From positions 1 to 64,000 of the forward strand of contig JALJCO010007048.1 in the NCBI GenBank assembly GCA_023101725.1: 64,000 nt of DNA. The letters are read 5' to 3'. Under the pieces are notes generated by a model. It was not told the origin of the DNA. It made no database searches and worked only from the letters and a program-made list of their open reading frames with translations. Of this stretch, positions 1 to 64,000 are shown piece after piece (within the stretch, counting starts at the first letter, position 1; each line of letters opens with the position of its first letter). The position numbers and the translations under genes are program-made. Source of the stretch: Atherinomorus stipes. Lineage: Eukaryota > Chordata > Actinopteri > Atheriniformes > Atherinidae.

Positions 1-2
1 TC

Positions 3-1163
3 ATACCCAGGAGAGAGAGATTCTGGTGCCTGATTGATGAGGAGGAATCCTTGGCTAGACAGTGCAAGGCATCAAGCCTCGTGGGGGGCGAGGTGACGGG
101 TCTTGAAGGGGAGGATGGACAGGAAAGAGAGGACATCGTTGGTGGTGATGATGATGATGATGACGATGATGATGATGACGACGACGGGGACAACAGTGGA
201 CATGTACAGCTCGAAGATAACACTCCCCAAGGCGAGGACGATAAGAAGGAAGGAGAACCACCACCTATTGCTGTGAGTTGCGATTGGTACGAGAGGGGTG
301 TAGGGGGCTACATGGTTCTTGACTCCCGTCTCCTCATAGAATTTGTACCGAGTCTTCCTCAGAACGAAAACCATGTGCTCTTTCAGCCTGTGCACAACCG
401 AGATAATCACGGAACCAGGGCTACGGTCACAGCGGACGGTAGGCTGGTCAAGTATTACCAACCGTACAAGTTCTCTTCACTGATGTACGATGTTTGCACG
501 GTGCTGGTCTATGGATGTGGATTGACACCGGTGTTTGTACACGGCTCGTCGGACATGGCCGGAGTGAGGGTCCTCAACCTAGCACTGGGAACGCTTGCGA
601 TTGCCGACCGACTCTCCTCTCATGTCCGTCCCGACCGCGCAAGGGTCGTGGTCGTGGTACGCGAGGGCAAAGAGGAAATGCTGAAGCTAGCCCGGGAGAT
701 CAACCGCTGCATCGTTGTTACTAAGGGCTGGCACGAGCACGTCACAAAACACAAGACAGAGGAGAGAAGGGCGAGGGTAGGCAATCTGGCCTACGCGTTC
801 AGAGGATTACCGCTTAGCCCAGAAACCGAGACCTGCACCAATCGTCCCTGGCCGGGGATCGGCAAGTTTGCCACCGAAAGCTGCTACACGGTTCCGGATA
901 GGTTCCTAGGCGAAACCGGCGTGTCCGCTTACGCTAACCTGATAGCACTGTGGCCCTCCGCGGCCTGCAGAAAGGACGTGAAACACCCCGCGTGCTCGCG
1001 AGACCCGACATGGATAGGCATCATGCTGTGTCTAGCGGAGTGGCAAGGACACAGAGAGATCGCAAACGCGGTTGCCCCCGGAGCCCTGGAAGCTCTGAGA
1101 ACGGCAGCGGCCAAGGACCTCTCCGGTTGGGGCAGGCCCGTAGGACATCCGCGATGCCTCTGA
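3..1163 (+). CDS. Viral protein of unknown function, 5' partial, with acidic run
   Basis: The frame is open to the left edge of the window with no stop, so the start lies upstream or on an earlier exon; a TTG at 51 is not a credible start. About 386 residues are visible. The first third carries a long Asp run encoded at 149-186 and is otherwise hydrophilic. From about base 310 the protein becomes globular, with a hydrophobic stretch (VLVYGCGLTPVFVHG) and a segment of basic and acidic residues rich in Val (RARVVVVVREGKEEM). No Walker A, polymerase or protease motif is visible. Its stop codon overlaps the ATG of the next gene (1154), suggesting co-transcription. In channel catfish herpesvirus several genes lie inside the long terminase intron, so this could be one of those, but I cannot assign a family. 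Confidence 0.7.
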   Translation: MPRRERFWCLIDEEESLARQCKASSLVGGEVTGLEGEDGQEREDIVGGDDDDDDDDDDDDDGDNSGHVQLEDNTPQGEDDKKEGEPPPIAVSCDWYERGVGGYMVLDSRLLIEFVPSLPQNENHVLFQPVHNRDNHGTRATVTADGRLVKYYQPYKFSSLMYDVCTVLVYGCGLTPVFVHGSSDMAGVRVLNLALGTLAIADRLSSHVRPDRARVVVVVREGKEEMLKLAREINRCIVVTKGWHEHVTKHKTEERRARVGNLAYAFRGLPLSPETETCTNRPWPGIGKFATESCYTVPDRFLGETGVSAYANLIALWPSAACRKDVKHPACSRDPTWIGIMLCLAEWQGHREIANAVAPGALEALRTAAAKDLSGWGRPVGHPRCL

Positions 1164-2716
1164 TCGAACTGTACGATTCTGCGTGCAGGGCGCGGGTGCT
1201 GGGACACGTTGAACCACATCTGCGGGAGTTTGTAGATTCGTTCCAGGAGCCCAAGCTGTCCGCTTTGACGCCAGAGGAGCCCCGTGCGGAGCGCATAAAC
1301 GAATACACAGTGTGGCTCACGGTACGGGGCGTAGAACACGGACACGCCATAGCGAGAAACCGGCATCAGCCCGTGACGATGTCCGAAGCCGTGAGTGCCT
1401 TTGCCAAGCTGAACAGAGACTTTGTCACGGGATCTCGGGAAGAGTCTCTGAACGCGCTGGATTCACTGCAGGACTTTGTCGCGCTCATGCTTCGGTACCC
1501 CATACTCCCTCAACTGGCCACGGACACCAAAGAGTGTCACGAGTGCTACTACGAGGCGGACATCACGCTCGATGCATGGGAAGACGTACGGAGGACCATT
1601 TCCTGCTATCACTACACACTGAGGCACGAAGCGTTCGGACGGAGAGACCGCCGTACGGCGGCACCGAATCCCGACCCTCTGGTCGGCCCGCCGGAGGACA
1701 GCTGCGAAGAGATGGCGAGGGCCGGACCGTCCGGGGAGGTGTTCGCAAGTGGTCCGAGCAAAGAGGCCGGGGAGAGCAGCGAGGTGAGCGGGGCGGACTC
1801 TTTGAAACCAGTCAAGTTCCTGGCGCAGCTGGAGTCGCTCAAGAGACGGGATGAGATTGTCAAGCAGAAGACCCTCGGCAAGGAAATCTTCCATCAGCTG
1901 AAAGCACACAGTCACACCATGGAAGAGCTGAAGGCCCCCAGGTACCTGAGCGACTATCCGCTGCGGTGCCTCTACCAGTTCTATGGCTCGTTGAACAGGA
2001 GCAGAGAGAGGGCTCTGTTCTTGGCCAGGCCGTATCCTGAGGCCAGAGAGGACGGGGCGCGAGCTCTCGCTGCGGTCCAGGGGTTACAGATGAACCTGAG
2101 ATCCACAGCCTCCACGGGAACAAATGACGCGCTGCTCTCGTACGTGTGCATGGCGATGATAGGTCCCGTGCGTAGATACACGCCCAGGTACAACTACACG
2201 GCCGGGAGGGTGGTCTTCTTCAAGCATCTGATCGCGTCGGGCTTCCCCATAGAAACGGCATTCAATCTGGTGAAGAGCGTACGCGTGGCCAAGAGAGTCT
2301 CCATGATCGGCCTGACGTTGGACCAAGGCGTGGAGCTACAACTCAAGCGAACGGTGCAGCCCACCGCCTATAACAGAAAGCTGGCATCCTTGATATGGTT
2401 ATTTTCCCACATCACCGCATACTGTACGCTTCGACAGCTGACCCGTGGCTACGTGCGCATGGGGGACACGCACGAAGCCCTGGCCTGCGATGGAATCTTT
2501 GTGTTTGACGGAGACCGCGTCGGCTTCAGACTCTCCCAATCGCCCGAGCCCGAGTCACCATCGGGCACGGTCTCTGGATCCACGGGATTCGGAACGGCAG
2601 CGCCGCCGGACGCAACACGGACACGGTCACCACCCGCAACGGCATGTGTGCCCTTTGCCAGACTTCTGGAATTGCTTGCACTGCGAGATAGCGTTCAGGA
2701 GAGAATTCACCACTAG
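1154..2716 (+). CDS. Viral protein of unknown function (520 aa)
   Basis: The frame is open from 950, but the first 200 bases are the shadow of the previous gene. The ATG at 1154 overlaps the upstream stop (1161-1163) and gives a clean start reading MPLIELYDSACRARVLGH. Visible features are an N-terminal globular part with a Cys pair (ECHECYYEADI), a low-complexity Ser/Glu/Gly linker at roughly residues 165-220, then a long globular region with many Arg, Tyr and Leu residues ending near GIFVFDGDRVGFRLSQ. The last 60 residues are Pro/Ser/Thr-rich and look less coding-like, while the +1 frame becomes protein-like from about 2640. The true 3' end may therefore involve a splice or frame change. A primase-type role is conceivable from gene position in catfish herpesvirus, but no decisive motif is seen. 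Confidence 0.7.
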   Translation: MPLIELYDSACRARVLGHVEPHLREFVDSFQEPKLSALTPEEPRAERINEYTVWLTVRGVEHGHAIARNRHQPVTMSEAVSAFAKLNRDFVTGSREESLNALDSLQDFVALMLRYPILPQLATDTKECHECYYEADITLDAWEDVRRTISCYHYTLRHEAFGRRDRRTAAPNPDPLVGPPEDSCEEMARAGPSGEVFASGPSKEAGESSEVSGADSLKPVKFLAQLESLKRRDEIVKQKTLGKEIFHQLKAHSHTMEELKAPRYLSDYPLRCLYQFYGSLNRSRERALFLARPYPEAREDGARALAAVQGLQMNLRSTASTGTNDALLSYVCMAMIGPVRRYTPRYNYTAGRVVFFKHLIASGFPIETAFNLVKSVRVAKRVSMIGLTLDQGVELQLKRTVQPTAYNRKLASLIWLFSHITAYCTLRQLTRGYVRMGDTHEALACDGIFVFDGDRVGFRLSQSPEPESPSGTVSGSTGFGTAAPPDATRTRSPPATACVPFARLLELLALRDSVQERIHH

Positions 2717-3140
2717 AGTCACCGGCGCCGGTCCTGACCAATCCTACGATGCGCTAGTGCGGTTCGGTATCGGTCCCGTAACCGGCATGGCCAACCTACA
2801 GTGGAAACGCGATGTTCTAGAGTCGCACAATATCGAGAGCAGAAGGCGCTCTGCGGACAGGTATGGACGGTTGCTTGAAGGGTACGCGCGGAGAAGGCGT
2901 ACGGCTCGGGACGCCCCGGTCCCTGTGCAGCAGCAGCAGCAGCAGCCACAAACACAAAGGCCCAGGGTTGCGATGAGGTGGAAAAGACCCGTCTGTATGC
3001 AGAGGAAACGTGCAGAGGCCTGCGCGGCCCCGAATGCCGGGAGACGGCACGGAGAAGATGAACGCAGAGGGACGACGCAGAGACAAACGGAGAGGGACAA
3101 TACGGACCGTGGACTTGCGTGGCCCAATGTTTTGCATTGA
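2640..3140 (+). CDS. Possible 3' exon or overlapping gene in another frame
   Basis: This frame is open from 2445 to the stop at 3138-3140, but only the part after about 2640 looks like protein. It begins with a Cys/His cluster (HVCPLPDFWNCLHCEIAF), continues through a globular stretch around SYDALVRFGIGPVTGMANLQ and an Arg-rich segment, then a short CAG-encoded Gln run at 2929-2943 and a basic tail. There is no good ATG at the head of the protein-like part. It may be the spliced or frameshifted C-terminus of the gene ending at 2716, or a separate small gene starting further in. A poly(A) signal follows at 3185. Confidence 0.4.
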   Translation, partial: RHVCPLPDFWNCLHCEIAFRREFTTRVTGAGPDQSYDALVRFGIGPVTGMANLQWKRDVLESHNIESRRRSADRYGRLLEGYARRRRTARDAPVPVQQQQQQPQTQRPRVAMRWKRPVCMQRKRAEACAAPNAGRRHGEDERRGTTQRQTERDNTDRGLAWPNVLH

Positions 3141-3184
3141 TGTACATGTGTTTGTGCGTGTGTGCGAGTGTCAAAGAACGACTG

Positions 3185-3190
3185 AATAAA
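3185..3190 (+). promoter_or_regulatory. Poly(A) signal for the 1-3140 plus-strand genes
   Basis: AATAAA lies 45 bases after the last plus-strand stop (3140). It faces a minus-strand signal at 3301, so the two transcription units converge with little overlap. Confidence 0.7.
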
Positions 3191-3300
3191 GGCAGCACCT
3201 GTCTGCAAATTGTGCCCAGCACCTGTGTCTGGTTCATTTCATCTCATGTCCAGTCGACACATAGAGAATCACCACGGTTCACCATATCACAGAATAGGGT

Positions 3301-3306
3301 TTTATT
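3301..3306 (-). promoter_or_regulatory. Poly(A) signal for the minus-strand gene 3410-4726
   Basis: TTTATT on the plus strand (AATAAA on the minus strand) lies about 100 bases downstream of the stop of the minus-strand gene. Confidence 0.65.
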
Positions 3307-3409
3307 GTACGTGGGCTCATGGAAAACACGAGACATGCTTTTGCACAATAACCACAACAACAGCCACAACAATATCACAGATGTGCATACAGACATGTAG
3401 AGTGTGTGA

Positions 3410-4726
3410 TCACAGTTCAATGGCCGTCGTGGCCCCTGCTATTCCTTGCGATGCCATGAGCTTTGCCTCCGACCTCCCCTCGTGCTCCTCGTAATAACCC
3501 GTCGAGGAGGGCGTTCTCCTCTTCCTGGGGGCCAGTGTAACGCGCTGCAACTGCACCTCTGTGTGGTCGACAGCAGGAGCGCTTTGCGTGCCCGTCTGAC
3601 ACGCAAGCCTCAAACTCTCCTCCTTCTCCTCTTCATCCTCGGCGTGCCTCCCTTTTTGTCGTCTGCCCCCGGACTGTCCGTTCGGCAGACATCGCCGCGC
3701 GGTGCTTCCCAGGTATCTGGCGTTCCCTATGTACTCCTCCAGGGTGACCGTGACCACGGCTGGCAGCAACCTGTCGAGTTCACCGTCCGATGACAACGGC
3801 ACCCTTTTAGTAAACTCTGGCTTCTTCACGTGCAGGTGAATGTGCGTGGACAGAGTGGACCACTGGTTGTGTCTGGTGCGAGTCTTGTCGAAGCACATGA
3901 GGACCAGGGTCCTGCTGTTAAATAGGTCGCCTAGCACGCGATGCTTCAGGTATGGGAAAAAGCACAGTGCCAGCATGACCATCATGGTTTGGAAGTCGTC
4001 CCTGGCTGCGTTTGTGTCATTGTTGTACTTGCATGCCACCTTCTTCATGAAGCGTTTGATCCTGTTGTCCCGCGTGTCGTACAGCGTGGTTACGGCCACC
4101 GCGCTCTTCAGGACCGCCTCCTTTATGCTCGAGGCCGATTCCCGGGGACATGGCAGCTCGGGCTCTGAGCCGAACTGTATCGTCTCGGCCAGGTTAAGGA
4201 TCCTTGCCATCCAGGACACGCTCAGTGGGTTACCGGACGACAACCCGTTCAGTCTGCAGCATTTGTCTATGGCCTCGTACTGCCGTCGGAATTCCTGGGT
4301 CAGCAACGTCGAGAAAAGGGCAACCATGACAGGCAAGCCTGCTTTCAGTATGAGACATTTGTGGTCTGTGTCCGTGCTGCAAACCCCGCCGGCACGAGGA
4401 GGGGGATGTTCCATGCCCCCGTAACCCGTTTCTCCGGCATCTCCTCTGTCAGGCATTTCGTACGGCCCTCTGAATTCAAGCTGTGGTTTGTGGAAGACGG
4501 CCAGAGCAGCGACCAGACATGAGGCCTCTGACGATGCATCGATCCGATCTGGGGTTCGCGTGACCATGTTTCGTATCAGGTAACAGCCGTGCCCGGAGCA
4601 CACGTGCTTGCTGCAGTGCATCGGGCACACGTAGCCCTTTGCGTGGTCTCTGAATGAGCATTGTGCCTCCACGCAGCCGCTCACCCACTGCGGATCCTCT
4701 ATTAATTCTATGTGGTAATGGTTCAT
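3410..4726 (-). CDS. Cys/His-rich viral protein of unknown function (438 aa)
   Basis: The ATG at 4726 is preferred over the upstream GTG at 4747 and gives MNHYHIELIEDPQWVSG. Residues about 18-48 hold a dense Cys/His cluster (GYVCPMHCSKHVCSGHGCYL, plus two Cys just before), which probably binds zinc. The middle is globular and Leu-rich (residues about 85-330, including MMVMLALCFFPYLKHRV). The C-terminal 100 residues are charged, with an Arg/Lys-rich patch and a Glu-rich run, and look disordered. There is no signal peptide. The pattern of closely spaced Cys and His recalls small zinc proteins of large DNA viruses such as the UL92-like family, but the resemblance is only to a pattern and I do not assign it. 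The gene lies antisense, upstream of the first visible terminase exon, and probably inside the terminase intron. Confidence 0.75.
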   Translation of the reverse strand: MNHYHIELIEDPQWVSGCVEAQCSFRDHAKGYVCPMHCSKHVCSGHGCYLIRNMVTRTPDRIDASSEASCLVAALAVFHKPQLEFRGPYEMPDRGDAGETGYGGMEHPPPRAGGVCSTDTDHKCLILKAGLPVMVALFSTLLTQEFRRQYEAIDKCCRLNGLSSGNPLSVSWMARILNLAETIQFGSEPELPCPRESASSIKEAVLKSAVAVTTLYDTRDNRIKRFMKKVACKYNNDTNAARDDFQTMMVMLALCFFPYLKHRVLGDLFNSRTLVLMCFDKTRTRHNQWSTLSTHIHLHVKKPEFTKRVPLSSDGELDRLLPAVVTVTLEEYIGNARYLGSTARRCLPNGQSGGRRQKGRHAEDEEEKEESLRLACQTGTQSAPAVDHTEVQLQRVTLAPRKRRTPSSTGYYEEHEGRSEAKLMASQGIAGATTAIEL

Positions 4727-4747
4727 GGCGAGCCCGACTCCGATCAC

Positions 4748-4908
4748 GGGCTCCGCTTTATTGTCTCTATTCTCCTTGTCTCCCCTTTGTCCCTATCATT
4801 ATTGCCATAGCTCGGTTTCCTGTCTCCACCCTTTCGTGTCCCTCCAACATCCACCCGTTGCAAAGAGTACTCTATCCCTTTACCACCCCCCCCTCTCCCC
4901 GCTCCCTA

Positions 4909-4972
<64 letters not shown>

Positions 4973-5024
4973 AATCCTGCATGATAAAATATGGTCTAAT
5001 ATGTGATCTCTCTCTCTGTGTCTG

Positions 5025-5064
<40 letters not shown>

Positions 5065-5080
5065 CCTCTGTGTGTGTCAG
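4748..5080 (+). repeat. Intron tail with CA and CT microsatellites before the terminase exon
   Basis: No gene is seen here. A (CA)n tract covers about 4911-4970 and a CT-rich tract about 5006-5070, ending in tgtgtgtcag at 5071-5080. The CT run serves as an unusually long polypyrimidine tract for the 3' splice site at 5079-5080. Confidence 0.75.
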
Positions 5081-5665
5081 GCAAGCAGAGGACAGAGCGC
5101 TGATCTGATCCTGGTTGACGAAGTGGGGTTTGTAAACACCAAGGTGCTTTTGGCTGTGTTGCCAAACATCGCGTTCAGGGGTCGAAAGCAGGTGCACATC
5201 ACCAGCCATGTCACTCACACCCCGTGGCTGGATAAAGTTGCTGATATACGCAGAGACGATGGGGAGGCGGCATACCACGTGGTATCGCAGAGATACAAGT
5301 GTGCGTACCACGAGAGAGAGCCAGGCTTGACGTGCGTGTGTCTTGGCGTGTACTGTCCGCAACATATATCCGTAGACAATGAGCTCAAGGAGTTGATGAA
5401 CATGGTTGCACCGAAGGGCTTTGAGCGCGAAGTCACGGGAAGCTGCAAACTGTCCTCGGCCGACACTAAGACGGACAGCACGACACCATTTGAGTCTGCG
5501 GTCATAAACCGGTTCCTGTCAAACAACAGTGTCAGCTTGGACCAAATGACCACCCGAGCAGCAGTGGCCAGAGCGTATCTGTGTCTCGATCCGACATTCG
5601 GAGGGGGTTCCAGATCCTGTGCAGGGGTGTGCTGTGCTGTGGAGCTGGCAGATGGCACACTAGTG
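5081..5665 (+). CDS. Terminase large subunit, internal exon (Walker B to start of nuclease domain)
   Basis: The terminase large subunit is the ATPase/nuclease motor that packages concatemeric viral DNA into procapsids in the nucleus. The exon opens after a CAG splice acceptor (5078-5080) in phase 0. Its first residues, RGQSADLILVDEVGFV, match the herpesvirus Walker B region, where a conserved RGQ precedes a hydrophobic strand and Asp-Glu. Near the exon end, YLCLDPTFGGGSR carries the first acidic residue of the RNase H-like nuclease domain. The exon ends after GTG at 5665, before a GTGGGT donor, and joins 6876 in phase 0. The Walker A exon expected upstream is not in the window. In catfish herpesvirus this gene has three widely spaced exons, and in mammalian herpesviruses it is also spliced. 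The reading frame is intact throughout. Confidence 0.85.
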
Positions 5666-5680
5666 GTGGGTCACGGATTG

Positions 5681-5686
5681 TTTATT
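5681..5686 (-). promoter_or_regulatory. Poly(A) signal for the intron-nested minus-strand gene
   Basis: TTTATT on the plus strand lies 15 bases beyond the stop of the minus-strand gene (5701-5703) and only 16 bases inside the terminase intron, a very tight packing. Confidence 0.6.
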
Positions 5687-5700
5687 TTTCATGTGCTCGC

Positions 5701-6570
5701 TTAAAATTGTTTTGTGTTCGTTTCCTCTTCTTCCTTTTTCCTCTCCTGTATGCCCGACGAATCCAATCCAGACACACGAAGGTCTTCAAACAGGCCCCCG
5801 TAATCCAAGGGCTCGCGGCCTCCTCCGCCACAGGGCAGCCTGTGCAGGCGGTCGCGGAGCCCGTATCGTTTCTGCGTTTGGGAAGCAAGGCTGAGGTCTA
5901 GCAACGTACAAATGTACGCACTTATACGAGCCTCGTCCTGGATTGTCAACGTTGTCTCCGCATCCGGTACAGCGCATGAAACCAGTTCCAGGGCTTGAGC
6001 CCACGTCCCGCACGTACATCGCACGGAGCCCTTGAGCGTCGCCATCCAGCCCGCGATCGCCAGGGAAATGATGGTATGAAATGAGCGTCTGCTACGCGGA
6101 GTGCTTTCTTTGAGTATAGCCATGAACTTGGCAGGCCCGCTGCGAATAGTCTCTGCAGACGCGTAAGTCGCGAGTACCATTGTCTCGTGTCCCCTCCATT
6201 TGCAGTTTGAGATGCACTCATGTACAAACTGTTCCGGGACGCTGTTGCCTATAGCAAGCGTTATGGCTCTGACCAGTTCACGGGGAACGCAGAGCGGTTC
6301 ACCTCTCGGCAAGGTTTCACCTAGTCGTTGCCCTCTGCTATAGGTGGAGATCAGTGTGTCGACCACAAGTATCCTGGCGGGTGAGAAGGACACAAGCTGA
6401 CTGTACATTTGTCTCAGCTGTCCGCGGTCCATGTTGGAATAGAAGAGAACATTGCGTTGGAACGAGGCGTACACTATCATGAACTCGTAGAATGCGATGA
6501 GGTGTTCCCACGGCATTCTGCGGAATGTCTCGATTTCCATTCGTGCATTGTGACAAGCGGGACAGAACAT
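5701..6570 (-). CDS. Intron-nested antisense viral protein (289 aa), unknown function
   Basis: The frame is open from 6873, but its first 100 codons are low complexity and lie in the intron tail. The ATG at 6570 gives MFCPACHNARMEIETFRRMP, with an immediate CxxC that could bind zinc together with later Cys/His residues (CISNCKWRGH and CTCGTW). The body is globular, with Leu/Ile-rich helical stretches (residues about 20-230) and an Asp/Glu/Lys-rich tail. There is no signal peptide or clear membrane segment. It lies entirely within the terminase intron on the opposite strand. By position it is analogous to the gene between the last two terminase exons of catfish herpesvirus, and to the tegument/capsid-associated UL16/UL17 genes in the UL15 intron, but sequence homology to those is not shown here. 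Confidence 0.75.
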   Translation of the reverse strand: MFCPACHNARMEIETFRRMPWEHLIAFYEFMIVYASFQRNVLFYSNMDRGQLRQMYSQLVSFSPARILVVDTLISTYSRGQRLGETLPRGEPLCVPRELVRAITLAIGNSVPEQFVHECISNCKWRGHETMVLATYASAETIRSGPAKFMAILKESTPRSRRSFHTIISLAIAGWMATLKGSVRCTCGTWAQALELVSCAVPDAETTLTIQDEARISAYICTLLDLSLASQTQKRYGLRDRLHRLPCGGGGREPLDYGGLFEDLRVSGLDSSGIQERKKEEEETNTKQF

Positions 6571-6875
6571 GATTATGGGAGCCTTGAGGTATTTTGTTTT
6601 TATATCTCCCCTCCTCTCCCCACCACCTCTTTGGCTTTGTAATTCTTTCCCCTTTGGAGAGGACGGAGGCAGTGTTTTCATACAGAGCGGGGGGGCCTCC
6701 AGGAGAGCACTGCAACCGTGTACAGTACGATGTCTGTAATTGTCTATCCACCCCGTCTCACGCCCTCTCCCTCTTGCCTGTGGTCGTGTCTTCTCTCCCC
6801 CCGTCTGCTCAAGCATCTCCTCCACACATACATCTTTAACCTCTGTCTGTATTCTGCACTCTCGTTTGACCACAG

Positions 6876-7706
6876 GTTATGGCCTTGGAGGAGTTGGAGA
6901 TATGCGACCTGGATCACGTAACCCAGCTCTATGCCGCTCTGCTGAGTGCTCACATCAGACTGCTGAAAATCCTCATGCCACGTGTGCTGTGGAAGGAGAT
7001 CCCTGTGGTGATAGTGTTCGAGCAAAACACCTATGTAAATGCGCTGGTGGATGTCAAGAATCTACTCGAGCACTCGCTGGTACGCTCTGGGTTCAAGGTC
7101 GTGTTCTACAGCAAGTGGTCGCACGCCAACAACAAGTACATGCTCGGCAAACACGTGAGTGCAAGGACCAAACTGGACATGGTGCTCGGCACGGTCGCCG
7201 GCATCAACAAAGGAACGTTGTATTACTGTGACACAGTCATGTCCTTGGGATGGGCGTTGTTGACCGAGGTCACAAAGCGAACGAGGATGCTCGAGTCGAG
7301 CATCGGAACTGCCAGGGGCTCTGGGTCTAGCAACAAGATGGGCTCCAACATGGCCGTGTACATGTATAGACGGTCGCGAAAGGGAGTGAATCTGGCCACG
7401 GACATCACGACTAGCCTGTTGGACGCCCGTGATGTCGTGACCCTACCCGCAGACAGACTTACAGACAAAGGCCACGCAGAGCAGGGGAAAATACTTCTTG
7501 GGAAACTGAGAGACGAGATGGCACTTGTGACCATTGCGCACTCTGCAAAAGGGGACTCTGTGATAACAGGTGGGAAAAGATCTGTACGCGGAGAGTACAC
7601 TAGGGACGACGTTCTCTCCGCCTTCTTGCTTCTGTGCCACACCAGAGACGAGATACATAGCGGTGTAACATCTGTCAGACTCAGTGGTGAAGTGTTCTAC
7701 AAGTAG
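6876..7706 (+). CDS. Terminase large subunit, C-terminal exon (nuclease domain)
   Basis: The exon opens after the ccacag acceptor with Val-Met and continues MALEELEICDLDHVTQLY, which corresponds to the beta-strand and LxxLxxxDL region found in herpesvirus terminases after the first nuclease acid. The second catalytic acid is the Glu in VVIVFEQNTYVNAL and the third is in the C-terminal YTRDDVLSAFLLLCH, so the Asp-Glu-Asp metal-binding set of the nuclease is present across the two exons. The domain cuts concatemeric DNA at genome ends during packaging. The stop is at 7704-7706, with a poly(A) signal at 7941. An ATG lies three bases after the exon start, so an automatic annotation would wrongly call a separate gene here. 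There is no frameshift or internal stop. Confidence 0.85.
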   Translation, partial: VMALEELEICDLDHVTQLYAALLSAHIRLLKILMPRVLWKEIPVVIVFEQNTYVNALVDVKNLLEHSLVRSGFKVVFYSKWSHANNKYMLGKHVSARTKLDMVLGTVAGINKGTLYYCDTVMSLGWALLTEVTKRTRMLESSIGTARGSGSSNKMGSNMAVYMYRRSRKGVNLATDITTSLLDARDVVTLPADRLTDKGHAEQGKILLGKLRDEMALVTIAHSAKGDSVITGGKRSVRGEYTRDDVLSAFLLLCHTRDEIHSGVTSVRLSGEVFYK

Positions 7707-7940
7707 CTGCCTGTCCGTCTGTCTGTCTGTCTGTCCTGTCAAACCTGAGACAGGCTCATGTGTGTCTGTCTTCCCATGTTCTGTTTTAAGATTTTCATTG
7801 TCTTGGTGCTACTGTCTCTGAGGTATCAGTGGGGTTTTTGTTTTTCTTTTGGTTTGGGACATTGTATCTATACCATGCGCGTGTACCTTGTATGTGGTAT
7901 TCTGTACGTACGTATGTATGTATGTTGTGGTACGTGCCTG

Positions 7941-7946
7941 AATAAA
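7941..7946 (+). promoter_or_regulatory. Poly(A) signal of the terminase transcript
   Basis: AATAAA lies about 235 bases downstream of the terminase stop. The interval 7707-7940 holds short CTGT repeats and a GTAC/GTAT repeat, and no gene. Confidence 0.7.
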
Positions 7947-7994
7947 CCAAGAACATGCAAGCACAAGAACTCGCCTTCTTTGATTTTCTTTGTC

Positions 7995-8000
7995 TTTATT
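7995..8000 (-). promoter_or_regulatory. Poly(A) signal for the minus-strand gene ending at 8103
   Basis: TTTATT on the plus strand lies about 100 bases downstream of the minus-strand stop. It converges with the terminase signal 50 bases away. Confidence 0.65.
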
Positions 8001-8102
8001 GTAGGCAACCATATATACAGCCCATCATTCACTACAGGAAAAAGGTACATATCTTCAATGTAACATACAAACATGTAATACATGAGCCTTTCTACTTCAA
8101 CT

Positions 8103-8696
8103 TTAGTTAGCATCATCCTCATCATCTTCAAAGATGACGCCTGTGGATTTCTTGGTAAAGTCAGTGTATCCACCGGGCTGGTGCCAATATCCGTCACCGT
8201 TGTCGTCCCTGTACTCTAAGCCCATAGACCGCCTGTAGGCGATCACATCCTTGCTGTAAAATGTGGAAGCGGGATCAAAGTCTGGGTGGTCTGGATCCTG
8301 GCAGGGGTCCGATCCGAGACACTCTTCCTTACCATCATCATCATCATCATCATTATCAGTGGGTTCGTGGTCCCCTGAGCGTCCGGGTTGGTGGCAATCA
8401 GAATTCGAGCGATACATGTTGTCGCCATCAGGTGAAGATTTACCGGTGGCCCTACCAATGAGGAATCCACTTCCATCATTATGCTCCCAGGCCCTGTGGT
8501 TGTCAGTGCAGGAGCCACCGGTACCGTTGCTACACTCGTTCGCATGCAGTCCACAGTGTTGTCCCACTGCAGACGGAGGCACGATCCCACTGTGAGGTGA
8601 TGCGGCCTGGTTACAGGTTTCGGTGCTCATGGCAGTTGCGGTATGCATCGCGGTATGAGACGGAGCTCCGTGCCAGTGGCCCACTGATAGCTGCGG
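8103..8696 (-). CDS. Acidic viral protein, probable 3' exon
   Basis: This minus-strand frame is open to 8828, but a strong splice acceptor (tttatttccccacag read on the minus strand) ends at 8697, so the coding part probably starts at 8696 in phase 0 with PQLSVGHWHGAPSH. About 197 residues follow: a His/Ser/Thr-rich start, an Asp run encoded by an ATC-type repeat near 8335-8355, then a more ordered C-terminal part (FYSKDVIAYRRSMGLEYRD) and an acidic end. Function is unknown. The natural upstream partner is the minus-strand frame 8985-9509, whose end has a possible but weak phase-0 donor (GTCTGA). If unspliced, an ATG at 8828 could start a 241-residue protein instead. Confidence 0.5.
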   Translation of the reverse strand, partial: PQLSVGHWHGAPSHTAMHTATAMSTETCNQAASPHSGIVPPSAVGQHCGLHANECSNGTGGSCTDNHRAWEHNDGSGFLIGRATGKSSPDGDNMYRSNSDCHQPGRSGDHEPTDNDDDDDDGKEECLGSDPCQDPDHPDFDPASTFYSKDVIAYRRSMGLEYRDDNGDGYWHQPGGYTDFTKKSTGVIFEDDEDDAN

Positions 8697-8978
8697 CTGT
8701 GGGGAAATAAATGGTTTCCATGCGATCTTACAGTTCAGATGTGTTCCTTTTATGTAGGGGGGTGTGGGTGGGCTGCGGTTGAGAAGGGTTCTGGGGTGGT
8801 TTTCTCTTCTCTTTCTGTCTTTCAGCATCCCCGTCTCTGGTTTCTATTTGTTCCAAATCCGACAGGATACTACGAGTATCCTGTACACCCGCGAGATGGG
8901 GAAAGAGGGTGCTGTTGGAGGAAAGAGGGGCCATGCCATGCCCGTGGGTCTTGAAGGCATTGTTGAAACTGGTCGACT

Positions 8979-9509
8979 TCAGACGTATGTCTCTGCAGGT
9001 TTCAAGTACCGCGCAGCTCTAGGAGGCTGCAAGGGAGGTCTGGGAGAGGGCGGCGGTCTGTAGTGAAACATGGACCTCTCCGGGGGCCGGTGGTTCCCCA
9101 ATGACCTTTGAGGGCTCCTGCTTCCATCTTCCTCAGAGTCTGCTTGAAAGGGCTGGTAGAAGACCTCGGCAGGGACGGCCGGTGTCTTGTACAGAAAGTC
9201 TGGGCTTTCTGGACGCTTGCTGATGCAAGGGACGCAGCCGTACTGCTCTGGATGTTTTGCGCTTACTTCGCGTTGAGGTTGTGGTTGGCGGTGCTGCTCC
9301 TGCTGATGGAGGGCATGCGGTTGTGTGAACCTCCCTTTGGTCTGTTCGACCAGGCGTCTATGATCTATGAGGAACTTTGGAGTCAAGCCCATGGCGCGTA
9401 GAGCATTCTCCGGCATTGCGAGGAAATGTGAGAGGGTCATTTGTACGAATTTGATGCTTTCTGGACCATGACCGTTTTGCTTGAGGAAGCGTTGTACCCC
9501 GGGATCCAT
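8979..9509 (-). CDS. Small viral protein, paralogue-like to 9884-10261 (176 aa or 5' exon)
   Basis: The ATG at 9509 gives MDPGVQRFLKQNGHGPESI. Residues 1-60 form a helical-looking domain with MTLSHFLAMPENALRAMGL followed by DHRRLVEQ. The gene at 9884-10261 shows the same order of features (DP..V near the start, then MSLRAFLLMSP, a GL step and KHRQLVNQ), so the two look like diverged tandem paralogues. The remainder is Gln/Pro/His-rich and probably disordered, with a proline-rich end (RPPPSPRPPLQPPRAARY). It ends at a stop at 8979 or is spliced near 8985 to the exon 8103-8696. The family is not recognised. Confidence 0.6.
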   Translation of the reverse strand: MDPGVQRFLKQNGHGPESIKFVQMTLSHFLAMPENALRAMGLTPKFLIDHRRLVEQTKGRFTQPHALHQQEQHRQPQPQREVSAKHPEQYGCVPCISKRPESPDFLYKTPAVPAEVFYQPFQADSEEDGSRSPQRSLGNHRPPERSMFHYRPPPSPRPPLQPPRAARYLKPAETYV

Positions 9510-9883
9510 CCCTCTCCCTCCCTTATCGTTTCTCCTGTAGCAGCTGTGCGGCGATGAACACAGATGAACGGATCGAGCGGGTTAAGAGATAGCACCAGAT
9601 GCCACTGCTGCTGCCTTAATGAGTTAGTTAGTTAGTTAGTAAACTGTTATTCCCTCTGTGAGTGAGCTGTAAGTGAATGCATCCAGAGGATAGACGGACC
9701 GTTCAACAGAGGAATGTCAGGCTAATTGGACAACACGAGCAAGGGTTGCCGGGGGGATAAATGAATAAAGCCCACACACACAAAGAACAAAATAGTTGGC
9801 CGTATCACAGCAAAGCGATGTGCTCGTCCTCGTCCGCGTCACTATAGCCACAGTGGGGCCTAGTGAGGGTCAGTCATATTCTG
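9510..9883. other. Intergenic, no gene seen
   Basis: The stretch holds a short GTTA repeat near 9622-9642 and a plus-strand AATAAA at about 9764 with no obvious plus-strand gene before it. No poly(A) signal for the minus-strand gene ending at 9884 is evident. Confidence 0.5.
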
Positions 9884-10261
9884 CTATTTCGGTGGTATGG
9901 GGAGGTCGTCAAACTCCTGAGCATAGAACCTTTCTTCACACTCAAACTGCAGACCTTCGGTAGCGGCGGCTGCAGCCGTAGCAAGGGTCGAGGTGTAGTC
10001 TTCACCTTCTGTGTACAGATCCCAGTCTTCGGTCTTCATCTCAGCTATGATGGCCAACGATTCGGCATACTTGGTCAGTACTTGATTGACCAGCTGGCGA
10101 TGCTTCATCGCAAAGATTAAACCATACCCATGAGCGTCATGCGGAGACATGAGCAAGAACGCCCGGAGAGACATGTTCAGACCTCGAGGGGTACAACCTA
10201 ACCAGGCTTCCACTAACCCTCTCACGGTTGGGTCCTTAATGCATGGGCTGTCGGTGGACAT
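9884..10261 (-). CDS. Small viral protein (125 aa), paralogue-like to 8979-9509
   Basis: The ATG at 10261 gives MSTDSPCIKDPTVRGLVEAW. Residues about 10-65 share spacing and residues with the start of the neighbouring minus-strand gene (DPxV, MSLRAFLLMSP against MTLSHFLAMPE, GL, KHRQLVNQ against DHRRLVEQ). The second half is acidic, with an Ala run (TLATAAAAATEGL) and ends FDDLPIPPK. There is no signal peptide, membrane segment or Cys cluster. It is probably an accessory gene that arose by local duplication. Function is unknown. Confidence 0.65.
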   Translation of the reverse strand: MSTDSPCIKDPTVRGLVEAWLGCTPRGLNMSLRAFLLMSPHDAHGYGLIFAMKHRQLVNQVLTKYAESLAIIAEMKTEDWDLYTEGEDYTSTLATAAAAATEGLQFECEERFYAQEFDDLPIPPK

Positions 10262-10610
10262 GGTTATGTCTCAAACGACCGTGGTAGTCCTGTACTCATT
10301 ATGTAAGGAGATGTGTAGTTAATAGGAACGTGGGTGCCGTATAATATCTGTGTGTGCATGTGGGATCCGTTCATGTTAGGTTTTACTTTTCGTTCGGTGT
10401 TTGGGCTGCCGTCGGCTTTGGATAAAAGACCATGTACGTTTGCACTAGGCGCTGCAGGTTTACCTGGACCAGTGATTTGTGCAGAGTAGAAACACAGAGT
10501 TTGTGTCTTGAGTTTCTAAAACCACGCTCCCAGCACAATCTGTGTTTCTCCTCTGTCTGCAATGCTTTCCCGGGGTCCCCGGACCTGGAGGACCTCCAGG
10601 GGACCTAAGT
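10262..10610. other. Intergenic, no gene seen
   Basis: There is no credible ORF. A GC-rich inverted repeat, CTGGAGG and CCTCCAG around a central A, lies at about 10585-10599. It recurs in both copies of the following duplication. Confidence 0.5.
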
Positions 10611-11065
10611 GAGGGAGAGAGACCAAACTCAGGAGAGGGTCCCCGGGCTGGACCCGGGTCCGGGGTCCCTGGGGCTGGAGGACCTCCAGGGGACCTAAGT
10701 GAGGGAGAGGTCTGTATAGTGTCTGTGATGCGATGCTATACATATTTTAATGCGATAAGGCTTAATTTGAGCCTCCAGGGTGCGTTAAGCCCCCCTTTAT
10801 GTGGAACACTCTGTGTGAAAGGAGCAGCGTGATAGTACATGTCTTCAGTGTTTTATTGGTGAACACTGACAAGAGGTCTGTGCAAACCTCAGCCTTGAAC
10901 TCACTGATGAGAGCATACATGAACTGTGGCTCGGCAATACATCTTGTACTTACTGTTATCTACAAAGTCTGACACGGGGGAGGCATATAGGGTGTTCTAT
11001 TGGTGAAAACTAACCACAGGTCTGTGCATACCTCAGCCTTGAGCTCACTGATGAAAAACATACAT
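10611..11065. repeat. 455-bp direct duplication, copy 1
   Basis: From gagggagagagaccaaactc this copy runs to the tacat before 11066 and is repeated almost exactly in the next 460 bases. It contains the CTGGAGG-A-CCTCCAG hairpin inside a GGTCC-rich segment, a conserved stretch near 10700-10800 and a TTTATT element at about 10851. Short ORFs on both strands are copied with it but show no protein-like features. Confidence 0.85.
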
Positions 11066-11528
11066 GAGGGAAAGAGACCAAACTCAGGAGAGGGTCCCCG
11101 GGCTGGACCCGGGTCCGGGGTCCGGGGTCCCTGGGGCTGGAGGACCTCCAGGGGACCTAAGTGAGGGAGAGGTCTGTATAGTGTCTGTGATGCGATGCTA
11201 TACATATTTTAATGCGATAAGGCTTAATTTGAGCCTCCAGGGTGCGTTAAGCCCCCCTTTATGTGGAACACTCTGTGTGAAAGGAGCAGCGTGATAGTAC
11301 ATGTCTTCAGTGTTTTATTGGTGAACACTGACAAGAGGTCTGTGCAAACCTCAGCCTTGAACTCACTGATGAGAACATCCATGAACTGTGGCTCGGCAAT
11401 ACATCTTGTACTTACTGTTATCTACAAAGTCTGACACGGGGGAGGCATATAGGGTGTTCTATTGGTGAAAACTAACCACAGGTCTGTGCATACCTACACC
11501 TTGAGCTCACTGATGAAAAACATCCATG
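11066..11528. repeat. 455-bp direct duplication, copy 2
   Basis: This is a near-identical tandem copy of 10611-11065. It differs by an extra GGTCCG-type unit near 11110-11130 and scattered substitutions such as agaacatcc for agagcatac. The high identity indicates recent duplication, or gene conversion, within the element. Confidence 0.85.
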
Positions 11529-11629
11529 GGGACGAAACGATAGGGAAAGAGGGGGTTTTTGGGATTTATTATGATCATTGTTGGAGGGGCGCTGTGGAAG
11601 AGCTGTCCAGCAGATGCCGCCGTTTCACC

Positions 11630-12712
11630 GTTAACCCTCCCGCTACCACGGCTAAGTCCAGGTCGTCAGGGACCCCCAGGTTAGTTTTAGCCCCCCTCCC
11701 GCTCCCACGGCCGAGTCCAGGTCGTTAGGGACCCCCAGGTTAGTTATAGTCCCTCCCGCTCCCACGGCTGAGTCCAGGTCGTCAGGGACCCCCAGGTTAG
11801 TTATCCCTCCCGCTCCCACGGCCGAGTCAAGGTCGTCAGGGACCCTCTCCCGCTACCACGGCTGAGTAAAGGTCGTCAGGGACCCCCAGGTTAGTTTTAA
11901 CACCCCTCCCGCTCCCACGGCCGAGTCCAGGTCGTCAGGGACCCTCTCCCGCTCCCACGGCTGAGTCCAGGTCGTCAGGGACTCCCTCCCGCTACCACGG
12001 CTGAGTAAAGGTCGTCAGGGACCCCCAGGTTAGTTTTAACACCCCTCCCGCTCCCACGGCCGAGTCCAGGTCGTCAGGGACCCTCTCCTGCTCCCACGGC
12101 CGAGTCCAGGTCGTCAGGGACTCCCTCCCGCTACCACGGCTGAGTCCAGGTCGTCAGGGACCCCCAGGTTAGTTTTAGCACCTCTCCCGCTCCCACGGCC
12201 GAGTCCAGGTCGTCAGGGACCCTCTCCCGCTCCCACGGCCGAGTCCAGGTCGTCAGGGACTCCCTCCCGCTACCACGGCTGAGTAAAGGTCGTCAGGGAC
12301 CCCCAGGTTAGTTTTAGCCCCCCTACCGCTCCCACGGCCGAGTCCAGGTCGTCAGGGACCCTCTCCCGCTCCCACGGCCGAGTCCAGGTCGTCAGGGACT
12401 CCCTCCCGCTACCACGGCTGAGTCCAGGTCGTCAGGGACCCCCAGGTTAGTTTTAGCCCCCCTCCCGCTCCCACGGCCGAGTCCAGGTCGTTAGGGACCC
12501 CCAGGTTAGTTATAGTCCCTCCCGCTCCCACGGCCGAGTCCAGGTCGTCAGGGACCCTCTCCCGCTCCCACGGCCTAGTCCAGGTCGTCAGGGACTCCCT
12601 CCCGCTCCCACGGCCGAGTCCAGGTCGTTAGGGACCCCCAGGTTAGTTATAGTCCCTCCCGCTCCCACGGCCGAGTCCAGGTCGTCAGGGACCCCCAGGT
12701 TAGTTTTAGCGC
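11630..12712. repeat. GC-rich minisatellite, about 22 copies
   Basis: The core unit reads cccgctcccacggccgag followed by tccaggtcgtcagggaccc, about 40 bp, alternating with longer units that add ccaggttagttttag (to about 60-65 bp). Variant units carry taccacggct and gtaaaggtc in place of the common bases. Long and short units alternate in a higher-order pattern, which points to repeated unequal exchange. No coding capacity. Confidence 0.9.
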
Positions 12713-12747
12713 ATTTTCTATGACACCACGTCCACCACATTCACTGC

Positions 12748-12785
12748 CACACACACACACACACACAGACATACAAATACACCCC

Positions 12786-12833
<48 letters not shown>

Positions 12834-12948
12834 AACACACACCCACACACACAAACACACAGACACAATGACACATATACACACACACAAACACACACAC
12901 ACACAGACACACACACACACACACACACACAAATCCAGACACACACAC

Positions 12949-12981
<33 letters not shown>

Positions 12982-13043
12982 CAGAAAGCGGTCCCGGACC
13001 GAGCCCCACGCTCCGAAGGCCGACCGATTTACTACCGATCTTC

Positions 13044-13129
<86 letters not shown>

Positions 13130-13193
13130 CAGAAAGCGGACCCGGACCGACCCCGACGCTCCGAAGGCCGGCTGATTTACTGCCAGACTCTTC

Positions 13194-13237
<44 letters not shown>

Positions 13238-13316
13238 CAGAAAGCGGACCCGGACCGACCCCGACGCTCCGAAGGCCGGCTGATTTACTGCCAGACTCTT
13301 CCTACACACACACACA

Positions 13317-13368
<52 letters not shown>

Positions 13369-13503
13369 CAGAAAGCGGACCCGGACCGACCCCCACGCTC
13401 CGAAGGCCGACTGATTTACTGCCAGACTCTTCCTACACACACACACACACAAACACACAGACACAATGACACATATACACACACACAAACACACACACAC
13501 ACA

Positions 13504-13586
<83 letters not shown>

Positions 13587-13616
13587 CAGAAAGCGGCCCG
13601 GACCGACCCACCTCCG

Positions 13617-13677
<61 letters not shown>

Positions 13678-13741
13678 CAGAAAGCGGACCCGGACCGAGC
13701 CCCACGCTCCGAAGGCCGGCTGATTTACTGCCAGACTCTTC

Positions 13742-13799
<58 letters not shown>

Positions 13800-13985
13800 C
13801 AGAAAGCGGACCCGGACCGACCCCGACGCTCCGAAGGCCGGCTGATTTACTGCCAGACTCTTCCTACACACACACACACACACACACAACACACACACAC
13901 ACACACACACACACAACAGAAAGCGGACCCGGACCGACCCCCACGCTCCGAAGGCCGGCTGATTTACTGCCAGACTCTTCCTACA
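12748..13985. repeat. CA microsatellite tracts alternating with a conserved spacer
   Basis: Long (CA)n runs are broken about eight times by a spacer of up to 67 bp that starts acagaaagcggacccggacc, continues through gctccgaaggccggctg and ends actcttcctac. One copy (near 13587-13615) is shortened. The whole CA-plus-spacer block behaves as a tandem unit of variable CA length. Long open frames through it are artefacts of the dinucleotide. Confidence 0.9.
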
Positions 13986-15290
13986 CGCAAGGTACCAGCC
14001 GCTGTCCTTCTCCTCCTCTCCCAAACATAAATCTCCATCCACACTCCCACATTCCTCGAATTCCTCTGCTCTGTAAAAGGGGAGGATGACGGTGAGGGGG
14101 GGGGGGGGTAGGACGATCTCCAGCTGTGCTCTGAATGGAGGAAGGGGAGGGGTGGGATTTCCAGGCATAACGAGGTACCAGCCGCTGTCCTTCTCCTCCT
14201 CTCCCAAACATAAATCTCCATCCACACTCCCACATTCCTCGAATTCCTCTGCTCTGTAAAAGGGGAGGATGACGGTGAGGGGGAGTAGGACGATCTCCAG
14301 ATGTGCTCTGAATGGAGGAAGGGGAGGGGTGGGATTTCCAGGCATAACAATGGACTCCTTGTTAGCCCTGATAGCCATGTACATCTGCCCTCATGTGAAG
14401 AGCCTCTGCTCCTATCCTGTGAGGCATGTGGAATTCACAACTGCCCAGAGCCTTCTGGTTGAGGGGCCTGGGGAGAGAACAGACGTGAGCGAGTAACCCA
14501 TGAGAAGAAGTCCACCCCCCCCTCCCTCCTCCTCTCCCAAACATAAATCTCCATCCACACTCCCACATTCCTCGATTTCCTCTGCTCTGTAAAAGGGGAG
14601 GATGACGGTGAGGGGGGGGGGTAGGACGATCTCCAGCTGTGCTCTGAATGGAGGAAGGGGAGGGGTGGGATTTCCAGGCATAACGAGGTACCAGCCGCTG
14701 TCCTTCTCCTCCTCTCCCAAACATAAATCTCCATCCACACTCCCACATTCCTCGAATTCCTCTGCTCTGTAAAAGGGGAGGATGACGGTGAGGGGGAGTA
14801 GGACGATCTCCAGATGTGCTCTGAATGGAGGAAGGGGAGGGGTGGGATTTCCAGGCATAACGAGGTACCAGCCGCTGTCCTTCTCCCCCTTTCCCAAACA
14901 TAAATCTCCATCCACACTCCCACATTCCTCGAATTCCTCTGCTCTGTAAGAGCGAGGATGACGGTGAGGGGGAGGAGGACAATCTCCAGATGTGCTCTGA
15001 ATGGAGGAAGGGGAGGGGTGGGATTTCGAGGCATAATAACAAGGTACCAGCCGCTGTCTTTCTCCTCCCGTCCCAAACATAAATCTCCATCCACACTCCC
15101 ACATTCCTCGAATTCCTCTGCTCTGTAAGAGCGAGGATGACGGTGAGGGGGAGTAGGACAATCTCCAGATGTGCTCTGAATGGAGGAAGGGGAGGGGTGG
15201 GATTTCGAGGCATAATAACAAGGTACCAGCCGCTGTCTTTCTCCTCCCGTCCCAAACATAAATCTCCATCCACACTCCCACATTCCTCGA
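13986..15290. repeat. About 180-bp tandem repeat, seven full or partial copies
   Basis: Units begin with ggtaccagccgctgtcc and end near gggatttccaggcataac. They start near 13990, 14172, 14527 (left-truncated), 14688, 14865, 15043 and 15221 (right-truncated). Between copies two and three lies unique sequence (14345-14515). Long minus-strand frames run through the array because the unit carries few stops, but their period equals the DNA repeat and nothing suggests a protein. Confidence 0.85.
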
Positions 15291-15704
15291 CCCCCAAGTA
15301 ACCGTAAAGGGCGGGCGTACGAAGCCCCACGCTCCCAGGACCGGCTGATTTACTACGGGGCGCGGTGTGGACAGATCCCAAAAACAACTCAGTCACTCAC
15401 TCTCTCTCTCCACCCCCCCACCCGCTCGCGGTCATCAGGCACAGAGAGGGGCTACGGTTATGTACTGTTGCAATGAATGTGGATGTATTTATTGACATCA
15501 TGTCCATGTCACATGGCTGGGATATTACACTGTACAGGACAGTCACAGGAGCGGAGGTATACGGATGGGACTGAGCAGAGCAAAAAAGGGCAGCCTAAAG
15601 GTACATACGACACAAAGACGGATTAAAAAAAAAAAAAAAAAAGAAATTCCATACAGCAAAGAGAAGAGAAGACAGAAAAAGGACATAATTCCCACAACAG
15701 GACC
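15291..15704. other. Transition to the transposase module, no gene seen
   Basis: The segment 15317-15352 resembles the spacer of the CA array (ccccacgctcc and ccggctgatttacta). A poly(A) run lies at about 15625-15643. The upstream region or promoter of the transposase would lie here, but I see no clear core element. Confidence 0.4.
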
Positions 15705-17337
15705 ATGAGCAGAACCAGGATTTACACAGGCAAGGATGCGGTCCTCCAACACACAGAACCAGTGGCCACGTGTTGCTATAATTATGATGATGACGACGAT
15801 GATGATGATGATGATGATAATGACGATGACGACTTGCGTCTCTACGCACGCTGTATCGACCACGGTGACGGGACCCGCAACAAAGGCCGGACCCCTCATA
15901 CGAGTAACAGCGATGGCAACAGTAATAGTATCGCTGGCACCGCGGATTGTGGCAGGATCCATAACGATACTGGGAGGAGAACTAATAGCCACGGTGGTCA
16001 GGACCGCAAAGAAACTGAAGGAGACAGAGTGGAAGACAAAGAAGAAGCAGACGCAGGGGAAGACAAAGAAGACGAAGGAGAACAAGAAGCAGAAGCAGAC
16101 GCAGGGGAAGAAGACGAAGCAGAAGAAGACAGAGAAGACGGAGAAGAAGAACACGAAGAAGAAGAACACGAAGAAGAAGAAGAAGAAGAAGAAGAAGAAG
16201 AAGAAGAAGAAGAAGAAGAAGAAGGCCCAGGGACTAAGCAGGGACCGATTAAATCTAAAAATGGGAAGATTACATGGTACCGTTCTCCTTCCCAGGCCAG
16301 GCGGCAGGGTGGGGACGGAGGAGGAGGAGGAGGAGGAGGAGAAGAAGAAGAAGATGAAGAAGAAGAAGAAGGAGAGGGTGGTGCCTTCTGGAGTAACGTT
16401 GGCGTTACCCATACACCACCCCCACAGCAGCACCGTTACCATTACGCTCTGGGGGGACAGGGCCCCACAGAGTATGCTAAAGCTCGCATCACTGACATTG
16501 CTTCGACTTTCCGCCTGTTTCTAACGGATGAGTTGGAACGGATCATCCTGAACGCAACCAACGCAGAGGGGCTGCGAAGGCACGGCCGTGGAGGAGAAGG
16601 AAGGGGGGGAGGGGAAGAAGAAGAAGAAGAAGAAGAAGAAGGAGAAGGAGAAGAACAAGGAGGACAAAAAGACAAAAAAGGACACGACAATGAAGTAGAT
16701 GATGGACAGGACCTGGATGATGGAGAAGAGGAAGTAGACATGGACAGAGTACATGATGATGATGATGATGATGATGATGAGGACGAAGACGAAGAAGGAG
16801 AAGAAGAAGAAGAAGAAGAAGAAGAAGAAGAAGAAGAAGAGGACGAAGAAGAAGAAGAAGAAGAAGAAGAAGAGGACGAAGAAGAAGAAGAAGGACACGG
16901 AAAGAGAGGAGAGCGGAGGCCCGGCCAGAAGAAGACGAAGGAGAAGAACAAGAAGAAGAAGAAGAAGAAGAAAAAGAAGGACAAGCAACAGGGGCGACGG
17001 ACGGACTGTTGGAAAGACATGGATGCGGTGGATCTACGCGCGTACATGGGCTTGCTGATTCTGGCGGGTGTGTACAGATCACGCGGAGAAGCCGCAGCCA
17101 GTCTGTGGCACACAGAGAGCGGCCGCTCAGTGTTTCGCGCGACAATGCCGTTGTACCGCTTCTACAGCTGCTCGTCGCTGCTGCGGTTCGACGATCGGGC
17201 CACCAGAGAAGTCAGACGCGCTTTTGACAAGCTCGCTGCCATCAGGGAGCTGTGGGACGCCTGGTCAGAGAGACTGCCTCTCCTCTACAACCCCGGTCCA
17301 GAGGTTACGGTGGACGAGCAGCTGGTTCCTTTCAGAG
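15705..17337 (+). CDS. piggyBac-type transposase, exon 1
   Basis: The transposase cuts and rejoins DNA at TTAA ends. Exon 1 starts at ATG 15705 and ends in phase 1 at 17337, before a GTGTGT donor. The N-terminal half is dominated by simple-sequence insertions: Asp runs (near 15785-15830), Glu runs (16140-16225, 16615-16645, 16790-16890), Gly and Lys runs. Between them lie recognisable family segments: KITWYRSPSQARR, then FRLFLTDELERIILNATNAE, then DLRAYMGLLILAGVYRSRGE. The first catalytic Asp is in VTVDEQLVPFRG at the exon end. The family is usually about 550-650 residues; here the joined length would be about 977, the excess being charged repeats. A start further downstream is possible. The frame is intact. 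Confidence 0.9.
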
Positions 17338-17616
17338 GTGTGTGTGTGTGTATACAATACATAGAGGGATTGTTAGATGATAGATGGTAATGACACATGT
17401 TTCTTTCTCCTCTCCTCTCTGCCTCTCCTATCCTCTCCTCTCCTCCCGTCCTCTCCTCTCTTCACCTCTCCTCGCCTCTCCTCTCCTCGCCCCTCCTCTC
17501 CTCTCTTCACCTCTCCTCTCCTCTCCTCTCCTCTCCTCTCCTCTCCTCTCCTCTCCTCTCCTCTCCTCTCCTCTCCTCTCCTCTCCTCTCCTCTCCTCTC
17601 CTCCCCTCTCCTGCAG
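17338..17616 (+). other. Transposase intron, mostly a CTCTC tract
   Basis: It starts GTGTGTGTG at 17338 and ends ctgcag at 17616. From about 17400 it is almost pure CTCTC repeat, acting as an extreme polypyrimidine tract. Removing it rejoins the conserved block just after the first catalytic Asp (the FRGRC segment) in frame. Confidence 0.85.
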
Positions 17617-18917
17617 GACGCTGTGCATTTCGGCAGTACATGCCTAGCAAGCCGGCAAGATACGGTATCAAGTCGTGGGTCGCCTGCGACGCACGGTCCA
17701 GCTACGCGTGGAAAATGCAAATATACACGGGCAGGAGGAGGAAACCGGCGGCGGCGGCGGGGGGGCCAGCCGAGGCCTTGTCCTCGTCTCCAGCAGAGAA
17801 AAACTTGGGCATGCGTGTGGTTTTGGACGTGACCGAAGGCTTGACGGGCAGGAACATCACGTGTGACAATTTCTTCACCTCATACGAACTCGCTCTGCGT
17901 CTTCTAGCTCCCGACCGTGGCAACACTTTGGTCGGAACAATGCGCAGAAACAAGCCCGAAATCCCACCCGCGCTGCTTGCAACCAAAGGACGGCCTGTGG
18001 CATCTTCTGCCTTTGCTTTCACGCGGGACGCGGCTATTGTCTCCTATGTGCCCAAAAAAAACAAGGTGGTGATATTACTCAGCACGCTGCATCGCGGACA
18101 GGTGCAGCAGCAGCAGCAGCAGCAGCGGCGCCAAGAAAAACAAAAGGAAAAAGAAAAAGAAAAAGAAAATGGAATAGGAAAACGAAAACGAAAAGCAAAC
18201 ACGCACGACCACGACGGGGACGGGGACGACAACAACAGGACAGGGGTCCGTACCACGAGGGACGAGGGCGGGCAGAGGACAAAGGAGAAACCCGAGATTA
18301 TTCTCCACTACAATCGTAACAAAGGCGGCGTGGATAATCTGGACAAGGTTGTCGGAACATATAGCTGCCGAAGGATGACCGCGAGATGGCCGATGGCCGT
18401 CTTTCACAACATTCTCGACGTGTCAGCGTACAACGCGTTTGTCTTGTGGCGAGAAATCCATCCCGAATGGATGCCGCGCAGACGCAACAAAAGACGCTTC
18501 TTTCTAGAGCAGCTGGGACGTGCTCTGGTAGCCCCCCAGATCCAACGCAGATCTCACCTGCCCCGCGAACGCGTCTCCGCCACTATCGTGACGGCCGCTC
18601 GCTGCCGCGGCGCCCCCCCACATGCCGCCTCCGCTCATGCACTCCACAGGGATCCCCCCTCCCCCCCCAGTGCATCATCGGACCGCGGCGGCACCCATTC
18701 CCAGGGAGATGGAGAACCTGAGCATCCGAATTCCGCTCCTGCCCCCGTACCCGCAGACAAACCCAGCGCCGTGGTGGTACAGAAGAGCAAACGGAAACGC
18801 TGTCAAATATGCCCGCCGAATAGGGACCGCAAAACACAAATTGTCTGCTATGCTTGCAAGAAATCTATCTGCAGAAGCTGCGCGCTGCTTTACTGTCCCA
18901 CATGCGGTCCTACATAG
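17617..18917 (+). CDS. piggyBac-type transposase, exon 2 with C-terminal zinc domain
   Basis: The exon opens with the family block CAFRQYMPSKPARYGIKSW. The second catalytic Asp is in NITCDNFFTSYELALRLL and the third in YNRNKGGVDNLDKVVGTY, so the DDD set of piggyBac transposases is complete. Between the second and third lies an inserted Gln run and a Lys/Glu repeat (about 18100-18200). After HNILDVSAYNAFVLW comes a Pro-rich linker and then the Cys-rich domain: CQICPPNRDR, CYACKKSICRSC and CPTC, the cross-brace zinc domain that in this family binds the terminal repeats. The stop is at 18915-18917. All diagnostic residues are present, so the gene may still encode active enzyme. Confidence 0.92.
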
Positions 18918-19084
18918 ACACAGAGAGAAAGAAAGGACAGAAAGAAGGAAAGACAGAATGAAACAAAGAAAAATGGACAGAATGAAAGAAAGAAAGAAAG
19001 ACAAAAAAGGAAGGAAGAAACAAAGACAGGGTAAAGGAAAGTCAGACAGACAGAAAGGAAGAAGGATAGAAAGACGGAAGACCC

Positions 19085-19144
<60 letters not shown>

Positions 19145-19202
19145 GACAGGGAAACAACGGATAGAAAATGACATTACACTACAAAGGCTGCCTGCGCATG
19201 CG

Positions 19203-19247
<45 letters not shown>

Positions 19248-19394
19248 AGACCCCCCCCCCCCCGCGCCCCCTGAAGGGAAAAACACAAAGTACTCCACAG
19301 AAACACTGAAAGAAATAAAGAAAAAATAAAAAGACAGAGGAATGCACTGCACATCCCCGACCGAGGCCGTAAAAGACCCAGTGATAACATCTAA

Positions 19395-19425
<31 letters not shown>

Positions 19426-19617
19426 GCGCGCCCCCTGAAGGGAAAAACACAAAGTACTCCACAGAAACACTGAAAGAAATAAAGAAAAAATAAAAAGACA
19501 GAGGAATGCACTGCACATCCCCGACCGAGGCCGTAAAAGACCCAGTGATAACATCTAATGTGCCCCCCCCCCCCCCCCCCCACACACACATAATCAAGCC
19601 AGAGCAGAGCACAAGGG
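18918..19617. repeat. Right terminal region of the element, simple repeats and a two-copy repeat
   Basis: After the transposase come a GAAA-rich stretch, poly-C tracts, CA tracts and a roughly 167-bp unit present twice (19260-19404 and 19427-19570) containing gaagggaaaaacacaaagta. The last unique bases are aatcaagccagagcagagca then caaggg. By analogy with piggyBac ends, the outermost bases form the terminal inverted repeat, beginning CCCTTGTGC when read inward. The matching left repeat is outside the window. Confidence 0.7.
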
Positions 19618-19621
19618 TTAA
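19618..19621. other. TTAA target site at the right junction
   Basis: The element ends GGG at 19615-19617 and is followed directly by TTAA, the duplicated target of piggyBac transposons. Beyond it the sequence changes to AT-rich fish intergenic DNA. The partner TTAA at the left end is not in view. Confidence 0.75.
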
Positions 19622-20520
19622 ATCAGTACATCTCTAGTCAAATATTACTGTAAGTCTGTGTGTGCAGGGCTCTTTGTGTAGCTTGTACACATGATCGTAA
19701 TAAATGAATTGTTGATGTGTTCAGGACTAATGCAGCAAGCTGATGACAGTGCTAGCAGCCGCTGCCCAGGACATAAACAAGAGGATTATCACCTTTGTTT
19801 CCTTTGACAAATTTGCAATTCTTATCAATTTCCTGTTCTGTGTTATCTGATCTGTGAGCTCTGATATCTGTTGCAGCGGTGATCTTAATGCTGCACGCTT
19901 GGAGCAGCATTATCACGGGAAACTGCAATTATGTTTTCATCACTGGCTGCAGATGGAAGGATGGATGCATGAACAGAGTGAGTGGATTAGCTGATGCATG
20001 GATGGATGATTGGAAGCTCTTTAAATGGTGGGTGGCTGGAAAAATAGATTTGTGATGCTAAATATGACTCAGTGACTGAATGAAAGGAAGAATGGACTTC
20101 ATTGTTGCTACATATAGATGTCTTCTGTGAGGTTTAGGTAAATGATGCAACTTTAGGAAGGTTATGACTTTCTCAACCCTCAGTAATGAGCTGTTGTGGC
20201 ATCAGACAGCTCAAAGCCACCCTCAGCTTTATCCTTTCTTGTAATTTTTTACCAAACACTCGGGCCATTTGTGTGGAGTTATATGGAGAAATTCCCCAAA
20301 TTTGCCCTATTCGGGTGATGTTTATGTAAGACTGTTTAGGCGTTGGTAAGGAGGTTTGATGTTCACCATGGGATGTCAGTCAGAACACACAGGACTCACT
20401 TGTACGGTTAACTGTCTTTACTGGTCACTGTTAATCACAGCAGCACAGTAATGCAACAAATGACAGGCTTACAGACGAGGAACTCCAGGCTGGTTAAGGT
20501 GAATGCTGGATGGAAGTGAG
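19622..20520. other. Host intergenic DNA, nothing recognised
   Basis: This is AT-rich single-copy-looking DNA with no convincing ORF, RNA gene or named repeat. Confidence 0.5.
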
Positions 20521-20524
20521 TGTG

Positions 20525-20800
20525 GCCTATAAACAGAAATAAAAGAAAAGGAAAATTTTTAGAAAGAGGGGGGGGGGTAAAAAAATAATAAGGAGGGGGG
20601 AAAAAATGGGGGAATTAAAAAAAAGAAGGAAGAGGGGGGAAAGGGAGAAAAAAAAAAAAAAAGAAAAAAAAGAAGAAAAAATAAGAGTAGAAAAAAGGAA
20701 AAAAAGAAAAAAAAAACCAATAATAAAAACAACAAACAAAAAAAAGATGGGGTAATTAAATCCAGAAAAAAAAACCAATAAAAAACAAACATCCCCTTCC
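20525..20800. repeat. A/G-rich low-complexity tract
   Basis: Runs of A and G with hardly any pyrimidines on the plus strand. The texture resembles 51570-51800. It may be real purine-rich DNA or poorly called sequence. Confidence 0.7.
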
Positions 20801-21028
20801 CCCCTCCTCTCCGGGAGCTCAGCAATTCATCCACCATCCCACCACCCCACCATACCATCATCGCTGTCCGCGAAGCAAAATCACAGCCGGCTGAAAAGCA
20901 GAGTTGAGGTGGGGGGCCTGCCGGGCGGCTACCCCGGACAGGGAGGGGGGGGAGGGATGGGAATTAGAAATTTCTTCTTTCTTGGAGGGTATAATTATAA
21001 GGGACTCTTATATGGCTGGGGGTAAACA

Positions 21029-21064
21029 AAGGGGGGCGGGGGGGGGGGGGGGGGGGGGGGGGGG
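21029..21064. repeat. Poly-G run
   Basis: A near-pure run of G sits within a GA-rich segment. It could form a G-quadruplex, or its length could be a base-calling artefact. Confidence 0.8.
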
Positions 21065-21559
21065 AGTAAAAAACAAAGCCACGAGGAACATTCGTTCGGC
21101 AAATAAACACATTCAAGGTATTAATTATTACTAATAAATCCCTACAATTACGACTAAACATGCATATGTGTTCAAGGCTAATAGTTACAGTAACTGGCAT
21201 GTAACAGGTCAGCTAGCTTAATAGCATAAAAAGGCACATGGTGAATGGAGGAACACTTCAGAACAAACAAATCAGCTAAATAACATTAAAAGCAAAATAA
21301 ACATCCTGTTAAGGCAGAAATACAACTAGTTACTTACATTTCTTCACAGACGCACACAGTTCACCATATTCAACTGGCTAGAAGTCTGTCCAAGAATCTT
21401 CTCTCCTCATGCTCACTGCTGCTCAGAAGTTTCATTTCTGCATCCTGACATCATGTGCTCAGTAGCGCAGCTGCACACTTCTGCCACAAGGGGGCACTCA
21501 CACCTCATCATCAGCCTTTCCAACAAGGTCTATCTCACAATGATAAAGAATCCTTCAAA

Positions 21560-21745
21560 ACATTCCTGGATCCAGAAGGTAATCTGGATCACCACCAAAA
21601 TTTAATAGGTTCGTCTTTGGGCTGGGGCACACAGCAGGTGAAAATTTTAAGTAAATCTGTCCAGTACTTTTTCTGTAATGTTGCTGACAGACAGACGGAC
21701 AAACCAACGCTACCAAAAACATTACCTCCTTGGCGGAGGTAACAA
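21560..21745 (+). mobile_element. RTE-like LINE/SINE 3' end fragment
   Basis: The stretch runs from gatccagaaggtaatctgga through gctgacagacagacggacaa to ctccttggcggaggtaac, which I recognise as the dispersed 3' tail common in fish RTE-type retroelements. No coding part is attached. Confidence 0.6.
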
Positions 21746-22865
21746 ACCTTAAAGTCAATGTTGATTTGGACCACTGCACTACAATAAACAGAGTGGAAGA
21801 AAGAGTGAGAAAAAAGTCAACAACAGATAATAAAGATTGTAAAACCTTTATTACAAAATTACAATTGCCATGCAAACATTTCAAAATGCTTAACATGAAT
21901 GTGAAACAGAAATTATGTCCTGATTAAAGGAAAAGACATCAGAAGTGAATTTGTGCTCCTCTAATTTGACAAATGCTTGTCTTGAAATCAAAGGAAAAAT
22001 AACAGTGAAAAATCACCTAACAGTAGCCTACTATTCTGTACTAATAAGGTCCAGTGGCTAGTGGTCATGTTTAAGCTTTTTGGATAACAAGTAACTTCAA
22101 ACATCATGACAGCCGGCTGCCTAACCGATTAATTCTGCTCCCTTTTGTTGTATGGTATGAGCTTACCCACTGCTTTATATTTAGCAATGTTGGCCCTGAC
22201 TTATGCATAATTTTGGATCACACATTCACATTTGTTGACCAAGTCAGCTATCTGATATCTTTTACATAATCCTGCCATTAGTTTTTCAGACTTATCCGGG
22301 CAAGCTACAGCAAGTTCCTGGATTGCTTCTTTACATCTCACCGTCTCTGCTCTGTTTCACCAGCTATTGCACATCCTTTGCCCAATTTCTTTCCACTGTT
22401 GTATGCTCTCAACACCCTCTTATATCTGGCAGTGATCTCCACGGGCTACAAAACTAAGAGAAGAGTTAATAAACAGGATGAACTGGTCAATCAAGAAATC
22501 ACAAAGTAGCGCACAACTTCTGGGAAATCTCAACTTACAAATTCTAATGGCACAGCTGAGACTGTAATTCACCATATCCAATTCAACTTCTACAGCTGTG
22601 ACTAGTCTCTTACACAGCTGCATCTGGTCAATGGGGAGCCAAAGTCACACCCATCTACTTCCGCCCCGTGGGACCTTAAAGTCGAAAAAATATGAATGGG
22701 AGTCAGTGGAGAGAAAATAATTGTCTTCTGGTCCAAGTCGTTCTGTGCCCTGGATTCCAGCTGGTTGTGGATATGAAAATTTTCCATGCTAACAAAAAAA
22801 TAAAATACCGCAAAGAACTATTTCAGGTCTTGCTCAAAGCCACTTGATGGACTACATCCATCATC
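21746..22865. other. Host intergenic DNA, nothing recognised
   Basis: No convincing gene or structural repeat was seen. Confidence 0.4.
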
Positions 22866-24137
22866 CACCAAGAAGTCGCCATTGATGACTGTTGTCTCTT
22901 GTAAACTGCCGAAAAGCCTTTGCAAGCTTTTCATCAGTATTTTAGCCTAGCTAGCATGGCTAGTCTGGCCAACGTTATGAAAAATTGTGTAATCTAAATT
23001 TACAATTGTGAGTTTTCTTCTCTGAGTTCTCTTGCTCTCTGGGGGTTGCTATTGTTGTTTGATTAAGTATGCAAATGATGACGTAAAGCTCTCTGGGGAA
23101 TTTTCTCTGGCCCCTCCTCAGCAAGTCAGCATCTGACTTCCCTTGCTCTGAAGGGCTAAATTCATGGTGTGTTCCACTTGACTCTCGATTTCAAGTAGAC
23201 GCAAGTTGGTGACGTCATTACCAGGTATTTTGCGTTCCAGTTGCACCAACTCGGGGAAAAATAGAAATCTTCAAAACAGCCTATTTGTGAGCTAGAACAG
23301 CTAGAAAATAACATATTTCGGGCTAGAAAAATAACACAGATGTTATAACAATGTTATCATGACAACAACAGCTAATTTCAGTGTGTGTGTTTAATAACAC
23401 ATAGTCGTGCTGCGTTTAAAGAAAAAAAAGACCGCCATGAGACCCTAAAATTCAATATCAACAACTCGGTGCTGTTTAGACTTGAAAATTATGATCAGAA
23501 AATATCTTTTAGATAAGTTTAATAAACACAACAGTGGTAGTGGACGCAGCCATCTTTAAATGTACAATCTCGGGGTCCTCTGCAAATTACGAGCTCGTCT
23601 CTCAGAAAAAAACGAGTTCATGACGTCAACTCTTCGGAAAATTACCTCAGAAAAACGAGTTCAGAGACAACTGGAATGCACTGTCATACCCACTACCCCT
23701 CGTTATGTCCACTACCCTACATGCAAAGAGGAATTGGGACACCACTACTTTCATGGGAACGCACAAAATTTAGGGGTAGGGCTAAAAAGTAGGGCTAGTG
23801 GGTGTACTGGGACGGACCTTAAGGCCCCAATTCCTCTTTGCATGTATGGGTAGCGAACATAAACAGGGGTAGTGGGTATGAATCTAGTCGTTCAAACCAA
23901 GGGGTGTCAGATGCTGACTTGCTGAGGAACGGCCAGAGAAAAGGGAAAAATAGCAAACTCCGGAAAGCGACAGGACTCAGAAAGAAAAATCACAAATGTA
24001 CATATGTACAGATTACACATTTGTCCGCAACGTTAGCCTGATGCTAGCTATGCTAATACTGATGAAAAGCTTGTGAAGACGTTTCTGCAGTTAACAAGAG
24101 ACAACAGACGTCAATGGTGACGTCTTCTCTGTGTGGT
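22866..24137. mobile_element. Non-autonomous DNA element with long inverted-repeat arms and a nested hairpin
   Basis: Arms at 22866-23138 and 23906-24137 are inverted copies of each other; the outer parts share gttgtctcttg and its complement, and the inner parts share gtcagatgctgacttgctga and its complement. The core holds a second inverted repeat (23684-23740 and 23825-23881), whose arms match over almost 57 bases and enclose about 85 bases. There is no transposase frame. Confidence 0.75.
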
Positions 24138-26080
24138 CGTTTGGTTTGTTAATCAACCGAAGCATGATGAATGACGGAAAAAAAAGAAAAGAAAAACTAT
24201 CGCAACTATTTAAGCAACCCTTACCGATGTTGCATTCTTACACTATTTTTTTAATCGGGTAAAATTCTGTGAATGAGGAAATGGAACTCTGAAATACAAG
24301 ACAGACCCACCATCAATCAAAATAAAATATTATTCCAATCTATAAATATTCAATGAAAACTCCAACCAATCCTTGAAGTGGGGTGCACCCCTAGGATTGG
24401 CTGAGGGACCTGCCTGTCAGACCTTTAATTCTACATTGGGAGGCGAAGGGAATGGGGGTGTGTGTGTCTTAGGAGTGAGGCGGGGCTGTTTATATTCAAA
24501 TAATCTTGCTGTGCTTTCTGAAATGCAAAAGCGGTAAGGGTTGCTTTAACTCCATGTTGTTGCTGGGTGTGTTGTTATTGAGAGACGTATGTGCAAACAT
24601 CGCCATGCAAGTGCTGTCCCAATTCCTAGGGAAGATTACAAAGCCCTACCCTTTGTGGCTTCAATTCAAGGACGAAGGGAGTGAGGGCTGGTGTTTGAAA
24701 GAAGGGAGAACATTGGGATTGGGCCTAATTGTCCCTACCTTCCTACTCTGGGACTTCTTTTTACAGACGTGTTGCTACAGTACGTGCCCGTAAACATCAC
24801 TCTGAAATTACTTTTCTGAGATTGTAGTCCACAGAAAAGTATCATGATCAGTAACGATGGGTTCTCATCAATATACAGCCATTTTTCATGGCTACTAATA
24901 TTATTTTGGAATTGCTTCCACAAGAAATCAAGAAACTCAACCTGCAGTTTGAAATAGATCAAAGGTAATATCAGGTATTCAGACATACTCAACATGTGGA
25001 CGTCAGTCTGCAAATGAAACAAATACGTGTAGCTGTGCACGTCCAGTAAACACCTTCCTGTCTTCACCATGTCTTTCACAAGAAATAGGGTTAATGTCTG
25101 TTTTTGAAACATCACACTTATTTTTCTTTGGTCTGATGATTCAGTGCTTTCACTGGGGGCGGGGGAATTATGAGAATCCAAACTCAGAGCCCTCTGCTAG
25201 TTATTATTCCCTCAGTCTCTGGCTGGTCTCGCCTGAATGTAAACAGGAGGAAGCTGGAGGAAATGATATGGACAATGTTTACCTGCACCCAACAACCTGT
25301 GGACATGTGAGCACATGCCTGTTTCATATGAGTGCAAAATGTGTCTTTTGTAGGCTGGAAAGACTCCGGTCATTTTTTTCTCCTCTAACCTTGCAAATTG
25401 TTGTATATGTAACAACCCAAGGTTAGTTTGTGAAATACGAAAAGTAAAAAAAAAAAAGTGCATAAACAAACAAAAGACAGTAATATATATGAAAAATGTA
25501 TGACAAAGGTAGATTAGGGAAAAGATGACTTCTGGTTTTCTTCCTCCTGTTTTATTAATCCTTGCTTTGCTTAGTATTCATGTGCTGTGTGACTAAATGG
25601 GTGAGGCCACATCTCTTGTCAACCCATAATTTGCACGCTCATGCTGCCATGTGGAGTAAACAAACAACATGCTGCATCTTGACTGCTCACTTTCTATCCA
25701 CCATATGCATGTGTGTGAGTTAATATCAGTGTGAAAAGAGGAAAACACAGAGCAGAGTTCTTGCAGGCTATAATCAGATACACAGCAGTCTTGTCTTTGT
25801 GAGAACTGAGCTTAGCAATATTTTGTCATCTGTTTTCTTTCCATGTGTTTTGTCTTCTTATCACTAATTTTCCACAAGTTTGTTACTCTCAGTAATGTTC
25901 CTCTGTGTGTGTATTTCTTTGCAATTAAAAACCATAACAAACCATTACACTTTTCCATGGAAGAGTAAACATGGTCAGCTGTTCAGTGTCAAATGTGTTT
26001 GTGTGTTCTGTAAACTGAATAGATTAAAGGACAGTTTCACAAAACACGGAACAGCACATCAAGCAAATGACATAAAATCA
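24138..26080. other. Host intergenic DNA, nothing recognised
   Basis: Short ORFs only, none with protein-family features. Confidence 0.4.
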
Positions 26081-26089
26081 CTGCCACTT

Positions 26090-27600
26090 CATCAGCTCCA
26101 CCTTCTAGAACAAGGTCAGACGATCGTCTTCAGTCCTGATGTGATAGATCCAACCAAGTGTTGGAAACATGCCTTGGAGATTTTGCTCCATATTGACATG
26201 ATACAGTAGCATCACACAGTTGCTCCACATCCATGATGAGAGTCTCTCGTTCCACCACATCCCAAAGCTGCTCTGTTGGATTGAGATCTGGCGACTGTGG
26301 AGGCCGTTGGAGTACCATGACCTCATCATCATGTTCCAGAAAGCAGTTGGAGATGATCTGAGCTTTGTGACATGGTGCATTATCCTGCTGGAAGTAGCCA
26401 TCAGAAAATGCTACACTGTGGTCATAAAGGGATGGACATGGCCAACAGCAATACTCAGGCTGTGGTGGTTAAACCACCATGTTGGTACTAAGAGCCCAAA
26501 GTGGGCCAAGAAAATCTCCCCCACACCATTACACCAGCAGCAGCCTGAAGCCTTGATCCAGGGCAGGATGGATTCATGCTTTCATGATGTTTCCAGCTAA
26601 TTCTGAGCCTAGCATCTGAATGTGGAGCTGAAATGGGGACTCATCCGACCAGCAACGTTTCTCCATCTTCTATTGCCCAGTTTTGGTGAGTCTGTGTGAA
26701 TTGTAGCCTCACGCTGCGTACACACCAAATGCGATTTAGGTGTCAAAAACGCGCCTGATGCCCAAAGTTAGACGCTGGGTTGCTAAAAGGTCAGTCGCTT
26801 CATATCCAGCGTCAATACTCTTCTGATGCACGTCGAGGGATGTCCAGCCAAGGCGCGCTCGACGTGCCTCTCCTTTTTCTTTTTCCTTTCAACGGTCTGT
26901 TTGCACCATGGCAGATGCAGTAGAGAGAGTGGCTCGGCTCTTTGTGATGAACAAAGCTAGGGAACATTGCTGTAGGTCATCTTTGTTCTGTGTCTGGTTT
27001 CACAAGATGATTCGAGGTGCGTGCTGACGAGGGGCGCTTTCAGCTTTCATCCGGCCCACTTTAATGTCCGGCTGTCCGGATGCGGGGCAGCGTTATAAGC
27101 TCAGTAAATCCCATCGGCACAGCAGGTCATCAAACCGCCGTTCAGAAATCGGGACCCGATGCAGATCACAGTTTATCCTCCTCTGTCTTCAGAGAGTGAG
27201 GAGGTTCCTCTGGTTCTTCTTAGCGTTTCCCGTCCTGTCATAAAATGTGTGTCTGCGTCATGACATTGAGTCACTCTGATTGGTTGACGCCCTGCGTCAA
27301 GACACCAAAGTTCAGATTTTCCAACTTTGGCATCTGCCGCCCGTAATAGGCATCAAACGCTCAAAATCTCAAAACTCAACGCACCACGCCAGACAAGCAA
27401 CACGCCCCAGGGTTTTCAACGCCTCCTAGACGCACGTCAGCCATTGACTTTGCATGTAAACCTGACACCCTTGATGCCCAAATCACGTTTGGTGTGTACG
27501 CACTGCATGTTTCCTGTTCTTAGATGAGAGGAGGGGCCCCTGGTGTGGTCTTCTGCTGCATTCTGGTCCAGACAACTGCTGCTCCCTGGATATTTTCTCT
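26090..27600 (-). pseudogene. Tc1/mariner-type transposase relic, interrupted by another transposon
   Basis: On the minus strand the segment 26090-26700 translates to degenerate Tc1-type sequence, including the diagnostic QSPDLNPTEQLWDVVE (near 26275) in the third-acid region and an MVWG-like region upstream, with stops and frameshifts. The related sequence continues at about 27508-27600. A copy in the opposite orientation at 62150-62475 lacks the interruption, showing that 26712-27507 is a later insertion. Confidence 0.8.
26712..27507. mobile_element. Non-autonomous Harbinger-like element nested in the Tc1 relic
   Basis: The ends read gcgtacacaccaaatgcgat on the left and its near complement (cacgtttggtgtgtacgc) on the right. 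A short coding remnant near 26908-27030 (atggcagatgcagtagagag onward, reading like VERVARLFVMNKAREHC) recalls the N-terminus of Harbinger-type proteins. The superfamily is inference. Confidence 0.65.
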
Positions 27601-27737
27601 TTCTTGCTCTGGAAACCCTAGAGATGGTTGTGTGTAGGACTAAATGGTTTTAGGAAAAATTAGCAATTTCTCTGGCAAATGTTGCGATTTCTATTTGATT
27701 CACAATTTTCTTCAAATTGTGGCAAGGTATGCAACAG

Positions 27738-27809
27738 AGGGCCCGGGTGGGATTTGACCCCCAGATTCCCAGGTGAGAGTCATGCGCACTGACCATTCAA
27801 CCAATGGGA
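27738..27809 (-). pseudogene. tRNA-Glu(CTC)-like pseudogene or SINE head
   Basis: Read on the minus strand, the stretch starts TCCCATTGGTTGAATGGTCA, has an anticodon loop GACTCTCACC as in tRNA-Glu with CTC, and a B-box-like GGTCAAATCCC. The acceptor stem does not pair, so it is not a functional tRNA. Confidence 0.5.
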
Positions 27810-28711
27810 CATCCCCTTGGCCAAGTAGCCAGGGCACACGATCACTCGGAGGCATAGTGACAGGACCGTCAGCTGCCACAAAATCAAGCTTCAGTATAAT
27901 ATTCATGATGAACAGAAACATTTACAAACAGAAAATTCCATCATATCATCAAGACATTACATGTTATTACTCTTGAAGCAGAAATCAGTAACTTTTTCAC
28001 CTCAATAAATGCTTTTCAGAATCCCTGTGGGAATAAACAAAGTGTTTCTGGAGCGATTTGATGTTTCCCCTCCTCCCCCCGCAGTCTCTCGCCTGTAAGT
28101 GGCATCTCTCCGTGAGGCCGACTCGACCCGAATCTTGCGACAACAGAAACCGCTATACACGTCCCCTATCCATAGAGCTGCTTCCAGGGCTGGTTCGAAC
28201 CAGAACCAGACTAAAAACCGGTTCTTTAGCTTCCCACCACCTAAATAACAGCTCGTGGCTCTCAAAACCAACTCTTTGCTGGACCAAAGTGAAGATCCGG
28301 TTCACGTAGTTTGTGCTGCCTGGGAGCCAGGTGAAGCAGCGCCGAGCCTCACAGCCGAATAGGCTCAGTAATCGCTTGTCCTGTCCACAAAAAGTGAATA
28401 AAAGCTTGTAACATGCTATCTGCCAACACCAGAGAAAAATATCATCCACCGCACATTTACTCGCAAAACACGGGTAAAATGTCCCGCTGCAGGAGACACA
28501 GGACTCTGTTTGAGCAGCTGCGGAGGGAGACAAGCTACTAACGTAGCAAAGTAGCACCAACAAGCTTGTAAAAGCTTAGAAAAATATTCAGGGATCAAAA
28601 TAGGGGAAAGACAGGTAGAGAAGACATCTGTGTGCTGTGGGGTGAAGGGGAAGTTGTGACCTTTACAACAGTGAAAGGAGACCAGTAGGGGCAGCTCCAA
28701 GTTACAGAGTT

Positions 28712-29441
28712 CTAGGGCTGGACGATATAGAAAAAAAGATTATTGATAAAAAAAAAATCTGTATCGATCGATATCGATATTTATTTTTTAAAAAAAAAGC
28801 CATTATCAAATTAAAAGCTATTGTAGGTGCAGCCCTGGCCATTTAAGCTTTTGCTGAATTACCTACTCATAATAAAGATCTAACTAAAGCTGTTTTCAGA
28901 CTTGCATTGCGGAATATGAGCGGTAAATCCGTCCGCTCTTTAACCAGACTCGTCTTTACAAACAAGCTGCTTCCTTGCGGACTTATCGTGTCCTGGGGCT
29001 TTCAGACATCAGGAAATGTTGCGGAAAAGTCAGCACAGCCCGGCTCTCCCTTCAACTCTGTCCAGAACATTTTCTTGTGCGTTCAGCCGCAACATTTCTG
29101 CTCTTGTGACATGTAGACCAGCCGGTACATGTCTGCTACGTCTCTGAGGTAAAAGACCGGTAGCCTACGCATGTCTGAATGCAGCGTTAAAAAGGACAGA
29201 GTTCGCAATATTACCGCTTTCCAGTGGAAGTCTGAAAGGAGCATAACACTGAATTCCAATTCAGCCTTTGCCTGGTCTGCGTTTGTGATTGGTTTGAGGG
29301 AAGGGGTGACTGTAGTATCATGCTACCTGATAGGCTACAGCAAAAAGTTTCTATATTGAACTTTTATTGACCCTCTTTTTTTTATATTGAAAAAACCTCT
29401 GTCGATCGATATATATTGATATTGAATTATCGTCTAGCCCT
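28712..29441. mobile_element. hAT-like non-autonomous element
   Basis: The left end is agggctggacgatat and the right end is attatcgtctagccct, imperfect inverted repeats typical of fish hAT relatives, with CGATA-rich subterminal sequence inside both ends. There is no transposase. Flanking target duplication is not clear. Confidence 0.65.
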
Positions 29442-29444
29442 CTT

Positions 29445-31972
29445 TTAATCTCATTCAGTCTGTGACAGGCGCTACCCACCAGATGGGACATTCGTTGGAT
29501 TTGGTTTTATCTTTTGGTTTGAGAGTCCATGTTAATGAGATCTTTGATGCAGGTTTTTCTGACCATTATGTTGTTTTATTTTCCATTATGCTTTCTGATG
29601 CTCCAGCCAAACCGTGCGCTCCGGGCGCCGTGTACGCATAATTAACTCTCTGACAGCGTCTCAGTTTTCTTCAGCCTTTTGTAGCCTCTGTACTTGGTGT
29701 AAGTGATCATGGTAACTTCAGTCCTGATGCTCTTTTGAATGTTTTTAATTCAGTTTGCTCGGATATTCTGGACATAGTGGCTCCTTCTAGGTCCAAGCGG
29801 TCTAAACCAAGTACAGATCCTTGGTTGGATGACACCACGCGTGCTCTTGGCGCACCTGCAGGCGCGCTGAAAGAAAGTTTAAGAAAGATAATCTGCAGAT
29901 CTCTTTTGAAATGCTCCGTGATAGCTTACATAAATACCAAAGCGCTGTAAAGGCTGCCAAATCTCGGTATTTGTCTGAACTAATTTCAGCTAATTTTAAT
30001 AAGCCTCAGTTCCTTTTTAAAACTCTCAGCTCTCTTATAAATCCTTGTGATTCTAGCAGCATCTCACCTTCTCAGATGCTCTGTGACAACTTTCTTGCAT
30101 TTTTTATAAACAAGATCGCCTCGATTAGGCCATCTTTTCATTTTCCCTTAGCGCCCCCATCCTCTTTGTCCTGTCACTCTACTTTTGACAGCTTTGAACA
30201 GGAGTCTCTCTCATCTTTAACTGAGATCGTGAGGCACCTGAAACCCTCAAACTGCCCTCTGGATTGTATTCCTTCTAGATTATTTAAGGACGTTTTTGAT
30301 AGTATAGGGGCGTGTGTTTTGAACCTGATTACTCATCTCTGAGGTCTGGCTGCGTTCCAGCTGCCTTTTAAACATGCTGTGGTGCAGCCTCTCATTAAGA
30401 AAAGAAATCTTGACCCCTCTGTTCTCTCAAATTACAGACCAATTTCTAAACTCCCTTTTCTGTCCAAACTTCTGGAGAAAACAGTTTACAATCAGCTGCA
30501 GTCTTACCTTGATCTTAATTGCATTTCTGAAAAATTTCAATCAGGTTTTAAATCGTTTCATAGTACTGAAACAGCGTTGTTGAGGGTTTATAATGACCTG
30601 CTGTTGACTGCAGACCGAGGCTGCTCCGCTGCCCTGATTCTGTTAGATCTGACATCAGCCTTTGACACGGTCGATCATCAGATCTTATTATCTCGTCTTG
30701 ACTCTTGTGTTGGCATCAGAGGTGTAGCCCTGAACTGGTTCCGGTCTTATTTAGCAGACAGGAGTTTTTCTGTCTGCCTAGGCCAGTTTTCATCTGCTGC
30801 AGCTCCACTCAGCTGTGGGGTCCCTCAAGGGTCCATTCTGGGGCCTTTTCTTTTTTCCTTGTATTTGCTTCCACTGGGTTCTATTTTTAGGAAGTATGGT
30901 TTTCCTTTCATTGTTTTGCAGATGACTTGCAAATCTATTTACCTGTACAGTCATCATCTACTGGATCCATTGACACCTGTTGAACTGTCTAGTGGAAGTG
31001 AATTCATGGTTGGGGCAAAACTTCCTTCTTTTGAACAAGGATAAAACAGAAATTATTGTTTTTGGTCAGTCTGATGTGTTAGATGGCCATGTCAGTGTGA
31101 TTGGTCTGTTATCCCAGTACTGTAAACAGTATGTGAGGAATCTTGGTGTGACTTTTGATGCTGGTTTAAGATTTGACAAACAAATTAGTTCTGTGGTCAA
31201 ATCTAGTTTCTTCCATTTACGGCTTCTGGGTAAAGTGAAGTCATATCTACCCTATAAGGACCTGGAGAGGGCTATTCATGCTTTTATCACTTGCCGCCTT
31301 GATTATTGTAACTCCCTTTATTTTGGGATCGAACAGTCATTACTCCGTCGTTTACAGATTGTCCAGAACTCAGCAGCTCGTCTTCTGACAGGAAGTAAAC
31401 GACGTGAGCACATTACTCCGGTGCTGGCTTCTCTTCACTGGCTACCTGTTAAATTTAGGATTCAATTTAAGATTCTTTTGATTGTATTTAAAAGTCTGAA
31501 CGGCACGGCACCACCGTATCTTTCTGATATTTTGAAGCCCTACACACCTGTCAGATCGCTCAGGTCGACAAACCAGTTGCTCCTGACGGTTCCTAGAACC
31601 AGACTAAAGGGCAGAGGTGACAGAGCTTTTTTCTGTTGCTGCACCAGTTCTTTGGAACAGTCTGCCTTTTAATATTAGAAGTGCCCAGAGAATTGTTCAT
31701 TTTAAATCCTTACTAAAAGCACATCTATTCTCATTGGCCTTCCCCCAGCCTGAGCATCTCTTTTTGGCTTTTATGTGTTTTATGTTATTTTATGGGTTTA
31801 TCTTCTTCTGTGGTTTTATGTGTATTCCATTCATGTGCTGTCTTATCTATTCTGTGCTCTTAATTTATTGTTGATTTTGATTTGATCATTTCTATGTTCA
31901 GCACTTTGGTCAACTGAGGTTGTTTTTAAATGTGCTTTATAAATAAATTTGACTTGACTTGACTTGACTACT
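29445..31972 (+). pseudogene. L2-like LINE, 5'-truncated, frameshifted ORF2
   Basis: The stretch begins in the endonuclease C-terminus (HSLDLVLSFGLRV near 29485), passes through linker frames and enters the reverse transcriptase: NYRPISKLPFLSKLLEK, then LLDLTSAFDTVDHQILLS, then GVPQGSILGPFLFSLYL. The catalytic box follows in another frame as FADDLQIYLP (near 30915), showing a frameshift. C-terminal frames run to 31672. It ends with gtgctttataaataaatttg and four tandem TTGAC units (31951-31970), the usual tail of fish L2-type elements. Several stops and frame changes rule out activity. Confidence 0.85.
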
Positions 31973-32930
31973 GAGTTCTGCTTTAATCAAGTATGAAAAC
32001 TAAGTAAGATTTATCTCACTTTCAAATGCACTTTTATTGTTTTTTTTTAAAAAGTGCATGTACATTCGGTTTGAAGTGGTGCGTGTTACACTTTGGTAGA
32101 ATAAATGCAACCAGCTGGAGTCAATCAATGTGTCCAGTATATATACATATATTTATATGTATATATATTTAAAACAAGTATAAAAAGAGTCAGTGCCATT
32201 AATACTTAAAAATGCTCTCTTTTTTGGGGGGGGGGATCTTAAAATTCGCCCTTGGTTTTATTATATTGAGTCATGGTGATGTGAGGACCTGCTGTATTCA
32301 CATAACAATAACATCTTTCATTAGCATGTTGCATAAGAATCATCTGTGCACCTCACTTGAATAATCTTTATTTTCTCTTCTCATGCTGAATATTGCCTTC
32401 ATGTTCTGTAAATCCAGCAGTGATGTAAAGATGTGAGGAAGGGATGCCGTTACTGACCCGTATGCAGCTGCACAGTAAGTCCAGCAGGGAAACAAGCTTC
32501 CCTGCAGCTGCTGTAAAACATTTTCATTTTAGCCTCCATCACCATCAACTTACTGACCTCAATAAAACACACAAGGTTTATCTTCAAGCTCGGTCTCACT
32601 CTGACACGTCACAAGGAGACGTAGTCAGGACCCCTCGGCTGTCCAGTGTGCAGGCTTACATAATCCTATGAAAGACTGCATTTTCAGCCATAATATGAAC
32701 TTTTTAACCCTGACCCAATACTTTTCTCACCTACGAAACATCAAATGAGACCAAATGTAAAGTAGTGTGCGAGTAATTAGTGGCTGAGCAGGACTTGACT
32801 GCAGCTTTATTAGTCATACTCAGAGACTAACATGTTTTATTCACCCAGAAGGAAAATATGTTGAAAATGAAAAACCAGGGTTATTTTCATCACTTTTTTA
32901 TTTTTAAAAAGAAACACAAAAATCACCAAG
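31973..32930. other. Host intergenic DNA, nothing recognised
   Basis: It contains a TATATA-rich patch near 32140-32170 and a poly-G run near 32226. No gene. Confidence 0.4.
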
Positions 32931-32935
32931 GATTT

Positions 32936-35900
32936 CAGGGTTCCTACACGTTTTTACAAGTCACATTTAAGACTTTAAGGCCACTTAAAACAGAAATGAA
33001 CGCCCATTTCACAGCCACACTGGCAAAAACACACATTCCTCTACAATTACAAGGATAGATTGAACAACCACAGACACATAAACAGAGTATAAACAGTATG
33101 TTCACCCCCCCCCCCCCAAAAAAAAAGAAAGAAAAAAAAAACTCCCAAATCCACAAAATTTTCAAATCACTGTAAGGTTGCTTTCTTGCATATGTTTATA
33201 AAGGCTTCTTGTGTGTGTGTGTTAGGATCAATTTTCCCCAATCATTTCTACCTGCAAAGTTTCAAATTTCATTATAATGGTCGAGTTGGAACAGGAGGAA
33301 ATGAATCAAAGGTAGAGTCCGAAGTTTCCCCCTGAAAATAAACGTTACACTTGTGCAAGTGAAACCGCCTCAAACTGCGCCTTTGGGCCTTTAATCGCGT
33401 GCCTCTCTCCCTGTCTGTAATTCGCTCTTCAGCTTTGTTTTGTTTATTCGGGACGTTTCTGGGTGGAGATTTGTGTTTATATCACCAGCCAATGACAGAG
33501 CTAAGGGCATGACGCTGTGTGGGAATAAGCTCATGATTGGAGCAGACGGCAGTCACTCAAACTCTGAAGGTAGAAAAAAGAAAGTTAGAAAGAAAAACGG
33601 CGGATGCACCCGAAGAAAGGTAAGAGCTTTAGATAATGCAAGTTGGAAAACCAGGGTTAATATTAGTTTGGCTTTTACCCGCTTCTGAGCTCTGACGGAG
33701 ACGATTGAAGCTGAATAGGCTGAAGAACGAGGCGGCCATTAGCCTGAGAGGGAGGGGCTCAGTTTGAATACTATGGGTGTGTCTCATGTTCAAATGTGCA
33801 GACTACGTAGGCTACGGAGTGTGCTATGTAGTCCACACACTCCGAAGCAGCCTCCTAAAACGGTAGCTGCTGCAATGGGACATCCTAGCAGACGAGAATT
33901 ACCCATAGATGGGTGTCTGAGCAACGTCACAGATAGGATGCGCACGCAACCAGGGGGCAAGAAAACAGAGGAAAAGCATTATTGAACTATGAGAAGACGT
34001 GTGTTTTATGTACAAAACTCGACTTTTAATGCAGATTAGGTCAAGATATGACGTGAAAGTGTCGGGGAAATATAATGTTTGAGTCCTGGTATTTGTTCGG
34101 TTGCAAAAATCAAAACATTAATGGATGTAAACAGTTGAAAATGGTGAAAATAGGACAGTAGGCGTGATTGATCTTCAGAAAACCCTCCCAGATAACTTAT
34201 TCCAGTTCAGACTATGATTTATTTAGTCTTTCACCATGGTGACATGTAGGATTAAACCACGGCAGAGGCAGAAATTATTCCTGTATTCTAGTCGGAAGAC
34301 TAATAGCAGCATCACCGCCGCGATCGGCTGCATGACATAAACTGTAAACACTGTGTGTGACAGCCATCCTCTGCTGCTTGGGCACGAACTTAAAAAAGAA
34401 GGAGAAACTGACTGTGGAGCCGTTTACGAACGTTCACGTGGCATAACAACGCATCCCGGAGATTTGGTACGAAGTACGGGGTCGTAAATCAGATGGCGTT
34501 TGAGTTTATACCGTTAGCTTGTTAGCAGTTAGCTAGTCTGTCTGCTGTCCACCACGATCTCATCCACAATAAAGCAGAACGTTACACAAGCAGCGAAACT
34601 TACCTACAGCAATGCGCGTTAGTCCCTAACAGCTGGAATCAGCTCCTTTCCAAACGTAGTGATGATGTCGTCTTTGCCTGGTTTAATCCCAAACTAGTGA
34701 AAGTTGCTCCTGTGTGGAGGAGGTGAGGACGACACGGAGCTGAACTGAACCTGCTGCAGGCTGCAGATTGTTGTGGCCTCTTTTGGTTTTAACAAAGAGT
34801 CTAAACGAAAGTTTAAGCCGCTTTCTAACTCAGGTTTTTCAGGCAAATTTCAAATGAGGTCCAACACGAATAATATCCATGTTTTAACAAGAAAAATGCC
34901 GTTTCCGGGTGATGACTCCCTTGCCAAGTTAGTATAATCGTGATAGAAAAATAACACAGCACGAGCGTCGGTATTTTGTTATTCGTCATCAAAATACAGA
35001 TTCATTCAATATAATTTAAAACACAACGATCTCTGTTTGTGTGTCGGGTTCTTTATATTTTTATGAATGATATGAGTGCGTGTTTGGCCGTAGACTCCAA
35101 TACAAAGCACAGGCTTTTTGCCCCCCTGGTTGCGCGCGCAACTGCCAATGTTTGTAAACAGGAAACCCATCTATAGTGCTCCAGTCTCGTTGCCTAGCAA
35201 CTGCAGCTCCACAGCTGTTTAGTGACGGCTTTCTTTTCGCTTTTCCTTACAGCTACATTGTGAGGAAAGAAAGAGAGAGAACGAGTATGGAACCATGCAT
35301 TTTATTCCCTTTCATTTATCTGTCGTTACCTGAACTTGTACACCCCATTAACCCCTTGTTAACCCAGGGATAATATCAAACAAAATGGATTTTCTGAGGC
35401 AAAAACGTTCTCTCTTTCTTTCTTTTTATGTTTGCCCACATATTTTTAAATTTTAAACAGAAATGATCTGTTTCTTACCAGTAAACACTTTATTTCACTT
35501 AAAAATCAACAAACATATCCAAATATTACACCCGTGTTGCAGCTTTTCTCTCGTCCATCTTCTGCGGAATGAAACAAAATACCTTTGCCTATTTTATTGT
35601 TTTTACAATATTCTCATCCTTAAAAATGTCAAGCAGAATTGCAAAAAGATCTGTTAAAAAAAAAAGTCTCCCACCCTTCTGTTTTAATTTTTCCCTTTAG
35701 TCATGATGATTAACTTTTGTGTTTCACGCTTTAACTATAATTTATTGTATATTGTCCGCTAAATATCTTATTTTCCTTTATTCTATTTAAACCCCTTTGT
35801 ATCTTTATTGTTTAAACCTTTCAGTGCGTTTGTTCTTGATGTAACCGTACAGTATTGTATAAACCCTTGTTACTCCGTGTCGCGCCACATAACTTAAGAC

Positions 35901-36015
35901 CTACCATATGAAATTTAAGACCAAACTGTCTTAAAAAGTCCTGTGTTTAAGTACTTTTTAAGGTATTAAATGCAGTTTTGTAAATTTAAGACTTTCAAAA
36001 CCCGTGGGAACCCTG
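32936..36015. mobile_element. 3.1-kb DNA element with CAGGG ends and 5-bp target duplication
   Basis: The left end is CAGGGTTCCTACACGTTTTT and the right end is AAACCCGTGGGAACCCTG, imperfect inverted repeats. GATTT flanks both sides directly (32931-32935 and 36016-36020). Both ends carry further inverted similarity (acatttaagacttt inside). The interior has only short ORFs and no transposase motif, so it is non-autonomous or decayed. Confidence 0.7.
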
Positions 36016-36154
36016 GATTTGGTCAATTGAATTTATTAATTCAAACACTCCATTAATGGCCACAAGATGTTAGAATGATTGTTGAGTATTTACAGAAGTG
36101 TTATTTGTGGTGAGAGTTCCTTTCAGTTTGGTGATAACTGAATGCTAGATGCGT

Positions 36155-36250
36155 TATAGGTACACCTGTTCACTTTAAACACAAATCAGCTAATCACATT
36201 GCAGCAAGCTGACATATTTAGATATTATCTAGTCGCTAAAGACGATAAAT
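36155..36250 (+). repeat. Tc1-like end fragment
   Basis: The stretch aggtacacctgttcacttta followed by cagctaatcacattgcagca is the end region of the same common fish Tc1-like family seen at 26.1 and 62.2 kb. Confidence 0.55.
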
Positions 36251-36304
36251 GGCATCTGTGCACATGGGAACATTGTTAGCATGATGTTGTCATTGTTTGT
36301 TATA

Positions 36305-37115
36305 TACAGTCCTCAATATTATTCATACCCTCCAATTTAAAAAAAAGCTATATTCACAATAGTAATTCAAATAACAAGAACCTAATAATAAATAAATAAA
36401 TGAAATCACAAAATTATAATTTAATAAAATAAAATATTGCTTTAGAATTGTGGTTGGAAATAATAATAAAAACAAACAACCAAAACTGTCCTGGACACAT
36501 TAGAAGCACCTTTCCCATGAACAGTGGACTAAAATACCTGTCAACAGGCGTAAAAGTTTTTTTGAGCGCTAGAGAAAACACATGATTGCAGCGATTGCAA
36601 AACAAAATTTAAGCTTCGGACTCCCATCATTCTTGTTTACTTGTTTTATTCTTATGTGTATACAACTGTGTATACAGTCATCCTCAAAATTATTCATACC
36701 CTCCAAGTAAAGAAGGAAAAAAAATCAGCTGCCAGTGAAATAAGTTGCAAATGACCAAAGTAATAATACATAAAGAATTCTATGAAAATCATGACATCGA
36801 TTATGGATTGTGGTTCAAAAGAAATATTAAAAACAAAAACATATAACACACACAAAAAAAAAACAAGCAAACAAGCATGATGGAGTTCAGAGACTTTCAC
36901 ACTTGTTGGCAGGTATTTTGGTCCACTGTTCATGAGAAAGGTGCTCTGATTTGTCTGGGACAGTTTTGTTTTTTCTCCTTTAATTATTACTTTCAACCAC
37001 AATTTAAAAGCAATATTCTATTTCACTAAATTACATTTTTGGTCATTTTTATTTATAATTTGTTTCTCTAGTGTCTTGTTATTTGAATTACTATTGTGAA
37101 TTTAGCCTTCTCTTT
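36305..37115. mobile_element. Paired Tc1-like non-autonomous copies, partly inverted
   Basis: The end sequence tacagtcctcaatattattc at 36305 recurs as tacagtcatcctcaaaatta at 36674, in the same direction. The interior segments around 36450-36540 and 36905-37010 (gaacagtggac and its complement) are inverted relative to each other, so two copies are fused or rearranged here. Confidence 0.6.
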
Positions 37116-37660
37116 AATTGGAGGTTATGAATGAACGTTAGGCCTATTTGAAGAGGGAAATTAATGTGAACAAAGAAGAACATAGGGTATGTTCTTATCT
37201 TCTTACTTATCTCTTTTCTTAAGAGGTAAGAAAGATGAGAAAATGAAAAAAAGATGTTGGGAGTAGAGTGTAGAGAGACAAGCGGGGAAATTATGTAAAT
37301 CTGAAACAGAGGAAATGAGGCAGGAAAAAAAACAATGAAAAACGGGTGATGAAAGGAGAGGATGTGAGAAGAAAGAACTATGAGTCCTAAGTTTAATTAT
37401 AAAATAACCAAGTTTTTTTCCTCTCCATGAATGACAGGATTCACCCTCAGTCCTCATATAAACAACCAGCAGGTGTCGCTCCGGATAAAAAACCTTTTAT
37501 TTCAAAACAAATTAAACAAACTGAGCTTAAAAATGCGCCAGAATGGCGGCAGACGGCTGAAAAACTAAATACTTTTCACCCCTGCAGAAAAGCACTTATT
37601 CATACTTATGCCACGTCTTTAATTTAAAGTAAATGAGAAACGAACTGCATTACCCAGGAA
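37116..37660. other. Host intergenic DNA, nothing recognised
   Basis: No gene or named repeat seen. Confidence 0.4.
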
Positions 37661-37662
37661 GC

Positions 37663-37880
37663 ACTGGGGGGGGGTAGGGGGTGATTAAGACGGGGTTTGT
37701 TTTGCCACTACGCGGGGCTTTTCCCCCTCGTCGTGGTGGAAAAATCAATGCTTTCCCCCTTTGGGGGGGGGTATTTTTCTCTCACGCGCGGGCGGGCGCG
37801 CGCGGGCTGCCCGGGGGGGGGTGGGGGGGAGGGCGGGGTTGGGGGGGGGGGGGGGGGGGCCCGCCGCACGTCCCCCCCCG
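37663..37880. repeat. G-run and GC-rich island
   Basis: Repeated long G runs (37665-37680, 37764-37772, 37812-37860) with CG-rich text between. It is suspicious for base-calling error and quadruplex-prone. Frames through it are not credible proteins. Confidence 0.7.
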
Positions 37881-38095
37881 GAGCTGCTGGACTGCTGCGG
37901 AGGACTCAGCAACGTCGACTACTCCAAGGTGACTTCGCCTCGCTCAGAATCAGAACCAGGTTGTTTTAGCGGTCCGACTTGGACGGACGTGGTCCTGAAG
38001 CGTCACGTAAACGCAACGTCAGCCCCAAGCGTTACGTAGTAGACGCGGCTTCAGTCTGCTACCAGCGGATAAACCAGTAGTTAAAACCGGAAATG

Positions 38096-41000
38096 TATGG
38101 GATCAAAATCATGCCAGAGACAATTTGTGTGTGAAAAAGATTTTTCATGTAAAATAATGTTTTGAAGTTGTATAAAACAAGTCGTGCTTGTAAAAAAAAG
38201 TTATGAACCCACAGAATCATTTTGTGGTTGTGTGAGAAACCTTTGTGTGCAGAAATATTATTTGCAAACATGTAGATCAGTTTCGTATTTGTGTTTTATT
38301 TTTCTGTGTGTGTGAAAATTGAATTTGTACCTGTAAAAGTTTCGCCACACAAAAATATCTGTACGAGTGCGACACCTAGGGCTCGTGTGCGACACTGCAC
38401 CTACGAGCTCACAAAACAGAAACCTACAACCACAAAACTTTTTTACGGATTGAAGACAAGTCAAAGTCGTGCCACTAACAGCCAATCAGGACACTGCATT
38501 CTGGCAAGCCAAACAGCCAATGATGTGGTGGATTGGTGATGACGTTTATTTTTGGGGACGAAGACGATACCGTTAGCAAAGGCTCTTGGCTGCTAGCAGT
38601 CAGAGCGCAGCGGGAGCTACATACTTGGAGCAAGAGGGAGGCTGTTCAATCCGAAGTCGGCCACTGATCTGATTACTAACAGGCCTGCTGGAGAAGGCGG
38701 CTACTGGCAGAAGAACTTGGCCGGTTATTTTGGTGTTGATCGCCGCAGCTTATTGGATCATCTGTCTTGCTGAACGTGCGTTAGCTTTGGAGAGGCTAAC
38801 GACTAGCACATCTTGGATAGTCCCACTGGATTGTGTTCTTCCTCCGCATGTACATGAATGTTGGGGGATGAGTTGTGTTGTGATGAAAGACTGAGGCTAA
38901 GCCGTGTAAGTGCTTAAACGGGCATGATACCTCTTACCAGGCGTTCAACAAGGGGCTTTTATTTGCCCATTTATTATTATTTTAACTGGTAAAGGAGGAC
39001 GTGTAAATGCCAAGTTGACAGGTAAACTGCCTTGTATGGATACCTTCACTGTTTATAGAGAAAAGCAGTTTGTCAGGTATGTTCAGTTTTAGCCACAGAT
39101 ATTTTCTTTATCCATTTCTTTGTCATTGAAATGCAACTAAGGTTGTTTTTATTTTTTCCAAACATTGATAAAGCTGGAGTTCACATGATTGTCTGTGTCT
39201 CATTCATTCACAACTGATCAGTAAACATAAACAACTGATCAATTATCCAGCGTCTAACATGTCAGCTGGAATCTCAGATAGGTTATCTAATTTTTAGTTT
39301 ACTTTGTTCATTTAACGGATTTTTTTTTTTTATTCAATGATAAATGTTACTATAATACAATGTTGTTTTAATGTCTTTTTTTTCAACTTTGAAAAGCAAG
39401 AGGTCGATTCATGATAGATTTAACATAAACCAAAAATCAACATTATTTCAAGAAAGGGAAGCCATCGCCAGCAGGTAGTACTGAATAAAAACAATAAGAA
39501 CTTTATTAAAGAAATAAACATGGTACTAAAGTAATATAAGTGGAAAAATAGGCTCAATAAATGCTCAAATAAAAGTAATAAAATAAAAGAACTAAAATGC
39601 AAAAAGGCGCTTGTGATGGCTGGCGCCTTCACTGGCTGTGGATCCATCCCGGTCCGTGGCGGCCGCACTGAGCCTCCTCTTGGGGTCCACAACTGTCCTC
39701 CGACTCCCGAGCCATGTTTCTCCACCGCCACCATCCCCTGAGCCCCCAGTCAGGGGGATCAGACGTCCTCCGCCAACCTGTCCTGCTCCCCTGTCTCTCT
39801 CTCGGGACTCTGTAAATTTCCCGTATTTTAATAACAGCCTATTTGAAGAAAAAAAAAAAATCCTCTGCTTCTCCAAACTGACGTCACCAGCTTCAGGAGA
39901 ACCGTCACCTGCAGGAGCCTGGAACAGTGTGGTGAAACGCATCCACCAAAAAACACGTTGTCCTCATTATTTATGAAGTTTATGACATCTGTAAAGCCTT
40001 TAAGCCCGATTGACACCACGTGCGCGTGCGTGAGTCGTGGTCCGTCAACTTATGCCGGTAGGGTTTTTCTGTGTGATGCGTTAACAGCAGACCACTGCGC
40101 GCTTCTGGGTTTCAACATTGTTCATGTAAAACAATCCTCTGCATTCTGAAGGTGATGCTTGATTATTTTAATTTTGGTTGTCATGGTGACGTCTGGCATG
40201 GGTGACGTGGTGGTAATCAGTGACACGCATTGAGCTGTCACTGTCACACGGGAGAGAGAGGAGGGCTGGGTAGCAAGCATTTTTTTATCCCTACACAAAG
40301 CTTGTGGGCGTTAAGTTAAGTGTGCTGTTATGAAACAGTTTGTCCCGCATCAGGTGCGCTATAAAGCGCCTTAATAAAAAGAGAAACGCAGCCGAGCCTT
40401 GTGCGTAATTTTTATGGAAGCACCAGGGCTTCATGCAAATAGCTAGATGAAGCCATCCCCTGCCTCCAGTGTCTGTGGAAGTCACAATGCTTAAAGCAGT
40501 GACTGTGTCGATGTCGGGGAATCCCTGCGTCATTAATGAATCCCAGAGACACACGAGTGAATATCAGAAATTAGAAGTTTGGTAGGCTAATGTAAATAAA
40601 ACGTTTAACTTACATACCAGTAATGTGAAATAAAGAGCAAACGTGTTAATTGAAAATATATGCAAAATAAATAAACGTGCGTCATATACTATTTAGTCCT
40701 TTTATTTAGGCTGTAAAATAATGTAGGAATGTTCACAAATGATGTGTCAACAATGATGATCAGAATCTGATCGGCCTGGTAGTTAGAAAGTGGTTCTTTA
40801 AGATTTTCTATAGCCTATTGTGTCTGATTTTATGTGGCCCAGCGTCCCACTTTGGGCATCAAACGTGTTTTTAACACCGACATCGCGTTTGATCTGGACG
40901 GGCTGGCACAGATAGGCTATGTGGACTCCCTGGAAAACGAGCCCATTGAAACTGAAAATGTTCTAGGTAGCTCTGGCTATTCACATGAGTGACAGGAACA

Positions 41001-41993
41001 CAAAGAATTTTACATTACTTTCCTTATTAACCAGATAACCGCACATGCCTTTTATAAAAGACTAACGCCGTCGCTTTTTCTTTCTTTTCTTTACGACTGC
41101 AGCAATCAAGTAAACAGTAGGCTATGTGGTGGCAGCTTACTGCACAACCTGCCAGTAAAACACGATTTTGCTTTTCTTTCTTTCTTTTTTATTTTTAAGG
41201 GGGCTTTGACACGGTAACCACAGCATTATACGACTTAGCTTTAAATGGTTGCCAGCTTCCAGTGGGACCAGCCAAGACGTGCTAGTCGTTAGCCTCTCCA
41301 AAGCTAACACACGTCCAGTACAATATACGATTCAATAAGCTGCGGCGATCAACACCAAAATAACCGGCCAAGTTCTTCTGCCAGTAGCCGCCTTCTCCAG
41401 CAGGCCTGTTAGTGATCAGATCAGTGGCCGACTTCGGATTGAACAGCCTCCCTCTTGCTACAAGTATGTAGCTCCCGCTGCGCTCTGACTGCTAGCAGCC
41501 AAGAGCCTTTGCTAACGGTATCGTCTTCGTCCCCAAAAATAAACGTCATCACCAATCCACCACATCATTGGCTGTTTGGCTTGCCAGAATGCAGTGTCCT
41601 GATTGGCTGTTAGTGGCACGACTTTGACTTGTCTTCAATCCGTAAAAAAAGTTTTGTGGTTGTAGGTTTCTGTTTTGTGAGCTCGTAGGTGCAGTGTCGC
41701 ACACGAGCCCTAGGTGTCGCACTCGTACAGATATTTTTGTGTGGCGAAACTTTTACAGGTACAAATTCAATTTTCACACACACAGAAAAATAAAACACAA
41801 ATACGAAACTGATCTACATGTTTACAAATAATATTTCTGCACACAAAGGTTTCTCACACAACCACAAAATGATTCTGTGGGTTCATAACTTTTTTTTTAC
41901 AAGCACGACTTGTTTTATACAACTTCAAAACATTATTTTACATGAAAAATCTTTTTCACACACAAATTGTCTCTGGCATGATTTTGATCCCAT
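38096..41993. mobile_element. 3.9-kb element with about 750-bp inverted-repeat arms
   Basis: The left arm (38096-38848) and the right arm (41258-41993) are near-perfect inverted copies. The outer ends share atgggatcaaaatcatgcca and its complement, and inner ends share gctttggagaggctaacgac and its complement. The internal 2.4 kb (38849-41257) has no transposase. It contains ORFs at 39592-39976 on both strands that look like opposite readings of one GC-rich patch, and an isolated coding-like patch at about 40860-40980. The size and identity of the arms suggest a foldback-type element or a recent inverted duplication. Confidence 0.8.
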
Positions 41994-42442
41994 AGAAATG
42001 TGGCTGTTCTTTAATTCTTCCAAATTAAGAGCATGATTCTAAGTACGTTAAATCGTTTCTCCATCAAGATTAACATTAAACACACACCACTTGTCACCTT
42101 TTCCAGTGAAAACCATAAGAAAGAAAGAAATTCATTCATGTAGGCCAACAAATATTGTTTTGCTTTTATATTGAGAAAGCAAACACCCGACTCAGTAAAC
42201 ACTGATTAATGTGACGATCTCAACTAAGTTTCTTCCTTTTTAATCTCTTCTTAGTGATCCTCTTTAAGTACTACATGTCATTTTAAAGTGTTATTGAAAA
42301 CATAAAGAACAAAATATTGAACTCCAGCCATGGTAATAAAATATAATAAGCCCCTTAAAGTGATATTGTAAGAATTATTACCATATAGCATTTAATTAGT
42401 ATATGCAATTAAAACAAATAATGGACTCTTGCGTGTCCTCAA

Positions 42443-43705
42443 AGGGCCGTGTCCTGCATGTTTTCATGGTGTCCCCGCTGTAACACACACGAGTCAGACT
42501 CAGACCTGTCTGCCAATAGGGGATTATCATGCTTACCGGAAGTTCCAAGATTTTGGACACTTCCTCTTCCGGCCCATGTTAACGACAGCCGTTCCTGCTC
42601 TGTTATACTGTTTAAATCGGATAAACTCCAAACATACTCAAGTTTACATTCTAGACTGAAATGATACTAAGGAAGATGTGAATCAAAGCGATCGATTCGC
42701 CGCGGTGAAGGGCCGAACTTTATAATAAAACACACGTTTGTTTGTAGCCGATGGGGCACAACACCGGCACTTCACAGCATGCTAGCATTAGCCAGCTAGC
42801 GTTTACTGACGTGCTTAACATTGTGCGTCTTAAAACACACAAACATCTGAAAATCGGGTCTGTACCTCCCCGTTTCCAGTGGAACAACTGGGGACTGCCA
42901 AGAAAGGAGACGCTTTCAGATGCTTGTGTGTTTTCAGCCGCACAAAATTAGGCACGTTATCGAGCTGGCTAATGCTAACCTGCTAACACGACTGCGCAGT
43001 CTGCCGGCCACAAACAAACGTGTGTTGTTTTATTATAAAGTTCGGTCCTTCACCGCGGCGAATCGGTCGTTTTGATCCACTTTTTCCTTAGCATCACTTC
43101 AGTCTGGAATGAAGACTTGGCATTAGCGTTTATCCGATTAACAAAGTTTAACAGAGTAGTAGTCGGCGGACTACTGTTAGCAGGTTAGCATTAGCCAGCT
43201 CGATGACGTGCCTAACTTTGTGCGGCTGAAAACACACAAGCATCTGAAAACGTCTCCTTTCTTGGCAGTCCCCAGTTGTTCCACTGGAAACGGGGAGGTA
43301 CAGACCCGATTTTCAGATGTTTGTGTGTTTTAAGACGCACAATGTTAAGCACGTCAGTAAACGCTAGCTGGCTAATGCTAGCATGCTGTGAAGTGCCGGT
43401 GTTGTGCCCCGTCGGCTACAAACAAACGTGTGTTTTATTATAAAGTTCGGCCCCTCACCGCGGCGAATCGATCGCTTTGATTCAGCTTTTGATCCAGTAT
43501 CACTTCAGTCTAGAATGAAAACTTAAGTATGTTTGGAGTTTATCCGATTTAAACAGTATAACAGAGCAGGAATGGCTGTTGTTAACATGGCCCGGAGGAG
43601 GAAGTGCCAAAATCCGGGAACTTCCGGTAAGCGTGATAATCCCCTATTAGCCATTGATTGAAGTCAGAGCAGGGAAACAATGAAAACATGCAGGACACTG
43701 GCCCT
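42443..43705. mobile_element. 1.26-kb foldback element with about 540-bp arms
   Basis: Arms at 42443-42988 and 43173-43705 are inverted copies (for example gtgtcctgcatgttttcat at 42450 and its complement near 43679; cccagttgttccactggaaa near 43272 and its complement near 42878). The 184-bp loop contains a third, diverged copy of part of the arm (aaagttcggtccttcaccgc near 43040). No coding content. Confidence 0.8.
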
Positions 43706-44627
43706 CTAGGACCAGGACTGAGACTCTCTGGCATATGGATCACCGCGAGCATCCGGGAATTTTTGCCAAATTCGTCACATCCGGTTAGGTAGAAGGTGAA
43801 AACATTGCTTTGTTGTATAGGGGAGCCATTTGATTACCTGTTTCATTACTCGTCAATCTTCGTTTATTCTACTTTGGAAATACCGAGAAGTCCCGCTGTG
43901 TATGGCTGCCATAAACATGGACACACGGACAAGAGAAGATGTTTTTCCAGTTCCCAAAACAACAGAAAAAGTCCCGAACAACATGCTAAGTGGCTAGCGG
44001 TTATCATGCCCATAAATGTTGACAGTTCACTCTGGAAACCATGGAACATCTAACAATATGTTCGGATCACTTTGTGATTGATAAAAAAAGCATATATTCT
44101 GGTCTCACTATTTAAACCCTGTAGTTGTTTTTGTACAGATGATAGAAAACACCATTAAATCAGTGGATGTACAGAATCACAGCGCCGCCCGCTGTTCCCG
44201 TCTCCTCAGGGCGGACTGTTAAAGGTCATGTTCATCCAGATTACTGCCATCAATGTTCCCACATACGAATAAAAGCATAAAAAAGTGGCAGAAAAGCATT
44301 TGCAGCATTATAAACATGCACAGTCATAACCAGTAAAATACAGATGAGCTTCTAGCTACCTGTAATTAATAGCTTTATAAATTAGAGTAAACTCCTGAAA
44401 AGGACATCAAAGAAATACCATCATTTCTTAAAATCAGGGGGGGATTAATATTCTCTAAAGAATAAATGGTTTGAACACGGGGCTTACCTGATGAAACCAA
44501 ATACATCATGAGATTGGGAAACTGATCATCAGGCCGTTATGTAGGTTCGTCTAACCAGGGTCTAGCAGCAGAAGATGGCATCACTTAGTCCAACAGATAC
44601 TAGTTTTGCTTCGTATCCTCTTCTAGC
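43706..44627. other. Host intergenic DNA, nothing recognised
   Basis: No gene or named repeat seen. Confidence 0.4.
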
Positions 44628-44635
44628 GTCGGCAG

Positions 44636-45056
44636 TAGGGCTGCACAATTAATTGTTAAAAGATCGTGATCTCAATTCACACATACATGCAATCTCAATT
44701 CTACCCACAACAATTCTGAAACATTTTTAATCATGAGCTTATCACAAATAAGTTTCCATTTTCCCAGATTTTTTTCAAGCGCCCTCAAATGCAACACTGC
44801 CGTTGCCTCCCCACCCCCTAACCAATGTTAAAGAATTACAACTATGCATCTGCCAAAGAAATGCTCCAACAAAGCTCTTGTGCAAACACATGCTTTATTT
44901 AGAATTAACTTTTGAATAGGTTGTTTTGTTTGTTTTGTTAAAGTTTATTTGTGCAATAAATACTTTTGGGGAAAAAAAATCGTTTCAGAGAATCGTGATC
45001 TTAATTTTAAGCAAAAAAATCACGATTCACATTTTTACCAGAATCGTGCAGCCCTA
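44636..45056. mobile_element. hAT-type MITE with perfect 8-bp target duplication
   Basis: The ends are TAGGGCTGCACAATTAAT and GAATCGTGCAGCCCTA. The 8-bp duplication GTCGGCAG flanks both sides (44628-44635 and 45057-45064), as expected for hAT insertion. It is 421 bp with no ORF. Confidence 0.92.
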
Positions 45057-45064
45057 GTCGGCAG

Positions 45065-47397
45065 TAAGACTTTCATTATAACTGGATGTCATTTCAACAT
45101 TATTTCAAAGACAGACCAGCGGAGAAAAAAATTGAAAAAGGGTGCAAAAACAGTTTTTGAGGCTCATAGTCCATCAGACGCTGTTCAAATGTAAAGCATG
45201 TTTTCACCGCTACCAGCTTCGTGGTCACGAGGTTGTGACGTAGGCTCGCGCTGATCCATTGCAACAGTAGCTGCCATATATCAAAAAGCTTTGACAACAC
45301 CGAATAAACATGCCATCGATTTTTCAGGGAGTGTCAACTCAGACAGTGTTTCCCCTAGAATTTTTTTCAGGCCAAGTGGTACCGTGTTTTAATTCAGATT
45401 TTACTTTATTGCAGGATCGTGAGAGATCGGCGCGGACACAATGTCAACACGAAACAGTGACTTTGCTAGAATAATGTGCTCTTTATTCCCCACAATCAAT
45501 CGCATACAGTTATAACAATCCGTTTTCATTTCAAGAGCTAATACATAAAAATTGCTTACCATAGCACGAAGACTGGAGAGCCCAATAGTCCGGGTAAAAC
45601 AAAAAGTATCAGCGGGCTGGGCGATTGGCCAGATCCCACAGCAGACTCTGACCCGGTTGCAAGATGCACACTGTTTTAATAAGCTTAGGCTGCATACCTG
45701 CCAGGCGGACAAGGCCCAGCAGCTACGCGCCCCCCTTAACAGCTCTTGGTCTGATAAGAATGGTATTTCAAAACAAGTTGCACTCTCAAAGCAAAGTTAT
45801 ACTCTCAAAACAAATTATATTCTCAGAGCGAGTTGTATAACCATTTATATAAAGCAGTTTTGTGGGGCAGTTATATTCAAAACATTCATTAAAATGTGCA
45901 CAAAGACAAAAATAAAAATCTTGCATATCATACCGATAAATTTCAGCTCATGTTGTCTGACCTTTGAAATACAGCAGTAACAAACATTTACATTAAAAAT
46001 CATTGCAGGCCTGTATTGCGGGGGAGGTCGGAATAAACAGGAATGTTTCTGTCTGGAAAATGCTCCAATGCAGTCAATCACGTTTACATGGCATCAAAAT
46101 TCGGATTAAGGTCAATATTCCGGTTTGCGTGAGCAGACAGAGTTGCTCCTGTACACATGATAACTGCGGTACCTGATATTGGGGGTCATAGAAGGAGAGA
46201 GTGTGGTGGAAATGCAGCTCGGAGCTGGAGCTGAGCGCCATACACATCCACGCTTCCAGTTTTTGCCAGAGCCCCCCGAACACTTAGGATGAAGGTGCGC
46301 AGTCAGGTGGGAATGGTTGTAATGATGAAGTTCACAGACTCCAGCTGCCATGACAATTTTCCGACGTCACGCCTTTACCAAACCTTTCCAAATGAGTGAT
46401 GGAGCCCCGCGCAGTAACTGTTTGCACTAGGGTTGTCACGATACTAAAATTTCAAACTCGATATCGATAAAGAAAAAGGGATTTAAACAAAGATGTTTTG
46501 GTTTCGAGGGTATCTATATTCGAAAATGAGAAACAAAAAGCCCTGAGGGGGACAATCTTTTTTCCTTTATTTTCTTTGTTTTTTTTCTAATTCTGTTTTT
46601 ATCATTTTACACAAATTTAACACCAATACAGTGTATAAAACAATTAAATATAGCCAATTCATGTCGTTATAATTACTAACTTGAATGCTTTCACGCTTTT
46701 AAGCATATTGAAAGCAAAAACATGGCACAAGTTTAGACAAACAAAAAAATATGCCATTAGTAAGTAATAGGGCCTGGGAACAAACGTCACAGCGCGATGC
46801 ATTGTGGGAGGTAAACAATACCAGCTGCCATTTTCTGAGGCCAGCGGAAGAGACCGACTTAGAACAAGAAAACAGCAGGATGCTAAAAGTTCAAAAAGAA
46901 AGAAAAGACCGGTACCAAGATAAACTTCTTCCCGAGGCAAGGAGGCGCTATATGGAGAAGACTGCGTTAATCGGACATAAGGATCCATATAAAAATGGCT
47001 GCTACAGAGTGGACCCATGGCCCCGTACTTCTGCTTCCTCCTCCACATTTTCACATACTTGGTCTGTGGCGTGAGTGCCTACACTTCGTCTCAGTTTCGG
47101 AATTAGAAGTTTACGAACGGCTGGGTCCAAGATGTGGAACCTGCAAACCGGTGGGGTCAGACAACATCGTCATTGGTAAGCATCTGAGTGGCTCGGCTAC
47201 GTGCTTTTCCAGGGTCCCATTCATGTGTTTGAATGAGCCTCCCTTGTAGCTTGTTAGGATGCTAACCGCACTGTAAACAGAGGCTATATTACAAAATAAA
47301 AAGGAGCTTTACAGGTAATTTCTATGAAAAATGGGAGAAAGTAGGAAGGTAATCATCCAATTATGACACATATTTGCACTTACCGGAATGAAAATGC
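45065..47397. other. Host intergenic DNA with a solitary hAT-like end
   Basis: At about 46431 tagggttgtcacgatactaa resembles the left end of another hAT family, but no matching right end is visible. No gene is seen. Confidence 0.45.
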
Positions 47398-47402
47398 CTA
47401 GA

Positions 47403-49679
47403 CAGGGCTGTACGCTTAGCTTTTTCACTAGGAGCACTAGTGTTCCCAAATGAAAAAATTTAGGAGCACAGAAAAAATTTTAGGAGCACTATGAATTTTC
47501 TTAAATAGCACATTTAAATATTAATAATAATAACCTTCGCCCAGGCAATAGGCCAAATGATGCATTACACCGAGAAACAAACAGTTTTAAATACAGAGAA
47601 CTTCCCTGTCCTACAGTTTTTGTTGTCCAGTCACCTGCCACACTTGGCTGTGTCCATCTAGCGGTCCACAGCAGGATTTGGTCTGGGTGGGGTTGGTCTG
47701 GGTCAGGTGGGCTTTAGTATGGATGTTGATTTTGCATTATGCATTGTTGTTAAAAAGGGTACCAAACCGGTGTTACAGCAAAACCTGTGACCCATGAAAA
47801 CCTGTGACTGTAGGGGGCGATAACACCTGCTCCCTGATTCTTCTTCTGCAGATACTTAACTGTCAGCAGCAGGTCACCTCTTCATTTAATCTTTGTTAAA
47901 CAGCAATATGGAGAGAAGTTGCCATGTTGTGACCCCCCATATCTGTTCTCATGACTGCAAAGGTTCTCATAAAAACCCAGAGACTCATTATTGGTTTCAC
48001 TACATGGAAGAAAAGCTGGACAAGCCGTGCTAACGATGTAAAAGAGACGTCTAATGGTTTAGATTACAGCTGTAACCAAACATCACCTTCAATCAGAAAA
48101 TCTCCCAGATGTATTATTATTAATATGATGATGATGGTGATGATAATAATAATCATGATTATTTATTATCATTATTATTTAAAGCCCACAAAGACGCTTG
48201 CAAAGCTAAGCTTTGACGTCACCAGTTTGGTTGGTTTGGCTCTGAAGAGGAAACCTCTGACTCCTGATCACGTGTGAACATTTTATAGAGAAAATGAGGA
48301 AAATGATCTGAAGACTTGGAGTCTGGTAAACTAGAGGCCCGCAGAGGAAAGCCTGAAGCTGCTCTGAGTGTTTCTAATATCACCAGCGGAACTCCGTTTA
48401 CCGGTATCGGTATCTGCGGTATCGGTCCTTACAAACATCGCTGTAATTCACCAACTCCGTTCCTCTTTAAGCCTCTAACCGGCTTCACACCTGGTCCGTG
48501 ACGTGAGCGCAGCGCAGCGGCGTGCCATGCGCACCGGATCGCGCCCATGTAATCAATGGTTTGAAACAAATTGATCACGCCGCGGCGCGTGAGCGGTCAG
48601 TCGTCGCTCCGGCATGCCGCGCCGCTGCGCTGCAGATGCGCGCCAGCTCTATTTTTGACGCTCCACGCACCGACACCGCGTTAATATCAGTAGTTCAGAT
48701 CGAACCAGACAGGAAGTCAGACACAGGTTCAGCGTAAAATATCCGGTAACTTACTAAAAAAAAAAAGCCACTGTGCAGCTTTTAAACTGCTGAACTATCT
48801 GAACATGACAGCATCTCCGTGTCCACAAGGTTACAGTGAAATAAGGAACCATGACGCATGAACATGTGGACAAAATTAACCATTTGGATGAGAATCACAG
48901 GCGATCTAGCAGCCCTCTCGTGATTCCGTGATGTCACGAATCTAACAACAGCTGGTGCGCTCGCGGGTGCGCTGCACGGCCGCACAGTGAACGGTGTAAA
49001 TGCTCAGCAAAGCCGCTGCGCTGCGCTCACGTCACGGACCAGGTGTAAAGCCGGGGTTATTAGAAACACCTCAATCGGCAACACTCATAAATCCCTTCGC
49101 TACAGTCCGATGATCGGAACAGCTCTGCAGCAGGTTTCTCTGACATGACCGTCAGCTGTTTCTATCCGGGACTCCCCGTAATCAGCGTAACCCCCTCCTA
49201 CAGATCAGCCCCGGCTTCCTCTCTAGTTACGTGGCCTACGGACTGGAAAGCATCTGCAACAGGATCTGGATGCTGGACTGGTCTTTCAGCTTCGCCTTCA
49301 TGATGTCCATCTTCTAAATTGTGTTACGGTTGTTAGTTGTTGTGTAGCTGCTGATACCGATGGTTCAATGTGGAGCTGGAGCGCAACGCGGTGACTTCAA
49401 AGCTGCCGCATGGCGGCGTCCTGACCATAAAAACGTCGCTACGTTTTTCTCTTATTTGCTCATATTTTTCATGTATTTTTCAACTGGCAAATTAATAAAT
49501 TTAGTTTGGTTGGCAGTTTCATTTCCACTTTAAATCAATCCTGACTTATTTAGGAGCAAAGTGTAAATTAGAGGGATGAAATCTATACTCGCACGCGTGC
49601 TCCCATTTTTTTTCCGGTACTCGCACCAATATATTTTTAGGCGCATATGCGAGTAAAACGCTCGCACTGTACAGCCCTG
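47403..49679. mobile_element. 2.3-kb hAT-like element with CAGGG ends and 5-bp target duplication
   Basis: The ends CAGGGCTGTAC and GTACAGCCCTG are perfect inverted repeats. CTAGA flanks both sides (47398-47402 and 49680-49684). The subterminal region repeats aggagcac. There is no transposase; a second element is nested at 48479-49055. Confidence 0.75.
48479..49055. mobile_element. Nested MITE with about 40-bp GC-rich inverted repeats
   Basis: The left end ccggcttcacacctggtccg, continuing tgacgtgagcgcagcg, is matched in inverse at 49012-49055 (cgctgcgctcacgtcacgga). It sits inside the 47403-49679 element. The superfamily is uncertain. Confidence 0.75.
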
Positions 49680-49684
49680 CTAGA

Positions 49685-51544
49685 GCACACGAAGTAGGAT
49701 GGGATGTTGGTAAAATGTATGTCTGTGCATCTTGCAGCTGCTATCCATGCCATCCGCCTCCTCCGGGTTACTTTTGACATAAGTCTCCCTTGATTTTGTT
49801 TTCATATTGGAAGCGGGGATAAAAAGACAATCCGTTTTCAATTTTTTTCTAGATCGATCATGTGCAAGAACATTGCAATCCACAACACAACAAAAGTTCG
49901 GGAGGCAATTGCCATTCTGCCATTCCTTCACTCTGACATGGTCCCCCAACTGTCAAAATGGCAACACCATAAATCTCTACTGAACGTCTCATTCTGGCAT
50001 TTTTTCATCCTATGGTCGGAATGACATCCCACCATTCCAATAATTCCTTTAAAAGCCGCCTCCAGCAATCAGATTTTTACGTACTTTCACAGCAGACGGA
50101 CTCCACAACCTTGCAAAGCAACTTAATAATCTGTTATCAAAATCTCCTGAAACAGGAAATATAATCTGCCTCCACGTATTAATGTAACAGCAGGTCTGAA
50201 ACATGTTAGATTCATGCTTGAATCTCAGGATCACTGACTGTCAAAAAAAGCCAAAGTCTCCACAGAGCCGTGCGTCTTCGCGTGCGCTGGCATCATAATG
50301 CAACATTAATAACTGCAGTTACAGATATCAATGATGGCGCTGCAGGTGACACCTGAAGTCACTGACTCACAGTGAAAACGTGTGAATAATGTCCAGTCTC
50401 CATATTGTACAGCAGGGGAGGGCGCATCATTGTGCGCATTTACGCATGCCGGACAAAACCGCCATTACACTGATTATTTTCTTTTATCTCCAGACGCAAC
50501 GGTTCGTCCAGATTCAGCAAAATGGTTTGGAATGAAGCCGCATCATCCAGATAAACACTGAGCTCCATCAGAACTGTTTAAAAATCTGATATCAGAAGCT
50601 AAAACTTTATTTTGGAAATTAATCAGAACACAGTTAAAGAAATCACCAGCGTGCTCGCTCTCTACATAATTTAAAAAGCAATAGGAGAAGATTGCCCTCA
50701 GTACTGTTAATCATATCTAAATCTTTTAGCTTTTTTTTTATTTTTTTTTATATATATATATATATATATCTTAGATAAGTAATCTAACTATTTGCCATCA
50801 TTGTATCCGTCTGGTATCCTCTCGTCTGTTTATATGCAAACGCACTGCAGTTTCATATTTGGAGGGTTTGGAGGAAAACTGGATTTCATTCCTTGGCATT
50901 TTACCAAATTGTGTTGTGGCAGCAAATATTTATTCATTTGCAGAAGCTAAACTCCTAATGAGGCTCTCTTTATCGTTTGCAGTTCAGCACCGGACAACGC
51001 TGAGTCAGAGACTCTTATTAACACACGTTTCCTTACATGGAAAGTCTTGTCGGAATGGTGAGACGTTTGTGTGACGGAATAGCAGGATTTCGGGATGGTG
51101 GTATGTCGAAATGCCAGCTTGTAACTAACAAGTTATACCCATGTTGCGTACATAGCACGACTTCAAATAATGGCCTCAGAAAATGGAGAATCCTCAAGTC
51201 GGGCTTACGACATGACGTCACGTTCCCAAGCCCTATACATAATTCAGAACAGTACTCCCCCCTTGGAGCATTTTTCTGGGCAAAGCTTTCCCTTTTTAAT
51301 AAGAAAAAAAAAACACATTTTAGGAAAACGTTGCTCATTTCCGTGACATTCAGCGTTTATAATAAATTTAGTCTTTAATGTTCAATTCCGTGATTTCGTG
51401 ATCACCGATTTTATAGGGCCCTTGGAATGGCTGTGACTGTTATTCCTGGGTGCATTTATGTCTGAAAGCAGGGCCTCGCCTTTGAAGTTCGCACAGGGCC
51501 TCGGACCCTCCCTGCAACAGGCCTGCCTGCAGCCACACGCTCTC
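49685..51544. other. Host intergenic DNA with a TA microsatellite
   Basis: (TA)n lies at about 50749-50769 after a poly(T) stretch. Nothing else was recognised. Confidence 0.45.
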
Positions 51545-51547
51545 TTA

Positions 51548-52548
51548 AGGCCCATTTATGCTCCCTGGGACCAAAAAAAAAAGGGGAGGGGGGCAAAAAA
51601 GAGGGGGAGGAAAACGGGGGGGGAGTAGGGGGAGGAAAGCTTAGGAGGATAACTAATATAGGGAGGGAATCGGCAAGAGAAGAGAACGGAGAGGGAGGGA
51701 GGGGGGAGCCGGGGAAGGGGGGGGGAAAAAAATAAAATTAATGTTGTGGGAAAATAATACTGGAAAAAAAATTATTATTTCAAGGAGGAAATAATAAAAA
51801 AGAAATTTTTGGAAGCTAGAAGTAGGGAGTTAACTCTGAATGTACTTATCTTATTATCTTTGGGAAAATAATATCCTCCGCAGCTTAAATCCTCAAGAAG
51901 ATATATTATTTCAAGAGACTTTTTATTATTATTTTCAGAAAGAAAGAAAAAACAGAGCCGGAAATAAATCATCGGGAGAAACCCCCTTTTTATTACAAAT
52001 AGAGATAGAAAAGATAGAAAAAATAAAAAAACGCCCCCCTACATACATAAATGGCGACGTCCGTTTCAGTGTTGCCCTTCGTCGCCGTTTTCATACTTCC
52101 ATGCATGTTTTTTGTTTCAAGTCCAGAGTTAATTTCCCTGTTTTGATGTGAGTCTACACCACTTGGTGTCAGTAACGTCGATGAGTGTATTTCCGGACTC
52201 ACTCACACAGCCTCCCCTCAAAAGCTCCAGCCATGTCCACAGATGCTCTTCTCTGTTTGTTTGGCGTCTTCTTTCTCAGGTGCTTTTTTGGGCTATTTAA
52301 CTTTGGCAGTTTTGTGTTGTTTTCATCCGGTTCCTGTTCTTCTTCTCTGGTTTGTTCCTGCATATCAGTTCCACAGCTCAACACTGACCCCGCGGTTTCC
52401 GGTGGTATTGCTCCGTTTTCTGCGGCGAGTGACGGACCAACAAGGCCCTCGAAAACACACCAAATTATGTACGTAATTGACACAGATGACAGACGTAACT
52501 GTCCGTCCATCTGCGTGTCCGTCTTCCGTGTTGAGTATAAATGGGCCT
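51548..52548. mobile_element. Harbinger-like non-autonomous element with TTA target duplication
   Basis: The ends are AGGCCCATTTATGCTC and GAGTATAAATGGGCCT. TTA flanks both sides (51545-51547 and 52549-52551), the 3-bp duplication typical of PIF/Harbinger. The left half contains an A/G-rich low-complexity tract (51570-51800) that looks out of place. The ORF at 52185-52586 has a hydrophobic start but no recognised domain. Confidence 0.75.
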
Positions 52549-52551
52549 TTA

Positions 52552-54127
52552 GACTGAGGTGCATGTCCTACACATCGCTCTTGTAGCCACAAATGTAACT
52601 TTCTCTTGTTGTTAGTACAACACCAAACAGCGCAACATGTTCCTTAGCAGTGCACGTACAGTTTTCTGGGGCCAATCGTTTAGAAATGTTATGAATACTT
52701 GTAATGTTATGAACTCAACTTACACTGTGAGTCAATGGCTATGCACTATTTTTGGTATCTCACAGAGAGTTGATTGCTTTTCATTTCTACGTTTGTAGGC
52801 TCAAGAAAAATGATGATAAGCAAAAACATGTGCGTCAATATTTTGACTTCTTGGGGTAAAAATGTCTCTGACATGTAACTTTATCTAAAATATTCATAGA
52901 TTAGACAAAACCCCATAGAGACAAGTTTGAAATGTCTTTATTTGAATAGGCCCCTTGAGATGAGCCATCTATCTTTCAAGGGGTCCAAAAGTGCTGGAAC
53001 AACAACAACAACATTGTTCAACTCAGTATATTTTTGTGCCTAATAAACCTCCAATAAGTTTACAGACCATATTGTTCCATCTAACTGTAAATACACCTGC
53101 AATAATTTTGACTGTGTTGCTCCTCTGGCCCCAATGCTGTGAAATAAAACATATAATTCACCCAGAGGAAATGAAGGGCAATGACTTGAAAGGCGTACTT
53201 TGTTGTTGTTCATCACTGTCGTCAGTGGCTTCAAAACAGAAAGGAGCCTCGTGTGTCATATCAGAGAAAATCCACCGCTGTTGCTCCACATCTCATCAGC
53301 CTGTGAAGACATTTTTATGCATCTACCATGCCTCACTTTTATTGAACCCCCTTGATCTGTTATGATCCTTCCTCCTCCACAAAGGAAACTGTGTGTAAAA
53401 GTTGGATTCTGTGATTTGATTTAGGACTGTGCAGCAGCTAAGAGCACATAGATGAAATTAAAGCAAATGTAATTATGGGAAAACCTCATAGATGGTGTGT
53501 TTATGTGTTTCAAGTTAAATACGAACTGAAAATCGACTTGAGTTGTTTACCGAGTGCCAGTATTGTTTGGTATTGGTTCTAAGCTTAAAGATACCGGGGC
53601 ATCGTTAATATTCTGGACTAACAATACCATTACTTTCTGAACGTCTACCTAACCGTTGTGTAATCGCGGTAGTGGAGTAAGACTTGCCTTTTTCTCACAG
53701 CTGTCCTTCACCTACCTTTGCGTCCAGTTCCAGTTCAGTGTTCTCCACCACTGGAGACACACTTTGTCCAGAAATGTCTCGGCTCTAGCTTGAGGAAGTG
53801 AATATGTTCCTTTTTTTGAACAAAAACTCTTCAGGCCTGTTCTGTTTATGGATGTTTGTTTCTACAATTTTCTGTTCTAATAAGTGTTTTATTGTAAGAA
53901 TAATGTAGCTTCTATTCTGATCCTCTGATCCTGGGAGAACATTGAATCTTTTCACATCCTGTAATGTCTCTATTGTTTACTATAAATTATGTTGTAGTAT
54001 TGAGAATTTTTGTTATCAATAAGGAGTATTGTATTGTATCAATGAAATCATAATGATATACGTCCCTTATAGTGACAATACTTGCAAATAAGGGTAGGGT
54101 CACATGGGGACTCTTATCACGATTAAA
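52552..54127. other. Host intergenic DNA, nothing recognised
   Basis: No gene or named repeat seen. Confidence 0.4.
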
Positions 54128-54737
54128 GGCAGAGACACACCGGGCTGATTTTCGGCCGTCTGGTGTTGTCGTGGAGTCTTCTGAATTCTGGGTCGTGAGT
54201 CAGTTTGGTGTGTTCAGTGTCGTCTGCCGTCTGCAGTCGTCGCTAACATCGTCTGCGTTCTTTTCAGCCGATTCAACATGTGTAATCGGCGTCATTCAGT
54301 CGGCGATGGGCTGACCAATCAGATTGGAGGAGGCTTGACCTTGCTGAAGAATCAGCAAATGAGAAGACCCGAAGTGAAAGTAAACAAACCAGATGAAGAG
54401 CGGACATGATGCAAACTCTCACACATCGTTTGGCATCGTATTGGGACCTGAGCTAGCGATCCTCGCTCTCTGCTAACAACGACAGCAGCAGCTTTTACGT
54501 GTTTTCGTCTTGAGAAATGTTCCGTCATTTCCAGTTTTTGGGGCCAGCGCTGCCTGCTGTTGTGGCGACATTATATTTTGTGCATGCGCAGAAGGTACAC
54601 CCAGGTCTGGAGTGTTGTTAGTGTGTTCTTGGGCACTTTTCTCACCGTGTCTGGGAGACTGAAGCCGATTGATCAGTCCGACCCCGTTTTCTGGCGACGA
54701 CTTCGACAGTCGGCAGTCTGTCCGGTGTGTCTCTGCC
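54128..54737. mobile_element. MITE with GGCAGAGACACACCGG ends
   Basis: The left end GGCAGAGACACACCGG is matched by CCGGTGTGTCTCTGCC at the right, a perfect 16-bp inverted repeat. A TAA lies beside each end, compatible with a Harbinger-type 3-bp target. No ORF of note. Confidence 0.8.
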
Positions 54738-55881
54738 CTAAAATGTTCTCAAGTCCAGAAAAGGGATTACATCTATATTTTTTGCGCTATGCGACTGCGC
54801 CAAAAGTCAGGAACAGTTGTCACAGTGGAACGGTTGGAAGAGACCGTCTGCATGATTGGAAAGTCCGGAACATTTGACTCAAGAGGGGCAGGGGGGGAGA
54901 GAGGGAAAAAGGGGTGGTGTTGGATCTCTAGCAGCGGCTGTTTGTCTCTCACCGGAGCTCCCTGCCGATGCTTCTCCCGAAGTAGACATCCCTCATGCAC
55001 ACTGAGTAATGAGACACACAGGATACATTTCTCGGAACTTCATGCTGGCTTTCTCTTGGTCAGCATGTTCGACACATGTACGTGCATAGATTGTCTACTA
55101 GTGACAGACGTCGCACTCTTAACAGGTGGTGACGCCACCAGCTGGACTGGAGTTTTGCCGTCTCTTTCTAGTTGCGTCGCGGCATGATGACGACGGTTTC
55201 GTTCTCAAAACGTTTCCAAAAACAACCATGAGACCGCGCAGAGTTATCGGACCCCTGCTGCGAGAATCCAGATCGTTCAAGTCTAGTTCGTTTGAGGAAA
55301 CCCATGAAACCGTGCCCTGAGGCATGTGGGTGTAAAAGTACACAGATATGAATGAGTCTGAACTCTGTTGACAGAAAAATGATTAGGTCAAACAAATGAA
55401 AACAATTAGTAGCATAAAAAATGGAGTTAATTTGTCAATTTTCTTGGATTTAAGTTTAAGTTCATGCCTAATTTTATTTGTGAATCCAAACAATTCTGAT
55501 AACTGCACAACCTTTTTGTGAGAGAAGGTATTGTAGGACACACCTTTACCCCTTTTGTCCTCTTCTAAAGTTATGTTTCAGGAATGTATCCATGTGGCTT
55601 GTGTTGCGTCTTACTATATAACATATGGTCATCTCTTTCAGATGGACTTGACCCTGATGGAGGATCTCCTAAGACATGTTAACTTTTGCGACACCAGCTT
55701 TTGTGTAGCTGTGATTGCCATCATTTTCAACCCTTTGTTCTGGAACATGGTAAGAACTCATGCAGTTTGTATTGTATATCCTCCTTGTTAAATATATTTG
55801 TAAGTGGGTGGGTTAAATGGGTTAGAATACACGTTTTAACATACCACTAATTGAGTTTTCTTTTTATCTCAATGTAGGAGA
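54738..55881. other. Host intergenic DNA, nothing recognised
   Basis: Overlapping short ORFs occur on both strands at 54669-55395 without any domain. Confidence 0.4.
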
Positions 55882-55884
55882 GTA

Positions 55885-56362
55885 AGGGCTGGAATATACT
55901 TGCTGTGTATGTAAGCATGTGCATCAACGTTCGGCATGCGCTGTCAGGAGCACAGGCGACCAAAACGCTCAAAACTGGAAGGCACTGCCAGTTTGACTCT
56001 GAAATACTAAAACGCCAATCAGCCGTCAAACTGTATTTTCGGGGGATTCACGGAAACAAAAGTTTACCAAACTGCTCTCAGCTGTTGAGGCGCAAGTGTT
56101 TGTAACTGCAATGGGGAGGAAGCATCATACATGCCGGTAGCTGTGGACAAAGTCTAAGCGGTGTTGTCCGCCATTGTGTTTACATCTGACCTCGTATCCG
56201 TGCTCTTTCACATGAGTGGCTCTAGTGTTCAAGTCGATTTGGCAGCTCACACATACGACACCTAACCTCGCATCAACCAAGCGACCTCGTGTCAAAAGAA
56301 GGCCAGGAACACATGGGAGCCATGATGCGGACATGTCACTTACAGCAAGTATATTCCAGCCT
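55885..56362. mobile_element. MITE with 20-bp inverted repeats
   Basis: GGCTGGAATATACTTGCTGT at the left and ACAGCAAGTATATTCCAGCC at the right are exact inverted copies. GTA flanks both sides (55882-55884 and 56363-56365), consistent with a 3-bp target duplication. Confidence 0.85.
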
Positions 56363-56365
56363 GTA

Positions 56366-57370
56366 AAACTAAACCTACTTTGAACCAGTAGGAGGCGTTT
56401 TAAATCAACAAAATCATAATTTATATAAATACAAAAGTGAAAATGTCCCTGTAGCAACAGCATAGGTGGTTTTTATAACAATTAAATAATACTGTAATGT
56501 TGTCCACAGCCAAGGTTTGGATTACAGGGAGCTGAAAGGAGCTCAGCTCCCCTGAAAACCCTCATCTGAGTTGTGGAAACTAGTTTAATTTAAGGTTCAT
56601 TTTCAAACATCACAGGTCACTTTGTCTTCCTTAGGAGAAATTTTGACTTTTACAAAAAGGCTTGCTGCATAAACACGTTCACATAAAATAACATTAATAT
56701 ACATCAATATACAGTGTTCATTACAAAAAACCTTGTTTTTGTTAGGCCTGTGCAAATATACAGTTTTATTGTGCAAATATACAGTTTTGCTGTGAAGATA
56801 TAGCTTTATTTTCCATAAGGCTCCTGATGGTTCTGAAATTAAAATAATAGCAGTAATTAGTCAGCGTTGTGTTTGTTTAGTACATTTAATTTTCTGACCG
56901 ACACAGGTGATCATTACATTTATTTCCTTATTTGTTGCTCATCAAGCCCTCCTTTTTACTACGTTGATGTGCACTAAAACATGCATGCACGTGTGATTTA
57001 AGGTGCTGTAGTGGACACCTGAAAATAAGGTTCACCCAAGAGCTGCTGTGTATTTTAAACCTTGTTCACAGTGTAAAAAAACTTGAAAAACTGGGCCAAA
57101 AGAGATAAAATCTGATTGAATTACCAGGAAAGCTGCCTTTGGGACATATATATTGATTTTAAAATGCTGTCATCAAGTTATATCTCAACCCTTTTTTAAG
57201 ATGGCGTTTGAAACAATTTCTCAAGAAACTTGAAAAATTGATGATGAAACAAAAAGAACTTGGGGGAGTTCAGGCTCGTCCGGGAGCTGCATTCTTTCGC
57301 ACAGACCACTTCCAGGTTTACTTCAGGCTGAACAAAGACCACTTTTTTCCCTGAACTGGCCTCTCCTATT
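56366..57370. other. Host intergenic DNA, nothing recognised
   Basis: No gene or named repeat seen. Confidence 0.4.
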
Positions 57371-57407
57371 GAACGCGCTAGGATGTCGTCACAGCGCGCT
57401 GCGCCCG

Positions 57408-57430
57408 AATTGAAAATTTTTCAATTCGAG
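57408..57430. repeat. Perfect 11-bp-arm palindrome
   Basis: CGAATTGAAAA, one T, then TTTTCAATTCG. It sits in a GC-rich patch (57378-57580) rich in gcgc and cggc steps. Confidence 0.85.
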
Positions 57431-57589
57431 CGCAGCGGCGTCAGCGCCACCGCGGCGGCATGCGCCCACCTTGCGCGCCGCGGTACTCCGCGGCACGGCG
57501 GGACACGCTGGCGCGGCGGTACCGCATACACAATGAATGGGTTTGCCGCCATCTGCCTGCGCTTGCCGCGTTCTATCTGAAAGGGCCTA

Positions 57590-57930
57590 CACACACACAC
57601 ACACACACGTTTGTTTTTATATCCCCGTGGGGTATATCTCTCTGATATAATGCATTCCCTACCCAGAACCTAACGCTTATAACTGTTTGCCTAAACCTAA
57701 CCCTTGTCCTAATCCTAACCAAAACCTAATCGTAACTTAATCTCTAAAACCTAATCTTGACCTGGTCGGGTACGGGTACGGGTACGTGGTTCGTACCCGT
57801 AGGGGACCGGGAAAATATCCCCACAAGGGCAAGACGTCCCCACGGTGATGGTAAAAATCCGGGACATGGTCCCCACAATGTTGCAAAAATGCACCCCCCC
57901 ACACACACACACACACACACACACACATGA
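57590..57930. repeat. Fish dispersed repeat with CCTAACC tract and CA microsatellites
   Basis: A CA tract, then a segment rich in cctaaccctt and cctaatcctaacc, then ggtccccacaatg-type sequence and a second CA tract (57900-57926). This layout is common in teleost intergenic DNA. An internal gggtacgggtac repeat lies near 57768. Confidence 0.7.
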
Positions 57931-58960
57931 TCAAAAGCAGTTTTTGATGGTTGTATCTGAGAACTGGTGGAAACTGGCCAACGCTTCACTTTAGCCTTTT
58001 CAGCTGCTTAGTGTGATGGATGTGAAGAGCAAACCTCAGCTGAAGCTTGTGCTGTTGACTTTAGAAGTTTGCTCCATATTTATTTCATCCATCTCCTTGC
58101 CGCTTATTGGAGGTCAGGTTGCAGAGATTTCTGTTCTGCAGAACAGAAATTCCCCCGACTAATAAGAACTGCATCAGTTTTTCCAGATGAGAAATGAAAC
58201 TTTAACCAAGAAGAAGAATTCCAGTTGCCGTTATTCAAGCTCGGAGGATTTCCATGACCTGGATGACCGAGAATCTAAAGCAGCAGAGTTACGATCATTA
58301 TTTTATTATGATCTTGGCCCAGTATAATCACTTAGCCGTGGGTTCATTGGCTGAAATTGGAGCAACTCATCAGCTGTTTTGAAACTAGTTCCACTGTTCA
58401 ACAGGTGCACGTGTTCAAGTTTAAAGTGGGCATTTCATTAACCATTTAGCAATGACTCATTCAGTCATTGATTCAGTCCACATTCACACCTACACTATCC
58501 AGCAGGACACGTTCATCATAAAGGGGAGGGGAGGAGAAGCAAATTATTTTCATTAAAGCAGATGTTACTGAGTAGCTTTTGGCCCTGCATGTGATCACAA
58601 ATGACCCTCTCTGAGCACTGTGGTGAAAGATGAGTTGTAACTGGCTGTAATGAGAGTTATTCAAGCAAATGGCTTTAGAACTGATGGAACTTACTCATTC
58701 ACAAAGGTGATACGATCTTTTTATCTTGTCTGTTCGAGCAACAGCGCAGTTACTGACAGTTATGAGTGCTGTATACGGCGTTTTCATTGTATCCAACATC
58801 AGTGATGATGATGGATGAGAGAGACTGAGACGTCAGAATCATTTTCTGGGTCATCGGTCAAAGGACAATGAAGAGAAGAGCTGAGAAGAATCGCCCAAAA
58901 TAATGACAGTCCTGGATGTGTGTGGTAATCCTGTGATGGGGAGGAGGTGTGTTGTAACTG
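57931..58960. other. Host intergenic DNA, nothing recognised
   Basis: No gene or named repeat seen. Confidence 0.4.
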
Positions 58961-58961
58961 A

Positions 58962-60485
58962 TAGGGATGCAACGACTACTAGGGATGCACCGATCTCCTT
59001 TTGGGCTCCGATCCGATCCGATATTTGATGTTTCAGTATCTGCCGATACCGATCCAATACCGATACAGAAATGGGGGAACAAAACAGCATGGCATTGTTT
59101 GATTGCACACCTCGTTGTGAAAACAGACTGGGATCTTTCTTTTGTACAAGGCAACATCAGACTTGGCTTAAAAAAAATTGTTTTCCCTGGTTTTTAAAAA
59201 AGGAGATAAATGTACTGAATTACTTATTTAACAACTGCCACACACAGCAATCTTAAATAAACTGACAATCTTCACAAGCTTGCTCACATATGTAAATATA
59301 TAACAAAACGTTCTGATTCAGTCTGTGCAGTTAAATAAATGTAAAATAATAAAATGCTGAAACAACAGCCCTACTCCTCAGTCAAACATGTCAAAACAAA
59401 AAGGAACAAAACTTCTTTCAAATGGTTCAGTCAGTGCAATTAGAAATTTAAAATCCAATTTAAAAGAAATAAAGGAGCTGAAATTGAGAAAAAGAAATAT
59501 CTCCACTAGCTTGACATTTCATCTTTTAAAAACGATTTTGTAGTACTTTGAAAATAAAAATTAAAGATCCGTGACAAAAGCAGCTGAATAAACAAACACT
59601 TAATCAGAGTTTTGACATGGAGCTTATTTCCAAACCAGGAGATTGGAGATTTTTTTTTTTTTTTTCTTTTTAAGCCTCTCCCACACTGCACCGGATGCCG
59701 GTGGATACACGTAGTGATAAAACGTGTCCTGTCCAGAAAGATTTAACAGTATTTCCTACTTTCTCTGCGACCTGTTGGCACTCGCGGGATTTTTACCTGT
59801 GAAAGGTGGAAACCAAACCGCCGCAGGACTCTTGTTGGAGCAGCAACAGAACACACGGCAGCCTGCTAGCAGCTAACAGCTAACAGCTGCGACTCTGGCC
59901 TTGTAAACAAACAGCCTCCACGTGCTGCGTCGGCAACGCGTGATGTCACTTAAAGGGGCAGCATAGAAATACACTGAATAGATCCGCACCAACGGATCGG
60001 GCCGTGGATCGGCTTATGTTTACCCTTACCGATATTTACCGATCTAGGATTTTTTCTCTATATCGGAACCGATCCCGATCTGAAGATCGGATCGGTGCAT
60101 CCCTAACGACTACCAGTAAAATGATTAACTGTGAGAAAATTCCCAACAATTAGTAAAACCGTTTCAAATTTTAATCATTTTTCAAACCGTAATTGATCAC
60201 TGCACTTTGAAAAACTCACAGTGATGCGGCTTATTGCCTGAAAAAGCAGCTGCAGTCCCAGTTTGCAATGTTTTATTTATGAAAACATTGCAGAAGGCAA
60301 CAAAGGCACCCACGTGGACAGTGCTCTGGAGACCCCCCCCCTCTACAAAGTAGACGTCTCAACTGATTTTGGAAATTTTTAAAGATGTTGGGGGGTATTT
60401 CAATAATACCGCAATAAGAATGATAACCGTGATCATTTTGGTCACAATAACTGTGATATGAAATGCTCATATTGTTACATCCTTA
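58962..60485. mobile_element. Older hAT-like element interrupted by a second hAT
   Basis: The left end atagggatgcaacgactac (58961 onward) and the right end attgttacatccttat (about 60471-60486) are imperfect inverted repeats. Its left part is split by the element at 58980-60105, after which it resumes with acgactaccagtaaaatgat. Confidence 0.6.
58980..60105. mobile_element. hAT-type element with perfect 8-bp target duplication
   Basis: The ends TAGGGATGCACCGATC and GATCGGTGCATCCCTA are perfect inverted repeats. ACGACTAC is duplicated at 58972-58979 and 60106-60113. It is 1126 bp without a transposase, so non-autonomous. Confidence 0.92.
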
Positions 60486-62145
60486 TAACCGACCATGCTA
60501 ACAATCTTTTCTCTTTCGCTGGTTCAGAGCTGTGCTGCCATGTTCTGGTTTCGCCTGCAGCCCTTCCAAACAAGCCGTCCTGGTTAAGGCTTTTCTAACT
60601 AGACTTTAAACATGTTCACGTGCTGAGGCCTGTAGAGTCTGAGCTCTGGAGGTGTTATGCAGTTTCTCTGCAGATCCTGATGGTGGGAAAACTTGCTGGG
60701 ATAAAAAGGAAAAATGGATCCGCACAAGCTGAATGTAGCTCCCATGAATATTTATTTAAATAGCAGAGCAGAGTCACGTCCATCCGTCAGCTGTAAACCA
60801 CCAATGTCATTTTAACGTCAGTCTTGACTATTTAGCGCAGTATTTGACCGCATCTTTAGAGTTTCGCTAACTGCCCCCTATTAAGATTCTAAAATGAAGA
60901 GAGATGGAAGCGTGGTTTTGGCTACAGAGAGATATGGCAGTGCACAGTCCTGGAAGTACTTGGAGAACTTGGAATAGGAGTGATTGGGAAGGATATAAGA
61001 AGTCCAAGACCTGCCCCATTTTAAATAAATAAATGCGGTTTATAGTCCAGTGTGACTTATGTTCTTTTCCTCTTCGTGATGCATTTTTTTTGACTGATTT
61101 TTGACTTTGATATTCCAGAGCAACTTATAGTCCAGAAAATATGGTCGTTCCCATGTAACCAGCTGCCTTGAAACCTTATTTTGGAATAGAGTTCAATCCG
61201 AAAGGGGGAAAAGTCTCAATGTAAACGTGGCTAATATTTTTACGAACTTTATACAAAATTAATTAAGCTGTGCATTGAGGTATTTGCTTTTAAAAGGCTG
61301 TTTCTACAGTAAAATACCAATTCTGACATTGTACGATTTTTTCAGTTTTGAAAGAAATCGCACTAAAATTGTTTCAGTTTGTAAAGAAGTAATTTTAAAT
61401 GCATATTTCAGGTATAGTGACATTCAGAATAGGGACTTTACTGTCATTCAAAAGGTTCAGTTTGTTTGACTAAGCGTCCTGAGAAAACCAACTCGGACCA
61501 GGTTAAAGCTGGAACAGCCAAATGAACAGTGTCCCCAGCTGTTCCGAGTCTACTGAAGTAGATTTAGGGTCAGAATTAGATTATTGTTTGGGTAAAGGTT
61601 ATTGTTTAGCATTAAGCTATGATGGCTAACGTTTGAGTAAGGATCGAGGAAATTCATTGTGCCAATGCAAAGACCACACTGCCAGTGGAAATCTGGCGTT
61701 TGCTTGTGTATGTGTAAGACTGGTAATACAAAACTCCAGGTATCCATTAAGACTCTCAGCCTTGACGTAACAGCTTCCAGCTGGTATATGTTATGTGTGC
61801 TGACAATTGGCCCAACTTGTCAAGAAGCTGTCATGACTCAGCAGGATGCAGGAAGAAAGCTTTTCCTCATTTTCACTTGCAAAGTCTGCATTTATATAAA
61901 AAAGTTGATCCAGTGAAGTTATATTTCCAAGTTTTACTGATTTAGAATATCACAGGGTTTTGTATTTGGGGGCTTTCTTGTGTCATGGCAGCCATCCTCT
62001 AATAACGTTCTGCCTATTTACAGTACAGCTCATTTCCTGGTATTTAATTTGTCTCCATCAATAAAATGTCCCCAATGCTACTGAATGCAGCACAGGCTCA
62101 TAGCATGATCAGACCTTCCTACCTGTTAAGCTGCTGTAATATTTT
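60486..62145. other. Host intergenic DNA, nothing recognised
   Basis: No gene or named repeat seen. Confidence 0.4.
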
Positions 62146-62149
62146 GATC

Positions 62150-62475
62150 TATTTTATACTCACTTGCCACTATATTAAGTAGACCTTTCCAGACCAGACC
62201 TTCAGACCATTTCCTGAGAATGGTCTGAAGAAGAGAAAATATCCAGTGAGCAGCAGTTGTCTGGACCAGAATGCAGCAGAAGACCACACCAGGTGTCACT
62301 CCTGTCAGCTAAGAACAGGAAACTGAGACTACAATTCACACAGACTCACCAAACTGGACAATAGAAGATGGAGAAACGTTGCTGGTCTGATGAGTCTCCA
62401 TTTCAGCTCCACAGTCAGATGCTAGGCTCAGGATTTGCTGGAAACATGAAAGCATGGATCCATCCTGCCCTGGGT
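62150..62475 (+). pseudogene. Tc1-like relic, uninterrupted relative of 26.1-27.6 kb
   Basis: It begins with an end-like cacttgccactatattaagt, then runs through gaccagaatgcagcagaaga and gctggtctgatgagtctcca, complementary to the relic at 26.5-27.6 kb. It translates in part to the Tc1 SDES-type segment with stops. It is truncated at both sides. Confidence 0.7.
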
Positions 62476-64000
62476 CATGAAAGCATTTATATACACAAGA
62501 CATCCACTTAGTTTAATTGTTTTGCAGCAGTTATTTTGATTGTTTTTATTTGTTTCAGTACAATAACTACATCTGCACAACAATAAATAGCCATAAACTG
62601 TAGAATAATAATATTTTCACGTTGATGGGCAACTCTGCACTGCTGCGCACCGCAGGTAGTGATGTCACAAGTTTGCATTGTCCTGATCCGCCTACTGTCC
62701 TGAAGTAGGCGGAACTTCTTGGCTTGTGAACTTCATAAGTGCGGACTTCCAGTACGTACCCACAAGTCTGTACTCCCACGTACACAAGTACACAAACTAG
62801 GAATTGAGAAATGGCCATAGCTTTTGCTAGCTGTGCTGCTCCATGTTTTTATACATATAAATATTTATTAAGTTTACCCAATACTGTGGCCAGGGAGTGT
62901 AAAAGACCAGTGAACACAAGCTCACCACAGCGTGATGAATCTTGGTTGGTGATCTTGATCTTGACAGTCAACAGTGCAGGTTTATAACCTCATAAACATG
63001 AAAATCTTTTTTTTCCTCCCTGTTATTTTTACTTTTCTAGTGTGTACTACTTGAGCTTAATAAGGTGTGAACAGTAACTCCCAGCTTGAAGCGGTCTCTC
63101 CTCGTGCTTAAATACCCCGCAGTATTCTTTTTTAACTACCAAGAGGGACTCCGTACCTGCTGTGTAATAACTGAGGCATACTTTGCATTTGCACTGAACA
63201 CAGTGTTCCAATGAGAACAGAGACACTGTGAGGCCTGTCCCTTGAGTTTTGGTGATTGTGTGTGTTTATGTGTGTGTGGGAACAGATCAGGACGTACCAC
63301 CACCCCTTCTATCATGGTGGAGCCTTTTATCTTTTCACACAGACATGAGAGCTGTCTATGAATGAAAATCCAGTGGCAACTGATCAGGCATGTTGAACAA
63401 AGGTGTATTTGTGTGTTTTGAAGTTGGTGGGTACAGTAGAAATCTTTACCTGCAACAATGCAACTCTGAACATTCAGGGTCAAAGTTGCAGACTCATCAG
63501 GGCCAGGAGGTCGATATGCCACGGTGACCTCCTCGTGGGAAGGTCAGACTGCAGGAACTTGGATTCTCTGCAGGCTGAGCTCACCTTGGCATCACCTGCA
63601 GGGGTTAGGAGTTGTTGTGCATTCATGTTTGTGTAGCTGGCCGACATAGTGACTCATAATTAGGTTGAGCCTCTAAAAGCTTCTGGACAGTTCATTTTTT
63701 ACATATGTACAGTGTGCATGTCCGCCAGCACAGTGCTGTGCTCTCATTAGAGACATTTTCTCTGCACCTGTGCACTTATTGCAGAGGTGCTGATGACGTC
63801 AGGGATGGTACTGACACAACTGGGGCCCAAAGCAAGGGGCCCTTTTAGTTGACCCATGAGCCCTGTAAACCATTTGCCTCTGTTGGTACCTCAGTGCTGT
63901 CTCTACAGTCCTTTCCTCTAAAAAGGTTTGTCTCGCCTCACAGTTTAACAACCTAGTTTCCACAAACAGTATGTGTTTTAATGGAACTTTGTATAGATAG
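62476..64000. other. Host intergenic DNA, nothing recognised
   Basis: No gene or named repeat seen. Confidence 0.4.

Follow-up and report, generated by a model that had tools for sequence, protein, structure and literature searches.

A probable right-hand end of an integrated Teratorn-like herpesvirus–piggyBac element in the fish Atherinomorus stipes

The first ~19,621 bases of contig JALJCO010007048.1 from Atherinomorus stipes are probably the right-hand portion of a Teratorn-like element, an integrated fusion of an alloherpesvirus-type genome with a piggyBac transposon, which carries its transposase at the edge. Within the window (the whole 64,000-nucleotide stretch analysed), uninterrupted terminase exons, other long open reading frames (ORFs) and an uninterrupted transposase are physically linked on one contig, and they meet host DNA at a compositional junction whose interval contains GGG-TTAA. 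The linkage of a piggyBac transposase bearing the catalytic DDD residues to herpesvirus genes, by which Teratorn-like elements are recognised, is found within a single contig. Teratorn itself is the herpesvirus–piggyBac fusion of medaka described by Inoue et al. in 2017 (PMC5601938). The locus is new, as the preliminary description held, but the class was published in 2017–2018, and transposases lying at the element's edge have been reported too (PMC5601938, PMC5822658).

The herpesvirus-type terminase that marks the Herpesvirales was identified by a match to Pfam DNA_pack_C (PF02499) at 5000-5701 on the plus strand (E 1.9e-8; 34.2 bits against a curated cutoff of 22.8), and the shorter piece 5090-5701 gave an E of 1.3e-8. 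The corresponding exon (5081..5665, +) is preceded by AG and followed by GT, has a GC3 of 0.63, and contains a LILVDE stretch that we take to be Walker B-like and, presumably, the first nuclease aspartate. A phage terminase PHROG matched this exon at E 9.5e-4, and no match to solved terminase structures was returned by a PDB search. The predicted last exon (6876..7706, +), with a stop codon at 7704-7706 and an AATAAA at 7941, is in phase with the previous one and is assigned to the terminase by splice phase, order and motifs. Taken alone it had no significant match in Pfam, NCBIfam, PHROGs or PDB, and the terminase exons gave only unrelated weak matches to solved structures in PDB. The intron (5666-6875) contains ORF-D on the opposite strand. 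The window holds the later exons of the gene, the Walker A part lying outside view. The terminase exons of the preliminary description were thus recovered, one by profile and the next by phase, order and motifs.

The transposase, of ~977 amino acids, is encoded by two uninterrupted exons. Exon 1 (15705..17337, +) has no stop codon and comprises an acidic low-complexity N-terminal part and the catalytic domain up to the first aspartate (VDEQ). It is followed by a 279-bp GT-AG intron (17338..17616, +) full of TCTCC repeats, and exon 2 (17617..18917, +) carries the second and third aspartates (ITCDN and GGVDN), a low-complexity insert, a cysteine-rich tail and the stop codon. Both exons matched Pfam DDE_Tnp_1_7 (exon 1, E 5.6e-19; exon 2, E 1.3e-37), and both aligned with PDB chain 6x67_C, annotated 'Transposase' (exon 2, E 1.7e-41; exon 1, E 5.3e-11), with the three catalytic aspartates in register, the combination that defines the piggyBac superfamily. 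We take this chain to be T. ni piggyBac. The catalytic domain and aspartate triad are shared with the classical solved transposases 6x67 and 9c0f, and the cysteine-rich tail is shared weakly (9.2 bits against the PDB transposase). The protein differs from them in its acidic low-complexity N-terminal part, in an insert of ~60 residues before the third aspartate, in a cysteine at the position of an aligned histidine in the tail, and in its linkage to viral genes. Of the complete DDD and zinc domains claimed in the preliminary description, the first is borne out and the second aligns weakly. The element may still be competent for transposition. GC3 is 0.63 in exon 2 and 0.71 in the catalytic part of exon 1, and lies between 0.61 and 0.71 in ORFs A-D and the terminase exons.

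The remainder of the left-hand block is rich in ORFs. Between 1 and 10500, four stop-to-stop ORFs (592, 460, 391 and 386 amino acids) exceed the longest ORF (364) in any of 200 dinucleotide shuffles, and 12 ORFs of at least 200 amino acids, antisense shadows included, compare with at most three per shuffle; two equally long stretches of the flank had none of that length. The ORFs noted at first sight as compact viral-type genes exceed chance. None of the seven ORFs other than the terminase and transposase (ORFs A-G) had a significant family match. ORF-A (3..1163, +) runs off the left edge of the window, encodes at least 386 amino acids and is longer than any ORF in the shuffles; searches gave no Pfam match to E 1, a best NCBIfam E of 0.22, no PHROGs match to 0.1 and no PDB match to E 1. 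ORF-B (1154..2716, +; 520 amino acids from its ATG) shares its first 10 bases with the end of ORF-A, has an AATAAA at 3185, and had no match in Pfam, NCBIfam or PHROGs, nor in PDB up to E 1. On the minus strand, ORF-C (3410..4726; 438 amino acids; reverse-strand poly(A) signal at 3301) had only a sub-threshold Pfam match, to DUF7071 (E 0.11), and ORF-D (5701..6570; 289 amino acids; reverse poly(A) signal at 5681) had none in Pfam, NCBIfam or PHROGs. The acidic ORF-E (8103..8828, -) had no Pfam match, ORF-F (8979..9509, -; 176 amino acids) none in Pfam or NCBIfam, and ORF-G (9884..10261, -; 125 amino acids) none in Pfam up to 0.01, with a best NCBIfam E of 0.22. ORF-F and ORF-G looked paralogous by eye, but BLASTP gave no support for this (E 1.8). 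Structures modelled from the single sequences of ORF-B and ORF-D were unusable (mean pLDDT 37.4 and 38.7); a fold search with the latter gave no match at E 0.001, a result that is uninformative with such a model and was set aside.

The gene-dense block has a GC content of ~55% up to ~19,620 and is followed by 44 kb of host DNA at ~42% (19622..64000). The GC breakpoint has its optimum at 19,442 and an interval of 19,271–19,774, within which the GGG-TTAA expected from the preliminary description falls at 19,615–19,621. The flank carries Tc1-type and LINE-type remnants: profile searches found a DDE_3 domain, which we take to be Tc1-type, at 26133-26468 on the minus strand and a reverse transcriptase at 30343-31041 on the plus strand. 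Chromosomal integration is indicated by the presence of these remnants and the lower-GC DNA on the same contig, and the transposon-bearing flank of the preliminary description is confirmed by them; its attribution to a fish is consistent with these transposons and with the Teratorn-like class. No repeats common to both sides of the junction were detected by BLAST in the window, and scanning it for tRNAs and, at gathering thresholds, for Rfam families gave no matches. CpG depletion was also assessed as a means of telling the two sides apart and rejected: it fluctuates along the flank (0.24-1.00 per 2 kb) and gives no clean separation.

The terminus of the element would lie exactly at this GGG-TTAA. 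The candidate right terminal repeat (19594..19617, -) reads CCCTTGTGCTCTGCTCTGGCTTGA inwards and adjoins a candidate target site, TTAA, at 19618..19621. Its CCCT start is consistent with piggyBac ends, which begin CCYT, adjoin a TTAA target and have terminal inverted repeats (TIRs) of 12-19 bp (PMC5601938). The motif by itself is not rare: the plus strand of the window holds five GGGTTAA and four TTAACCC, and TTAA-CCYT occurs five times over the two strands together, so that the right end is not unique by motif. A 164-nt direct duplication, 99% identical (19251..19578), adjoins this end. Further inside lies the large repeat block of the preliminary description, ~4.8 kb of tandem repeats (10570..15336) made up of a 462-nt unit present twice (10610-11532), a 40/59-nt family of 22 copies (11635-12714), CA-rich units of 120-130 nt (12748-13986) and seven copies of ~180-nt units (14010-15336).

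A weak candidate for an internal end, or for the left end of a discrete copy, lies within the repeat block: TTAA-CCCTCCCGCT (11631..11644, +). It allows another arrangement, in which a discrete piggyBac copy (~11,631-19,621) sits at the edge of the virus and could move alone, the whole moving only when two such copies both contribute their outer ends. This arrangement is unlikely, and it is a sub-form of the single-unit reading as much as a rival to it. The site is the sole TTAA-CCYT on the plus strand of 1-15,600, opens the 40/59-nt repeat family and resembles the right end at 7 of 10 bases; piggyBac copies flank herpesvirus sequence in Nile tilapia, and internal TIRs are known in medaka Teratorn (PMC5601938). 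However, 20 sites were tested, and 5 of 594 host TTAA sites resemble the right end to the same degree; when gapped scores are used, 55 of 593 host sites equal it and the site at 6836 scores higher. The search for a left piggyBac end within the window gave this weak site only, with no partner match of the 12-19 bp published for piggyBac TIRs (PMC5601938). Somewhat less probable still is nested mobility, in which the 8-kb unit (11,631-19,621) would move alone and, through its outer end and a partner on the far side, could also carry a whole intact mobile endogenous herpesvirus in a host not yet reported. The Teratorn-type unit of the preliminary description is retained as the best reading, with some weight left to a discrete 8-kb copy by the weak site at 11,631.

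It is quite improbable that the two parts are chance neighbours, a piggyBac having landed next to an old herpesvirus insertion to which it is unrelated, with no joint movement. Virus-free piggyBac copies do exist in teleosts (PMC5601938, PMC5822658), and the intermediate composition of 10,262-11,630 (GC 0.497, CpG 0.47) could reflect short host or transposon DNA. A lone piggyBac, however, is expected to lie within a single kind of DNA, whereas here viral DNA lies to the left and host DNA to the right, so that an unrelated piggyBac would have had to land at the border. Both genes are also uninterrupted and alike in GC3. Host sequence separating the terminase from a piggyBac copy had been named beforehand as an argument against a single unit; no clear host DNA was seen between the two, and the right-end sequence had no other copy in the window with up to three mismatches allowed. 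Least likely of all is a chimera in which the assembler fused free viral or element DNA to host sequence, an explanation given some room by an analysis that covered contig sequence alone, but opposed by a junction that contains a piggyBac-type TTAA end 700 bp past the transposase gene, where insertion would put it.

The Teratorn-like reading draws on the terminase profile, the aligned aspartate triad, the ORF excess, the GC breakpoint, the CCCT end, the similar GC3, the single copy of the end sequence in the window, the lack of BLAST-detected repeats common to both sides and the edge architecture already published for other hosts. Against it stand the single core gene recognisable in the window (the terminase, one of 13), the lack of significant matches for ORFs A-G, the host-like or intermediate composition of 7,707-8,100 (GC 0.404, but only 394 bp long) and 10,262-11,630, and CpG as an unclean divider; in addition, the left end and target-site duplication fall outside the window, which starts inside the element. 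Published membership of the class was set at more than eight of the 13 alloherpesvirus core genes (PMC5822658); those other than the terminase would lie to the left of the window. Membership of the Alloherpesviridae is presumptive. Close relatives of the two terminase pieces, transposase exon 2, ORF-B, ORF-C and the 24-base end were not found among viral contigs, nor was a relative of transposase exon 2 among prokaryote genome contigs or of the first terminase exon among phage records.

Medaka Teratorn is alike in linking herpesvirus genes, including the terminase, to a piggyBac transposase with catalytic aspartates, and in its CCYT/TTAA-type end, long repeats and integration in host DNA (PMC5601938). 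It has internal TIRs and a full set of 13 core genes (PMC5601938), of which the window shows a weak candidate internal end and the terminase. It differs in that its transposase lies within herpesvirus sequence beside ORF60 and ORF54 (PMC5822658), whereas here the transposase is at the edge, with the terminase as its closest recognisable viral neighbour. In salmonids, yellow croaker, killifish and Nile tilapia the transposase tends to sit at an edge, with differing herpesvirus genes next to it (Inoue et al. 2018, PMC5822658); the present edge position resembles those published descriptions. In the single-unit reading the transposase would cut at CCYT-type ends adjoining TTAA, one of them presumably to the left of the window, and insert the unit as a whole at another TTAA. 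The virus would in this way be inherited, and would spread, like a transposon, with its genes as cargo that may also allow a viral phase.

The picture of the Teratorn-like class is unchanged by the new locus. Sequenced edges of such elements are scarce: in Table 2 of PMC5822658 the termini are identified in three hosts, namely medaka, salmon (one contig) and tilapia (subtype 1). The present contig runs past a candidate terminus and on into host DNA. A contig that spans uninterrupted viral genes, an uninterrupted transposase, a candidate TTAA end and host DNA would allow tests of which ends the transposase uses and of joint movement of virus and transposon.

The left 19.6 kb is unlike the remainder of the window in both GC and ORF content. 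GC is 0.545 to the left and 0.419 to the right of the best single breakpoint in the window, 19,442, around which positions within 5 log-likelihood units of the best span 19,271–19,774. Four stop-to-stop ORFs in 1–10,500 (592, 460, 391 and 386 aa) exceed the longest ORF (364 aa) in 200 dinucleotide-preserving shuffles of that stretch, which holds 12 ORFs of at least 200 aa (antisense shadows counted), compared with at most three per shuffle and none in two equal-sized flank stretches. The CpG observed/expected ratio (0.82 in 1–10,500, 0.73 in 1–19,617, 0.62 in the flank) gives weak support for this division because the flank is uneven (0.24–1.00 per 2 kb).

Of the herpesvirus terminase exons claimed in the preliminary description, one was recovered by profile search. 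The frame at 5000–5701 (+) matched PF02499, the profile for herpesvirus DNA packaging, at 1.9e-8, exceeding the curated cutoff (piece 5090–5701: 1.3e-8). The predicted exon, 5081–5665 (+), is preceded by AG and followed by GT; it matched a PHROGs phage terminase family at 9.5e-4 and none of the solved terminases in the PDB. The next predicted exon, 6876–7706 (+), was assigned by splice phase, order and motifs: AG precedes it, the phase is continuous, AATAAA follows at 7941, and it contains Glu and Asp motifs, picked out by eye, of the kind expected of the nuclease. This exon had no significant match of its own in Pfam, NCBIfam, PHROGs or the PDB. ORF-D (5701–6570, −) sits antisense within the terminase intron, and genes within terminase introns are known in other herpesviruses. 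A six-frame scan of 1–10,600 and 15,500–20,000 gave no Walker A pattern, and the ATPase part of the terminase is therefore expected left of the window.

The surrounding predicted genes show compact, virus-like packing: ORF-A (3–1163, +) and ORF-B (1154–2716, +) overlap by 10 bases, and poly(A) signals lie downstream of ORF-B, ORF-C (3410–4726, −), ORF-D and ORF-E (8103–8828, −). The seven ORFs are without significant family matches in Pfam (ORF-A to ORF-F; ORF-B and ORF-G in a further search), NCBIfam (ORF-A to ORF-D, ORF-F and ORF-G) and PHROGs (ORF-A to ORF-D). A pattern seen by eye, F-L-x-M ... R-x-L-V-x-Q, is common to ORF-F (8979–9509, −) and ORF-G (9884–10261, −); relatedness of the two was unsupported by BLASTP (E 1.8).

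The piggyBac transposase is predicted in two exons, 15705–17337 and 17617–18917 (DDE_Tnp_1_7, 5.6e-19 and 1.3e-37), with a GT-AG intron of 279 bp, full of TCTCC repeats, between them; summed across this putative join, they give about 977 stop-free codons. Complete DDD and zinc domains had been described. The three catalytic aspartates (VDEQ, ITCDN, GGVDN) are covered by alignment to the solved chain 6x67_C, but the Cys-rich tail aligns weakly (9.2 bits), with one aligned His replaced by Cys. About 60 low-complexity residues (poly-Gln, Lys/Glu-rich and Asp-rich; about 18090–18275), absent from 6x67_C, are inserted in the catalytic domain before the third Asp. A PDB match of exon 1 to Ran GTPase-activating protein (1.4e-4) falls in an acidic low-complexity part and was disregarded.

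The sequence ACAAGGG-TTAA at 19,611–19,621 reads TTAA-CCCT on the opposite strand, conforming to the CCYT/TTAA rule for piggyBac ends given in PMC5601938. TTAA-CCYT occurs at five sites in the window, both strands counted, three in this orientation; with so few sites, the odds that the 500-bp breakpoint interval would contain one by chance are roughly 2%, and we infer a right end here that is for this reason well supported. No other copy of the 18 bases of this end occurs in the window, even with up to three mismatches allowed. As described, transposon-bearing DNA follows; the flank contains a DDE_3 domain along with a reverse transcriptase.

Whether the piggyBac portion is separable from the terminase by host sequence had been set out as one of the points that would overturn a single unit. 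Nothing clearly host-like lies between them, and BLAST within the window found no repeats common to both sides of the junction. The case is weakened by two stretches: 10,262–11,630 is intermediate (GC 0.497, CpG 0.47; among 216 equally long host windows, 1 is as GC-rich), and 7,707–8,100 has a host-like GC of 0.404, but is short. A further TTAA-CCCT, at 11,631, opens a 40/59-nt repeat family (11635–12714) and shares 7 of 10 bases with the right end, a match equalled at 5 of 594 host TTAA sites, with 20 sites tested; its gapped score is equalled at 55 of 593. It may be a chance occurrence, the left boundary of a separate piggyBac copy such as PMC5601938 describes for tilapia, or an internal TIR as in medaka Teratorn. 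Within the repeat block (10570–15336), CA-repeat arrays are interspersed with a GC-rich 120–130-nt unit at 12748–13986.

Several repeats were observed in the flank. A Tc1-type transposase remnant lies at 26133–26468 (−; DDE_3, 2.5e-8), and a LINE-type reverse transcriptase remnant crosses shifted frames at 29833–31672 (RVT_1, 2.3e-21, in 30343–31041). Nested inverted repeats at 22870–24126 (arms of 72, 65 and 34 nt, 86–88% complementary) are possibly a non-autonomous DNA transposon. The inverted pair 38096–38830 and 41258–41994 (737 bp, 97.7% identical) is probably a host repeat present in two copies of recent origin, and 42435–43712 is a large inverted duplication (arms about 550 bp, 90.8% identical) with more self-similarity within.

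PMC5601938 describes Teratorn as a fusion of piggyBac and an alloherpesvirus, 180 kb long and active in transposition, whose viral genes are intact and which has internal TIRs as well as long repeats. PMC5822658 reports Teratorn-like sequences in at least 22 of 77 teleost species; there, the transposase of several hosts tends toward the element edge, and for three hosts the terminal sequences were identified. The preliminary description was confirmed in its observations and mostly right in its assignment to this class. The terminase is linked to the transposase and a candidate TTAA end is present, but the case for membership is built on a single recognised viral gene, that transposase and that candidate end. 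The window fits the Teratorn-like class, and the uninterrupted transposase reading frame, as predicted, would be compatible with transposition competence.
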